From contig CM026426.1 of the NCBI GenBank assembly GCA_014871385.1, positions 47,049,611 through 47,113,610 on the forward strand: a stretch of DNA of 64,000 nt. The letters run 5' to 3'. Source of the stretch: Ceratodon purpureus (taxonomy: Eukaryota; Streptophyta; Bryopsida; Pseudoditrichales; Ditrichaceae). Under the pieces are notes generated by a model. It searched no databases, had not been told where the DNA came from, and was given only the letters and a program-made list of their open reading frames with translations. The translations under genes were made by a program, and so were the position numbers. Positions 1 through 64,000 of the stretch are shown here, piece after piece. Every line of letters begins with the position of its first letter. Position 1 is the stretch's first letter.

Positions 1-100
1 GGAGGTGTCCCAAGATCATAACAAGTTCTCTCGAATAACAGCAAATCACCAAGTGTGACCAGGGGAGATTCAATCAAGATTACCGACTATCGGGTCCACG

Positions 101-3100
101 ATGGCAGCAAGGGCTGAACGAAGCAATCAGTACATTCCCCACTTTGCACTGGACACACGCTATGCCCCGGTCATGAGACGAGGTTCTACGCAAGTGGAGC
201 TGTGCATGAGGAGCTCGTTTCCAACACGGAGGTTGCGTGGAGACACGAACATTGACTTGTGGATCAATGGAGACATTTACCCTGTTGACCCAATGACAGG
301 GAAGCCACCTCCAATCAAGTCGCTAAAAGAGTTCGTTGAATTCATATGTCATGGAGAGCAGGGTCTTCGCGGATATACACACAGGCTGCTGGATCATTGT
401 GTACATGGTCGTACACAGGAGGAGACGTGGATCTAGTTGGCACAGTTGAGCGAAGAAGTGCTTCAGCTTAGAGGCGAAGCTCTGGCCAGCAACTCAAGGG
501 CAGCCCAAGATGTCCAATTGGGGAGAATGCGTTGCCTTGAGTTAGAGAAGAAATGCAGGGATTTGCAAGCTGAATTACAGGCTGTCCGTGATTGCCATGC
601 TCAAAGGGTGGAGCAATTGGAGCGCCATGTGCGGGGTCTCCAAGAAGACGTTGAACGCTGCCAGCGGAGGGCCAGCTTCGAGAAGGAGACCCCCATGGGC
701 ATGCGAAATAGGAGGAGGGCTCTCAGAGGGATTCACGAGTTAAAACCTGGATCAGGTGGATCAAAAGCAAGAGTGAAGCTTGTGCGGACAGTGCTGCAAC
801 CTGATGTGGTGCAGTTTGTTGTCGAAAGGAACCGAGAGAACCGGAAGTGCTCTCAACTGCGGGGGGATAAAGAGTCCCAAAATAGGACTGCAGTAGCACT
901 AGCTCGAATTTTGTCACGGCATGAAGGTGTAGCGCTCGCTTCTCAGCCTGCAATGGCACATGTTCAGTCAGATATTGCGAAAAATGTGCTCAAATCGATT
1001 GGTAAGAGTATTGGACCGGACAAAATTCTTGCTGCTTGCGACCAGGCAGGGGTTTCCCATCGGGGATATGGTGCTCTCTACAAATCTGTGAAGGCTCCCA
1101 TTGCTGCTCTGAACAGAGGAGTCTCCGGGAGTATTTTGCCGAGCCCCTATCACGTGAAACTGCTTCGGCAGGAGTTAAATGCAAACCTGCCACAGTATAT
1201 TGGCGAATACTACCATGCTGAAGGTCGACTTACGCTGCCAGCAAGTTCTAAGAAGAACAAGAAGTCCGAGGACATGGTAAAGGAAGTCGTTTTGACTGAC
1301 AAGAATTCCCTATTCACAGACCTTGAGGTGGTCCAAAGGAGCATGGTGATCTTCTACGGCATCACGGAAGAAGGTAACGTAATCACCTCAGACTATTGTT
1401 TTCAGAGTTTGCTGTCAGCAGGGTTATTTATCAATTAACCGTGACTTACACATCCACTCGCCATGTTTCCACAGAGTTAAGAGGGGCACCGCTGGTATTT
1501 GTCATGAAATTGGACGAGGCCGGGATTGTGAATGGCAAGAAGTTTGAACGGGTCAGCATCACATTCATGAATAGGGCGCTCGACCCAGACATTCAGAGAA
1601 ACCATGCCTTGTTTTTCTCAGTCCAGTCAGAGCAGGAAATCTGGCCAGTGGCAACCTTTCAAGTGGAAAAAGAGTCCTACGAAGTTCTGTCGTGGATATT
1701 TGGGAAATCCAAATTTCCATCTGTGATTGCAGCACAGTCCAGTGGCGAGAAACTCACGGTCCCTGAAGTTGGAGAATTCCATGTGGAGTGGCATCTCGCT
1801 GCGGACATGAAGACGATCAAGTGTATGTACGGGCTTCAGTCGGGGCCGTCGTGTGCGATGAACTGCATATACTGCGAGCAGAAGAGGGCTAAGCCTACCG
1901 TAGGGACAGCAAGCCAGGCGAGTGCTGCCATCAGAAAACGTGGGAAACCGAATTGGGTGGGGGGACTGTTTGCCAACTCTGTGGAGCCAGAACCATGTGA
2001 CATGCGTGCACATACAAGGTGGAGGCCTATCTTGCCAATTCCGTTGCAAAGAGTGCACATTTGTACACTTCACGCCCTAGTTCGCCTAGCGGAGAAGATT
2101 GTGCATCAACACATCATTTATGTCTGGAACATACAAGATCAAAGACTGAGGGCTACAGCCATAGAGCAAATGGAGAAGTCCTTGTCAGCTATCGGGGCTC
2201 ACGGTGGCAATGTGGAGATTAGAAAGGATCCGAAACTGAGTGGCAGCACAGGGAATGTGCCACAGAAGCCATCTTTCAGTGGGGTTGTTGCTAGCAGGCT
2301 ATTTAAACCAAGCGTATGGTCTGGAAACGACAAGGCCTGGAAAGACATATGTCAAGCAGAGAGCAATAATAGTGGCGGCGGTGCACATCGTAGGGCAAGG
2401 GCTGCTATGTGGCAAGCCTTTGAAGAGGTTCTACCATATTTCAGCGGCTTGGTGCTGACAGCAGAACAACGACTCCAGTTCAAAGGGAAGATAGAAACGT
2501 GGGGGAGAACATTTTTGGAGGCCTTCGGAGAGGAGCATGTGTCGCACTACATGGTGAGTTATATGAACGAAGTTTGGGATGAATTAGGGGTTGATGGCTG
2601 ACCTCACTTTTGTCAATTCTCTATCCAGGACTAACCTTGGAGTGGCTGTTGACAGCATGTAATTGTCAGGCATGGCAGTTGGTTTGTGGAGGAATACGGT
2701 AGTCTGGCCGTATGGAGTTGCCAGAGTATGGAGAAATCCCATCATCAAGCGAAGGCAGCGAATCAAGCGCATACAGCTCACGGTGGTGGCAAAGAGCGCA
2801 TCAATGTTATTTTGCAACAATTCCAGCATTGGTACCGAAATATACAGCATCGGTATAAGAAGAAATTAGAGTCCACCAGGGTTCTCAATACCCCGGATGA
2901 TGAGGCAAGATTGGAGGCTACGCGTAGAAGGCGAGAACAATGGCATCGATCAAATGCTGCCAGGGCTTTGGAGAATTGGCGGTCAAGGCGACGGCGTGTT
3001 GGCAAAGCTTGGGTGTGTGATAACACCGTTGGAGGTGATGGAGCCAACAATGATCAAGCAAGAGGATCTGCCAACGAAGATGACCCCGGGGAGGATGGCA

Positions 3101-3207
3101 ACAATGTGGATCCTGAGGAAGGTCTCAACTCCAGTGACGGTGACGATGCTGGCAACAACGTGGACAGCGATGACGCTGGCAGCGACCCTGTGACCCGTGT
3201 GAATTGA
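101..3207 (+). CDS. DDE-transposase-like protein, three exons, one internal TAG
   Basis: The exons are 101-1373, 1475-2553 and 2656-3207. Both joins keep the reading frame and use GT-AG ends, giving about 967 codons. A TAG at 434-436 interrupts exon 1. Residues from about 110 to 200 form a Leu/Glu/Arg-rich coiled coil. Exon 2 holds candidate acidic catalytic residues in FVMKLDEAG and WHLAADMKTIKCMYG, then a CIYC zinc-like pair and RVHICTLHALVRL. Exon 3 holds SMEKSHHQAK and HTAHGGG, then a basic stretch and an acidic Asp/Gly/Asn-rich tail. The order D, D, CxxC, His-rich helix, E resembles cut-and-paste transposases of the CMC/KDZ type. The family is not securely identified. The TAG suggests decay or an unrecognised small intron. 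GCTGNCAGC motifs occur in exons (1234, 2454, 3175) and in intron 1 (1411). Confidence 0.6.
1374..1474 (+). other. Intron 1 of transposase-like gene (101 nt)
   Basis: The donor is GTAACG after a phase-1 codon and the acceptor is TTTCCACAG. Splicing moves the reading from the second to the first frame and joins ITEE to ELRGAPLVFVMKLDE without a stop. The intron contains a GCTGTCAGC palindrome at 1411-1419. Confidence 0.75.
2554..2655 (+). other. Intron 2 of transposase-like gene (102 nt)
   Basis: The donor is GTGAGT and the acceptor is GCTGTTGACAG. Removing it deletes several in-frame stops and joins SHYM to HVIVRHGSWFVEEYGSLAVW in phase 0. The acceptor resembles the element's palindromic motif. 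Confidence 0.75.
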
Positions 3208-4260
3208 GTACAATGCGTTCTAAACTCATTGGATGGCTATTCTAGAATGTGACAAGTCCTTATTTAATTTTTTATTTTTTTAATCGGAGTAGACAGTGGT
3301 TTTTTCTTGAACATGTTTTTTGGTTTATATTCTAGAATAGCCATTTACGAATAGATTTATAAAAAAGATTCGGATTTTATCCAGGAATTGCCTAAAATGG
3401 CTTATCCATTGCTATGTTACTCTTGATAATTATTAAAGAGGCACCCATGGAGAAGGTAGTGATTCCACTGACAGTGAGGTCGCTGGCAGCAAGGAGTACA
3501 GTGACGACGCGAGCAATGGCCGTCTGTGACTTGGCCGCAATGTGTCTTGGTAATTATGTTATAGCTATGTAGAATGTGGCTGGCAACAATGTTTTTTTTG
3601 AATGAGTTAGGCCATGTTTCTCCCCTAAACTTGTTTTGTGGATAGCTCACTAAAGTGCCTAGTCCATGCAATTATTAATCTTCATAATTAATGGTCTTAG
3701 TAATCATATGTACCGGTCACGCTCAAATTAAGATTTTAATTTCTAAGACGATTTTCTAAGTACCCACATCAAATGGGGATGTGTGGTTTAGGGCCATGGC
3801 AATCATTTGCATGGAGTGGCAATTAAGGGAGAAATGAGAGCTTTGCACCAACTCCTCAACCTCCCTTCATTAAACTCTGTTTTAGACTCTCAACTCCCTC
3901 TAAGCCCCCCAAACCTCCCCTAAAAGCGTTCCAATATCCTCTTGAAGTAAACCCGGCCTAGTTTCCAAGGACGCACATGTGGTTGACTCGGGCAGGAAGG
4001 CCTCTCTCTTTTCCTGCCTTGTTCCCATACGACACCCTCCATTGACTCCAACACCTCTTGAGCTCCTCTGTCTTCTTCAGTCGTCCTCTTGCTGTCAGCA
4101 AGCGCCCTCGCGATTGCAATTACCTTGGCAGTTTTGTGGGCGCCGTGGGGAAGTTGGATGTTCAGAGGGCGGTACAGTCACGCACCCCCTTTGGGTCGTT
4201 GAGGATCGCGTGAGGAGACGAAGAGTACCGCCAGCAACGACTTTGAAGGAAGGGGCCGTT
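3208..4260. other. Non-coding stretch after transposase-like gene
   Basis: This stretch is AT-rich with no convincing ORF. It holds palindromes at 3482 and 4091. ATTCTAGAATAGCCATTTA-like sequence repeats around 3238 and 3330. Short ORFs on both strands here look like chance. Confidence 0.4.
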
Positions 4261-4264
4261 GCGG

Positions 4265-4840
4265 TCGACTGCACGAAGCAGCTGCAGCGTGAGGAGCGAG
4301 CCGTCGAGGAGGGCCGTGGAGATTCAACGGCAGGTGGAGCAAGGGGGTCGTGAGCGGTTTTGGAGCAGCAAGGTCGGGAGCGAGGAGCAGCAGCAGGGTC
4401 GAGAGCTGCGGGGAGGTACAGCAAGGAGGACGAAGGAAGAGCAGCAACGTCGTTGGCAAGAAGAAACGCAAGCGCAAGCACTGTGGTGGGTCACGGAAGG
4501 TGATAGAGCGGGGCGGAGCTGCATTACACGGAGCTCGCGTTGAGGGTCACGTGAGGAGCGGCCGTGGAGCTGAAGGCGAGTTCTTGCGGTTGGGAGCTAC
4601 AGCGCAAGGTTTGGGGAGGAGCAGCACGGTCGGGAGCCCGAGGGGAGGGGGGTACAGCACAAGGAGCGGGGTGGAGCTCTCGAATAGTGAGGAGCAGGCG
4701 TGGAGCTCATTGGCGAAGTGAGGAGCGGGCGTGGAGCTGCAGCGTGAAGAGCGGAGTGGAGAAGAACCGAGGCCAGCCGGAGAGAGGGGAGGGTGAGCTA
4801 TAGCAGAAGAAGCGGGGTGGAGCAGCAGGGCTGGGAGCGT
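4265..4840 (+). repeat. Degenerate GAGC-rich minisatellite
   Basis: A GC-rich tract has repeated pieces of the form GTGAGGAGC-GGCCGTGGAGCT, clearest near 4290, 4551, 4687 and 4718, with many GAGCAGCA and GGAGCG variants. It produces long open frames on both strands (for example 4095-4481 minus and 4350-4721 plus) that look like composition artefacts. It lies upstream of the coiled-coil/RING gene. Confidence 0.55.
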
Positions 4841-5161
4841 GGGGTGAGGTGGAGGTTTCTCGGCTGTAGAATCTAGAGGCGCATTGTCACGCGCGGCGAG
4901 AGGGGCTTCAAGCTGCACCGTCTTCCACCGCTGACAGTGAAGCATTGCGAGGTTAGTGATCTGATCGTGTCTATTTTTTTGCAACCTTGCTCCTCCTTAT
5001 GTTGCGGTTGGCCATGTTGGAGCGAACCGACTATGGTGAAGAGAATAGAGTTGCTCAGCAATGGCTGCTAGGGTCGCGGGGGGTAATGGTTTAGAGATGT
5101 GTAGCTTAAATCTCTAATCTGCAAGAATAATACCCTGTTCGTTTCTCTCCTTTCAGCTGCC

Positions 5162-7152
5162 ATGCGCGATCCCCCTTTCGTAAAACGTGTTGTTTTTGCA
5201 CTACCAGCGCCAGGGATGTCGAGCCGTAGGAAGGGAAAGGAGGCCGTCGTGAAGAAGGAGGTCGTCGAGGTTGCTGACAGCAAGGAGGATGGCAACGATG
5301 TTGAGACGCCGTGGGATGACGCCTTCGACTTGGACGGCTTACCCCCTGCACTTCATGCACAGCTCCACCACCTCGCCCCATTTCTGCTGGGTAGGCAGGC
5401 TGCGGATTACGATGAGGACTTCTTCGCCCGCACCTTGCAGCTCTCCAACAAGGGGCTCAAGTTCAGTGACCTCAGCGGCGACAAGCATTGCAGGAAGGCT
5501 GACTTCATCGACAGATGGCCAGAGCGTTCTTCTGGGCGGCACTACGTTGCTGACTGTGAGGATCCGGAGGCCTAGAGGAAATACTGCGAGATGTACCGGT
5601 GGACTTATGGAGGTGACCCCGACAACTGGGCATTTGGGACCTCCTTTCTTCGGGCTTGCCACCTCTACTTTGAGAAGGGCGTGGATGTCAACTTCGCCCA
5701 GAAGGCGGAGGCAATTGTGAAGGGGCGTGAGAAGCTGCCAGGGCGTAATCCGCAGAAGTTGACTCCCCCGGCCTTGAGGGAGCAGATTGAAGCCATTATC
5801 GACTTCCTCGCTGGCCACATCCCCGGTGCTGGCAGCAAGGGCAAGGGAGGAGGGGCGGAGTCGAGCGGAGGAGCCAAGGCAGTTGGAGCGACATCCAAGG
5901 CTTTGATCACGGCCGCGGAGGCGAAGAAGGTCAGGGGACCTAGATCACTGCCCCCTCCTGCCAAGGCCGTGGCTGAAAAGAAGTCCGTGAAGGCCCTTGC
6001 TGCCGTTGCCATCAAGGTGCAGCCCTTGGTGGCAACGGATCCGAAGCAGGTCCTGGAGCAGCAGCGCCTCAAGAAGAAGTCCTTGGAGGCGGCACTTCTG
6101 AAGGTGGAGGCCAGCCGGGACCGCGTGAAGGTCGACCTTGCAACCCAGCGGGACTACATCAAGGCCAAGGAGGCCGAGGAGTCCAAGCTCTATGATGACA
6201 TCTTCTCCGCCCGCGAGGCCTCCAAGAAGGCCGCGGCTGATGGCAACGACGAAGAGAAGAGGCGCTTTGATCACGCGGCCCGCTTAGGCCAAGACAAGCT
6301 GGGGCTTGCAAGCAAGGCACTCCTTGAGGCCCAAGCCCGCATTGACAGGGTCTACAAGAAGTTGGAGGAGATGGAAGCCGATGAGCAGAGACGCCACGCC
6401 GAGGTCTCCGCGCTGACAGCGGAGATCTCGACCTTGGAGTTGGCTTCAGCTTTCTTGCGCCCGAAGAAGGTGCTGGCTTGTTATCCATTGGAGTTCCAGG
6501 TGTTGCCAATAGCCCTGAACGACCCATGCCCCTTCTGCGAGCGTTACTTCGTTGACACCTGCTGCGTACCTTTGTTCTGCGGCTGCTTGGCACATCCCCA
6601 TTGTATGTTTGAGGCAGTCTTCTCCCAAGACGCCCGGTGCCGTCGATGCGAGCGGGGGATGACTGGAGGATGGCTTGGGCAGTGGGGCTTCGACCTCGAC
6701 TCCAAGGCCGCGGAGGAGTTACGTCTCACGGAGGAGATCTTCCTGGCCGAGCCTGCTTCACCACGTGCTGGCAGCAAGAGGCCCGCTGCCCCCTCTGTGG
6801 CCGCGCTTCCGTGGAAGAAGACCAAGGGCGACCAAGGTTTGTTGCCCCTTAACCTATCTGCCCATTGCTACTTGCCTAATTCATTGTTACATCCGAATAA
6901 TTCTTATTTTCTAATTCTTGTTTGCTGGCAGCAACTACAGAGGATGCTCTCCTCGACTCAGACTCCCTGGCGTTCGATCCCACGCAACGCTCTCCTCATG
7001 AGACCCAGGCAGCCCTATCCGGAGAAGGGAACAAGGGCTCATCCGCCACCACGCAAGGACCAGGTGCAGCTGAGAAGAACGAGGACGACACCAACATGGA
7101 GGGACTGTCCAACCTTGTTGAGGCAATTGCCACAGATGCAGCCGTGGAGTAG
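5162..7152 (+). CDS. Coiled-coil protein with C-terminal RING-like zinc finger
   Basis: The exons are 5162-6836 and 6932-7152, 632 codons including the stop, with an in-frame TAG at 5573-5575. The start may instead be the ATG at 5219 (MSSRRKGKEAV). The N-terminal half is basic, then acidic. The middle (about residues 250-430) is a Lys/Glu/Ala-rich coiled coil. Near residue 460 comes CPFC, FCGC, AHPHC and CRRC, the spacing of a RING finger, a fold that usually serves ubiquitin ligases. The C-terminus is acidic and Ser/Gln-rich. The element motif encodes AGSK or ADSK at 5273, 5828 and 6767. A comparable finger occurs in the decayed gene at 54460-55710. Its role in the element is unknown; a regulator or degradation factor would be inference. 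Confidence 0.6.
6837..6931 (+). other. Intron whose acceptor is the element palindrome
   Basis: The donor GTTTGT follows ACCAAG and the acceptor is TTTGCTGGCAG|CA. Exon phase (1) is kept and the downstream frame reads ATTEDALLDSDSLAF to the TAG at 7150-7152. The 3' splice site is formed by the GCTGGCAGC copy at 6924-6932. Confidence 0.75.
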
Positions 7153-8132
7153 ATTCCCACCTTAGATAGTTCCGTAGGCCGGGTTAGGGGTTTGCTGGCA
7201 GCGACTTTTGGTCCGGACTTTTATGGGCTACATTTCTTAAACTTTTCCGAACTTGAAAACAATTTGCCTCTGGATTGCCATGTCTCTTTGAAAGATATGG
7301 CATTCTTGTAACCCTTCCTTTTTATTCGCAACTGTATTTCTTCTTTATTGTGGACTGCTGACAGCAAGGGCTGCTCTTTAGCCGCCATTTTTTTTTTTTT
7401 TCTTATTTCATTATTCGCCACCATGGTCCCTTTCAATTTTGGCCATTGTTGTTATTTACCATCTGCGACCTACTTCATCTCTTATGTACAACTGTTTTTT
7501 ATTTTTATCTTGTTCTATTAGAATCAAGCGTGGTTCTTTTTTTATTTGCAACCTTCATTTTTTCGTCTTTGTTGGCACCAAGGGCTGCATTGTGCCCGCC
7601 ATTGCCAGTTCAGAGCACCAGGTTCACGAAGGAGCCAGCCTCTTCGGAGGAAGTAACAAACTTTACATTCCTTCCTAATTACTTTATATTTGTCAAGTGC
7701 CAAACTCCATTTTGTGCCTCTGAAGGGTCATGTGCTCTATTGTATGCAATTGTTTTTCTTTTCTTATTTTGCGCTGGCAGCAGGCTCCAGCGTCAATGGC
7801 GCCACCACAAGTTCGAAGCAATTTTGCGATTCAGACCCAGGCCCTCTGAAACCCCGGCCATTCTTCAGACTTCTTGTATTTTATTCTATTTTTCATTTTG
7901 CACCCTAGGATTCACCACTGGTAATTGTAACTGTTTTTCTTTTCTATTTCCGCTGGCAGCACGAAGATCAAGGGTAATCACAAATTTGCCTCCATATAAC
8001 ACGTTAATACAGGATGTCCCACAGAAAGTCCTGAATGGTAAGCAAAACCACTACCTGAACTCGCTAACGACTTCGCGAAGAACCTAATGACTTCCCACAT
8101 ACTGTGACTACCCATCCCCGAAATCACTTTTC
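7153..8132 (+). other. Pyrimidine-rich stretch with repeated acceptor-like cassettes
   Basis: No gene is recognised. Pyrimidine tracts end in the element motif at 7194, 7357, 7773 and 7952. Two segments are related: AGCAAGGGCTGC followed by GCCGCCAT near 7362, and ACCAAGGGCTGC followed by GCCCGCCAT near 7577. AACTGTTTTTCTTTTCTATTT recurs before the last two motifs. Each resembles a short intron 3' end, which suggests duplicated intron/exon cassettes. Confidence 0.4.
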
Positions 8133-9471
8133 CTACAGCTCCACAATCTTCATCCTTTTGGGAACCGTGACATCCGCAGCTGTAAGGTGTCTCTCATAGC
8201 GCTGGTTGATCTGCATCCAACAAATCCTGTCATTTTCGTTTGCTGGCAGCAAGGAGCTCTGAACAGCCAATTCCCAACACATCAAAACGACTACATGAAT
8301 TCGGCTAGACTCGTACCTTTTTCTCACGAACACCGTTGGCCTCTATCAAAACCAGGTTGTACTGCCCAGGTACGTCATCTCCAAGTGCCATTGCAATTTC
8401 GTGCCGCAGGTGGGATACTGGCCAACCCTTGCCAACTTCGAATGTTGGCAGCAAGTTCCCCCTAAACATACAAGACACTTCCACCATCACCTCCTCTGGT
8501 AGGTGATCCAACGCTTCCCACTGACTGTTGGCAGCCCCCCTATACCTTGTATACATGAACCTGGTGTATAATGTTTGTCTTCCCACGTGATAGCGGAAAA
8601 CAATGCTGGTCCTGTTGGCAACGCACTTGATGACATCTTGGCCAATGTGGAACTTCTCGTTCCACCCTGGGTTCATTAGACTGCTCAGCAGAGCCTCGGA
8701 TGGAGTACTCAAAACAAACAATGTAGGTGTCCGCCTAATGCTGTCAGCAGCTACCGCAAACAAATCAACCATAACATGGATTGGCATAAACCATTGGTGG
8801 TGGACGAAGCTGCTACCAGTTGTTGCTTTCATGGCATTTGCAAAATTGAGAGTGAGCTTTGTTCTAAACGCCTCAGATGTGTGCATGTCTGGCAAAGGCC
8901 ACTCCACATCGTTGAACCCTGGAAGCGGGAGTGCTTCAACCTTCCCGTACAGCGTGTCACCTGTTGGAGGCAAATACAGACCACCAAGGAAGAATGTACT
9001 TATGTCCAGCAACTCCGCGTGGCTCAGTCGATTCCGTGTTGCCTCCCCAATCTCAACATGGAGCACAAGAATGGGACCAAGGATAGATGCAGGATGTACC
9101 CAATCCTCCGAAACCGACGCGTACAGGTAGTTTGCCATTCCCAATTTGGTTGCTGCCTCCGTAGGATCCAAGCGCAGATGCCTTGGTTGATATGCATGTT
9201 GCACAAGCACCTTATCGAGGTCGCATGCTCCATGCTCCGTGGAGATCCAAGAGAAATCTCTGATCTGCGCTTTGAAGGCCCCCCGAAAATTTTCTCCACC
9301 ATGTCGCCTTGCCTCTCTACCCCAAGGCCCATCCGACGCTGGTTGCAGCATAACCCATGAATCACGATCCACCCTCATGGGGATCCAGTTGCCCTCCAAG
9401 TCTTGAGTATTATACAGAATGACACTCTGTACGAGGGAGTTTGGCCGTGAAGCCATACCACTAGAATGCAT
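8133..9471 (-). CDS. Unknown protein, about 426 aa, two exons
   Basis: Exon 1 is 9471-8317 (M to VREKK) and exon 2 is 8258-8133. The proposed intron is 58 nt, with GTACGA and GGCTGTTCAG ends and kept phase; without splicing the ORF ends at 8305. I do not recognise the family. It looks soluble, with no membrane segment. The stretch from FEVGKGWPVSHLRHEI to YNLVLIEANG has the look of a ubiquitin-like beta-grasp segment, a weak guess. It has no internal stops, unlike most genes here. The motif is read here as LLPAN at 8242 and AADS at 8740. It may be an accessory gene of element 1, read opposite to the two upstream genes. Confidence 0.5.
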
Positions 9472-10132
9472 GAAATTTTCGACTGTGAACTCAAAAACTT
9501 ACAAATGGTGTCGTCGCTGTCATCAACCGCCAGAACTACACGCTGTCAACACACCCTCCGCCATCACGAACGGCTGAAACCTGCGTCCACGGCCTCGCAA
9601 CCAAGGTACGACCTACCCTAAAACCTCATCCCGAAACCCCAATTCCCAACTCAGGTACTCTCTCCAACCTATGTGGATGGCAGACCGCTGGCAGCGTTGG
9701 AAGACCACTACAGCTAAGCCCTAAATCTCTACTGCACAATGCGTGACCACCCACAACCGAAATCGAACAACTTCGCCCAGCCTTTGGAGGCCTCCACCGC
9801 TCCATCCTGCTTGACAACGCAACGACAACAACTCTCTCAGGGGAACGCATGAGGTTCGGAATGACCGTTGGCAGCATTTCGACATCAACACCTTGTGCAC
9901 GTTGCATCTCAAAGGGGGAGCGGCAATTCGATTTCGGTAGGAAGCCTGTGGAGTCAGTTTTGCAGGAGTTCATAAAGCCCACCACTGCTGACACCCTTCT
10001 GCAATGCTCGAATTCCGTGCGCGAAGAGGCTCCGTTCTCGACCTGCGGGACTACACGCGCGGGGGAGGGAAGCCTTCCTGCGCGACTATTGGCCGGACCC
10101 CCCCATTCGCGATTTGGCTCGCTTTTGGCGAC

Positions 10133-10159
10133 CTGCTGGCACAGTTGGTGCCAGCAGGT
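10133..10159. repeat. Perfect 11-bp inverted repeat, 5-nt loop
   Basis: CCTGCTGGCAC, then AGTTG, then GTGCCAGCAGG. The arms contain the element motif half-sites GCTGGCA and TGCCAGC. It is the last trace of the motif family on the right side of element 1, and it could be a hairpin or a pair of binding sites. Confidence 0.8.
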
Positions 10160-10169
10160 AAAGTGCACG

Positions 10170-11535
10170 GGCATGCCCAAAATTTTGGCACAAATAACAT
10201 GGAAAAGGCCCGTTGGAGACCCCAAACTGCTCCTAATGTCCAGCTCATCTAATTAAGCATTATAACTGATCACTCACTTACCAACAACATAAGCGTTTAA
10301 AATAACAAATATTGACGCTATCGACGCAACCACCTTGCAATTTGCAAATTTCAATGTGCAACATAATCCGTTGATAAGCAGCACAGCGGCCGCAACGACG
10401 ATGCAGAATGCCAAATGTTAACTAAATGAATTGTCCTCATCCGGATGTCGTAATACTGCAAGTTTGAAGTCGCAGATTGGACATTGACCACCTTCATTAG
10501 ACTCGTGTCTCACATTCACAACGCGTTCCATTTTCTAGTAGTCCGGCTAACTCATGTTGCCACAATTCTCGTCCCTCCAGTGGCGGCATGTCCTCCATCT
10601 CCTGTCCTCCTAAACAAACTTAGTGGCTACTTAAACAAACTTTTTGGCACTTAACTTCGAGGTGGTTTTAAGAGATAGACCGGATCTGATACCACCAATG
10701 TCAAATCGACGAACGTTTGATTTTAGTTTAGTAGCAAAACGCCTTTTCAGAGGGCGACCATCACCTTCACTTTCCATCTGTCTATTTTCACACTCCTACC
10801 AACATTTAGGAGTCCATTTCGCGGCGTCACACTAACCCTAATGGACACCGCAGTTCTGAGATCATGGGGTTCGGCTCTAGATATTGATCCATGGCCATCA
10901 TCGCCTTCCTTGGCTAGAAGCTGTTCCTCTCCAAATTCATGTGGTGCATTCCTTGCACCCTCTTCAGAAGAGTTGAGGCAGCACCTAGTGATGGCGTTTC
11001 CTGTGAGAATGTTGACTTGCCCCATCATTGAAGGCCAACTTTAATTAGAATCAAGGCAGAATGAGGTACCCACTTTTTGTCGAGTTTCTGAAAAACTATT
11101 CCTCAAGAGCGCACAAGAAAACAAATGATGTCATCTTCACATGGCCTCCCTAAACCTGTTATGTTTTGTCAATTGTTTTTTCTGTTGGCGACCATATTCT
11201 GCGCATTGAACAGTTTTCTTCGCCATTTCAAAGTGAGCACCCTAAAACCCATCTAACTGTGGATTACTTACAATCCAGCATATTATTTGTATAATAAGAT
11301 TAATTTTCTCCATTGTCATGTGTATCTGGTGTCTACACTCCCAACCTTAAATTGTTGCGTTTTGATATAACAATCATTTGTAGATTTCCGATGAACATTC
11401 AACCATGCTTACAAATTCAATTTATCTGATCACTTTGTCTATAGCATTTATTATCTATTTGACTCGCATGTCAATAATCTATTTCCCCTTGATGCTAGAC
11501 TTGCTTAAATATTAGCAGAATCACAGGGTCTTTGG
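10170..11535. other. No recognised gene
   Basis: This is moderately AT-rich DNA. Short ORFs (for example 10841-11044 plus) show no recognisable domain. The GCTGNCAGC motif is absent. Confidence 0.3.
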
Positions 11536-11539
11536 TGCA

Positions 11540-13151
11540 ATGAGCCAGTCTCCTCAACCGGCATATCAAGGTCAAGGAGTACCGCCGCAGTTTGATTCAG
11601 CTCCTGTGGTGCACCTTTCACTCTTCGAGAGTATTCCAACGTTGGGACCGTGGCTAGGTGGCAATCCTGATCGTTTGCTCTCAAATAATCTTGACACGGG
11701 CAACAATGGAAGACCGAGAGCATTGAGCTACCTCCTATCAAACGTAGGTAATGCCTTGATTGTCCAAACTAGTACGTTAGTGGAATGGCAGCAATGTCTC
11801 CCCTATCTACTGTCTCTGTAGAATGGCACCATGCGTAGAGACTAGCGCCCATAGGCCTGCGTCTGGAAGAGAATAGAAGAAGAACTGCATTGCGGGAGGT
11901 TCAGATTCCATATCTTAAATAAATGGTAGCAGCCCATGCAGAGAACTGAAGCCGGCATATAGAGATTCTAATGTGTGCATCAGGTACAGTACTTGGACTT
12001 AAAAGCTGGTGGCATAGGGCTGCACGTTTGTACGCTCCACAAACCTTAAATTTCAAAGTTAGAAGCTACAAGGCAAAACAAGAATATTGGAATGCACAAG
12101 TAGAATGCATTACTCAAAAACTTGCTCAGCAGCTCACGTACTCTAGACCACTTGATGTAGCATATCTTGGAAAATTCTTTAAAAACAATTTAAAAATGCT
12201 AGGAAGTCTTGGAATTTTATTTCTTTGAAACAAATAGCTTGAGGCACCCGCGATGTCTAGTAGAGGTTTTCATGGAGTGTAAGAAATATTGGTTGAGTGC
12301 AACAGGGAGAGAGGAATCCATTTAGATGTTAGAAATGAAAAAAGGAAATAGGAAAGCTATGCACGTGGAAGCCGATCAGTGCAGCCTTGCACCTCCTTTG
12401 GTGGCGCCATCTAGAAACAGGGTATGTGAGCTCCTCCTCCAATCTACACATCTATGTCATGAACAATGTTTCCCTCACATAGCGTACCATATTTCAGTTG
12501 ATCAGTAGTTAGTGCTACTTAGATTACAATTTATATTGGTTGTGCATAGCTCTTGATTTGTCCCCTTTATTTTGATCTCACAAAACTCCGAGAACCTATT
12601 TGCATGGTGCAGGTACGAAGCAATAGTGTGGGACGTGACCCAGCTGAACACATGCAAACGGCGCCAACCTTGTACATTGAGTCCAACACTAGTCTATCCA
12701 CCGATTTCCAGCACAGCAACTCCACCACTGGTGCAAATAACGTCAGAACCCAAGTTTTCTCAAGGTAACAACTTTCGAGACCTCTTTGTGGAATATATAA
12801 TGTGTTTTGCACATTTGAATTTAATAAAATCCATGGCATTGGTTACTGATATTGACATATTTTCCCAACCGTTAGTAATTCATCTACGCATCCACTCTTA
12901 TTAACACCGGTTGCCAGTCTATGCTGAATGTTGCAGCGCCCTACAACACCTCCTTATGTAATCCAGGAGACCACGCAAATAAACGCGTTACATCTACCGT
13001 GCAGAGGATTGCGATTGAATTGAGCAGTAGCAATGACCAAATTAGGGAAGTCAAAGAGCTTTTGCTGCGTTTAATTTACTCGCACCAATCTACACCACCG
13101 TCAAAATCAACGCCGCTGCCCCCTTCAAACCGAGCATGCTCTACACCCTAG
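11540..13151 (+). other. Candidate exons of an unrecognised spliced gene
   Basis: Several stretches look exonic. 11540-11743 runs from MSQSPQPAY to YLLSN and is followed by GTAGGT. 11971-12228 is Lys/Gln-rich. 12613-12764 is bounded by GTGCAG and GTAACA. 12937-13151 encodes a helical segment with QRIAIELSSSNDQIREVKEL and a Pro/Ser-rich end, and follows TTGCAG. The phases of the last two do not join cleanly, so either splicing is different or the gene is broken. No function can be assigned. Confidence 0.3.
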
Positions 13152-13602
13152 TCAGGACTGGCAATACCTTTCAATAGGAGCCGATGGGTCATCATAACCC
13201 GGAAAGTGGGCATGAATTCGACCGTCTCAATTACACCAAGAGAGCCATGCAGACACAAAGACCGCGGTCTGGTAGCACGCGCACCTCCTTTGCAGATGCA
13301 CGTGCCTAGTGGAAGCACCGCAGCAGAGCCATCTCGCTCTTAGGCAAGCGGTGACACCATATACTTTGTTGCAGAATTTACTAACACGATGCCCGTTGGT
13401 GCTGCAGTGTCCACTGAAGTTTCTCCATCCATCCGCACCTCTGCTCCGGAGCATTCTCCCCACCCAAGCGTTGACAATCTTAGTCAGTATAAGGAATCCA
13501 ATCACACCGCACCAAGAATTTAAGTGTTCTGAGATCATACCTCAGACAAGACAATCTACCCGCAACAATGACAGGGTAAGCACTCGGAGAAGCACACACG
13601 TC

Positions 13603-13879
13603 ATGGATCATAAACCGCCGATTAGAGTACCTTGCCCTCGCGTTGAACTCGGACTTCTGCCTCAAATTACTAAGGATGCACTAGCTGCAAATTGCTTATG
13701 CTATGTGTTACATCCGGAGAAAGGTGACACGATTGTCGTAGGAGACAGACAGGTGGTAGCTGGAAAAGTCCATCTCAGAAATGCGGGAGTCTATGCGCAG
13801 ACGGTGAACAAATGGTACAAATACACAAGATCAATGTGCCAAACCTACCACTCATTTTTATAGAGGACTTACGGGCATA
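13603..13879 (+). pseudogene. Frameshifted fragment of an unknown element protein
   Basis: One frame reads CPRVELGLLPQITKDALA and CYVLHPEKGDTIVV. A different frame then reads SWKSPSQKCGSLCADGEQ and MVQIHKINVPNLPLIFIED to a TAA near 13877. A frameshift lies near 13745-13760. The residue pattern is protein-like in both halves. I do not recognise the family. Confidence 0.35.
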
Positions 13880-15090
13880 AGCAAGCTACACTAATACAAA
13901 AATGTAGTCACAAATCGCATTTTCAGAGTAATGTTGCATTCAAGTACTTGTAGACTTCAATGTAGCATCTCTTTGATGGAATTTAATAGAATAATTTGGT
14001 TGTAGATATAGATGAGCAATAATTTTTTGAGTTTCTATTAATAAACTTCTCATGGTTTGACCGTGGTGAGTAATTTTTATACCAATGGTTATCTGTCACA
14101 GAGTATATTTTTATAAAAATATACTTCATTTTGTAGGTTTTAGGTTATAATTTTTTATGACTTCTTCGTGAGAAGTGTAGTATATATTTATGAAGCATAT
14201 TGTGTGAAAAAATTCTTACAATCGCAATCCATTCAACAATCAATAAAGACAGTGGGGTTATTTTAGTAGGTGCTTCAAACAGAAAGGGAAGAAAACTTTT
14301 TAATGAATTTTAACTTATGTCTGTACAAGACACACATAATAGTACGTGGGCTTCCTACATTTCATGCAACAAAAGCTTTTTCCTTCGAGATATCATAACT
14401 TTTCTAAAAAAATGTACTCAAAATATATTCAAAATATACTTTTTTTTTTTGCCCAAAGTGTAGTAACCCTAGCCTGCTTTTACCCTAACAGTTGTTTTCA
14501 CTTCTAGAGCATGCCTTGGTGAAACCATGGGGCAGTAGTGTCTACGTGAAGTAGCAGTCCCAGTTGCTTTGGAAAATAAACAAACCTGCACCGCCCAAGA
14601 AGACTGTATAGTTGCATCGGAAAGTAGCAGTTTCTAATTGAGAATCGTAGTGTTTAGTAGAGGAACTGTCCTAGTAAGGGCGTTTCACAAGCCGGTCACG
14701 ATCATATTTGTGGTTGCCGAATCGATTTAATAAAAGTGCACTCCCTAGCGATGCAAATGCAAGTTGCATGACTTTACGGATCTATAAATGCTTAATGTGA
14801 GGGTGCCACCTTTATTCTATTCAAATCCCTAATTGTACAAGTTCCGAAGTTATCAATTACTGACGGTGAACCAAATCTAAGCTACATACCTCCGATAGAA
14901 AACAAAATTTCAACACAACGATCAACCTGTAAAGCAACATATCCACGTCCCTCATACCCGGATACACCCAAACAGGTTATTAGGCAGGTATAAGTGTCGA
15001 CAAATATCAACCTCTTAATGTTACAGGGTATGAAGATGTAGTAATCCTGATATCAATAATGACTCGGACACATTGATGCCCGCTCATGAC
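13880..15090. other. AT-rich stretch without a gene
   Basis: No ORF, RNA gene or clear repeat was found. Confidence 0.4.
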
Positions 15091-15854
15091 TGCGGGTATT
15101 ACTAGAGAGTCAGGTTTTTCTGTTGTTCTTCAATCTCATCCTTGCGGGTAACGGGGAAAGTTAGCATGCGTGCGGCGAGCGGCGAGCAGAGAGCGGCAAG
15201 CAGAGATACGAGAGCAGAGATTTGACCTTTGAACACCCATTTGATAAAAAAAAATACCCTATAACCGTGGGTAGTATCTAAATTTAGAGTTATATTTTTA
15301 GAATAATTTGTAGTAATTGTGTGTAATTCTCCCAACCCATATTTAACCTACAATTAAACGAGAGTAAGTTAAATTAGGGCTGACCTCATGATGACGTATT
15401 GCCCTGAGTATGCACCTCTAAAGTTGTTTTAAATCCTACATCTTTTTCTGTTTCATATACCTTGCCGATTGACAATAGGAATCCATCTTCTTGCTATGAT
15501 CTAGGATACGATAAAAACAGTGAATTATTGGCACTTGATACTTTAGAAAATAATTTTAAAGATAGATTTAAAAATAAGCTGAGCTTTGTTGCTTCTGCCA
15601 CTTTATAAAGCATGCCATTGAAATCCTCTTGAGATTTCTATAAAATCGTGTACAATAATTGTATTACTTAGTCAAAAAATTATCCTTTCCAAATTTGCTT
15701 GTCCTCACTGATAATTCCATCGGCTATAGATAAGATCTATTCTAGCTTTTTATGTCTCACAATTCCATATAAACCATAGAGGTTTCTGGTCTACTTGTTT
15801 GGAGTCATCAATCGATACACAGAATCTTGCAATTCATAGGCATTGTTTGAGAGA

Positions 15855-16304
15855 ATGAGCAATACCTTTGAATTAGTTGCTTGTGAAACAATTCTTCAAG
15901 ATCTGCTTCGGCGGATGGCAGATGATCCTGATCTCTGGGAATCAGTATGTGTCAGTACAACTCAAAGTTGTAGTCCTCCAGTAGTGATCACATTTGAAGA
16001 TGTGGAGAATGCTCCTGATGTGTCGAAGCTCTTGAGACGTGAGATTGACAACAGTACTGAATATGCTTGCCTCCGACTTGCAAAATGGGATTACGATTCA
16101 TACTTGGAGGGGCAGTGGACTCCCAAGAAAGACTTTGAAGCGTTTCGCTTTTACGTGAACTGGAATATTTTTAAGAGTTCCAGGATTCTAGCACATCCGA
16201 TTCGCAATGACAGGTTAGAAACAGCGTCATTTGGTGAACTTCGTTGCATTGAGTTAGATCAGTTGAGGTCGATCCTCATGGACAACAGAAATCAACCAAT
16301 GTAG
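15855..16304 (+). CDS. Unknown protein, 149 aa, intact
   Basis: The ORF is open from ATG (MSNTFELVACETIL) to TAG with no internal stop. It is acidic, helical and soluble, with no known motif. It converges on the minus-strand gene at 17488-16562 with 257 bases between their ends, so the two probably share a terminator region. An accessory role in element 2 is inference only. Confidence 0.45.
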   Translation: MSNTFELVACETILQDLLRRMADDPDLWESVCVSTTQSCSPPVVITFEDVENAPDVSKLLRREIDNSTEYACLRLAKWDYDSYLEGQWTPKKDFEAFRFYVNWNIFKSSRILAHPIRNDRLETASFGELRCIELDQLRSILMDNRNQPM

Positions 16305-16561
16305 GTGGAACACGGAGAGAAAGTGATTCCTAGTGATGGTATTTGGGTCTCTCCTAAGCATATATGAGATTGGTGTGATTAAGAAATCATGAATGCAATA
16401 CAGTTGTGTATGAGTAGTGATGTATGTATATTATGAGCCTTTCAATTATATGTGCATTCGGGCTAATTACATGAGTTGCACTTTGTATCTATCGATATCT
16501 ATGAATGGTTAGATTATCCTTCAACGCATATTCTAGAAAACCTTTTTACAGCTCACTATAG

Positions 16562-17488
16562 TCACAATTCAGTGTGGTCAAGTTTTGGACGTTTGCTTGG
16601 GTTTTCAATCTCTGACTCCACTGATGAACCAGCAATGTCTACTTCCATGGGTGCTCTTGCTTCCTCCACTTCCATAGTTGATCCGCGAATTTTGGACCAA
16701 TCATATTGTTTTACCCATATTGGTCTGTCTTGGTTACACCCTCTGGTATCTAGATAAATACCAGTGTCATTTGCTTTCCAAGCGCAATCAATACACGTCA
16801 TGCGTGTTGGATCATCAGGTGGTATCCAAATGAATACATCTTTGCAGATTTTCTTTGTTGCTATAGAAATGAACTTGCATTTCCATTCTGTAATATAATG
16901 AGGATGTGAATGCCTTCTCAAGATAACTCCTGTGGTACGTTCATTTTCAAAGGGTCTCTGAATGCGGGATGGAAGTGTTCTGACAGTCTTGTCCCCATTT
17001 ACCGGTCCGTAAACTAGCATCAATTCATGGTCAAGGTCATTAAGCATTGTAACCATGTAATCGCCAAGTCTCTCGACAAATGGCCATGTGTATGGATTCA
17101 GTGTGAACTCACGTTTTTTAAGAAAGTGCTTGCAACCTTTTGGAGGACTAAACTGAGACACATAGACTCCATCCAACTGAATTTTCCAACGACACTGAGG
17201 TTCCTCAGTGTGCGGCCATTCATCACATATTGGACAGTTGTCTTCTGAGTGTCCTAGCAACTTCTTTCGCTTGCACTGCCCTCGTGGATTCTTATAAACG
17301 CACAATGGTTTAACAATAAAAGATTCCACGCAATTCCAATTCCGAGTATTGTAGGAAAATTCACAAAATAGATTGTTCTTAAACATTTCCAAATTCATAC
17401 TTTGGCAAAGCGGAGAACCAAGTAAGGTGCTAGTATTGGGATTAAGATTTTCAGAAAAACTGTATTCCAATCTCAATACTCCATACAT
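16562..17488 (-). CDS. Unknown Cys/His-rich protein, 308 aa, intact
   Basis: The ORF is uninterrupted and stays open upstream to about 17563 (reading IFNASPYPISLECAEKKY before the first Met), so the true start or an earlier exon may lie upstream. Possible zinc ligands are CPICDEWPHTEEPQC and, later, MTCIDCAW. The C-terminal 60 residues are acidic and end in a KRPKLD-type nuclear-localisation motif. No family is recognised. A DNA-binding accessory protein would fit but is unproven. Confidence 0.5.
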   Translation of the reverse strand: MYGVLRLEYSFSENLNPNTSTLLGSPLCQSMNLEMFKNNLFCEFSYNTRNWNCVESFIVKPLCVYKNPRGQCKRKKLLGHSEDNCPICDEWPHTEEPQCRWKIQLDGVYVSQFSPPKGCKHFLKKREFTLNPYTWPFVERLGDYMVTMLNDLDHELMLVYGPVNGDKTVRTLPSRIQRPFENERTTGVILRRHSHPHYITEWKCKFISIATKKICKDVFIWIPPDDPTRMTCIDCAWKANDTGIYLDTRGCNQDRPIWVKQYDWSKIRGSTMEVEEARAPMEVDIAGSSVESEIENPSKRPKLDHTEL

Positions 17489-17759
17489 GTATTTCTTTTC
17501 AGCGCATTCAAGTGAAATTGGATAGGGAGAGGCATTGAAAATTTCTACGGGACTGTGTCGAATAGATCATGAAGCATCTACGCAAATAAAAATTATTAAA
17601 AAAACCATCCAGGTAATAACATGAATCTCAAACACCTGATTCTTCATATTTTCAAAGGTGAAATCCACTATAGATATGTGCAGCACAATGAGTAATCGGA
17701 AATTGTAATGAATTAGGGTCAAACATAGAAGAAGAATCACAGTATTAAATGGCATTTAT

Positions 17760-18400
17760 AAAGTAAAAACTCATTCATCTCTCCAAAAGTGACCAGCCAT
17801 TCAATGACAGATGAATTCAATTTACTATTTATGAAATACACCTCCCTATCTCTCCCTGAATCCGCTGCAATTTTTGGTAGTGGGAGATAGGAGCTCCTCA
17901 AAATTCAGCAATTGAGCTAGCAGAGTCACTCCCGATCCTAACCACTTGCCCACCCCTTTGGGAAAATCCAGCTCCTTCTCCCTTGTCAAATCCACTCTCG
18001 TTATCGATAGTTGGGAAGAATGCCCCTAAGAATTTAGCTTAAACCAAATTTCAAACCATGAACATCTTATAAGTAAAGGCCTAAAAGTCATCATCTCTGT
18101 GAATGCCCGGCCAGAGTCTTCATTCACTACTCTCCATCCAACAACCACAACGTCATCGACTAGACGGACCCGAGCTTGGCACACGATGCAATACCAAGAC
18201 ATTGAACAACTTACTCACGAAAATACATATATCACAAGAGGCGGAAAAGAATGTCACAATGATGGCACTCCTTCTATGATCTCCCAAGATGTCTTGCAAG
18301 TGCTCAACTTCGTTTCGTTACATAGACCATTCTGCAAGATGCAAAAACTAGACATGGAGCGGTTTTGGGAGGAAAATTATATAAGAAGGGAGGGTCAAAA
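17760..18400. other. No recognised gene
   Basis: Only short ORFs without domains are present. Confidence 0.3.
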
Positions 18401-18403
18401 GGG

Positions 18404-19397
18404 AGTGCCGTTAACGGCACTTCTTTTATGACCTCCCAAGATGTCTAAAACGTGCTCAACTTCAACCCCTTACATGGCCTTGTCAACAGCAAAGCAACAA
18501 CACTACTTTTAAGAGAATATCTTAGGGAAAACGGTGGTGTTTAAGTGACTTGGGACTAAATCAAAATATAGGACAATTTGAACTTCAAAAATATCCATAA
18601 GGCATCAAAAAGGATGTGCCGTTAACGGCAGTATCCCAAAAGCATCTCTCAGATGGACAAAATACCTACAAACTCCTAAAAATAGCCTTTATAAATCAAT
18701 TACGGACTCAAAATTAAATTTTTGACGACCTTCAAAGGTAGTGCCGTTAACGGCAGTACTTTTTTACTGCCATTTGAAGTACTTGAAGTATCCAATTGAA
18801 TGTTTACTTGATAATATTTCAACTCTTGATAGAGGCCTAAAAAGAAGTGCCGTTAACGGCACTCCTTTTTCAGACTTAGTCTGGTCATTTTATGATCTGT
18901 TGAAATAAATTTGCTGTGGAGGTTGGGTTGTCAATGGCACGTCTCTAGAAATATCCTGTGCTGTTTTAAGGGGTTAAATTCAAAAACCAAAAAAATAAAA
19001 GTAGCCTTAGGGTACTGCCGTCAACGGCAGTACCTCTGGAGAGCTCTCGCGATGCCGAAGAAAGGCAGCATAGAGGAGTAAAACCTCAACTTCAGAAAAA
19101 ATAAAAGCAGCCTTAGGGTACTGCCGTCAACGGTAGTACCCCTAGAGAGCTCTAGGACTTCTGAAGAAAGGCAACAAAGAAGATATAAAACAAAACTAAA
19201 AATTAAAAAAAGCAGCCTCAAGAGTAAAACCTCAACTTCAAAAAAATTAAAAATATGAGCTTTGAGGTACTGCCATCAACGATAGTACCCTTGGAGAGCT
19301 CTCACACTGTTGATGAGACTCAGGCAGCGTTGAAGAGTAAAACCTCAACTTGAAGACATAAAAATGTAGCCTTAGGGTACTGCCGTTAACGGCAGTA
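18404..19397. repeat. TGCCGTTAACGGCA palindrome family, 8 copies
   Basis: Copies lie at 18404-18421 (perfect 18-mer AGTGCCGTTAACGGCACT), 18617-18630, 18742-18755, 18846-18863 (perfect), 19013-19032 and 19119-19138 (GTCAAC core), 19268-19287 (decayed) and 19378-19397 (perfect 20-mer TACTGCCGTTAACGGCAGTA). The first four have unrelated flanks. The last four sit in a degenerate tandem repeat with GGAGAGCTCTCGC and GAGTAAAACCTCAACTT. I saw none elsewhere in the window. Confidence 0.9.
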
Positions 19398-19825
19398 CCC
19401 TTGGAGAGCTCTCGCGCTGCCCATAAGAGGTAGCATAGAGGAGTAAAAACACCACGTCACAATGTCATGGCAGATACTGTATTGTTCTAACCAGACTATC
19501 TTCTGTTATGAATTCCTTTCTATCGATCAATGTGTGATCATATTGCGTTCTATCTAGCCTAAGTGAGGCTCCACTGGGGTCTACAGATCATTGCAAGTAG
19601 TTAGCTCCAGGCGAAGCTTCAATATACACGCATCCAGAGAGGAGGGCGAGCAGGCTAAGAATGCTGAGGATGACGATGACGAGTGAGGAATTGTGAGCCA
19701 AGTAGAGCAAGCAGATTGATTGGTCTGAGAGCGTTGTGTTTGTCCATCTGGGCAATTGGGTGCGTACATCGGGGTATATTGGTGAGTGGATTGTTGCATG
19801 ATTGGGGAATCACGATTTCAAAAAT

Positions 19826-20730
19826 ATGGCGGCAGGGGTGGAGAGCGTTGCGGTTGATGATCAGGAGAGCAATGCAGAGTTGGTGCTCTTCCAAGTGAAG
19901 GAATGCTATGTGTATATGGTGCGAGACCTCTGGAATTTGAAATTCAGTACTTGGGTTGAATTGGGCTGTGTGTGATTGTTGTGGTTTTTTTTTGAGCCCA
20001 GTGGTCAAGATTTTAAAAGACAGTGTTGGAGTTTGTCACCAGATAGTCGTTTTGTTGCTTCGGTGGACTGGTTTAGAGTTTTGTGAAGTGAGAGGGTTTA
20101 GGTTTTGCTTTCAACAATCTCTTTTGTGTTTTGTGTAATTTTTGGAGTTTGTGTGTTTCTAGTAGTTGGACGTGTTTATAGGGTTTATTGTGAATTGCAT
20201 CTGTGGTTTATGGGAGGTGTTGTTGGAAATCACTTTCTTTTTAAGGATGTTGAGTGTATATTAGTGTTTTTTTTTGGATTACTTAGTTTGAAATCGACAA
20301 GACATTGCGATTGTCGTGGTTTTAACTAAGTCATGCATCATGTTTTGTCAATTTTACATTCTACATGGAACTTTTAGGATTCGACTTGCCGGATTTCAAA
20401 GTACAATATTGAGCCTCTTAGTATGGTTTTGTTCCTCTTTGTAATATGTGGCTAAAGGAGTAGCATGTTTCTTTTGTTTGTCACAGATACCTCCAAGAAA
20501 GATTGCAGCTTCTTACAAGTAAATGGTCGACTACAAAGGTGCTCTGCTTCAAATTTACAGCAGGGATCTTTTGCTGGATTAGTCTGTTTCTAGAAGTGTA
20601 GTTACCTTGATGATTTGTGTTGATTGTAGGGCGGATGAATGGGACATTAACAAGTGGGCGTAGGAGGGCGTCTTGAAGGTTGTGTCGAAAGTTGAAAATT
20701 GTTCCATTAGACTGGAAGATAAAAAGTCAG
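19826..20730 (+). pseudogene. NECAP-like gene fragment, three exons
   Basis: The exons are 19826-19918, 20487-20518 and 20630-20730, all with GT-AG borders and matching phases (0, 2, 1). They read ELVLFQVKECYVYM, then IPPRKIAASYK, then ADEWDINKWA-stop-EGVLKVV and CSIRLEDKKSG. This is the start of the PHear domain of NECAP, an adaptor that binds AP-2 and clathrin-coat partners in endocytosis. The TAG at the Trp position (KWA-W-EG in the family) and the absence of a clear remainder of the domain point to a broken copy. Position inside element 2 suggests gene capture, as in Pack-MULEs. Confidence 0.7.
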
Positions 20731-20734
20731 GTAA

Positions 20735-21850
20735 ACAATCAGTTCTTTACAAATAGATGTTCATTACACTTCATTGCAATACTCAACAACCGTACTTGTT
20801 GTATGGTTTCTATCAACGGAGTACGTTGCCAGTCACTGGGTTTGCTTGTCGGCTCTTCTTTGTTTAACGGTATTGTAATGCACATTCATAGAATGTCAAA
20901 GAAGGTACTTCAAAAGTGCTATTATCTTAAAGATATCTGCAGTGCATTGAGATATCTCATTGCAAGCCTGGATTCAGATTATTATTTGGACAACAGCAGT
21001 TTGGCATCTCAATTCCCAGCATGAGTGATGCAATTCTCAAGTGCTAAACAGGAAAATTCTTGTTCACCGACGGAAAGGCAATGAAGGTGCTTCTGTGCAT
21101 CTGCTACGCATGTCCCGGCTAAATCCTTCGGCACACCCATCTTGCCGTTTCATGTGAATGGCAGTTATCTAGAAACACGTTTGAAATCATGAAGAAGAGA
21201 AACAAGCTTTGGAGTAAAATCACCTCCAGAATCCTAAAATTTAGTAGAATCTTACTCAATGTCGTTCTATTGCTTCTTACAGAGGGACAGTCAAGATGAA
21301 GTGATCAACAAATACCGGCAGAAAAGCAGACTCGATAAGTGTTGGCCATGATCGAATCGTTTTTAATTCATCTACGCTGATACATATCCGAGGCACTAGC
21401 ATGAGGCATTCGAAGACATTTCCGACGAAACTTATCTTGGTGGGCAATTACGCTGGCTCCACTTGGCAAATCATTAACCTAGGCTTTCCTCCCATTGCTC
21501 CTGGTGCTCCTACAATGATATGATATGGTTCCCCTCGCAAAAACTTTTCGCTGCAAAACCTGCCAGCTATGGCAATTTCTTTTCCACTCACCACCTTCTC
21601 CTTCTCTCCCACTCACATATGCTCTACAGTTACTCTAGGGGCGCCTTGGATCCGTCAAGCAGTCTTACAACCCCGACCTGCAACCTCCAATTCCATAGTT
21701 CCTTGTAGTAATAGGCGCGACCTGAGCGGAAGAGGTGTAAGAGCAATCATGGGCAATGGCAAGTAAGAGAGAGTGAAGCCGGGGCCGGGGCAGGAATCAG
21801 TGTGGGACTACCCGCGGCCACCAGCCTTAGAGCCCGTACCGGAGCAAATT
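20735..21850. other. No confident gene downstream of NECAP exons
   Basis: An open stretch at 20680-21024 overlaps NECAP exon 3 in another frame. ASLDSDYYLDNSS near 20960 faintly recalls the family's SLDSSRYFVLRI segment, but is too weak to call. A fourfold AATTCAACTCC microrepeat lies at about 21857-21895. Confidence 0.3.
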
Positions 21851-21906
21851 TGCATCGAATTCAACTCCGTATTCAACTCCAAATTCAACTCCAAAACCAT
21901 CGCTGA

Positions 21907-22305
21907 CACTACATGGGCTCCTCCGAATCCCTCCAAGCTTGCTTCCGTTCTGTCACTATGATACCTCACCCGGACCATGGTTGCATCATCAGGCTCGATT
22001 TCGGCATTGCTCCTACCATCACACAGTACCACATCACCATCAGCTCTTAGCCTGGTTGCACTTGCCCTGCATTCAAGAAGACAATGACTAAGTTTTGGGG
22101 CAGGATTCACTTTTTGTATTGTAAACACTTGTATTACATCCTTTTGAAGGTCTGCAGCCATGATCCCAAGACCGAGCTTTTCATCCATGCGCCTACCTTT
22201 AGTTTCAACGAGGTCAATCTAGTCCTAGAGAGTGGAATCTTGACTCACCCCTTGGCCAAAAAAGAGGAGGCCGGAGCGTACTTTTTTAGACACGCATTCG
22301 CATAG
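21907..22305 (+). pseudogene. C-terminal SWIM-finger remnant of Mutator-like transposase
   Basis: The frame reads RSVTMIPHPDHGCIIRLDFG, then an in-frame TAG, then PGCTCPAF, YCKHLYYILLKVC and FIHAPTFSFNEVNLVLESGI. CxC followed by CKH is the SWIM zinc-finger pattern found after the catalytic core of Mutator-like transposases. The last segment closely matches the C-terminus of the element 3 transposase (31341-31646 minus), which proves the two elements are related. The catalytic core is not visible upstream. Confidence 0.65.
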
Positions 22306-22528
22306 TGGATGGTGGTTAATGGGGATACTTAGTCATTGGTGATTGACTTTTTCCTTGTACTGAGTCAGCAATGCAAATCTCGTATTGCCTATTTCAATAT
22401 AAAGGTTTTGTCATTCACATTTATCACATTGAGTAACAATAGCATTCAGTTGGACAAGTGGCCTTTGTTCTTTGTACCCTAAAACAGTTGGAATGTACTA
22501 ATGCCATCAATACATTTCAAAACCCATT

Positions 22529-23015
22529 TTATTCTTTGAAATTAATGCGTTCAGGTATCCCACTCGCATTTTCAGCATAATTACCAACCTCTTGCTGCAC
22601 TACAGGACAAGCTACATTGACGTTCATTGTTCGTTCCCTAGTTGGCATTTGTCGTAGGCAGGGACATTTCAACAATGGACGAGCTTCACTCTTTCTACGT
22701 AATGCTTCCTTAGAATAAGTCCCTAGTGGAATCTTCCCGACCTTGGAGTATGCATGAGGTGGCAAAGGCACAACCGGCTCTTCCAGAAGTACTACGAGAC
22801 TACCTGGCTCTTCTACTGCCATAAGTCTCCTATCACGTCTAATTCTACATCCACGTCATCATTTCCAGAATGCCCTTCACTACACCCATTCGCCTCGTCT
22901 TCCCCCTCGTTCTCCACATATGGATGAAATGGGCCAACGACATCACCAAGTGAGAGAGCAGTATCCTTGACATCTTCCATATCCAAAACACGTTCTTCCT
23001 TGGACTTGCTTCAAG
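22529..23015 (-). pseudogene. Unknown acidic/Pro-rich protein, frameshifted
   Basis: An acidic stretch (KEERVLDMEDVKDTALSLGD, then GEDEANGCSEGHSGNDDVDV) ends at a TAG near 22820. A different frame continues with VEEPGSLVVLLEEPVVPLPP and a Cys/Arg segment to a TAA at 22529. A one-base shift appears to separate them. No family is recognised. Confidence 0.35.
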
Positions 23016-23059
23016 AAGAGAATGAACAAAGAAGAAGTGACCTTCTATTGCCACTACTT

Positions 23060-23860
23060 AAATATCCAAGAGCTAGATGCTTGGCGCCCTTGAAACGTGG
23101 ACCATATAATGATAAACGAATTTCATCCTACTGAATGGCGTGACTGGGTTTGTTGACACTGTTTTCATTGATTTGTAAACAATATACCCTAAATCAAAAA
23201 TTGAGGGGGAACTAGAGGAAGTTTGTTTAAAAATTTTAAAAATAAAAAAATAAAAAACAAAATTAAACTCAATAAATGCATCTGAAAGAGGGTGTGTGTA
23301 CACTAAGGGAAAACATGATTCAAAAATAAAAATTGAAAGGGGAGAAAAATATTAAATTGAAAATGAACAAAGAATATATAAGAAACAAATGAATGGCAAA
23401 ATAAGAAGATGAAATGGCAATTAACATCAACGCAATAAATCATATAATGGAGGAATAGAATAGATAGATAGAATTGGAATTGAGAAAATGGATAGAATCG
23501 AAGAAGATGGAAAGGGAAATTAATTCAAATAATTAACAATCAATAAAAAATGATGAATGCCATGTAGATGAGATTGGTAGAAATGTAGTAATGTAAAGAA
23601 AATGACATAGGATTCAAAAAGTTAGTTTATCGGTCGTATCGACTTTAGGAATATTAAAAAAAAGGTAGGGGAACTTGGTAAAAATTATTAAAAAAAATAT
23701 AATTCAGTCCACGGTTATAGGGTCATCATTAATTACTATAAATAGGAATATTCTAGAAAAATTCTTAGAATATTCCTAAAATAATCGAATAATCTAATAA
23801 TAGTTTTTATTTTTAGTAAGAACTTTACTGTTTTTTGATTTAGGGCCTCATTTTCTGCTC
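23060..23860. other. A-rich stretch inside right end of element 2
   Basis: No gene was found. It has long A/T runs and CCCTATAACCGTGG-like sequence (reverse complement at about 23712) shared with the left end. Confidence 0.4.
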
Positions 23861-23999
23861 TTCGCTCCCCAAATCTCCGCTCTCCGCTCGTTGCTGGCCG
23901 CACGCATATAAGCTACCCCCTGCGGGTTACTAGTGGCAGGTATCACAAGTATTCGGCGCGGATATGACCACGACAGATATCATCATTGAAGTACCGGTT

Positions 24000-26820
24000 A
24001 AGTGTAACAACGTAGTGAAACCGCAATCAGCTTTTCACCGTGGCCACGTTAATCTTGGAAGAGACAGAAGAGGAATCCATCCAACGAGTACTTCGTCACT
24101 GTAATTACATCGACCTCCTTACTATGCGATTTACCACCACGTCGGTCATAGCGTGGCCCTTGTCACTCAATCAATACATACACACCCCTTTGTGGGGACC
24201 ACGCCCACTCATCCTCTTTTTGAACAAACTCAGAAAAAACTCTATCAGTGCCGGTTTACACCAAACAGTATTTTGACTATACCATTCTGAGAAGCCACAA
24301 TTAGCTAACAATTTGGTGTAATTGTTGGTGTTCTTGACCTCCTTTTCTACTAGTGTATCTATTGATATATGTATTTAAGCCATTTATATCATGACTATGT
24401 TCATTGTGCAACCTTGTTTATGTGATTTGGTACACAAAAATAATATTAGTGGATGGTTGATGGAAATCAACAATAGTAGACATGTTTTAGGTGAGTAGTG
24501 AAGGTTTAAGAATGGATATATGTAGTGATCTAGGTATTGAGTCTTCAAAACAAAGTAGTGACAATGGTAGACAATATGGGTACGGATTTAGAGTATATGC
24601 ATCCATGTCGTTTCACCAAGGAAAAGGCTAATTTGAAGGGGCCTATTGTGTCTTGAATGAGCAGTTGAATAATCCATCCAATGTTCTTTTTTGCAAAAAC
24701 CTACACCTAATGTGGCTAATACGTGATTGAAGTAATATGCGAAGTCTTCTTTGAAACAATGCTATAGAGAATGGTCAATATCTTAGCTTCATGTAAAATT
24801 TGATATGCTTAGAAACATAACAACATAATGTACTTTATAATTAAATCGTATAAAATTAATATGTCCAACACTAATTATTTGAACAGACATCTATAGCCTT
24901 TAATCAAAAACTCTATGAGAATTGCATATGGTTGGAGACATGGTATTATCACAGCCTTCATAGGAGTACCTCTCACCACTTGTTTCAATAGCTTTTATGT
25001 CTAAGAATTGCAGAATTTTGTAAGATGGTGATTTATTGGAAACTTGACCATCGAGAAAGTCTTGACCTACAAACTTAGAAGCAATTCTTTTGGAATACAA
25101 GGGAAATTGATATGATTTTTGGAGACTTGTAGAAGTCTAACTTACACAAAAAGAAGGTGTGAACAAATACATTTGAGCATTGCTTTTGCACGTACAAAAT
25201 ATGCAAATGTTAATGATTTAGGTGAAGCTAACCAAATCAAAGGAAGTAGAGAAAATGGATAAATTTATAATTTTAATTCACTTATTGCCCCAAGATATTT
25301 TTGAAAACTTCTCAATCACCACTTCTTAACCATCAATGGTCTGCACATTTTGAATGGGGTCTTCTAGATGATCGAAGGTGAGGCGGTCTTGAGATGTGGA
25401 GAAATTGATGCTTAAATATTTGCTTTATTAGGCTCCAATGCTTCTATATAGCAGCTCAAATTTTTGAAAGACATAAATTGAAGACGCTGCAAAGCTTTGT
25501 ATGTATGGTTTAGGGCTAAGGAGATAGTCAATTATAGAAGAATAAATTTTATATAATTTACTTATAAGAAGAAATACAAGAGGTATAGTTTATTATTTGA
25601 TGTTTAGTAGACCAACACAATGTCATTAGGCCAAGTGGATGCTCGAATTAGCATTTTAAGTAGTAGTGTCGACATTCTAATGAGAGCTTGGCCTTGGCTA
25701 TATGTTTTTTATTTATTAGTCACTACGGGAGACATAATTTTACAGGATGTCATCACGAGAAACGTTCACTCCCATGCAATCAAGAGCTAAAATGGGTTTG
25801 AATGAAAATTTAGAGGTTGCAACCCTTGCTAGGCTCTACACAACAAAACAAATGCCAAATGGCAATGTCTTCATGGTTAGTTTAGATGACAAGTCACTAG
25901 TAAACCACCAAGAAGAAAACAAGCCTTAGGACAACTACTAAAGGTTGATGGAGATTCAATACAATACTACAATAGTTGTTGTATGCTCAAGACTAAGAAC
26001 AATTTCTACATAGAATTTATTTATACTCATGTTCCACTAATTGACTCCACAACAACTACGTATGCGCTAAACCTTGACACATAAATTGATACATTACCAC
26101 AATCTTCTCTACAGTAGCCTAAAGAGATGAAGACTTGACAATTGCACTCTATACAGATTTATAGCGCAATCCAAACTTTAGACATTAAATACTCATATAT
26201 AGAATATGTAATTCCTACCCTCTATAGGAAACATTATTTAAATGAATAGTTGTAGACTTAAAATTCAAAAGACTTGAAGTAGATAGAATCATAATTATAC
26301 TAGCGTTCATCAACAACCACACGTTTATGAATACAAGTTTATTGCAGTAGATAAACACTTTGAACCAAAAAGCAAAAAACATTGTCTAAATAGATGAAGA
26401 GATCATATCAATATCAATCACGACCAAAGATGGATTTGTTCAGACCAATAAAGCATAGGGGCCTAGAGTCAAGGTTGTAAAGACCTTCACTTACTCAAAG
26501 AATTGGAATGACTTAGTAATTGTAGAATTGCTACTAACAATCAAACAAAGTTTAACAAGAGATGCTATATGCATCCATTTCATGACCATTTTTGCAAATG
26601 GCAAATCCAATGCTCTTTTAAACGCTACCGATGTTTGACATATTGCTCAAAAAAATGAGAGAATGATTATAATGGTTGTATTGTTGTCAACCAAGGTTAA
26701 AAAAAAAAGATGTCCCACAGGACCCAACGTCGATGATATGGACGTCCTAGTTGCGCCCTCTATACACACATAACGTCCTAGCTCCCCCTATACCCCTAAA
26801 TTCCGTCCTACTAAAACAAA
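24000..26820. other. AT-rich stretch between elements 2 and 3
   Basis: No gene or RNA could be supported. ORFs of 60-78 codons (24040, 24900 minus, 25747) have no domain. None of the palindrome families occurs here, which makes it a useful control region. Confidence 0.4.
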
Positions 26821-26869
26821 TTCTAACGTGGCCGCCGAGAAACTCTGGGCCGATGATCAGCATGGCCTT

Positions 26870-26980
26870 TGACGCGGCTGCGATGAGGCCGTCGGATCTT
26901 GCGGCCAGCCGCCGCGGGGAGTGAAGCTAGCGTGCGAGCGTAGAGCGGTGAGCATAGAGCCTGGAGCAGAAAAAAGTAGA
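26870..26980 (+). repeat. Left terminal inverted repeat of element 3
   Basis: It contains GCGGCCAGCCGCCGCGGGG and GTGCGAGCGTAGAGCGGTGA, matched in inverted orientation near 50455-50570. Confidence 0.65.
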
Positions 26981-27201
26981 AAAAAACAGGGGGAAACCCA
27001 AAATAAAAAAAAAAATTGGGCAAATTTACTAATTTTAGTATGTTTTCAGACCTATGGCCGTGGATTTCTTCACCAAAACTACTCCAAACGTGTTGAGTTA
27101 CCCCCTTGCGGAGGATGCTAAATAGACACTGTCGGATCCGACATCACCCATTTCGACAGTCGGGAAAGGGGGGGAACAAGGGTATTCACTGGAGTTGGGT
27201 T

Positions 27202-27588
27202 ATGGAGCCTTCTATTTCTGTATGTGATCTTGACTCGTGGATGCCTTCTGAGGTTGAGCGCAAAGTGATTTAGATTTTGACAAACTTGGATGATTACTTG
27301 TCTCCATGTTCAGCTGAAGTCCCGAAGAGAGAGAGCGCTTATGCAATGAATCAGGGTTCAAACATCCTCAACAAGGATGCCTCGTACATCGAACTTAGGA
27401 AGGCTGGCCACACTCAGAAAATAACAAGTCCGTCTTTGCCTCGCATGGAGCTGAAGAAGACTGCGCCGATCTCAAGGAGAGTCATCACCAATCCTTACGG
27501 AGGTGCTATAGGAGAGGGAATTATGTACGCGTCTCTGCTCACAAAGCTATCGAGCTGCCTGGCCTCATCGGTTCCAAAGGAGACCTAG
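27202..27588 (+). CDS. Small unknown protein, one internal TAG
   Basis: ATG at 27202 opens MEPSISVCDLDSWMPSEVER, followed by a TAG at 27271. The frame then continues ILTNLDDYLSPCSAEVPKR to a TAG at 27586. The total is 129 codons. Its composition is basic and Ser-rich, and no domain is recognised. It lies about 220 bases inside the left terminal repeat of element 3, with a palindrome at 27134 just upstream. Confidence 0.35.
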
Positions 27589-28464
27589 GATGCGATTGAT
27601 ATTGACAGGCAAACGGGTTGGGAGGACTTACATTTTACACAGTAGATGATAAAGTAGAAAGTGTAGATGAGTGGTAGATTAAAACTGATATGATCACGAT
27701 GGAAGAGAATTCCAACTCTTACATTTTGATATTTCTAAGAATTCCAAGTTATCAACATATCAAATTCTCCACAAAATGGAAGCACAGAGGTCATTTTTGT
27801 TAAGCAAAAGTTGATGAGATTCTTCACTAGTTGACGCTTCTATTGAATGAAATGTCATTTTATTGTTGAATGTCATGAGTCAAAAAACGCAAATGAATAG
27901 CTACTTGAGTAGTTGGTTAGCATCTACTTGACCAAGTCATAATAAATCATGTTGTTACAATCTGATATGAATTCAAATGAGAGACAATCATACATGTACC
28001 ATTGCTTTCCACCGGTGTTGGCCCCTTGCGAAAAAGGGCTGTTGGATCCTACAGCTGAATTTTGCCATCACATACGTCGAGGAAATGGACCACCATGCCA
28101 AAGAAGGGCCCGCCGAACACTCCCCCTCTCACTTGCTTAGTTGGTGAGGTGAACTTCTTAGTTTCAAGCTTAGTTGGCAAGGTGAATTGGTCATTTCTTT
28201 TCTTTAAAATTGTGCTACGTGTTGAACCTGTTATTTAGCATTTTTCTTCAATATCTTTAAAGTTAGTTCTTCTCAATTTACAATTTAGTAGGCACGGAAA
28301 ATTAGCCTAGATAGGAATCTAGTGGAATGCTGCAAGGACAAAATTATCTGGTTACAATCTAATTCACGAATCTAGTAGAAGGCCGCAATTGCCCTTCAAG
28401 GAAAAGGAACCATGCTTCAAATTAGAAGAGACTCAAGGATGGATTCGCCATGATATCACGGTTT

Positions 28465-28715
28465 GAAATGGTATAGAAATTTTGAAAAATAAGTATGACA
28501 AGGGCATCAACTGGGGGGCTGGGTATAACGGGGGTAGCACCATGGCTTTCCCTCGTGTAGGTCCCTTGCGAAATTAAGCTGTTGGATCCTACAGCTGATT
28601 TTCGCCATCACCAACTTCCGGCGGAAATGGCCACCCGAACAGTCCCCCTCCCACTTGCCCCCGGGCCCCGCCAAATATCCCCCCATCTCCCCATACCGCG
28701 TCACCCCTTAACCAT
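28465..28715 (+). repeat. Dispersed repeat R1, copy 1
   Basis: It shares with the other copies the order GCATCAAC, GGGGTAGCACCATGG, the palindrome (GTTGGATCCTACAGC), CCATCACCAACTTCCGGCGG, CACTTGCCCCCGGGCC and a final CCACCCGG. It is the left half of a tandem pair with copy 2. Confidence 0.75.
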
Positions 28716-28726
28716 GCCACCCGGTT

Positions 28727-29130
28727 TAAAATGGTACAGAAATTTTTAAAGAGTGAGTATCACGAGGGCATCAACCGAGGGGTTGGGTATCACGGGGTAG
28801 CACCATGGTTTTCCCCCGTGTATGTGTTTTGTGAAATTGGGCTGGTCGGATCCAAGAGCTCATTTTTGCCATCACCAACTACGGGCGAAAAGGAAAACCC
28901 AAACACTCCCCCTCCCACTTGCCCCCGGGCCCCGCCAAATATCCCCCCCATCTCTCCATGCCGCGTGGCCTCTTCACCAAGCAACCCTGTCAGCACACAT
29001 AAGAGGACGGGGACGATGCATTTAAAATTTGGAATCACGTTCAGAGTGTGAGCCACGGCCCCTGCCAAGCCCATGAGCCCATGCTGGAGGCCCAACCCTT
29101 TGTTTTGCACGGTGACTTGCTTGAACTTGA
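28727..29130 (+). repeat. Dispersed repeat R1, copy 2
   Basis: Same order of blocks as copy 1, extended on the right by CAGCACACATAAGAGGACG and GAGCCACGGCCCCTGCC. Confidence 0.75.
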
Positions 29131-29304
29131 TTTATGGATTTTGGGAGAAATCATGCATCTAGGCTACAGAGCTGCGCAGAATTGGAAGTCGGAGCCCATG
29201 TATTTATTGATACGTAATATTTGCAAATGAGAATCAAAGTGAAAAGGGAATGACCTTGACCAAACAGAAATGCGATTCCTATAGCAAGTAATTGACAAAG
29301 CAAA

Positions 29305-29673
29305 CTAATTCAGTTTTTTACTCACAATGTTTAAGTGCGGTGATGACTCCGGTAAGAGTATACCCCCTGTAAGAAACTCCTTAAATCCGAGCCCGTATTC
29401 CCACATCATTAGCATCATGCATTTCATGCTCCCTGGAGTATTGGCATCAAGATTTCTGTCTATTGGATAGGAGACAAGGCACGAGAAGATCTTTAGGAGC
29501 CATGTCTTGTGATACAAATACCAATCTTCGGGCGATTGGTATAGAAAATATTGGACAGCGGACTGCGCCCGATTTTGGCGTATAACAATATCCCCTATCT
29601 GCGGTTCTAACATACTTCTAGGCTCTAGCATGTACTGTGTCGTGCCGTTTAGGCTAAACATGAGCGGTGCCAT
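29305..29673 (-). CDS. Candidate exon of unknown protein
   Basis: The ORF runs from ATG at 29673 to a TAA at 29305, but a GTGAGT donor just after SSPHLNI suggests the exon ends there and splices on. The residues include PQIGDIVIRQNRAQSAVQYF, Trp/Tyr-rich sequence and a hydrophobic stretch. No family is recognised. Confidence 0.35.
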   Translation of the reverse strand: MAPLMFSLNGTTQYMLEPRSMLEPQIGDIVIRQNRAQSAVQYFLYQSPEDWYLYHKTWLLKIFSCLVSYPIDRNLDANTPGSMKCMMLMMWEYGLGFKEFLTGGILLPESSPHLNIVSKKLN

Positions 29674-30117
29674 GAAAACAAGGCAAAACGATAGACGGAG
29701 CTAGAAGCTTGTGACTATGATGGATTCGAGTGTTTCTGTGTGGCTATATAGTGTTTTCTTGCAGGCATGAGAAGATAGAAGTAGACCAAGTAAAGTTGAT
29801 TGTACTCGATGGGCTGATAGAGATTGGATCAATATAAGAAGGACGTGCTCGGATTCTATGACGGCGCCCAATTAAACAGCACCCATAATGAGAGTTTTTT
29901 AAGCGGAATGGCTGTAGTAAAATCCACAACCATTGAACGAATTGATCTCGTATGTATGTCGCCTTACGAGGCGCTATAATGATGCCCACGCCATATCTTC
30001 TCAAGGTCGTCATTGTCCTTCAAATATCAAATTTTTGAACTACAAAGGCCTCCTAGAAGAGATAATAATGTTTATTAACGACTGCCTTCGGTCATTGAGG
30101 TTTGGTCCCATGCACTT

Positions 30118-30513
30118 AATGATTCATGGGGAGTTGGTGGACAGTAGAGATTTATCCTTGGATCAAAAAGATTGCAGACGAGTATGACGGCCAATTTGAA
30201 GGTTCACCTGGGTTTTCTATGCCGTCTGGTCATGACTATCCGGTCGGGACGTTGGAATGGGTCGTGACGAGACCATTGTGACGTCACAATAGGGGTCAAC
30301 GTAGGAAAACAAGGAACAAGGGGTCGGACGATGGCCCAAAATGGGGCGGATCCAACACGGTAAAGACAGGATCGGTCATTATGTCGTGACTCTAAACCGT
30401 CGTGACGTCCCGACATTATGACGCAATAGGCCCACGTCACGACACAATAGAAAACCCTGAGGTTCACCCTACACGGATTTTCCTCCACTTAAAGTGGTGG
30501 GCTAAAAGTGCTG
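30118..30513 (+). pseudogene. Exon fragment split by a 251-bp MITE
   Basis: A frame reads SWWTVEIYPWIKKIADEYDG and QFEGS. It continues, after the inserted MITE and one target copy are ignored, as PYTDFPPLKVVG to a TAA near 30493. The insertion therefore hit a coding exon. No family is recognised. Confidence 0.4.
30209..30459. mobile_element. 251-bp Mutator-type MITE with own palindromes
   Basis: The ends are inverted (TGGGTTTTCTAT and, complemented, CAGGGTTTTCTAT). It is flanked by a perfect 9-bp direct repeat AGGTTCACC (30200-30208 and 30460-30468), the duplication length typical of Mutator elements. Inside are about eight GTCGTGACG-type half-sites, including the perfect 16-mer ATTGTGACGTCACAAT near 30275-30290. 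Confidence 0.85.
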
Positions 30514-31340
30514 TTGGATCCGACAGCCTTATTTCAAGATGAGCCAAAAAGTGGGTGACATTGAACACTTGTTCGACAAGAGTCTTTATAGCTATTTCCG
30601 GTGGTTAGTGTTTCTAGCTCCCGGCCTTCTAAGGAATTGATCCATTGATGAAACCAAAACTCGGTGACAAGATTTGGCGGCTTCTAATTCGGATCAACCA
30701 TTTTATGGCGCTGATCGAACAACAATAAAGAGCTTGACGGCCCTTTAAAGGTGTAGGAGAACTTGAAATTGCATCATGGAGGACAAGTGAGATGAGATGA
30801 ATGGGACCAAAGAATTCCGAGCTCATGGAGGCTTCCGCCTGTTACATGGGATGGGTCGTTTCCTCCAGTTGGTGTCGGATCCAACAGCCCAATTTTAGCG
30901 TCAGCCAACATGGAGGAAATCCGGACACTTTCATCAATTGTGAGAATGGTTTGTCTCTTGTTGAGTATTCAGTAAGTGCATATAAAGCCAGTGAATAAAT
31001 GCTTTATATATGTATAAATAAAATAGGAACATGCAATTCAAGATAAATCTTGAGCCTTGACATTGTTTGAATGGTCTTGTGGCTAAGAGAAAACAGGTCT
31101 GAGAGTAATCAACTTTTCTACAAGATCACATCCAATAGAGATCCCACAAATACCCGGCAACCGGCTACCGGATCAATGGCTATCCCTCTGTGCATCATGA
31201 GTTTCCCCCATTCACGACTTACCTCAAAAGTGGCTGTCGGATCCTACAGCCCAAAATGACTCCTTCGCTAGATGGAGGAAAGAGCCCAATCTAGGGTGCC
31301 CTGCCCGTCCCTCCTACAACTCCTCAGAGCAAACTCCAAA

Positions 31341-34300
31341 CTAAGTTTTAATGTACTGTAGAAGCCCGCTCTCGAGGATGGTCTTAACCTCATTGAAGCT
31401 CAAGGTCGGAGCATGAATGAATGTGTCCTCAAATTGACCAAGGCTGCAGATGGCGTTGTAAATGTGATAAAGGTGATTGGAGGGGACCCAAGGGGGGCGT
31501 TTACCGAGAGACTTCACGGCCATTTTCGTAAAGTATAGGCAAGTGCAAACTGGCTCTGGACCAATGGTAATCTTATAGGACCGAGTCTCCGCAACTGTCT
31601 CCGAAAGAAGGTTGATGATATAGCCAAATCCTGGGCTTGGAATCACTGTTACTGATTTGATCCGAATCGAAAGGAGGAGGAAGGATGCTTAATTGTTCTC
31701 ATGCTCAATGCGTGGAGCTCAATTGCAACGTCAAATCTTGAATCCGCCTCGGACGATAGGATAGATCTCTGGATCAGACAGGACATCAAGGTGAGACAAG
31801 TCCAGTAGGGGTCGCTTCAGATAAAGAGAGGCATCCTCGAAGGTGTGATCCGCTGGCAGCTCCCGGCGTTGAGGCAAATTGAAACCTGCTGCTACAAAGT
31901 CCACAATCTTCCTTTTCGTGAGGCGTGTTCCACGCTTCACGGGCGAGACGGCTGGGAGAGAAGGCCTAGAGCGGACATATTTCCGGCTAGTACCTCCAAC
32001 ACATTGCCGAATGTCGTCATTGCAAAAACAGAACTGCATGCGAATTAATTTGTCGCGCTTGTAGTCTTCGATCATTCCCCAATAGCAGGGCACTGCGGTC
32101 GCCCTATTTCCCCGTACGACCCGAGCCTTGCACTTCTTGTTTGTCTTGGCCTGTAGTGCGAAACATGCTTTGGCGCATTTCTTAAGCATTCGAACAATGT
32201 GCCACTTGGAATCGTCCACCTCGGTCTCTTCGACAGCTGTAACATGATGCCGACCAACGGACGCCATCGCCTCAACAGGTGGCGAGGTGGGCCCAACATC
32301 TGCGTTGAGCATGGCCTCAATTTGAGGTTGAGTGGATCTAGTGCTTACGCAGGGTTCCGAGAAATTCATTTTGTCGGGCGATGTGATTCAAATTGGCTAC
32401 CGATCGGTTGGTCGAGCCTACGCTTTGTAGAGCCAAAGATTTCTTCTCCTTCGAGGTGAGGCTGTCGAGAGAGCAGTGTTGGTGCATCAGGGAAATGCTC
32501 CGTTGCCTTTGCTATTTGCTTGGGGTCTCCTGACTTCTGTGCACGCCTAAGTCCCAACTCTGCCTTGGACGGTCCCCTACCAGGAGTCTCGCCTCGAAGG
32601 AATCCACTGTAGTTCGTGATTTGCATAAATGCACAAACATAATTGTCCACGGTGGCCACAAGGACGTCTTCACAGCGGCTGCCATACTGTTGTTGCCACT
32701 TGTTGTGCACAGTCTCTGCTAAATTGCACGAAGGCATCTCATCCTTCTCAGCGTTTGACAAATTCCGCAATCATAAGTGACCATAAAATTAAATCACTTG
32801 TGACCATGAAATGCTACAAAACAGCTGTCGGATCCTACAGTCATAATTTCAATCCCATGACATCGAGGTAACCTCTGAATTGACTCAAGAGACTTACTAC
32901 TTTTTAACCATTCCCTCCAAAACTAGAATGTCAAAAAACAGCTGTCGGATCCTAGAGTCCAAATTTCAATCTAATGAATTCAGTGAAACCACAGGAATGA
33001 CTCAAAAGAGAAACTACTTTTGAACCATTTCCTCCAAAACTAGAATGCCAAATAACAGCTGTCAGATCCTACACTCCAAATTTCAATCTCATAAACCCGA
33101 CGAAATCACATAATCGACTCAAGAAACAATCTAACTTCTAACCATTTCCCCCAAAAGTAGAAGGCCAAAAAAAAGCTGTCGGATCCTACAGTCCAAATTT
33201 GAATCTCATGAATTCCGGGAAGCCACAGAAATGACTCAAGAATGAAACGAACTTCTAACCATTTCCTCCAAAAAGTAGAATGCCAAAAAACAGCTGTCGA
33301 ATCCTACATTCCTAATTTTAATCTCATGACATCGAGGAAACCACTGAAGTGAATGAAGATAAACATAAAGCACAAACCAATTTCCTCCAAAACTAAGAAG
33401 CTAAAAAATAGCTGTCGGATCCTACAGTCTTAATCCAAAGCTTCTGACATGGAGTCCTAATTAATGGTCACAAATCAATAAGAAGGTACCAAGTCTGAAC
33501 ATTGGCATTATCCAAAAGAAGTTAGAGTAGAAACTTATGAGCTGCATATATCCACCCCATTGGCGGTAACGGTATTGCCAAAAGGCAAGCCAGAGGTCGA
33601 GATGGCGAAGCCCGTCCTTAGTGGTGGCGTCGGCGGAGGTCAACCAACCTCAAATCGCATGGTATCGGATTTCAGCCTCATCCGTGGTCTTCGCATCTCG
33701 GTATTGCCTGCATAGGGTGTAGTGCTGTGACTGAAGATGCGCCCTTGATATGTAAGCCTCCGTGTGTTTCTTCACTGACTGCGCCCAATGAAATAGGCAT
33801 GTTCTCTCACGATCTGGCATCTCGATGTTTGGGTCTCCACTCCTATAGATGACTCGAACAGCCCGCTAGTTTGCTTGCGCACTGTTCGCCATAAAGCCCC
33901 TTGAAGTTGACATTCATGATACCGTGATTTGCCATCACACCGTTCAATCCATGCTAGAGCATGCTCTGAGCCCTCTCATCCTCTGACTGCATATTGCATA
34001 TGGCGATGGTCATTACCCTGCAGTACATGGAATCATACACATGACAGGCCATTGTCGTCCAATTCTTGGTGCGCTTTACATGGTTGAACATAATCCAAGC
34101 GTCCTGCAAATCACCAAGGGGCTACATGCGCCGAACAAGGTCCACTCCAGACCCCAGACCCACTACAGACATCTTAAATACGAAGACCTTGTCGCCCTCC
34201 TTACCCTGCCCAGGAAACTTGTTCTCGTGGATGTACTCCCATTTGCTACAGCCCCGAAGCGACGCTATGCTGTCCATCACGCCCTTATTGGCGTGTTCCT

Positions 34301-35544
34301 TGAACGTTGAAATCATATTTCTGGTGATGCTAAGGGAGCTTAGGGGATAGAACTTCTTCATGACGTCAAGGAGCTCATCTTCATTTAGAATTGTCCGTGT
34401 CTCGCCTTCGGGGGTGAGAAGGAACTCGCCAAGGAAGTGCTTGGCGGATTCAAGTGCTATAGCGCATGGTTTCGTGTTGGGTTCTTCTAAACCGCATCCT
34501 CAACAAGGTTCTCAATCTTCACCTTAGACACGCGACACTCTCCATCTCCAACAGGGTGGTCATAAAAACCTATGTGAACACATGCACGCGTCATGTTCTC
34601 CTTGCCAAAAACGTAGTACACTCTTGCCGGACAAGCAGCCAAGCAGGTGGGTGGGATGTTGCAAATCTTGCAAACCAAAGTGGACTTTGGCGGAGGACAG
34701 CCGCCCACGCTAAAGGGATGAGCCGAGTATCTAGACCAGTCAATCTCATTGAACTCCGTCGCCCTAGGCCTCCGGTTGAGAAAGTAGTAATCAGGATTCA
34801 TGCATTGAAAATGTCCTGCACAAACAAAGTAACGAAATGTCAAATCCATAGTATTGGCAATATTTGAAGTCTTTGTCTGACACCAGGGGTGCGCGTCGAA
34901 TTTCCTGTCCATCCCAACCATGAGCTTCGCTGGAGTCGCTCTTGAGCTTCCTTGAATTGGTGGAAGCTCGAAGACAGGGAGACAAGTACATCTCCATTGT
35001 ACTTGGCCGGCAAGACAGGGACCTTCAGCATCTGGACGTTCGAATAATGTACTTTAGACAATAAACTCTTCGCTCTAGGTAAGGAGGACAGTCGTTTCAA
35101 GCAGGTGATCACGGTCTCTTTGGTTGCAACCAATTTAGGCGTGGACATAGGGGAGGGAGGTACAAGCTCGATATCGGATTCGCTTAGGATATGAACCTTG
35201 GGCTGCACTATAGTGTCTATCGTAGAAGCAGCCAAACGACCGGGTGTTAGAATCTCTGTGGACGCTGCTTCCAAATTTGGCGTCAAACCACGAACCACAT
35301 ACTTCCTGGCCTCTATGAGCCACACTCGACCCTGATCATTACGGATGGGCATCTGATAGATTGTGTGACTTATCAGACCACCGACATCATAGACTTCCTC
35401 CTCTAGATGAAGGGACTCTACAACGAGGTTGAAATGCACGCTCAATAGTGCAGCCTCAATTGATCCAACACCCTCGTCATTACATGGGACGTGAAGGGGA
35501 ATAAGGTGACCATCGGCAAAAATTAGAGCCATATCGCAAAACAA
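31341..35544 (-). pseudogene. Mutator-like transposase, multi-exon, decayed
   Basis: Read on the minus strand. 35544-34930 is an N-terminal region (MALIFADGHLIPLHV). 34921-34487 is a Cys/His-rich domain with CAGHFQCMNPDYY, CKICNIPPTC and CVHIGFYDHPVGDGECR. Around 34480-33540 is the catalytic region, with CHVYDSMYCRVMTIA, FMANSAQAN and ERTCLFHWAQS, ending in FWQYRYRQWGGY. An intron holds the 117-bp array. 32770-31731 is a further domain with MPSCNLAETVHNKW. 31646-31341 is a SWIM finger and ends FIHAPTLSFNEVKTILESGL. The order matches Mutator-like transposases. Several one-base frameshifts (near 34920, 34500, 33875, 32390) and stops break it. FMANSAQ has Asn where the family has the catalytic Asp, so this copy is probably dead. 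It is divergent from the methyltransferase gene. Confidence 0.75.
32780..33440 (-). repeat. 117-bp tandem array, 6 units, inverted partner of 38.95-40.33 kb
   Basis: GCTGTC starts recur at 32823, 32941, 33058, 33175, 33293 and 33411, a period of 117-118. Each unit carries the palindrome, then CAAATTTCAATCTCATGA, GACTCAAGA, AACCATTTCCTCC and AAAACTAGAATGCCAAA. It lies in an intron of the transposase gene. Confidence 0.9.
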
Positions 35545-35549
35545 AGTGA

Positions 35550-35886
35550 GAGGAGACGTTAGAGAAGAGCGTTCGTGAAGATGAAAATAGTGTGACTATG
35601 AAGCGCGTCGACCACCATTAGACAGCTTAAGCATCACTTCATACAATCACGCTGTACGTAGGGTATATAGCCCTGCATTTAAAGCCTAGTAACAACTATG
35701 AAAGACGTGTATTTAATTGGCTTTACTATGCAGCCGTCATAATTTGGGAATCGGAGATTCTACTCTCATACCCGTGGGAAGTTACATTTGGAAGCTGCGG
35801 CAGTGACGTTATGGTGAAGTTGCCAGATAGAAAAAAGACAGCTTAGTCCCACTGTATCTTCGACTTGGTAATCTTCGTCACTACCG
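35550..35886. promoter_or_regulatory. Divergent promoter region
   Basis: The minus-strand transposase starts near 35544 and a plus-strand ORF at 35887. A TATATA lies at 35664-35669, about 120 bases before the minus-strand start. There is no palindrome here. The promoter role is inferred from gene layout. Confidence 0.3.
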
Positions 35887-36234
35887 ATGTACAGCTTCTG
35901 GTCCAACCTGGGATGGAACAATGGTATGGAGAAGCAGAAGGGTATGGAGAAGCCTAAGAAGTGGAGGAAAGTGAAGTCCAATTTGTCGGACAAGAAGAAC
36001 TATAGGAAGAGGAGAGGTAGTCGTTTAGTGAGCCCCAATAAGAAGAAACGTAAATTAAGCACTGAAGGGTGTCCAAGCTCAAATACAAGAGAATCTCGCA
36101 TTGACCTAAGCGGCCTTGCCATTCTCTATGAACTTCTACTGTCGGCCGACGTTTCGGACAAGGTGGTTCACGACCTACATGTTATGACACTTGAAGAGGA
36201 AGCAATATCCGATGTAAGCCATTCAGTCTTCTAA
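35887..36234 (+). CDS. Small basic protein, 115 aa
   Basis: ATG at 35887 to TAA. The N-terminal half is strongly basic with runs such as KKWRKVK, RKRRGSR and NKKKRKLS that resemble nuclear-localisation signals. The C-terminal half is acidic and helical (LSGLAILYELLLSADVSDKV). A DNA-associated protein is plausible. No family is recognised. It is the first plus-strand ORF after the divergent region. Confidence 0.4.
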   Translation: MYSFWSNLGWNNGMEKQKGMEKPKKWRKVKSNLSDKKNYRKRRGSRLVSPNKKKRKLSTEGCPSSNTRESRIDLSGLAILYELLLSADVSDKVVHDLHVMTLEEEAISDVSHSVF

Positions 36235-36489
36235 CTTGGTACGTACTTGAGAATTTCCTATGTTGTAGTCTCATAATTCAACTCTAGCGTCGACAATGAC
36301 GTCCATCATTGTTGGTTACTAAGTTGGATTCAGATTTTAGAATGTATGTAAATTAAGCGGTCAAATGGTCAAGTGCCATTCAATCCGGTTTATGAAAGAA
36401 CATCATGGGAGAATGGGAGTGGGGGCGGGACCGTTTCCCCGACCAAGTGGGCAAGTGGGGCCGCGACTTGATGGAATGAAACTAGATGA

Positions 36490-36650
36490 TAGGTCGAGCA
36501 TGCAAGTGGATGGAATGCAAGGTGTCAATGCAAGTGGCAGGTGCAGTAGGTCCGGCCGCGAGCTCAAGGTAGGCAAGTGGATAGAATGAGAGGTGTCGAT
36601 TGAAGTACTAGGTGGGAGTAGGTGCGGCCGCGGCCTCAGGGGGATAAGGA
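36490..36650 (+). repeat. About 70-bp tandem duplication
   Basis: GCAAGTGGATGGAATG to GTCCGGCCGCGAGCTCAAGG is followed by a diverged copy, GCAAGTGGATAGAATG to GTGCGGCCGCGGCCTCAGGG. The surrounding 36.2-37.3 kb holds no convincing gene. Confidence 0.6.
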
Positions 36651-37351
36651 AGGTGTGAGGACACCTTCTGAGCCTTTTCGTGAGTGTCTGGTGAGGAGTG
36701 GCTGCGAGGTGAAGGCGAGTGTGTGTGGTTATGGAGTGAATGTGTCGGTGATTGTGTCAAGGGTGAGGCGAGTAGGTGATGTGAGTATGCAAATGTGTCG
36801 GTGAGTGTGAAGCGCGGTGCTTGTGTCAAGAAGTTTCAGTGAGTGCGTGGATCCAGGTGTAGGCGAGAGTTAGTGCGTTGAGGCGGACTGGACATACGCA
36901 GTTGTTGGATTCAAGAGTTTGGGTTGGGTTTGTCGTAGGTGTGGCACTTTAGTCAGGTGGAGGAAGGGTGTACGATCAGGTATGTGGGTCGAGAGGCTAG
37001 GCATGATGATCTCTGTACTTGTGGCCGCAGATTCTGATGGTTGCATAGCTTCTCGATGCGATTGTTTGAGAGCTTAGAGATTCAATTATGATTGAGTGCG
37101 AAGTAGTGATATGACAGCATTTTATGCGAGGGATTTAAATGATTACACTTGGATATGAGTGCATAAGATTTGCTGTTTGTAGAAGGAGGTAGAAGAGAGC
37201 AAATAATCTCCTTCATGATTAATCAGTATCGTACACGAAGTGATAGATCCGGACAATTGTGAGTGGTTTGATGTCAAGCATTGGAGTGGTTGAGATAAGA
37301 TTGAGGGACATCCTGTAAATCTTGCAGGTTCAGGGAGCTACTGTGAGCGTC

Positions 37352-40300
37352 ATGGCGGACAAAGTTTCTAGAAGTATCTGCGATGTGCTGGACGAGATAA
37401 GCAATCTGGAGATGCAAATGAATGAACAGCCACGTTTTCCGCCAAGTGATGTGGATGCAGAAATGGGAGGGTCAGAGGCATAAGAGGAGGACGATTTGCC
37501 GTTTTAAGGTACTAGGGTTTCGTCAAGAGCGGCCGCTGGAGCCAATAAAAGGATTGTTACAAGCGACGATGATGAGGTCGAGGAGGGAGTTCGCAGGGTC
37601 GAAGTTTCGGCGAGTGGAGGCGCAGAACCTGAGGAGATCTCACTGGAGGTAGCTGCGAAGATCACAGTTTCGGAAGCGCGTAGGCAGATTCGGAAGGAGA
37701 TGAAGCCGGATCCGTATGGCGCGATTCTGAAGATGCAGAGAAAGCCTGAGGAGTTCTTTATGCTTTGTATTCCGTTGTGTCGTTTATTGCCTTGCGAATT
37801 CGTTTGTCCTGCAATGGCCTGTGATATGCTCAAGTTGCAAGGCGAATTCTTTAATGACATACGACCGGGCTCAGCTGCGTTCTATGTAGCTGGCACATCA
37901 GACTAGGGCAAAACAACGTATATTACTGAGGAGACGAAGGCGGATTGGTGTCTAGTATGGTTGGCGTTAGACGAGGCATTTGAGAAGGAGCTAGCTAAGC
38001 ACAAGGAGACGCAGGCTCTTTCAATGAGGATGTTCTACGTCTTCAATGGGAATCACCGTACTCGTGCGTGGAAGGGATATATTGAGGACGATCATTGGGA
38101 CAATCTTGAGTGGGCTACGAGGAACGGTAGGCCTGACTGCATAGTGCTTGACGTGAAGGGAAGCCACGAGGCACTCCTCACGGCAATGCACGTCATCAAC
38201 AAGTAAGTGAAGTGCATTGGGTTCAACTTGAAACTGAAAATTTGAATTTGGAAGTTGCTATACCTTGTCCGATTTGAATCCAACAAGTAATGTGTAAATG
38301 AACAATCATGACAAATTATGTTGCATTATGCTATGTCTAGGGCAAAAGAGGACGCTTATGTGAATGAGAGGCTGCGGCATACTCTCCATAAGATTCAGAC
38401 CTATGGAAATATGTCGGTCGAGGAGCTTGAGAAGAGCAATATACTTCCGCCGGAGCTTTTGCAGCGATGCAAGGTGATCCGAAAACAAGGGTGAACTTCA
38501 ATGCCACAGGAGGTTTTTGTATCGCTCTTGCACACTGGAAGTTATCCCCACGCGCAGTAAGCTGTGTTCTGCTAATTGAAACCTCAATATTTCATAATAA
38601 TTAACGTGTTTCCCATCTGGAATTTAGGCATCACTAGCTTGAATTGCTGAGGAAACAGCACAACTGTGGATCACTGATCACCTCGGTGAGGATACTAGTG
38701 TGGAGATGAAAGCCGCTCTCGACAAGGCAGTGAAGGAAGCACGGAAAACACTGCAGACAAAGTTCAACAAGGAACAAGCCATGGTTAACCCCATCCACGG
38801 AAAGGAATGCATGATACAGGTAAGTCTACATCCATATGTAGTATACAGACTTTCATCAGAGCCAGATAAAATATTGAAAGAGTTGACCACGTGGTCCAGT
38901 CCAATATTCCCACGTGTTTTTGCCTAATCGGTTACAATTTGTAAATTCATTCATGTCATGAAATTGAAATTTGGACTGTAAGATTCGACAGCTCGTTTTT
39001 GGCACTCTAGTTTTGGAGGAAATGGTTAGAAGTTAGATTGGTTCTTGAGTCAATTATGTGATTTCCCCGAGTTCATGTATTGAATTTTGGACTGTCGGAT
39101 CCGACAGCTCCTTTTTTGCATTCTAGTTATGAGGGAAATGGTTAGAAGTTAGTTTGTTTCTTGAGTCAATTATGTGATTTCCTCGAGTTTATGAGATTGA
39201 AATTAGGATCTTAGGATCCGATAGCTGATTTCTGGCATTCTAGTTTTGGTGGAAATGGTTAGAATTAAGATTGTTTCTTGAGTCAATTTTGTGATTTCCT
39301 CGAGTTAATGAGATTGAAATTTGGAGTGAAGGATCCGACAGCTATTTTTTTTTGGATTCTAGTTTTGGGGGAAATGGTTCAAAAGAAGTTTGTCTTTTGA
39401 GTCGTTTTTGAGGTTTCCTCTAGTTAATGAGATTGAAATTAGAACCGTAGGATCTCACTGCTGATTTTTTGTATTCTAGTGTTGGGGAAAATGGTTACAA
39501 GTTAGATTGTTTCTTGAGTCAATTATGTGATTTCCTCGAAATCATGACATTGAAATTTGGACTCTAGGATCCGACAGCTCCTTTTTTGCAATCTAGTTTT
39601 GGGGGAAATGGTTCAAAAGTAGTTTGTCATTTGAGTCGTATCTGTGGTTTCCTCGAGTTTATGAGATTGAAATTAGGATCTTAGGATCCGATATATGATT
39701 TCTGGCATTCTAGTTTTGGGGGAAATGGTTAGAAGTTAGATTGTTTCTTGAGTCAATTAGGTGATTTTCTCGAGTTTATAAGATTGAATTTTGGACTGTA
39801 GGATCTGACAGCTGATTTTGGGCATTCTAGTTTTGGGGGAAATGTTTACAAGTTACTTTAAATCTTGAGTCATTTCTGTTGTTTCATTGAATTCATGAGA
39901 TTGAAATTTGGACAGTAGGATCCGACAGCTGTTTTTTTTTGGCGTTCTAGTTTTGAGGGAAATGGTTCAAAAGAAGTTTGTCTTTTGAGTCATTCTTTAG
40001 TGTCCTCGAGTTTATGAGATTAAAATTTGGGCTGTTGGATCCGGCAGCTGATTTTTGGCATTCTAGTTTTGGGGGAAATGGTTATAAGTTACATTAAATC
40101 TTGAGTCAATTATGTGATTTCCTCGAGTTAATGAGATTGAATTTTGGACTGTAGGATCCGATAGCTGCTTTTTTTTGGATTCTAGATTTGGGGGAAATGA
40201 TTCAAAAGAAGTTTGGCATTTGAGTCGTTTCTGTGGTTTCCTCGAGTTTATGAGATTGAAATTAGGACAGTAGGATCCAACAACTGATTTTTGGCCTGCT

Positions 40301-42895
40301 AGTTTTGGGCAAAATGGTTCAAAGCAATGATTAGGAATTTGTCATCCTAGCTGGAATGGCTAAAAGTACTAATAATCATTAACGAATATTGACATAGATT
40401 CTACAGCACTATGACATGCACCCTAGTAAGGTTGAGATGACGCTTGAGAAGCTGGAGTCTATTGCCATGGCTAGAGTTTCAGCAAAGACAAAGGCGAGGT
40501 GGCTTCGTTGGTGGAATGGCAGCGATAGCACGAGGAAGACTATGAAGTTTCCTGCTTCACCATGTACTGAGAATGCACTTGAACAATGGATTCATCGAGG
40601 TGCTTTCTAGGCAAATGTAAGTTTCTCAAATTTGCTCCTTCGTAAAATAATTTACGCCTTGATACAATGAGGTTGTAATCAGTATTTTTGACTTTCAACT
40701 AGCTCGAAGAGATGGCCGAAGAAGAGTGCCAGTCCTCGCTGGGTATCATTCGCTAGGAGACGCAGCAAGTGCATGTTCGAAAGATCAAACACTCGTGCTG
40801 CCTAAGAGACGGCCCATCCGCCAACCCATACCGTATTACCTTGAGAAGTGGCGTGTCTTCCTTTGGGAGAAGGCGTACGGGGCATTATTTACGGGGAACA
40901 CTCCGTACTTGAAGTCATTACCGTTTAATGCATAGCCAAGCACGGACTTCGCATGGAGGCGACTACTGTATCAATACTTCAAGAGGGAACTCGTTCCTCT
41001 GGGCGTCATTGACACAATACAAGCTGCATGGGCAAACTGGTTGGAGAACACAAGTCCAGAGTTCATATATACACCCACTCAGCGGAAGAATTTCAATAGT
41101 GGCCATTTGAAAGAGGGCTGCTGGTACATAGAGTGTCCAAAGACATTTGTGACAGCCGAGGAGAAGGATGTGAAGGAGGAGCATACTAAGGAACAAGATG
41201 GAGAGGAGAAGCAGAGCAATGAAGCGGATGAAGAGCTAGAGCTAACCATTCCTACCGATGAGCCGGAGAAAGCCAATCAAGCAGTGTCCACATCCACTCG
41301 AGCCGAGAAGGGATCAACAAGGAAGCGAATGCGAGGGCCCCTTTCATCGAAATCCGGAACCGCAATTGCGAAGGACTCTGCTCAAAAGAAACGCCAGAGG
41401 AAGGACAACTCCCTGCAGCCAGAGACGAGGACCATAGAACTCTCAAGCCTGGATCAAGCCTTAAGGTCAACACTATTGTCATCTTCAGGCGGAACGAGGA
41501 TGCAAGAATACTTCTCAAATCAGTCTATCAAGTAGTGGATGCCAGCTAATCCATCGATGGATCTAGCCACAAGGCCACAATCTTATATGGATGTTTTGGA
41601 GTGGGTAGCAAGACTTAGTCCTGTCCAAGCTAGAAAGTTTGAGGGATCGCTGGTTAAGTCCCGTGGGTATGCTGACTTGATTATTGCTGATGTACCGGAG
41701 GGGCTCCGCGTACCAGGATTGTAGAACCCGCCCAAGGAGATTCCAAGTTGGAATGCCAAAGATCCCTTGTTTGTTGAAGGAGCCTTTGATCTAGCGGACT
41801 TCATACTTCAAGACGATGGCGCGATGATTGTCATCCACCCCATGGATAGGGAGATACAAGCTCTTATAGAGAGGAACATGTGGCGTACTAAAATGGATTG
41901 ATAGTCAGTTAATGTGCCTGGCTTCCCCAACGAATCCCGAAGGCATCACTAACCAGTTTCATGTATCTCTCTATACTCGCAAAGGCTCGCATTCCGAGAG
42001 CCTTCAACGGAATTTGTGAAGAAGAACATTGATGTTTTGAGGAACGACCTCATCTTCATCTGGGTCAATCTTGAGAATCAGCTCATGTGCAACACAGTCC
42101 CTTGGCGTGGTCCTCGTGAGAAGGACATACTCTTTATGGAATCTTTGATTCGAGCTACAATAGATCCAGGGGATGTGGTTGTCGATGTAGCAGCTGCAAC
42201 AGGTAACGTTACATGAAGTGCCCATTGGTCTCTACTATGTCTGCGTTACTGAAAAAGGTAGTAGGAATTCTCATTCATGGATTATTGCAAGGTCTGCGAT
42301 CAAGGCATGTTGTAATAGCCGAAGGCACATTGTGGCCTTGGAGGATGACACCGATATCTACAACAATGTTCTGAAGCCAATAATGTTACCGCCGATTCCG
42401 ACTCCTCCAACAACTGATCCGAAGGCATCAGCAGGCTCGAGCGAGAAGCAAGAGGGGGAGAAAGAGGTGCTTCGAGAGATAGCAGATCCACTGCCAAGTT
42501 ACCAAGTGAAGCCTTGGTACAAGAAACAATTACCTTTGTAAGTGCGTCTTTGATTATGGCATGCATTAAGTAGTGTAGTGTTCTTATTGTTTGTTACAAG
42601 TGTAATATGTACTTACATTTAAATGTTCGTTCTCTGTCGTAGATATTATTCCACACCATCAAAGGAAAGTGTATTAAGTCGATGCGTTTGAGAAATTATA
42701 CCATCCCCTCAATCAGATGGGCTTCCATCGTACTTCAAATCTGAGGCATTGTTCCAAGCGGAGCAACTGTCGCCGCTTTCAGACGAAGGCAAGTGAGATA
42801 AGTTTGATCCTCGCGTTCTTACTTATGTTGATATTGAGGCTGAAGTAGAGAATATACAAATCTGTAGAACAGCAGATTCTAAATGTCATTCGTGA
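37352..42895 (+). pseudogene. ParB-like plus DNA N4/N6-methyltransferase-like protein
   Basis: Exons: 37352-38202; 38341 to about 38556; about 38628-38819; about 40407-40620; about 40702-42200; 42257 to about 42539; about 42643-42895. Phases agree at the first join and the last two. Exon 1 is acidic, then reads MRMFYVFNGNHRTRAW, which fits the GNHR box of ParB-like domains. 41676-41711 reads ADLIIADVPEGL, aligned with methyltransferase motif IV (D-P-P-Y/F). 42110-42200 plus the next exon reads PWRGPREKDILFMESLI and DPGDVVVDVAAATG, a glycine-rich SAM-binding motif I, then RHIVALEDD. Motif IV before motif I is the beta-class order. In-frame stops (near 37484, 37502, 37904, 40933, 41533, 41722, 41896) and the changed catalytic motif mean this copy is probably inactive. 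Confidence 0.6.
38950..40330 (+). repeat. 117-bp tandem array, 12 units
   Basis: Palindrome copies recur at about 117-base spacing from 38982 to 40282. Units read GAGATTGAAATTTGGACTGT, palindrome, then TTTTTGGCATTCTAGTTTTG, GGGGAAATGGTT and TTGAGTC. This is the reverse complement of the array at 32.8-33.4 kb. The array fills the intron (38820 to about 40406) of the methyltransferase-like gene. Confidence 0.92.
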
Positions 42896-43044
42896 TTATG
42901 AAAGTATTCTAGTAGACCTAGCCTAAGGCGTAGCTAAGTCATCTTTGTTCTTGACCAAAGTGTCTTGTACCGTTGAATGTCTTAATAAAATTTACTTGCT
43001 GATTGCACACTTTCTATATATTTCAACTGGACTCAAAATATGAA

Positions 43045-43445
43045 TTCCCGATCATTCCATGGCTTGAATTGGTACCCAATGCATACCAAAAAATGAGTAT
43101 CATAGGGGCATCAACCGGGAGCTTGAACATCACGAGGGTAGCACCATGGCTTTCCCCGTGTATGTGTTTCTCAAAATTGGGTTGTCGGATCCAACAACTC
43201 ATTTTTGCCATCACCAACTTCCTCCAGAAAGGAAAACTTGAACACTCCCCCTCCCACTTGCCCCCGGGCCTCGCAAAATAATCCTCCCCCCCCATCGCCC
43301 CAATGCCGCGTGGCCTCTTCACCAAGCCACCCGGTCAGCACACATAAGAGGACGAGGACGATGCTTTAAAAATCTAATATTAGGTTCAGGGTAAGAGCCA
43401 CGGCCCCTGCCCTGCCCATGAGCCCATGAGCCCACGCTTCAACTT
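43045..43445 (+). repeat. Dispersed repeat R1, copy 3
   Basis: It starts TCATTCCATGGCTTGAATTG, has the palindrome at 43187 and ends with the GAGCCACGGCCCCTGCC block. Confidence 0.8.
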
Positions 43446-43730
43446 GAAATTTTAATTTTAATTTTTTCACCCACCTAGGCTGCAATGCAGCACATCACGT
43501 GGGGTCGCAAGCCATGATTTCTTTCATCTTGTATATATGCATACTTCATTTGTACTTAACATTTTTAGTTTGGTCATGCTGATTTTTGAGTTTAACATCA
43601 CGGCATGAGATTTTCCATTACCTTCTATAAATTACTAGCTTCATCTTCTACAAGAATGTCTTTTACAAAGCATCCTCTTAAACCAACTGTACATCTATGA
43701 TTTGAAAAATGTATATTATCAAAAAGATCA

Positions 43731-43980
43731 TCCCCATCATTCCATGGCTTGAATTGGTACCTAAGCCATACCAAAAAATGAGTATCATGGGGGCATCAAC
43801 CCGGGGCTTAGACATCACGGGGGTAGCACCATGGCTTTCCCCCGTGTATGTGTTCCTCAAAATTTGGGCTGTTGGATCCAACAGCTCATTTTTGCCATCA
43901 CCAACTTCCGGCGGAAATGAAAACCTGAATACTCCTCTTCAAGTAGCCCCCGGGCCCCGCCATATTCTCCTCCCACCCGC
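43731..43980 (+). repeat. Dispersed repeat R1, copy 4 (right end missing)
   Basis: Same start as copy 3, palindrome at 43874, and it breaks off after CCCCCGGGCCCCGCC. Confidence 0.8.
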
Positions 43981-44223
43981 CGATGCATTGCATTCTCAAA
44001 AAAGACCTGTCGGATCCGTGAGCTCTAATTTCGTGGTTACAAAATGGTAGAAACAGGCCGAGCCTTAATTACAATGCACCGTTAGTCAGAGCCGGGCCTA
44101 GCAAGGGCCCGCACTGCCCTTTTGCATTCAAAGCTGACTTAACCTCTCAAGTTGTCCAAGAGTCCATGCATTGGGTTTGGGGAGTTGGGATTGGCGGGGT
44201 CTTCGTCTCTTCTAAGTTGCGAT

Positions 44224-44440
44224 AGGTAGAGATAGGGAGTTGCGAGGATGAGGGAGAGGGATAGGGAGATGCGAGGAGAAGGGAGAGGGATAAAGAGTTG
44301 CAAGGGTAGAGGGATAGGGAGAACCGAGGGTCGGGGATGGGAGAAGGGAGAGACATGGAGTTGCAAGGGTAGAGGGTCAAGGAGTACCGGGGGTCAGGGA
44401 TGGGAGAAGGGAGGGACATGGAGTACTGAGGGATAGTGAA
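44224..44440 (+). repeat. GA-rich tandem repeat
   Basis: Degenerate units contain GAGTTGCAAGGGTAGAGGG and GATGGGAGAAGGGAG. Two good units of about 65 bases lie at 44292-44430. Confidence 0.6.
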
Positions 44441-44488
44441 ACGTGCATGATAATGTTGAAAGTTATTGTTAACTTTGATAGTCCTTAG

Positions 44489-45123
44489 CAGATCCAAGCA
44501 TCATCAACTCGCAGTACAAGCGGCTGATGCTGATTTTGCCATTCAAGCGGCTCGTCTAGATTTCCAGCAATTACCAGCTGATGAGGAGCATGGAGACATG
44601 CATATACAACACACGACCAACCGCAAGACAAAGAAGGCAAGGTAAGACACTCAAATTCAAAAATTCGTTGTGAATATTGTTCAAATTTCAAACTTTTAAA
44701 TTTTTACTGACATATTTACTTTTTTCTGATTGAATCAGGATCTCACTTGAGCCGGCATTCTTGGCAACATTGTCTCCAAAGGCTTTAGCGTTGCCTGTAT
44801 ATTCCTCCGGAGGAGGTAAGATTACTGAATCCTTCGATGAGTCAGAGGATCTAAACTTTGTAGTTAATGAGTTGGATGGGAATACAGTTGCCTTCTCTCT
44901 CTCGATGTTTGAAGGTGGTCTCCCCCCTTGGGTGGAGATGATGATTTCCAACAACGAGGCATGGATTGAGCCAGCAGATGGCCCAATCGAAGACCGAGAG
45001 ACTGGAGACATGACAGAATGGCTCGAGAGCCTTCGTGAAGACTCAGATTGTGTAGAGATACCTTCTCCAGTGGAGAATTTAGTTCATACAGTAATTTGGC
45101 TTAGCGATAGCGACTCAGCGTAG
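44489..45123 (+). CDS. Small acidic protein A, two exons
   Basis: An upstream exon (about 44489-44641, after TCCTTAG) reads LAVQAADADFAIQAARLDF. It joins in phase to 44739-45123, reading ISLEPAFLATLSPKALALP, then LNFVVNELDGNTVAFSLSMF, LPPWVEMMIS and the end VIWLSDSDSA. It is acidic and soluble with no known domain. The C-terminal half matches protein B at 46616-47050 (FVV, PPW, I.LS-D-SD tail). A first exon further upstream is likely. Confidence 0.45.
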
Positions 45124-45129
45124 TATACT

Positions 45130-46610
45130 AGGCTTTTCACCTGTTAATATTATAGTCTACTCTATTCTATTCGTACTACATATATTTCTATGCATTCACA
45201 TTATTTCATGATTTTCATAATTAATAAATATATGTATATCTCCTTTGGGTCTTTTCAAATACAAAGTGCTTCATTTAGTATTTCTTAATGTTGTATGTTA
45301 TTTGTATTGTTTTTGCAAACATATCTCCAAGTGCAATTGATCCCAAAAAAGTAAACTATTTCAATATTAGTAATTGGATTGACAAAATTTACATGCATCA
45401 TAATCAATTTCAAAATGGGGCCATTAATTGAAGTCATTGTTTACATATACTTCTTTGCATGTATTATAGCATTCAATTTTTGCAACATGATTCAATCTAT
45501 ATTAACCATTAATATGGTTTTTATGTGTATAATAGAAGAGTCATCTATACATTAATAAAAAGGTTGCGTTGAACCTTGGGCTGCAGCACAAGTTTAAAAT
45601 CAAGACGCTCGCTCATACACCCCCTTCCCAAGCGCTCGTCATCTTCTAAAAGTGGATATACAATGAACCCGGATACCTCAAGGGTCTCATATATGCTTTT
45701 CCCCGTGCATCACCTTTTAAAGAAAGGGCTGTCGGATACGACAGCCCTTTTAGTTGATGTTCCAAGATGGAGGAAACCAGAAATAGCTTTGCACGCTCGC
45801 CACTGAGAACAAGCCGCTAGTGCTTAGGGCTCAAGCTATAGGCTCTAGGTTCACATGAATTTACTAGTCCATTATGCATGGGGCTAATTAAGAGGCAAAC
45901 GACTTTGCTGCACTTGTAAGACTTTTCCCCCAAATTAAGCTTCCAAAAATCTAGCTGTCGGATCCGACAGCAGATTTGGCATGGGCGTTGTCACGGGGGA
46001 TACCATTTGCTTAATGCTAGCATAGGTAAGTTTTTTCATCAGTTTTGAAATAAATTATTGACTCTTTGGATAAGATTTTTATGGTGAGTCATGTTCCGGT
46101 TGTTGCTCATTATTCAAGTCATGTCCACAATGTCAACATGACACTAACTTCATAAGAAGGCCGTCTCCTTTTTAAACGTAAATTTTCTTATTACAATAAT
46201 TATGTTTAATTGTTAAGTTGGCGTCTCATGGAACCTGATCTTGGAACGATGGTTGTTGTAGGTTCCTAATACCACAACCTTTCCCCTTACCAATAAATAC
46301 CGCTCTCTTCCACTCCCTTCACACATCTCTCTTCTCTTGAGTTGCACTTATCTCCTTCTCTTCCCTTTCTTCAATTTGTATTTTGTTAAGCCCTTTGCAA
46401 CTTTGGAAACTCCTCCTTGTCTCCTCCCATATCTTGGTGTAAGGTCATTACATATAGTTAGAGTGATTTTTTGAATTTCTAATGTGTGAGCAATATTTTG
46501 GAACTTGGCTTAGAGTCGCGGTTTGGCGTCTCAAACATGCATTATTTTTCTCTAGTAAGGTTTTACTGAATTTGTTTCATCACTGTACTAAATATATATG
46601 ATCTTCTTCT
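45130..46610. other. Stretch between two paralogous small genes
   Basis: It is AT-rich. It holds palindromes at 45734 and 45960 (perfect 18-mer). No gene was found, though the TCTTCTAACAG acceptor before 46616 shows that an intron of the next gene ends here. Confidence 0.4.
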
Positions 46611-46615
46611 AACAG

Positions 46616-47050
46616 GTGGCTGATCCTCTATTGCCCGAGACACCATCGCCAAAGTGTTCTCAACGTGCCACTAGAGAGATGGCGACCTCACCTATGCCCA
46701 AGTCTCCCTTGCATGACAACACCCACGCCCCTAGACCTCGTACTTCGGAAACCAAGCCGGTAGATACCATCAACTTCTTTGTTGTTGAAGGTCCCCGCCA
46801 GTCTGTCTTGTTCGTAGTAGAGAACTTGAATGATCCTTTTCCCCCTTGGCTTAACTCTTGGATAGCAAAGGACGTTACTGGAGACCCAACCCGCGTAGAG
46901 CTGTGCCACTGCGATCCCGTATGGAAGTCAAGCTCGTAAACAAGTGGATTTAGAGCTGTCACGCGCTCTAGCAATGTGGAGGATGAATTTACCTCGACCC
47001 CGAGGTCTACACCTGAAGTCATCATACTCAGTGTTGACGAGTCCGATTAA
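46616..47050 (+). CDS. Small acidic protein B, last exon, one internal TAA
   Basis: It opens after a TTCTAACAG acceptor, reads ADPLLPETPSPKCSQRATRE, then INFFVVEGPRQSVLFVVENL, FPPWLNSWIA, an in-frame TAA at 46937, and ends EVIILSVDESD at 47048. It is a paralogue of protein A. Either the element duplicated this gene or the two are exons of alternative products. Confidence 0.45.
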
Positions 47051-47059
47051 ACTAAGTAG

Positions 47060-47625
47060 AGCTCCAACTTTCTTCTTTGTCATTCATAAGTAAGCGGCTA
47101 TATAGGTTAGCGGTCTCTGAAGCATCTGCTAGGGGTACGAAGAATATGAGAGACAATATCTAACACAAGTTTTGTATCATGTACTCAAACTCCAATGCAA
47201 GTCTCAAAACACTTATGATGTATATATACTATCTACGTTTGCTTCATCTCTCTTCTATTTTCAATTCTCATGTATACCTTGAACAAAGTGACATCCAGGG
47301 TCTCACATGTGATTTTCTCCGTTCATCAAAAGTCCCAAATATGGCTGTCGGATCCGACAGCCTATTAAGGCGAGGTTCAGACATGGGGAAATTGACAAAT
47401 ACCTCCACTGACATGATTGCCACTAAAACCTTTGCAAATACAACTTATTTAAATCCGGATTTTATGTATAGTTTGAAACATTACAGCATCAAGGATGCAT
47501 CTTGCCTTTTGACCTGTTGCAATATCTCCATACCTATCTCTTTAGCCAAGTATATCAAACTTATTGCCAAAGAGGCCTTAGCACAAAAAAAAAAACAATG
47601 AGCAATCAAGCATCTCACAACGCAA
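47060..47625. other. Intergenic stretch with perfect 20-mer palindrome
   Basis: It holds GGCTGTCGGATCCGACAGCC at 47343-47362. The ORF at 47179-47601 looks like chance. Confidence 0.4.
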
Positions 47626-47629
47626 AGCC

Positions 47630-49019
47630 CTACATCTTCTTACTCTGATATAGAGGCTTCTCTAAAACTGCGTTCAAGTGAACCTTCTTTCGAATTGGCC
47701 ATTTCATATCTTCGAGGGACACAAAAGTTGGAGCATTGTATTGAAGACGAATGCTCCTTTCGCTTGAAGACGTCCTTGACCTAATCGTCGAGGTCGTAGC
47801 AAGCGTGTACCTAGGTGGAGGCCCCATCAATTCGGTTGCATAGCTGTTGCAAAGATGGTCTCGTAGTAAAACCTTCTGTTGGAGAGACAGCTCACTAAAG
47901 GGTGTAAGCACAATAAAGTGGACCACAAAGTGCAACATGTGACCACTAACAAGTGAATATGAAGTGTGCTGTTTTTAAAAGCTCAAAGCTGATTTTGAGC
48001 ATTTTGGTGTAGTTTTTGAGCATTTTGGTCACTTTTTAGGGTGTCGCAAGGTATCTTAAACACATCTTCATAAATAAAACATCCTGAATTGAAACCAAAT
48101 TTGACCACTAGCTGTAAATCATGAAAATGAACTTTTCCGAAGTCTTGATTTCTTCATCTGGTGCCCTCTATTGTCTTTGGAGGATGTTTTTTTCAATTTA
48201 AAAAACAATGTTTGGTGAAAAAAAAGTGACAAAAAGTACAGCGGAAGTGACCCTCTTAAATAACATGCTTGCGGTACTTTTGGAACTCTAAACCAATTAA
48301 TGAGTATATGAATTGACTATTTTAGAAGACCTCCTAAATATATAGAGGGCACTGCAAAATTAAAAGTGATTTTGGACAAAACCCTAAGAGGTTATGTTCA
48401 CTTTTCCAAATGACTGCATTCACTCTGCTTGGAATTAAAGCCTTCATACAATAACCTTAAAGTGTCTACTTTGCACGAAACTTTTCCAAGTTGTAGAAAA
48501 ACAAGTTGAGAATCCATATTAGCAAAAAAATTGACTTCAATTACATCTTTCCGTCAATTTTGTGCAATTTTTGCAAAAGGGCTGAAACTGACAAATAGTT
48601 AAGCACTTTTTTGGTCCACTTTACCATGCTTACACCCTAAGTGTAGTGTTTACCAAATCCTCGTCAATCTCAAACGGAATGTTGCGGTCAGTTGTGAACA
48701 ATGTCAAAGCCTCTACCCAAAACCAGTATATCATATCGGTACCCCACTCATCCTTCCTCTTCGTGGCATCGCGACTCTCCTTGCTATCAACAACATATGC
48801 CGACCAAGCTGGCATGGTGTCAATCAAGCTCATCTACTGCTCGTCCCTCTTGCGCAGGTTCTCAAGAAGGGTCATGTAGTCGTAGCCCCATTCGCGGCTT
48901 TCTATCAGTGATTGATTGATTTCCGGCATCAAATCTAGAAGGATTTCAAACATGGCCGCCTCTGGTGTCACCCATGGCTGGTTGAAGAGGTCACTCACAG
49001 CCTCAACGTCCATATCGAT
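47630..49019 (-). pseudogene. Unknown protein gene interrupted by a 739-bp transposon
   Basis: Read on the minus strand from about 49019: MDVEAVSDLFNQPWVTPEAA, then YDYMTLLENLRKRDEQ, an in-frame TAG, then MIYWFWVEALTLFTTDRN and EIDEDLVNTTL. The insertion follows, after which SELSLQQKVLLRDHLCNSYA continues in the same frame to a TAG at 47630. The Ser codon is rebuilt exactly at the target site. No domain is recognised. Confidence 0.5.
47899..48637. mobile_element. 739-bp non-autonomous DNA transposon
   Basis: The ends are GGGTGTAAGCACAATAAAGT followed by GGACC at left, and its reverse complement with three mismatches at right (GGTCCACTTTACCATGCTTA then CACCC). TAA follows on the right (48638-48640) and TAA precedes on the left (47896-47898) with one extra A. 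A TAA/TTA duplication points to PIF/Harbinger type; TA (Tc1/mariner) is not excluded. It has no ORF. Confidence 0.8.
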
Positions 49020-49441
49020 AGAGAATAGAGGAATACTGCCAACCTAGACATAAATCTATTCTACGTTAACTCAGTTGCGATGGGAGACCAAAGTGCCGTA
49101 GCTGATAAACAAGTTAGTACACTCCCTAAATCCTCCTCCCATCCTCTTCCAGATATATGCAACATGGTCAGCCCTTGGAGAAGAAGCACTCCCCTTCACT
49201 CGAAGCATTTAATTATGGTTCAATACCCGAGGATTTCTAGCCGAACTTGCACTTAATTATCAGTAAAATACATAATCATGTCGAGCTTTTGATTCGGCCT
49301 CTTCCTTAAGACATTACGTCACAATTATTTCAAAATCATTATAGTAATCTGAAAAGCTGGTTTCACTGTTTCCACACGCTAGGCTCTATAACATATTTTG
49401 AAGAATTTAGGATAAAAAGAACCATGCTTCAAATTACGAAA

Positions 49442-49890
49442 GACTCAAATATGGGTTCCCAATCAATCCATGGCTTGAATTGGTACCCAAGCCATACCAA
49501 GAAATGAGTATCATGGGGGCATCAACCGGGGGCTTAGAAATCACGGGGGTAGCACCATGGCTTTCCCCCGTGTATGTGTTTCTCAAAATTGGGCTGTCGG
49601 ATCCAACAGCTCATTTTTGCCATCACCAACTTCCGGCGGAAAGGAAAACCCGAACACTCCCCCTCCCACTTGCCCCCGGGCCCCCATGCCCCAAATATTC
49701 CCCCCCATTCCCCCCCCCATACCGCGTGGCCCCTTCACCAAGCAACCCGGTCAGCACACATAAGAGGACGAGGACGATGCTTTTAAAATTTGGAATCAGG
49801 TTTAGAGTGTGAGCCAAGGCCCCTGCCCTGCCCATGAGCCCATACTGGAGCCCCAATCCCTTGTCTCGCATGATGACTCGCTTCAACTTG
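49442..49890 (+). repeat. Dispersed repeat R1, copy 5
   Basis: Longest copy, about 450 bases, with all blocks present and the palindrome at 49599 (GTCGGATCCAACAGC). Confidence 0.8.
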
Positions 49891-50454
49891 ATATTTGAAT
49901 TTGAAATTAACCAGGCAACAAAACTATAGTCCAGCTGAGAATATTTACTTGATGTTTGAAATTATTGTGTGAATTGATTTGGTTGTTTCTCTTTTTCAAA
50001 TTTGGGCCAAGTGTTCTACTTCTCCTTGAGCAATTATCATGAAAATTAGATATTCACCATCTTTAAGTTAGTTTATACAGTAAACAAATTGATCTATGTA
50101 ATATGATATGAATTGCTTTCGAGATGAAGACTATCTTATGATTAGGCTCAGAAATTCTACTCAACTTAGGATTTGGTAACCTCAGAAAACTATCTAACAT
50201 AGGAATTGAGTATAAGGCCGCAAAGACAAAATTATGTAGAAACATTCTAGATATTTACCCGCATTTTTCTTCCAAAATTTTCTTTCAATCCCCACCTGGA
50301 ATTGATAACACCGTAATACCTTGTGTGTCTAAAAGGAAGTATTTGTAACTACCCCGCATGTTTTTTCCACGGTCATAGGCCACGGTCATAGGTCATTTGA
50401 AAATTCCCCCCAAATGAAGTTTCCGAAAAAATCTTAGCCGTCGAAAAATTCTCT

Positions 50455-50570
50455 GCTCTCGGCTTTGTGCTCACCGCTCTACGCTCGCACACCAGTTTTC
50501 CCCCCGCCGCTGGCGGCCAGGACGGTCTCACTGTCAGAATGCGGCCGTGGACCGCTAGATTGTTCTAGCT
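50455..50570 (-). repeat. Right terminal inverted repeat of element 3
   Basis: Read on the plus strand it has TGCTCACCGCTCTACGCTCG then CAC. This is the reverse complement of the left end over about 23 bases, with weaker similarity to either side. Confidence 0.65.
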
Positions 50571-50815
50571 TCCTTGGGCCGTTGGATTGTATGGTTGGCT
50601 ACCATGGGTGACCGCAACGTCGACATGTTGTTGGCGGCCGACTTGATCTAACGGCCGTTGGATTGGCTTGGGCGTCGTAAGCCCTCCAATCTTGCGGCCG
50701 TTAGGGCAGATAGCCGCGCTTCTGATTGAAGGGTGGCCGTCTGCGGGTTGGCTGTGGGGCCGACGCAACCGTGTGGCCACGTGGCGCCATCGGGCCGGGT
50801 GGCGTTGGATTTGAC
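50500..50815. repeat. GGCCG-rich cluster at right end of element 3
   Basis: About a dozen GGCCG or CGGCC words occur, including the palindrome AACGGCCGTT. A second cluster lies at 52919-53155, and the left end of element 3 (26828-26920) is similar. They may be subterminal transposase sites or belong to a separate element. Confidence 0.5.
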
Positions 50816-51043
50816 ATTTTACAGAGGCCGATGGATTGGGCGTCTAATGGGACCGCCATGAGTGTCGACGATCCTGCGACCGCGGTTTCTATTTCTAAGG
50901 GGAGTCCGCCCTCCTTATTTTCTCTCTTTTCCTCCCTAATATGCGGAGATTGACTAGCTAAAGAGAAAGAATTTAGTTTCTCTCTCCTTTTAGTCATTCT
51001 CATTAGGAGGAAAGGCTCTTCCTATTGTGGGGGAGGAAGGCGA

Positions 51044-51068
51044 GGGGGGGGGGGGGGGGGGGGGGGGG
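51044..51068 (+). repeat. Run of 25 G
   Basis: An uninterrupted G homopolymer follows GGAGGAAGGCGA. Its length may be uncertain in the assembly, and it could form a G-quadruplex. Confidence 0.9.
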
Positions 51069-51074
51069 CGGGTA

Positions 51075-52535
51075 GTTTTTGAATCTTTAAACGGTTTTAC
51101 TCTAAACCATGTGGAATTTGAACCGCTTCATACTTGTTTTGTCAAAGATTCACAATCTAATTTTCCTAGCGGGTTTTGGGTTTTTTAAAAACGCTCATAG
51201 ACATGAAGGTTTGAGGGCTTACATTGAATTAAAGCAATTTTTGTTCTATGAGGATGTTAAAGAACAAGAAAGAGAAGAATGTGGGGGATTTTTGGCAGAA
51301 AAACAACCTAGAAGATAGACCTTCTTATCGTTGCAAAGATTGTGTTACCGTGGTAATCGCTTGATTTTACAAATTGAACAACCTTGCTTCCATGGAGAGT
51401 TGTTACGTTTGCTATGTGGAAGAAGGGCGAAAGAAATTATAGAATGAGATACAAGTGCGGATTATGGATGCTTTATTGACGTCCAATTGAGACCAAGAAA
51501 GACAGATGAAAGGAGTTACTAATCTTGTGGAATATTGAGCTCACAATGCAATATGAAATGGCCGTGATATTCTAGCAAAGTATTCAAGGGAGCAAAGGGC
51601 GGGAGATGATGCATTCAATGAGGTTGTTTTGATGGGTGCACCATTTCAAAAATTAATGCAGGCATCATGATCAATTAGGAACTATCGTGCAGTCCGCATC
51701 AGGTTTGGAGGCCGAGAGAGTGCTATGCCAAGAAACCTTGATTATTATATCGGAGAGAGCGAGGATCCGGCCTTTGGATGACAAAGTCTTGAGAGGTGTG
51801 TTAGCTGGGATCGTGCATGGAAATACTGGGCAGAGAGAGAGGGGGCTTTAAGAGGAGGACGCAAGGTCTTCAAGGAGGCCACGGTTTTAGAGTTAGAAGA
51901 ACACGGTCACCAGGACCAAGTGTCCTGGTGCTAAGACTCGGGCCGTTAGTGTAATCAGCGTAAGTTAGCCAAGGTAGGCCGTGGAAGGTGAGAGGGTGAT
52001 GCTCTACAAACCTACTCTACATTGTGTAGGAGAGTGCAAGTCCTAGATAGTTTCTTGGAGACCGTGGGCAGGAGCGAGGGCCAAGGGGAGTGCAAGAGGT
52101 GGAGTACATCAGCAGACAGACACAAAGGCGAAGAGTTTAGAGGGTTAGGGTTAGGCAATCAGAGTACGAAGTCAAAGAGTCTCGACAGACAATCAGTAAG
52201 CCGCAAGGGAGCTGAGCATTACAAAAGAGAGTACAAGTGTTTCCAAGAATACAAGTCAGGGACACCAACGACGTCTGCTACCTATGCTGTGCATCGACTC
52301 TAACCAACAAAATATCAAGAGTGTAAGTCCTCGCCTCCTAGCTACCCTGTTATACTTGTGTTTCCCTAAAATCTTGGCCAAACTGTTACTTCCTAGCGAC
52401 AACTGCTACTTCTTTTGCTAGTCTTCATTGCTCCTTGTTTTCCTTGGTTGTCGCGGATGTTGCCCTGTAACAAGGTGATTAAGCAACCATATGGAGGATT
52501 TGCATTGAAGGAGCACCAATAACATATTTAATTTT
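51075..52535. other. No confident gene
   Basis: Only short ORFs are present (for example 51109-51318 and 52022-52303), with no recognised domain. Confidence 0.3.
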
Positions 52536-52539
52536 GCAG

Positions 52540-52910
52540 TGTGCTGCTAAAAAACCCTTCAACCATGATACAAGGACTGACTTGGCAAGGGTTGACCTTA
52601 ACAACGAATCTCTAGCCGTGAGAATTGCCCGTCCTAGTGTCATGTGTTTTGTTGCCATTCACGACAAAAATCATGAAGGATAAATGCATTGGTGGAATGG
52701 TGGGACACTTTGGGAGATGTTGAGAAGAGACGACATTGTAAGGGATAACATATGTATGCACTATGCTTTTAGCAACGATCTTCATGATGATGTTCTACAA
52801 GGATGGCGCCTTTGTCTTTTCCGAAGGAAGCAAACAGAGCTTGCTTGGGCCCTCATAAATGTCATAAATGCGATGCAAAAATTCGGCAATCTTCATAAGC
52901 ATTTGTCCGC
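52540..52910 (+). pseudogene. Possible kinase-like exon
   Basis: After a TTTTGCAG acceptor the frame reads KKPFNHDTRTDLARVDLNN and SLAVRIARPSVMCFVAIHDK, then an in-frame TAA (52681), WWNGGTLWEMLRRDD, and finally ELAWALINVINAMQKFGNLH-KHLS. The last part resembles the helix and H-x-D-L catalytic loop of protein kinases, but the key Asp reads His (KHLS). It is decayed. The assignment rests on a short motif. Confidence 0.3.
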
Positions 52911-52918
52911 GAAGATGG

Positions 52919-53155
52919 CCCGTCACCGACAGCCGCAATCGGACGACCTAGGGAGGGAGGTCGAGGAGATCGGACGGCCGCGGCGGCTCCGACGGCCCAT
53001 CCTAGATCTCTCGGTGGGCCCCAAACTGACGGCCCTAATCCGACGGCCTCGATCGGCCAAAAGGAAGTTCGGCCGCACCCCCATTGGCTACGGCCTTTGG
53101 TTTAGGGGGTTGCGGCCTTACGTTTGGCGACTGTTGCCATATACATGATGACGGC
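52919..53155. repeat. Second GGCCG-rich cluster
   Basis: It contains GACGGCCGCGGCGGC, GACGGCCC (twice), GATCGGCC and TTCGGCCGC. It is much richer in GC than the DNA on both sides and sits where the kinase-like exon breaks off, so it looks inserted. Confidence 0.5.
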
Positions 53156-53859
53156 CGCCCTTCCCTCCCCTCTTCACCGTCCTCAACATCCTTCACGTGC
53201 TGGCTTCAGTTGCCCAATTTACTTGGGTGCTTGTTGGGCCTAGCAGATGAGGAGAAGGAGATCCATTTTCATTGTGTGTTGGGGGGGATTTGTGATTTTT
53301 TTGTATTTGTTTCTTTTATGTGTCATTATTTATCAACTCCATCTTGATTTTTTTTAAAACAATTCAAAAGATGTTGATTTAAGACGAGGCCGCTATAGAG
53401 GAATTGCACCATGATTGGAATGATGGATTGAGGAGAAGGAACAAGAAGTAGGATTCATGCCACAACTATTGCTGGGATATCCTATACAATAAAGATACAT
53501 TAGCAAAGGTAAGATGGAAAAGCTTAGGTCCTGGGTACTAGACCTAGAAAGACTGCAAGAACTATGTGAAGATGTATCACATTGATGAATTATGGCCCCA
53601 CGAACAGCACAAGGTGAGTATGTGAACTTTTAGGTGCAAGCCAAGATCATGCAAGGATGAGCTTTTCATGCATTATGCATATGAGGTTTGGCAGACTTGT
53701 TTGGATATTGTCAGAGGAGCAAAGGCAATTTAAATTATACCATGTCATATATATTATATGCAGAGCTCATATTAAAGCGGCAGGTAGATTTAAGCACATA
53801 TTCAACCACGATACAAAACCCCCTCCGACTTGGATGAAATTAGAAGGATATCTCGGATC

Positions 53860-54080
53860 TATATCTCTTCAACCCATTGCACGCAAAGAAAGTCATAGAA
53901 GAATTGAACTCCAAGCCAGGGTGGTGGGCACTTCTGCAAAACGGTGCTACAATGGAAAACTATAGAAGCGTGAATGATGTAGCACACAAACCTCAAGATA
54001 AGAAGCCAGTTGCACCTGATAGTGTTTTGACAACAATGTTTCCATCCGCTATTGAAAAAAGATGTCCCTATGATTCCTAA
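53860..54080 (+). pseudogene. Exon-like fragment of unknown protein
   Basis: The frame reads DLYLFNPLHAKKVIEELNSK, PGWWALLQNGATMENY and VAPDSVLTTMFPSAIEKRC. It is soluble and probably part of the same decayed gene as the flanking exons. Confidence 0.35.
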
Positions 54081-54459
54081 CTTATATTTAGGGAACATAG
54101 TGAAATCTTACAGCAATGTGAAAGGCAAGGAAACCATGGATGAAGGAGAGGAGAACTTCGGCAATGTAGATATTACATATCTCGTTGCCGTCAAAGTTGG
54201 ATGCTCCAACTGAAATACGAATGATGCTGGACCAAGCTCATTGGCATTTGTGGAGGTGCAAACGTCACAGAGAGGTCCCAAGGATTCCAACCATTCCATT
54301 TCAGACATTATGAAAATGCTAAAATCAATGCCAAGTAACGAAGCACTGAAGGAGTTACTAGATTTTAGCATCAAATGGAGTGAGGGGTGCTCAAAGAAAT
54401 AGCTACGTGGCTTCGATGCTGCCAATGAAGGAGGGGATGTAAGAGAAACCTCTAAAAAG

Positions 54460-55710
54460 GTGCACGAAATTTATAATGTGTTGAACATTGCATGCTCTCT
54501 GAAAGATGGGGCTACCGCACTAGCTCCAATAACACGAGATCTTCTACAAATGGCTCATGCTTTTGCAAATGTCACCCCAAGCATGCTACATGGTACGCTT
54601 GGGTTTGAGATCTTGGTATCTTCCATTAGGCTTCTTTTAAAAGATTGCTTAAAAATAGCTAAAGACGACATGGCATTGAGGACCGATTTAGATGAGGCAG
54701 CGTAGACAATTGAAAGGCAGGCCATGAGGTTTGACAAGATGAAGAAATCTTTCAATTTACAATTGAAAGATTGCGAGAAGTACCACCCCAAAATCGTTAA
54801 AAAAGACAACGCTGAAGTAGTTAAGCCTTTGAAAAAGACTTCCTCGGTGAAGGTGGAAGTAAAGGATGGTATAATAGATTTGATAAGCGATGCTAAGGAA
54901 TTCGATGCCCTTCTCCTTTCCAAATTCTCGGATAGAATTGAAGATGGAGCCACAGAGGGAACAACGTCTCAAAAATCTAATAGCCCACTTGTCTTAGTTT
55001 CATTGGACATTGGCTCTAGCCAAGCAACATTGGAGGCGCTTGAGAAAGGAATGGGGCCAATGGAACAATCAAAGAAAATTGCTAACCTATTACGGAATTT
55101 CAAGGTGGCTAAGAGGGAAAGAGGCAAAGTCAATAGCAAACTTCAGAGGCTGAAGAGCACTATAGAGATGGTAGACGATGCACCATACATCAAAGAAATG
55201 ATGTCTTGGCTTAGGTCGGTTCATAAATTAAGAGACAAGGAAACAATAGTTTCTAAAACACAACAAGACATGAAGAAATGTGCAACTACTACGTGTGTTT
55301 TTGAAGACGTTATCCGTTCATCTTTATAGGAATTCAACGTGGCAGTTGCCAAGAGCGGCCACAATGCCACGAAGATCACGCTTTGAGGCAACGTAGAAGA
55401 AATGATGGAGCGCACAATCCACCATACCAAGAAAGGGGGAGCGGTCATTGATTGGGCATTGGATGTGGAGGAAGAATGGATGCTATACAATGTATTTTCC
55501 TCATATTTGGACGAAACCAAGCGGGAGGTTATCCACACTTGCTAATCATCCAAAGAATTCTCCACAGAGAAATGTGCCATGTGCCAACATCATTTTGGCC
55601 CGAGGGGGCCTTTGAGGTAGGCCACTGTAATCACAAGTTCCACATAACTTGCATCGCGAGGGCCTTTATTGTGCGTTCACAATGTGTTGTGGGTTTATGA
55701 GATGATTGGA
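54460..55710 (+). pseudogene. Coiled-coil protein with RING-like finger, decayed
   Basis: One frame stays protein-like from 54460 to 55615 with stops at 54703, 55327, 55384 and 55543. It is rich in Lys/Glu/Leu, with coiled coils (for example RERGKVNSKLQRLKSTIEMV). The end reads EKCAMCQHHFGPRGP. After a one-base shift in a G run near 55609 it continues FEVGHCNHKFHITCIARAF and SQCVV, a RING-type finger lacking its last Cys. Its architecture parallels the gene at 5162-7152. Confidence 0.5.
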
Positions 55711-55770
55711 TTACAACACTTGATGCTGCCTGGGCATGAGTTTGCTTTATGAAATCTTCCATTGGACCAC

Positions 55771-58579
55771 CTATCCAAGAAAACCTTGAATTGTTATTAT
55801 TAGCTCGGTCTTTGGAGATGGAGATACTGAGGGGAGAGAAAGAAGACTTGGGCATGTGACTGGTCCGAGGAGTGGATTGGGGCCCACTGCTGAGACCGTT
55901 CTTCCTGATGTCCCTCGCGAAGCTACCGATGTTGGTCCAGATCCTGGTAAAACCATCTCCAGGGTAGCGAATAGTACTGGTCCTCCTTCCTTCAAGGTAA
56001 CTGTCACAACTGGGCCTACTGCTTGAACTAGGGTGGGTGTCACCGAACCTGCCCCTCCGGAATTCTTATCTCCTGCCTCCCACGGTACTTCCTTTTCCTC
56101 ATCAGACCAGAAGACAAAAGCACAAAAAGCGTCTGAAAACGAACCAAATATTTGTTGAGGCGCTCTTGGTCTTCGGAGTAGGCCGTCAATTCTTCGGAGA
56201 CCTGTTTCTTGGTGGTTGCGAGAAGATGCCGAGCCAACCCCTTGTTGGCTCGAGTAGTACTGGTGCCGACGACCTCCAGTAGGCGCTGTAACTGTTGGTT
56301 GTCTTAGGCCAGGGGGTCGTAATCTCGTAGCCTAGCGTTCATCTCTGACTCCTTCTCCAGCCTTTGCCTCCGTTTGCCTTGTAATTCTCCCCCTTCTACT
56401 GCCCACCTTACTCGCTCCTTATTCTGCTCCTCGGTGAAGACCGTCAGCTTCTTTCTCGTTTCTGCCCATGTGGCCTTCTGCTTAGTTAACTCCTCACCGG
56501 CAGCTTGCAGTTGAACCGCTTGCTGTCTAACCTTCCCCTCCAATTCCTTGTTCAGGGTGAGGAGTTCCTCATAAGTCGGCCTCCTGTTGTCCTTCCTGGA
56601 CTGTAAGTCTCGAAGTCGCCCTGTCTCTGTCACCCGGACACGCATCTGCTCGGCTAATCTAGCCAGTCTTGCTGTTATTTCTAACTCTTCTGCCCCCGTT
56701 GACTGGAAAGCTTCTCCAAGATTCCGGGGAGATAACATACCTGCAGAGTGAGGGTCGGCTAAGGGTGCAGCCTGGTCTGTCGTGGGAGTCCAAACCTCCT
56801 GACCCACTGGTGCCCCCTCCATCACTGGTTCCAGAAGATTCTGATTTTCTGCTGGTTGGGTGGTGCGTAGAGTTAGCAACATCCGAGACGCCTCCACTGG
56901 TGTCCCACGTGGGGGTCGTTCTATCCTTTTCTACTTCTTCGCCTTTGACTTTTGCAGGAGGGTATTTTTGAGGTTGGATGTAATGGCTCCCTTCTCCACC
57001 TCCTCTGCTTCCCTAGCCTCCATAGGCTCCGACGAATTGTCCTTATACTTAGGTCTGGTCTCCGTCCTTCGCAGTCTTTTGAATTTCTGCCCGTTGCCCT
57101 TAGGAGTGGAGGAGGAGGACTGTACCTTTCTTTTCTGCCCTCGAGTTTTCTTCACTTGCCCGGATGATGACGATGACTGTCGTTATGCTCCCTCTTGCTG
57201 CTCCTTCCCTCCTTGAGCAAGCTGCTGTTCACAGGCCCCCTTTGACCCCTTAGCGCTGATGACATCTGGCGGAGACTCCCCTTCTGGCCTCAGTGGTGTT
57301 GCATCGCGCTGGCCCTTGCTCTCCTCATCCTCCTCCTCCTCCTCTTCCTGGCCCGGTTCTGGATCCACATAGGTCTCCTCATCGGAAAACCAATTCTTCA
57401 ATAACGCATCAATCAGCTCCGCTCCCTTAATCTCCCTTGTTGGGCTGGTATGGACCCTGATAAGCATTCTTTGTAGGCTAGAAAGGATCAAGGGGGCTTA
57501 GTTGTGGTCACCCTTCCTAACAGCCTGATACATGTTCTTCAGTAATTTATTACGGGCATAGAGCGATTTCTTCTTCACACATAGAACCTTCACCAATGCC
57601 CTTACCCTGCCCTGGTATGGTTCATTGAACCCCTTGATTCTGGTCCCGTTGGAGGTGTCATCTGCTCGAGTGAGACCAAACAGTTTCATGTGCCTGGTGT
57701 CCAATTTGCCACTATCCTTGGAAATTGCTGCCACCCGATTTACCTCAATACCTAGGGCCTGCTCGATGGTCCAGGCAGTGATCTCCACTGGCACCCCTCT
57801 AACCATGGCTCTGATTGGTGTAGTAGACTCGGTCTTCTCCCCTTTATGGTACTGGAACCCCTCCATGAAGTCGGAGACCAAGTCTGCCCTTGGCACTTCC
57901 CTTATATACTGATACAACAACCCCAGACTAACCTTCTCAGCCCAGACGTCGTCCTTCAGATCTCTCCACGCCTTCCAGTATTCTAAAGAGAGGAAAGTAA
58001 GCTTGATCTGCCTCTTCTTCTTCCAGGTGATGGCGACCTGCTTAGGGGCTCTGGCCAATGCCTGCGTTTGTTTCCTTCTGACCTCTGTCCCCACCTTCTG
58101 CAGCTCTGTTGTCACTTCTGGTCCTCTCACCTGGTCCCTTTCAAAAACTGCTTGTGTCTGCTGCGGTAGCGCTCCCTCCTCCTCCTGAATCTCTATCTCC
58201 TCCATTAGTCTTGCTGCTCCTGGTCTTGTCATATATTCGTGGAGGGTGCCCTTCTCTCCCCTTCTGCTTTGCTGTGCTATTTCTCTAGTCTTTGCTTTGC
58301 CTGTAGCTTCGGCTATTATCATCTCCCTTCTCGCCCAGTATCTATTCTACCCCTGACTGTTTCGTTCCCGCCCCTGTCTCTAAATGTGAGTAGTGGTTCT
58401 GGAGTTTCCAGCCCACTTACTCTTTCGTCTACCTTCACTTTCTTTCTTATCACTTCTCTATCTATTGTTGTCTTGTCTGAATTCCTATTGACTCTAAACT
58501 GCTCTATCCTACAACGATCCAAATGACAATTCTCTTGATCACCTTCATAGCCGAGTTGAAAAACTTTCCAGAATTTCAT
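55771..58579 (-). pseudogene. Gag-like/plant transposon protein with coiled-coil tail
   Basis: Minus-strand reading from about 58322 to 56040 stays in one frame through TAA 57495, TAA 57183, TAG 56931 and TAA 56304. The first part has AITWKKKRQIKLTFLSLEYW and VRGVPVEITAWTIEQALGIE, which resemble the plant transposon protein domain found near gag of plant retroelements. Then follow an acidic Glu run, basic KRKVQSSSSTPKGNGQKFKR and a long coiled coil (LEITARLARLAEQMRVRV, ELEGKVRQQAVQLQ). Further frames continue to 55771. No protease or reverse transcriptase is seen. Confidence 0.5.
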
Positions 58580-58599
58580 TAGATTTACCTGACCCGGCC

Positions 58600-59181
58600 T
58601 TTGTTGCTAATCTTGGCGTCCTTGATGTCTGCTCCCCCGACTCGATTCTCCTTCTCCTTGGTCTGTCCTTGCAGGTGTTCTTCCGGGATGATGGTGGCTC
58701 CTATTCTTTCAGCCAAGACCAACCCTCTAGGTTACCTCCTGATTGTTGATCGCCCTCTAAGGTTTTGCCTTCTTCATGATCTTCACTTCCAATGCTGAGC
58801 TGTTGCCTGTGCTCCACGTCCAATCGCCGCCAGTGTTCGTCTTGGAGCCACCGTTTGTGGTCTTCCTCTACTAGGTGCCTTTGCTCCTCCTTGAATCGCC
58901 GTCGTTCTTGTAGTCGCTCCTGCTCCTTGATACGCTGCTGCTCTTCAGCTCGTCGTTGTCCCTCTAGTGTTTGCTGTATTCCAAGCCGCGCCGTCCCTCA
59001 AGCCGCCGCTGCTCCTCTTCTTCTTCTTGTTGTCGAATGAGTCGCTGTTGCCCCTTAAGTTGGTGCCGCTCTTCAAGCCTCCGCTGTTCTTCTTCTCCTT
59101 GCCGCTGCTTGATGATTCGCTGCTGCTCCTCCAATCAGTGCCGCTCCTCAAGCTGCCGCTCTTCTCGCCGTTCTCTAACTC
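58600..59181 (-). pseudogene. Glu/Gln/Arg-rich repeat region
   Basis: One minus-strand frame reads degenerate repeats such as LEERHQLKGQQRLIRQQEEE, EQRRLEGRR and EEQQRIIKQRQGEEEQRR, broken by stops. It lies between the integrase fragment and the gag-like region and predicts a long charged coiled coil. Confidence 0.4.
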
Positions 59182-60680
59182 TCAATGTTTTTGGTAACTA
59201 TCAGTTCGCCTCCTCTCTTCTACTTCCTTTCTTCTTAACCCTAACTCACTCCCTTCTCTCTGCCTCTCACACTCCATAATCGCTCCCTCTCTCCACAGCT
59301 TGCTACCTTCTCTATTTTCTCGACAACTCCAAAATGTGAGGTCGAGGCTTCTTCTTGGTTGCGGTTTGTCGACTCTCCAACCCCAACCCGGTCCAAAATC
59401 TTCATCCAAGTCGGATGGAACTTCATCCACTGTCCGTTCTTGTCCTAAGTGGATGAATGAAAGTTCCTCGTTGAATGTACGTTGCTCTTCTTTAATGGGC
59501 CGCCCACTTAACTTCCCCATTACTTCCAACACTCCACATCCAATGATTACTACTTCTTTTGTTTTTTCTTTTTTTCTTATTTCTTTATTTTTTTTATTTC
59601 CGTTTGTTTTTTCAATCACCTCCTTTATGTCTCCTTCTTTTGACTGCTGTCCTTCCTCTTGCTCATTTTCATTTTTCTTTTGATTTTTAACTTTTCTTTT
59701 ACTGTTTTCTTTACCCCTCTGCTGGTTTACTGCTTCACTCCCTCCTTCTTCACCGCTCTTTTCATCCTTTATACCTGTATTTTCTAACCTTGACTGGACA
59801 CTATCCCCCTTTTTCTCGTTGACCAGTCCTCTGGTCAAATGTCCTGGTGTCCTGGTTTCAACTACTCCCTTCTCATAAAATCTATATGGTTTTAACTTAT
59901 TAATGTTAACCAAGACTGGGTCTGGTTCAAAAAACTTTACCAAGACCAGTAGAGCAGTATTATTGGGGAGCCTGTACTGGACCCTATAAGGTCCAAACCA
60001 CCGACTTTTCAATTTCCCCACATGTTCCTTGTGGCCCTAGGATTACCAGAGCACATAATCGCCTACTTGAAAATCCTTTCGCTTCTAGTGTTGATGACTC
60101 CAAAGTGCCCTGTTCCGCTGGCTCGCCCCTACTACCTTCGGGGCCTCCAGTCTTAAAGTGTCCATCTGCTCCAAATCCGCAATCATGGCTGCCCACACCC
60201 TTGTTGGTGTATAATCAATTTCGCTATTGGTCTTCCTGGTCGATACTATGTACTCGGTTGGCATTAACGGATGTAAGCCATTGACCAGTTGAAACGGTGT
60301 GTAACCTGTAGTAACTTTGTAGGAAGTCCTGTAGGAGAGTAGTACAGTATGAAGATGCTCATCTCAATTGGTTCTCCTATCATTGACCAGCTTGCTCAGT
60401 AGGTGACCAATCACCTAATTTGTTGATTCTGCCTAGCCATTACCCTAGGGGTAATAGGTTGTTGATGTTGGAGCAGAAAATGCTCCACCAGGTGTTCTAT
60501 AGCCTCATTAATAAAATGAGAACCTTGGTCACTTACAAGTGTCAAAGGACACTTGTATCTAGAAAGGATTGTCTCATACGGAGACTTAGCAGTAACTGCT
60601 ACTGAATTGGTTTTCAATGCCCTTGCTTCCTGTGGAAAGTGATTTCCATGGTTGGCACGCCAGAATACTAATTCCGGTAG
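59182..60680 (-). pseudogene. Ty3/gypsy integrase C-terminal half, decayed
   Basis: Minus strand: FWRANHGNHFPQEARALKTN, LVSDQGSHFINEAIEHLVEH (second catalytic Asp), then GNG-stop-AESTN (catalytic Glu), DEHLHTVLLSYRTSYKVTTG, FQLVNGLHPLMPTEYIV, and GKLKSRWFGPYRVQYRLPNN with VNINKLKPYRF, the GPY/F module of Ty3/gypsy integrases. A 200-residue charged, Lys/Glu-rich tail follows to the TAA at 59182. Reverse transcriptase and protease are missing; the fragment is cut off near 60680 where element 5 begins. Confidence 0.75.
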
Positions 60681-61008
60681 AAAAATGATAAAAATTAAAA
60701 AAATTTATGTTAGGAACACGGAAGTACTACTTAGATAAATGTAACAACCGGTTAAGACGGTTGGCTGAATAAATAAGAGAACCGGAAGGTTTGCTGGGTG
60801 AGATCCGGTCGTCTGAGTCAAAGGAGAGGAAGCACCGTCCATGTGACAAAACCCTGACCCAGCGGACTTAGGGTAACAGCCGGAGGGTGCAATTCACGGT
60901 GGAAAAGTGGCTGCGACCATTAAAGCTCCGCCGGCTGCGAGCGTTCAATGATGAAAGGCTACGACCGTCCGTCATGATGAGCTACGAACGGGCGGGAGTG
61001 AGTGCAGG

Positions 61009-61017
61009 TATAAAAGG
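61009..61017 (+). promoter_or_regulatory. TATA box (TATAAAAGG)
   Basis: It is a good plant TATA match about 200 bases before the gag-like ORF, followed by a C/T-rich segment suited to a transcription start. Confidence 0.5.
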
Positions 61018-61217
61018 AGGAAGAGCAACCGTGCTCCTCCTTTCTTTTGTCATTTTGTGGCGCGCTGGATCCTTGTTTTCCTCGGCGGAGTGCGCAGTTA
61101 GGGTTGTGACGGTAGGAGAGAGACGGAGAGACGGAAGTGTTTCCGTTACTTGAGGGATTGTGGTGAGGATAGTGCATAAAGGTGCTACCGGAGTGACAAT
61201 GAAGAGGACTTAGCCAG

Positions 61218-63092
61218 ATGGGTAGGAAGGGGAAAGAGCCCGCGGAGGAGGGACAGTTGTTGAAGGTACAACGGGTCATGTCGTTGATGCCGGTAGACGA
61301 CGGAGAGTGGGAACTCCTCCGGACCGCCTTAGAGGTCATGGGCTGTGCGTTACTATTGGACAAGGCGTGGGGGTGGAGACATTCCCTTCCGGCACAGGAG
61401 ATCCTCGTCAAGAACCCCGACAATCGAGGAACCATCCGGGGAGAACCGGAGCAGTGGACGGCACAAGACTGGAGGGACACGTACGGCTTCACCAACGTTG
61501 GGGAGGTCTCGGTACCGGAGGCCCGGGACTTCGTGTGGAATTATATCACGGGGTCCGGAGATAGGAGAGAGGGATGGGACCTGGACGACATCAAGGATGC
61601 GAGAGCCCGGAGGGTAGTAGGGTTTATGAACCCTATTTTCCATCCAGAAAAGCCCAAACGGATCACCATCAAGTGGGCGTCCATTTTCCTCGGAGCCATG
61701 GACGGTGAGATCTCCGTAGACAGGGGCCTCATGATAAAGACGATAGTCGACCGGCAGGTAGCCAACCTCCGGAAGACCAAGAAACAGGCCACCTGCCTTC
61801 CGTCTTTCCTCGTCCACCTCTACCGTCACCGGGGGCTGTTGAATCCTAAGGAGATCCTGGAGTATGACGAACTCAAGAGCATGCAACGGTACGCTGAACC
61901 GGAAGAGGTGTCTGATCAGGACGATGATGATGATTGTATGGAGGTCTCCCCCACGCCGGCTAAGAGACCCCGTCCCAGCCCGGAGAAGGGACAGCCGTCC
62001 GGATCACCTCGGACTCCCACCCCGACCAAGCGGAACCTGAACACGGAAGTCTTCAAACCCACCGGACCACCGGAGCACACCGAGGACCCGTGCCAAGACT
62101 TAGTCAACCTTTCGGAGCAGGTGTCGGCGTATACCCAGTTCCTACAGTCAACGAGGCAGCTGGAGGGCCGGTTGGCGAAGGAGGTAGTTTCCCTTACGGG
62201 CACTAACCGGTTGGAAGACTGCCTGGTTATCCTTCGCAAGCACCGGGACCTAGCCAGTCTACACGCCAAGCACATTGACCAGATGGGGCAGTACCGGGAG
62301 AGGATCAACCAGCTCGAGCAGGAGGTGCATGATGCCTAAAAGGACTTCAATGACGCCCGTGACCGGGCAGCTCATGCCATCCAGTCAATTGTAGAGGTCA
62401 AGGCCACCTTAGCCCTTCCGGTGGATGTGGCCAATCTGTGCGCCGTCTACCAAGCCTTCTTGACCCGCCAACCGGATCCAGCTCGGAAGTTGATCGTGAA
62501 ATTCATGCACGACTGGACGCAGGTGATGAGGGACACTTGGTTGCAGATGAGACACTTCGTGGAGATCATCAGCGCCGGAAAGGATGGTCCCTCAAGACCA
62601 CCAGAGCCACCGGCAGATTGAGAGGAGCCCAGACCATCAACACCAACCATGGAACCGGCACAGGTACTACCTTTAGCCTCTCCGGTACAATCGACCATCC
62701 GGCCAGTGCAACCGGAGCTTGCACAACCGTTGGAGGATCCTCTCCCGGACACCTTGGACAGTTTGCACAATCTGCCCAACCCGGCGGGACTTGAGACTGT
62801 CAACTCCGAGAACATCTCTTTGGAGGCGGCCCAAGGTCCACCACTAGAAGACTTTGTTCCGGTATAGGGCTCTCCAGAACATCTCCAGGTGGATCTCAGT
62901 GCAATCCCGGTGGCTGCACGATCTCCCTCCCCGGCGGTCCAAGCAGGACGAGCCCGGAAGACCATCAACCAGCCGGCAGCTGATACCCCGGAAGAAGGCC
63001 CTTGGCTGAAGAGACTGAAGAAGGGAGCACAGAAGAAGGAACGACCGGATGGAACCCGGCACAGCCCACAGTTCGATAAGAACAAGGAGTAG
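61218..63092 (+). pseudogene. Gag-like protein, one frame with three internal stops
   Basis: ATG at 61218 (MGRKGKEPAEEGQLLKVQ). The same frame runs 625 codons to TAG at 63090, with TAA 62337, TGA 62619 and TAG 62865 and no frameshift. The N-terminal 240 residues (EARDFVWNYITGSGDRREGW, PIFHPEKPKRITIKWASIFL) resemble the plant transposon protein domain. Then come an acidic DQDDDDD stretch, a Pro/Ser-rich linker with KRPRPSPEK, a coiled coil around 62150-62420 and a Pro/Glu-rich C-terminus. No enzyme domain is present, so it may depend on a partner element. Confidence 0.5.
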
Positions 63093-64000
63093 GGGTTAGG
63101 ATAAGGATTGGATAAAATGGCAGCGACTAACGATTGGGCTCAAGTGCACCCGGCTGTCAATCCGGATAGATAGCGGCAGTAACTAGGAATAGAAGGCGGC
63201 CACCGGTCCAAAATTCCCAAATCCAAGATCCGGAATTTCTGGATCTCGGTTGGCCACTTGGTTGCTTTAGGACCGATAGGTTTAGTACTTAAGCTGGACG
63301 TTTTTCCAAGGCCGGGGCCTTGTTTTGTACGCCGTTTTGTTGTTGCAATTGAGAATATACTTTTGGATTTGTTGTGTCAACCGGCTGACTGACAGGTCCG
63401 TTACCGTAATGGTTTGTTGGTACTATTGTCTTCAGTAGTGTTCCGGAGGAGTGTTGAACAGTGGGATAGTTTGGAGAGCGCCTGGAGAGACTAAGAAGGT
63501 GTCAAGCGTCGAGTGTTGACGGTTTTCAGTCTCGGAAGGAGCCTGGAGGGGAGGAGAGATGTACTGTAGCAGGGCTGGTAGTCTTAAGGACACGGAGGGC
63601 CGTGTGTACACCGGGATCCGGGAACGGACCGGTCGCTTCCTGTAGATGGGATAAAAGCCGGATTTCCTACTGCGAACCAATCCGGAAGGGAGATGATATA
63701 GTTAGGATACCGTACAACCGTAAGGTGATGTCGTTGTAGTATGATTTCCGTATCCATAACCGGCACTGAGTAGCTATCCGGACCGGTACCTAGCCACACG
63801 GAAGGATTATTACTCCACTCTCCGGGTGGTAGATAGGAACAGTGGGGTGTCCAGCCACTTGAAAGGATAGACGGATCAGTGGGAACCAGCCACTAGTCTA
63901 AAAAGCCGGAAAATAGGAACAAGGCAAAAACTACCGGACCAGACCGACCGGTCAAGAGACGGAAGACGGTTGGATTCGGGTGGTAATTTCCGTTATGATC
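63093..64000. other. CCGG-rich non-coding tail
   Basis: No ORF with protein-like composition was found. CCGG words continue at high density. It may be the 3' region of element 5. Confidence 0.4.

Follow-up and report, generated by a model that had tools for sequence, protein, structure and literature searches.

Element-specific two-fold-symmetric words in large transposons of the moss Ceratodon purpureus

Elements, genes and words in the window

The window, a 64,000-nucleotide stretch of Ceratodon purpureus DNA, holds several transposable elements whose types carry different two-fold-symmetric words (strands are given below where one was assigned). Element 1 (E1; 1-10300, plus strand) is a high-copy element that is truncated by the left window edge and whose ends are not fixed. 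Its transposase-like gene (437-2601, plus strand; open reading frames 437-1438 and 1378-2601) has 63 homologous proteins, was divided into exon blocks via tblastn and has a probable intron at about 1370-1462, which contains the GCTGNCAGC site at 1411. The second E1 protein (5105-7165, plus strand; open reading frames 5105-5575 and 5576-7165), a candidate partner or reader, has 4 homologs with 49-85% identity; a Pfam search returned no family for either protein. The transposase-like protein has at least 107 matches in its own genome at 92-100% identity, a count obtained from the 107 of 1080 candidates that were scored, and most of the length of E1 can be aligned to three diverged copies. No relation of E1 to E2, E3 and their kin was detected, and no relatives of the E1 protein were confirmed in viral and prokaryote contigs.

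Element 2 (E2; 15154-23920) ends in terminal inverted repeats, and its target duplication is imperfect (TGCGGGTAACG/TGCGGGTTACT, 9 of 11 bp matching); its gene remnants comprise only a transposase fragment and an S1-like gene. The S1-like accessory protein (16562-17566, minus strand) shares 33% identity with one encoded by a GATC-type element (L017:4473-5552), and its match to Pfam Self-incomp_S1 falls below the cut-off. Motif 2 dyads of the CTGCCG-TTAA or TCAA-CGGCAG type occupy 18405-19396, some of them within units roughly 106 bp long. For Element 3 (E3; 26884-50530), the candidate inverted repeats at the termini lie at 26884-26973 and at 50449-50530 (77% identity across 90 bp); the element has no convincing target duplication at its ends and is collinear with A-type elements. 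It encodes a transposase C-terminal block with a SWIM-type finger (31353-32776, minus strand; from tblastn), a zinc-binding block that we read as FLYWCH-like (34089-35532, minus strand), a ParB-like block (37601-38203, plus strand; a motif reading, with 58% identity to L016:7675-8643) and a methyltransferase-like block (40879-42246, plus strand; 38% identity to L017:2080-3546); in a relative of the transposase (L016:1794-3308), the SWIM match lies below the cut-off (E=0.014). Dyads with a GATC centre (CTGTCGGATCCGACAG and its variants; 29 with no more than 4 mismatches) extend over 27129-49610 and include two arrays of dyad-bearing 117-bp units, the left one (32810-33429) between the transposase and FLYWCH-like blocks and the right one (38958-40324), inverted relative to it, between the ParB-like and methyltransferase-like blocks. 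Of the 29 dyads, 19 have TTTCC at 38-41 bp to the left of the axis and 17 have GGAAA at 39-42 bp to its right. These large elements are possibly the same as the "Lanisha" DNA transposons, likewise large, of the Ceratodon sex chromosomes.

A sequence-only reading had assigned five words to separate regions of the window, and this confinement holds for four of them (GCTGNCAGC, TGCCGTTAACGGCA, TGTCGGATCCGACA and CCGG). Nineteen of the 20 GCTGNCAGC copies start at 657-9687 (feature span 657-9695) and the remaining one at 31852, and another lies outside the window, roughly 700 bp beyond its left edge (position 9300 of L005); TGCCGTTAACGGCA, expected in 18.4-19.4 kb, has 5 exact copies at 18406-19381 plus 2 near-copies; and TGTCGGATCCGACA, expected in 27.1-49.6 kb, has 4 exact copies, all 26 sites with up to 2 mismatches starting at 27130-49595. 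CCGG is dense solely after 60.6 kb, in part of an LTR-retrotransposon-like element (60631-64000), and the AT-rich control stretch (23918-26883) is free of all the words, as had been claimed. The fifth word, GTGACGTCAC, had been attributed to a 251-bp MITE, which is real (30209-30459, nested in E3, with an exact 9-bp duplication, AGGTTCACC) and holds the sole exact site (30278), but one further site in the window has a single mismatch and, with as many as 2 mismatches allowed, the 21 matches spread throughout it.

Near-exclusivity extends beyond the window: in a comparison of 24 parts, which together cover 304 kb of the window and of additional retrieved DNA, the table of words against elements is nearly diagonal, even where one element sits inside another. 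Thus, a TCAA-type element nested within a GATC-type element retains its own centre in 11 of 11 exact sites. Within the window, a segment scan for dyads (5-bp half-sites, gaps 0-26, 5 null runs per segment) found repeated dyads above the null only at 1-10.3, 18.2-19.5 and 26.9-50.5 kb.

An excess of GCTGNCAGC within E1 coding DNA

Against the 19 perfect GCTGNCAGC copies, which occur in both coding and non-coding DNA of E1, a Markov-1 model fitted to 1-10300 predicts 0.35 and gave no more than 2 in any of 100 runs. When the half-sites were compared at gaps of 0-20, gap 1 alone was exceptional (19, vs 3 or fewer at other gaps), and for 4-bp arms with gap 1 the count of every dyad in 20 block shuffles stayed at 9 or below. 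Eleven copies lie in open reading frames, vs 0.63 by synonymous shuffling (maximum 4 in 2000 shuffles); the excess is thus a signal at the DNA level within coding sequence. Past a few bases the flanks of the copies are unrelated (the sequence-only reading had called those of its motifs mostly unrelated), and the copying of one longer repeat was rejected as their source. Splice acceptors were also rejected as the cause, a T-rich stretch preceding some non-coding copies and none in exons.

A common scaffold with changing centres

Motifs 2 and 3 are not independent words, as both fit one scaffold, CTGYCG-N4-CGRCAG, which has 3,671 sites genome-wide vs 63 for the reversed control; TGTCGGATCCGACA itself has 591 exact copies in the 362-Mb genome vs 0 for its reversed control, and TGCCGTTAACGGCA, treated as a 5+5 dyad, has 5 exact copies in the window vs a shuffle maximum of 2. 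The four-base centre varies with element type (GATC, TTAA/TCAA or TTGC), an assignment drawn from the sampled loci and the first 50 of the 3,671 matches listed; 5 of these 50 carry GTGC, GCTG or GCAG instead. Elements with TCAA and TTGC differ in centre though their protein blocks are 60-74% identical. The proposal of one private code per family is thereby partly supported, in that related elements differ in centre, but the scaffold is common to motifs 2 and 3, and the GATC word, found in at least two families whose DNA blocks are merely 64-72% similar, is not fully private.

Tandem duplication of longer units accounts for many motif 2 and motif 3 copies; nevertheless, 103 GATC-type sites (up to 2 mismatches) resolve into 22 flank-distinct groups, to which the dyad and its arms are common. 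Of 44 half-sites, 21 have a C-rich hexamer at a distance of 32 bp from the axis, whereas the counts beyond 45 bp average 1.3 and peak at 3. The scaffold sites in the sample fall almost entirely between gene blocks, with 0 of 29, 2 of 48, 2 of 35 and 0 of 21 inside them in the sampled sets.

Proposed recognition and its rivals

CACTA elements carry short, family-specific subterminal repeats that are bound by the element-encoded TnpA. The words described here are likewise short and family-specific, whereas their arrays are mainly internal, and no CACTA ends with a 3-bp target duplication were found, E2-type ends beginning with GGG and having a 10-bp duplication. A second comparison is with Mutator-like elements, which have 8-11-bp target duplications, terminal inverted repeats, and SWIM and FLYWCH fingers (PMC6446971, in excerpt). 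Here, the target duplication is an exact 10 bp in a nested TCAA-type relative of E2 (9 of 11 in the window E2), and terminal inverted repeats, absent in non-TIR MULEs, occur in E2, E3 and their relatives; because no E2- or E3-type element matched the Pfam model of the MULE DDE transposase domain, these would be classed as large transposons that are MULE-like only. Their ParB-like and methyltransferase-like blocks are not named in the excerpted account of Mutator-like elements (PMC6446971).

The suggestion that no eukaryotic system of this kind had been described is wrong, as the VANC proteins of Arabidopsis VANDAL elements bind family-specific short motifs (YAGTATTAY; AGTTGTCC/AC) in the tandem repeats of their own elements, according to excerpts of two reports (PMC5735166; PMC10398659). 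As far as these excerpts go, the two systems have in common family-specific short motifs in non-coding tandem repeats (introns, upstream), motifs that differ among related families (here the TCAA and TTGC elements) and Mutator-like elements with accessory proteins. The moss elements differ in being much larger, in their dyad scaffold with arms and variable centre (VANDAL motifs are not described as palindromes there) and, for E1, in a word present in exons and not just in non-coding repeats. What is unusual here is the two-fold symmetry of the words, the exchangeable four-base centre and, in E1, a word carried by exons.

On balance, the words are probably element-specific sites for element-encoded dimeric DNA-binding proteins with a VANC-like anti-silencing role. 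In E2, E3 and their relatives, the site is built from two CTGYCG half-sites that flank four central bases, frequently accompanied by C/G-runs some three helical turns away; since centres differ among element types, the protein of a given type would target the elements of that type and leave others alone. A VANC-like role, in which the element would be marked as self and its genes kept active against host silencing, seems likeliest because arrays lie in introns and between divergent genes; E1 would use its separate word GCTGNCAGC, inside exons too. If so, sequence-specific self-recognition by transposons would extend beyond Arabidopsis VANDALs to a moss, with a readable grammar of fixed half-sites, variable centre and fixed arm distance, and the readers could be put to use as epigenome tools with sequence specificity. 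As related elements with different centres are adjacent or nested, co-evolution of reader and word would be directly testable; the exon-borne word would pose the question of how a DNA signal is maintained inside protein-coding sequence. None of the candidate readers was assigned to a family: Pfam and NCBIfam searches of the E1-E3 blocks gave no match above cut-off, a profile search did not match the ParB-like block to ParB_N, and the AlphaFold2 model of the ParB-like protein has a mean pLDDT of 37. A PDB sequence search with two proteins returned one chance-level match.

A less likely possibility is that the sites bind the transposase or a TnpA-like helper and assemble a transposition complex, their specificity arising from transposase divergence. 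Inverted arrays and single sites flank the E3 genes on both sides, and zinc-finger-like transposase blocks occur in all autonomous-looking copies sampled, as would suit such a complex; against it, the largest arrays lie away from the termini, in the interior of the elements, where they separate ParB-like from methyltransferase-like blocks or divergent genes from each other, and the E1 word extends through exons. More tentatively still, the words may form a combinatorial self-address in which the dyad scaffold and arms are kept while the centre is changed clade by clade with its reader (ParB-like, methyltransferase-like or zinc-finger), E1 having a separate exon word and several self-codes competing.

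The methyltransferase-like protein might instead modify the centres (GATC, TTAA, TCAA, TTGC) as a restriction-modification-like self mark, but this is doubtful. In favour of it, the methyltransferase-like block, present in several of the large elements, lies next to arrays in E3 as well as in A, B and F, weak methyltransferase-model matches fall in the same region of two diverged copies (N6_N4_Mtase in L017:2080-3546, E=1.2; a DNA methyltransferase model in an E2-type copy, E=0.085), and a phage ParB-methylase could be weakly aligned (E=0.0065, probability 5.8%); yet every family match is below cut-off, DVPE or DIPE replaces DPPY in two copies, the structure model is poor (mean pLDDT 43), and TTGC and TCAA are non-palindromic. 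The ParB-methylase of phage WO, used as a positive case, matched both ParB_N and N6_N4_Mtase at E<0.001, a pairing above cut-off that these elements lack, and a phage tblastn search found one phage in two records (E~6).

It is similarly improbable that tandem duplication, together with gene conversion and composition, produced words without any function, CCGG and GCTGNCAGC reflecting codon or sequence bias. Many E2- and E3-type copies do lie in tandem units, and three diverged (dead) E1 copies show no extra GCTGNCAGC conservation, the word decaying at about the background rate; however, the 22 flank-distinct groups with one dyad and its arms, and the unrelated flanks and synonymous-shuffling excess of GCTGNCAGC, argue otherwise. 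CCGG bears on both sides: the 67 copies at 60.6-64 kb are about 3-fold over the 21.2 expected from dinucleotides but near the 54.9 expected with 3-mer counts fixed, whereas synonymous shuffling gives 12.8 vs 22 observed (maximum 21 in 1000 shuffles). An element with 81% similarity, located on contig C1, has CCGG at 23.4 per kb vs 7.3 expected, while the other 22 parts compared have about 0.5 to 2.0 times expectation.

Distribution of the palindromic words

Contig C6 (110.5 Mb), which we take to be the V chromosome of Ceratodon purpureus, carries the window at 47049611-47113610, and genome-wide searches covered the 362-Mb genome (151 contigs). Within the window, an unbiased count of perfect dyads singled out three words: GCTGnCAGC formed 20, compared with a maximum of 9 for any such dyad in 20 block shuffles, and CCGTTAACGG and TCGGATCCGA formed 5 and 4, respectively (maximum of 2 in the 20 block shuffles); 8+8 dyads numbered 9, versus 0.7 in block shuffles. 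A scan by segment (5-bp half-sites, gaps of 0-26, five null runs per segment) detected repeated dyads above the null only at 1-10.3, 18.2-19.5, and 26.9-50.5 kb, and none in the four remaining window segments. The sequence-only reading had placed five words at separate locations; four of these placements were reproduced, and the fifth failed because GTGACGTCAC has a single exact copy, within a 251-bp MITE inside element 3 (30209-30459; exact 9-bp target duplication). This MITE also holds several GTCGTGAC-type repeats.

The accompanying proposal, that the words are confined to their element types, was upheld as near-exclusivity in a word-by-element table of 24 parts (304 kb). Counts of GCTGNCAGC were 20 in element 1; 7, 14, and 4, respectively, in three further copies of it; and just 3 in the other 263 kb. 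In the same table, GATC words occurred only in element 3 and A-type copies, TTAA/TCAA scaffolds only in element 2 and its nested relative, and TTGC scaffolds only in F, an element adjoining copy A. Where one type of element sits within another, the word switches with the element.

Scaffold and centers in the large elements

Element 2 (15154-23920) has inverted ends and flanks TGCGGGTAACG/TGCGGGTTACT, equal at 9 of 11 bp, and a relative nested in another element on contig C2 has an exact 10-bp target duplication, ATGATCCACG. The ends of element 3 (about 26884-50530) are candidate inverted repeats, 77% identical across 90 bp, at which no convincing target duplication was found; the element shares seven DNA blocks, 64-72% similar and in conserved order, with a family of copies (A-E) on C1 and C2. 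The right end of this family is common to A, B, and D. Its left boundary is uncertain, because similarity among B, C, D, and E continues past the point where A departs. In target-duplication length, inverted ends, and fingers, these elements resemble the Mutator-like elements of PMC6446971; as no MULE domain was matched in profile searches of the proteins of these element types, elements 2 and 3 and their relatives are labeled MULE-like rather than MULE.

Four protein blocks recur in element 3, A, B, the nested relative of element 2, and F: the C-terminus of a transposase and FLYWCH-like, ParB-like, and methyltransferase-like blocks. Of these, element 2 in the window keeps just a transposase fragment. 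The "-like" names are our own assignments, no match having reached the curated cut-off (SWIM, E=0.014; N6_N4_Mtase, E=1.2; DNA methyltransferase, E=0.085). In several large transposons, the methyltransferase-like block (window 40879-42246; 2080-3549 of L017, a GATC-type element locus; 409-1959 of L015, another fetched locus) lies 3' of the ParB-like block and shares its strand, the order seen in bacterial ParB-methylases; family models did not confirm these identities. In two diverged copies the methyltransferase-like block gave sub-threshold matches at a single motif; it also aligned weakly to a phage ParB-methylase (E=0.0065, probability 5.8%), and it reads DVPE/DIPE where DPPY is expected. 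The tests applied to its neighbor did not support the ParB assignment. An S1-like accessory protein common to element 2 and copy B (window 16562-17566, minus strand; L017 4473-5555, plus strand; 33% identity) is weakly similar to plant self-incompatibility S1 proteins and ends KRPKL-H-EL. L017 also contains, inside the GATC-type element, a repetitive stretch (6280-7419; period about 100 bp) in which each strand carries long open frames.

The words of elements 2 and 3 both fit the scaffold CTGYCG-N4-CGRCAG. In the window and fetched loci (294 kb), exact TGYCG-N4-CGRCA occurred at 60 sites with only four centers (GATC 42, TCAA 12, TTAA 5, GATA 1). Genome-wide, the scaffold had 3,671 exact sites, versus 63 for the reversed control; the first 50 listed comprised 36 TTGC sites (201-202 bp arrays and two others), 4 TTAA and 5 TCAA sites (mostly one alternating 106-bp array), and 5 sites whose centers were none of these. 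All 20 exact scaffold sites in F are TTGC, and its protein blocks are 60-74% identical to those of the nested TCAA element, so related elements carry different centers.

At up to two mismatches, 103 sites resolved into 22 flank-distinct groups; at up to four, 151 sites gave 32, among them a TCAA array and some that probably match by chance. In the 22 groups, the inner edge of a C-rich hexamer lies 32 bp from the dyad axis in 21 of 44 half-sites, compared with a mean of 1.3 and a maximum of 3 at positions beyond 45 bp. In element 3 the arms are TTTCC at 38-41 bp (19/29 sites) and GGAAA at 39-42 bp (17/29), both absent within 60 bp of all 82 sites at other loci; arm sequence therefore differs between families. 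Few sites fall within gene blocks (window 0/29, A 2/48, B 2/35, F 0/21). The arrays lie between the ParB-like and methyltransferase-like blocks in element 3, A, and B, between the transposase and FLYWCH-like blocks in element 3, and between divergent genes in the nested element in B, F, and element 2.

Words within coding sequence

GCTGNCAGC enrichment is confined to gap 1, and in element 1 (1-10300) its 19 perfect copies outnumber the 16 one-mismatch copies, of which about 6 are expected. Eleven sites lie inside ORFs, versus 0.63 by synonymous codon shuffling (maximum of 4 in 2000); seven (657, 1234, 2454, 5273, 5828, 6412, and 6767) have homolog-supported coding status and use all three codon phases, and site 1411 is in a probable intron. 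Given the synonymous-shuffle excess and the use of all three phases, the signal lies at the DNA level. The proteins of element 1 matched no Pfam family; at least 107 genome matches to its transposase-like protein among those scored, at 92-100% identity and many with open frames, mark it as a high-copy family and suggest recent activity. In three diverged copies (L025-L027), intact sites numbered 7/13, 14/18, and 4/6 aligned, and motif-base identity (0.933, 0.965, and 0.958) was close to background (0.934, 0.957, and 0.929), which indicates a word that is old in the family, with no selection for it seen in these three copies. Several motif changes there are of the C-to-T type (e.g., CAGC to TAGC or CAAC), the pattern that methylation of cytosines would be expected to leave.

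Past 60.6 kb, CCGG was observed 67 times versus a dinucleotide expectation of 21.2, which rises to 54.9 with trinucleotides fixed; within the ORF it occurred 22 times versus 12.8 by synonymous shuffling (maximum of 21 in 1000). The excess recurs in an 81%-similar C1 element (23.4/kb versus 7.3 expected). This LTR-retrotransposon-like family (window 60631-64000; C1 about 6097584-6110356) has CCGG about every 45 bp, roughly 3-fold over dinucleotide expectation in both copies, and its two matching 3.4-kb stretches on C1 resemble very long terminal repeats.

Putative function and known systems

The simplest reading is that the words are putative binding sites of element-encoded proteins, which would bind them as dimers. 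The arrays are internal, lying within introns or flanked by divergent genes, which speaks for regulation or anti-silencing more than for end recognition alone. The "Lanisha" DNA transposons of the Ceratodon sex chromosomes are possibly the same elements as those described here.

PMC8000587 describes a 360-Mb genome for Ceratodon purpureus, with U and V chromosomes of more than 100 Mb apiece. No account of such words in mosses was found among the 10-15 best-ranked open-license PMC papers per search or in passages of PMC9946827 and PMC8000587. The initial view that such a system had yet to be described in eukaryotes was wrong, as the VANC/VANDAL system, the nearest described, is reported in PMC5735166 and PMC10398659. 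Unlike that system, as far as the sections available from these papers portray it, the words here have dyad form, a common scaffold with a variable center, arms, and, in element 1, an exon-borne word.
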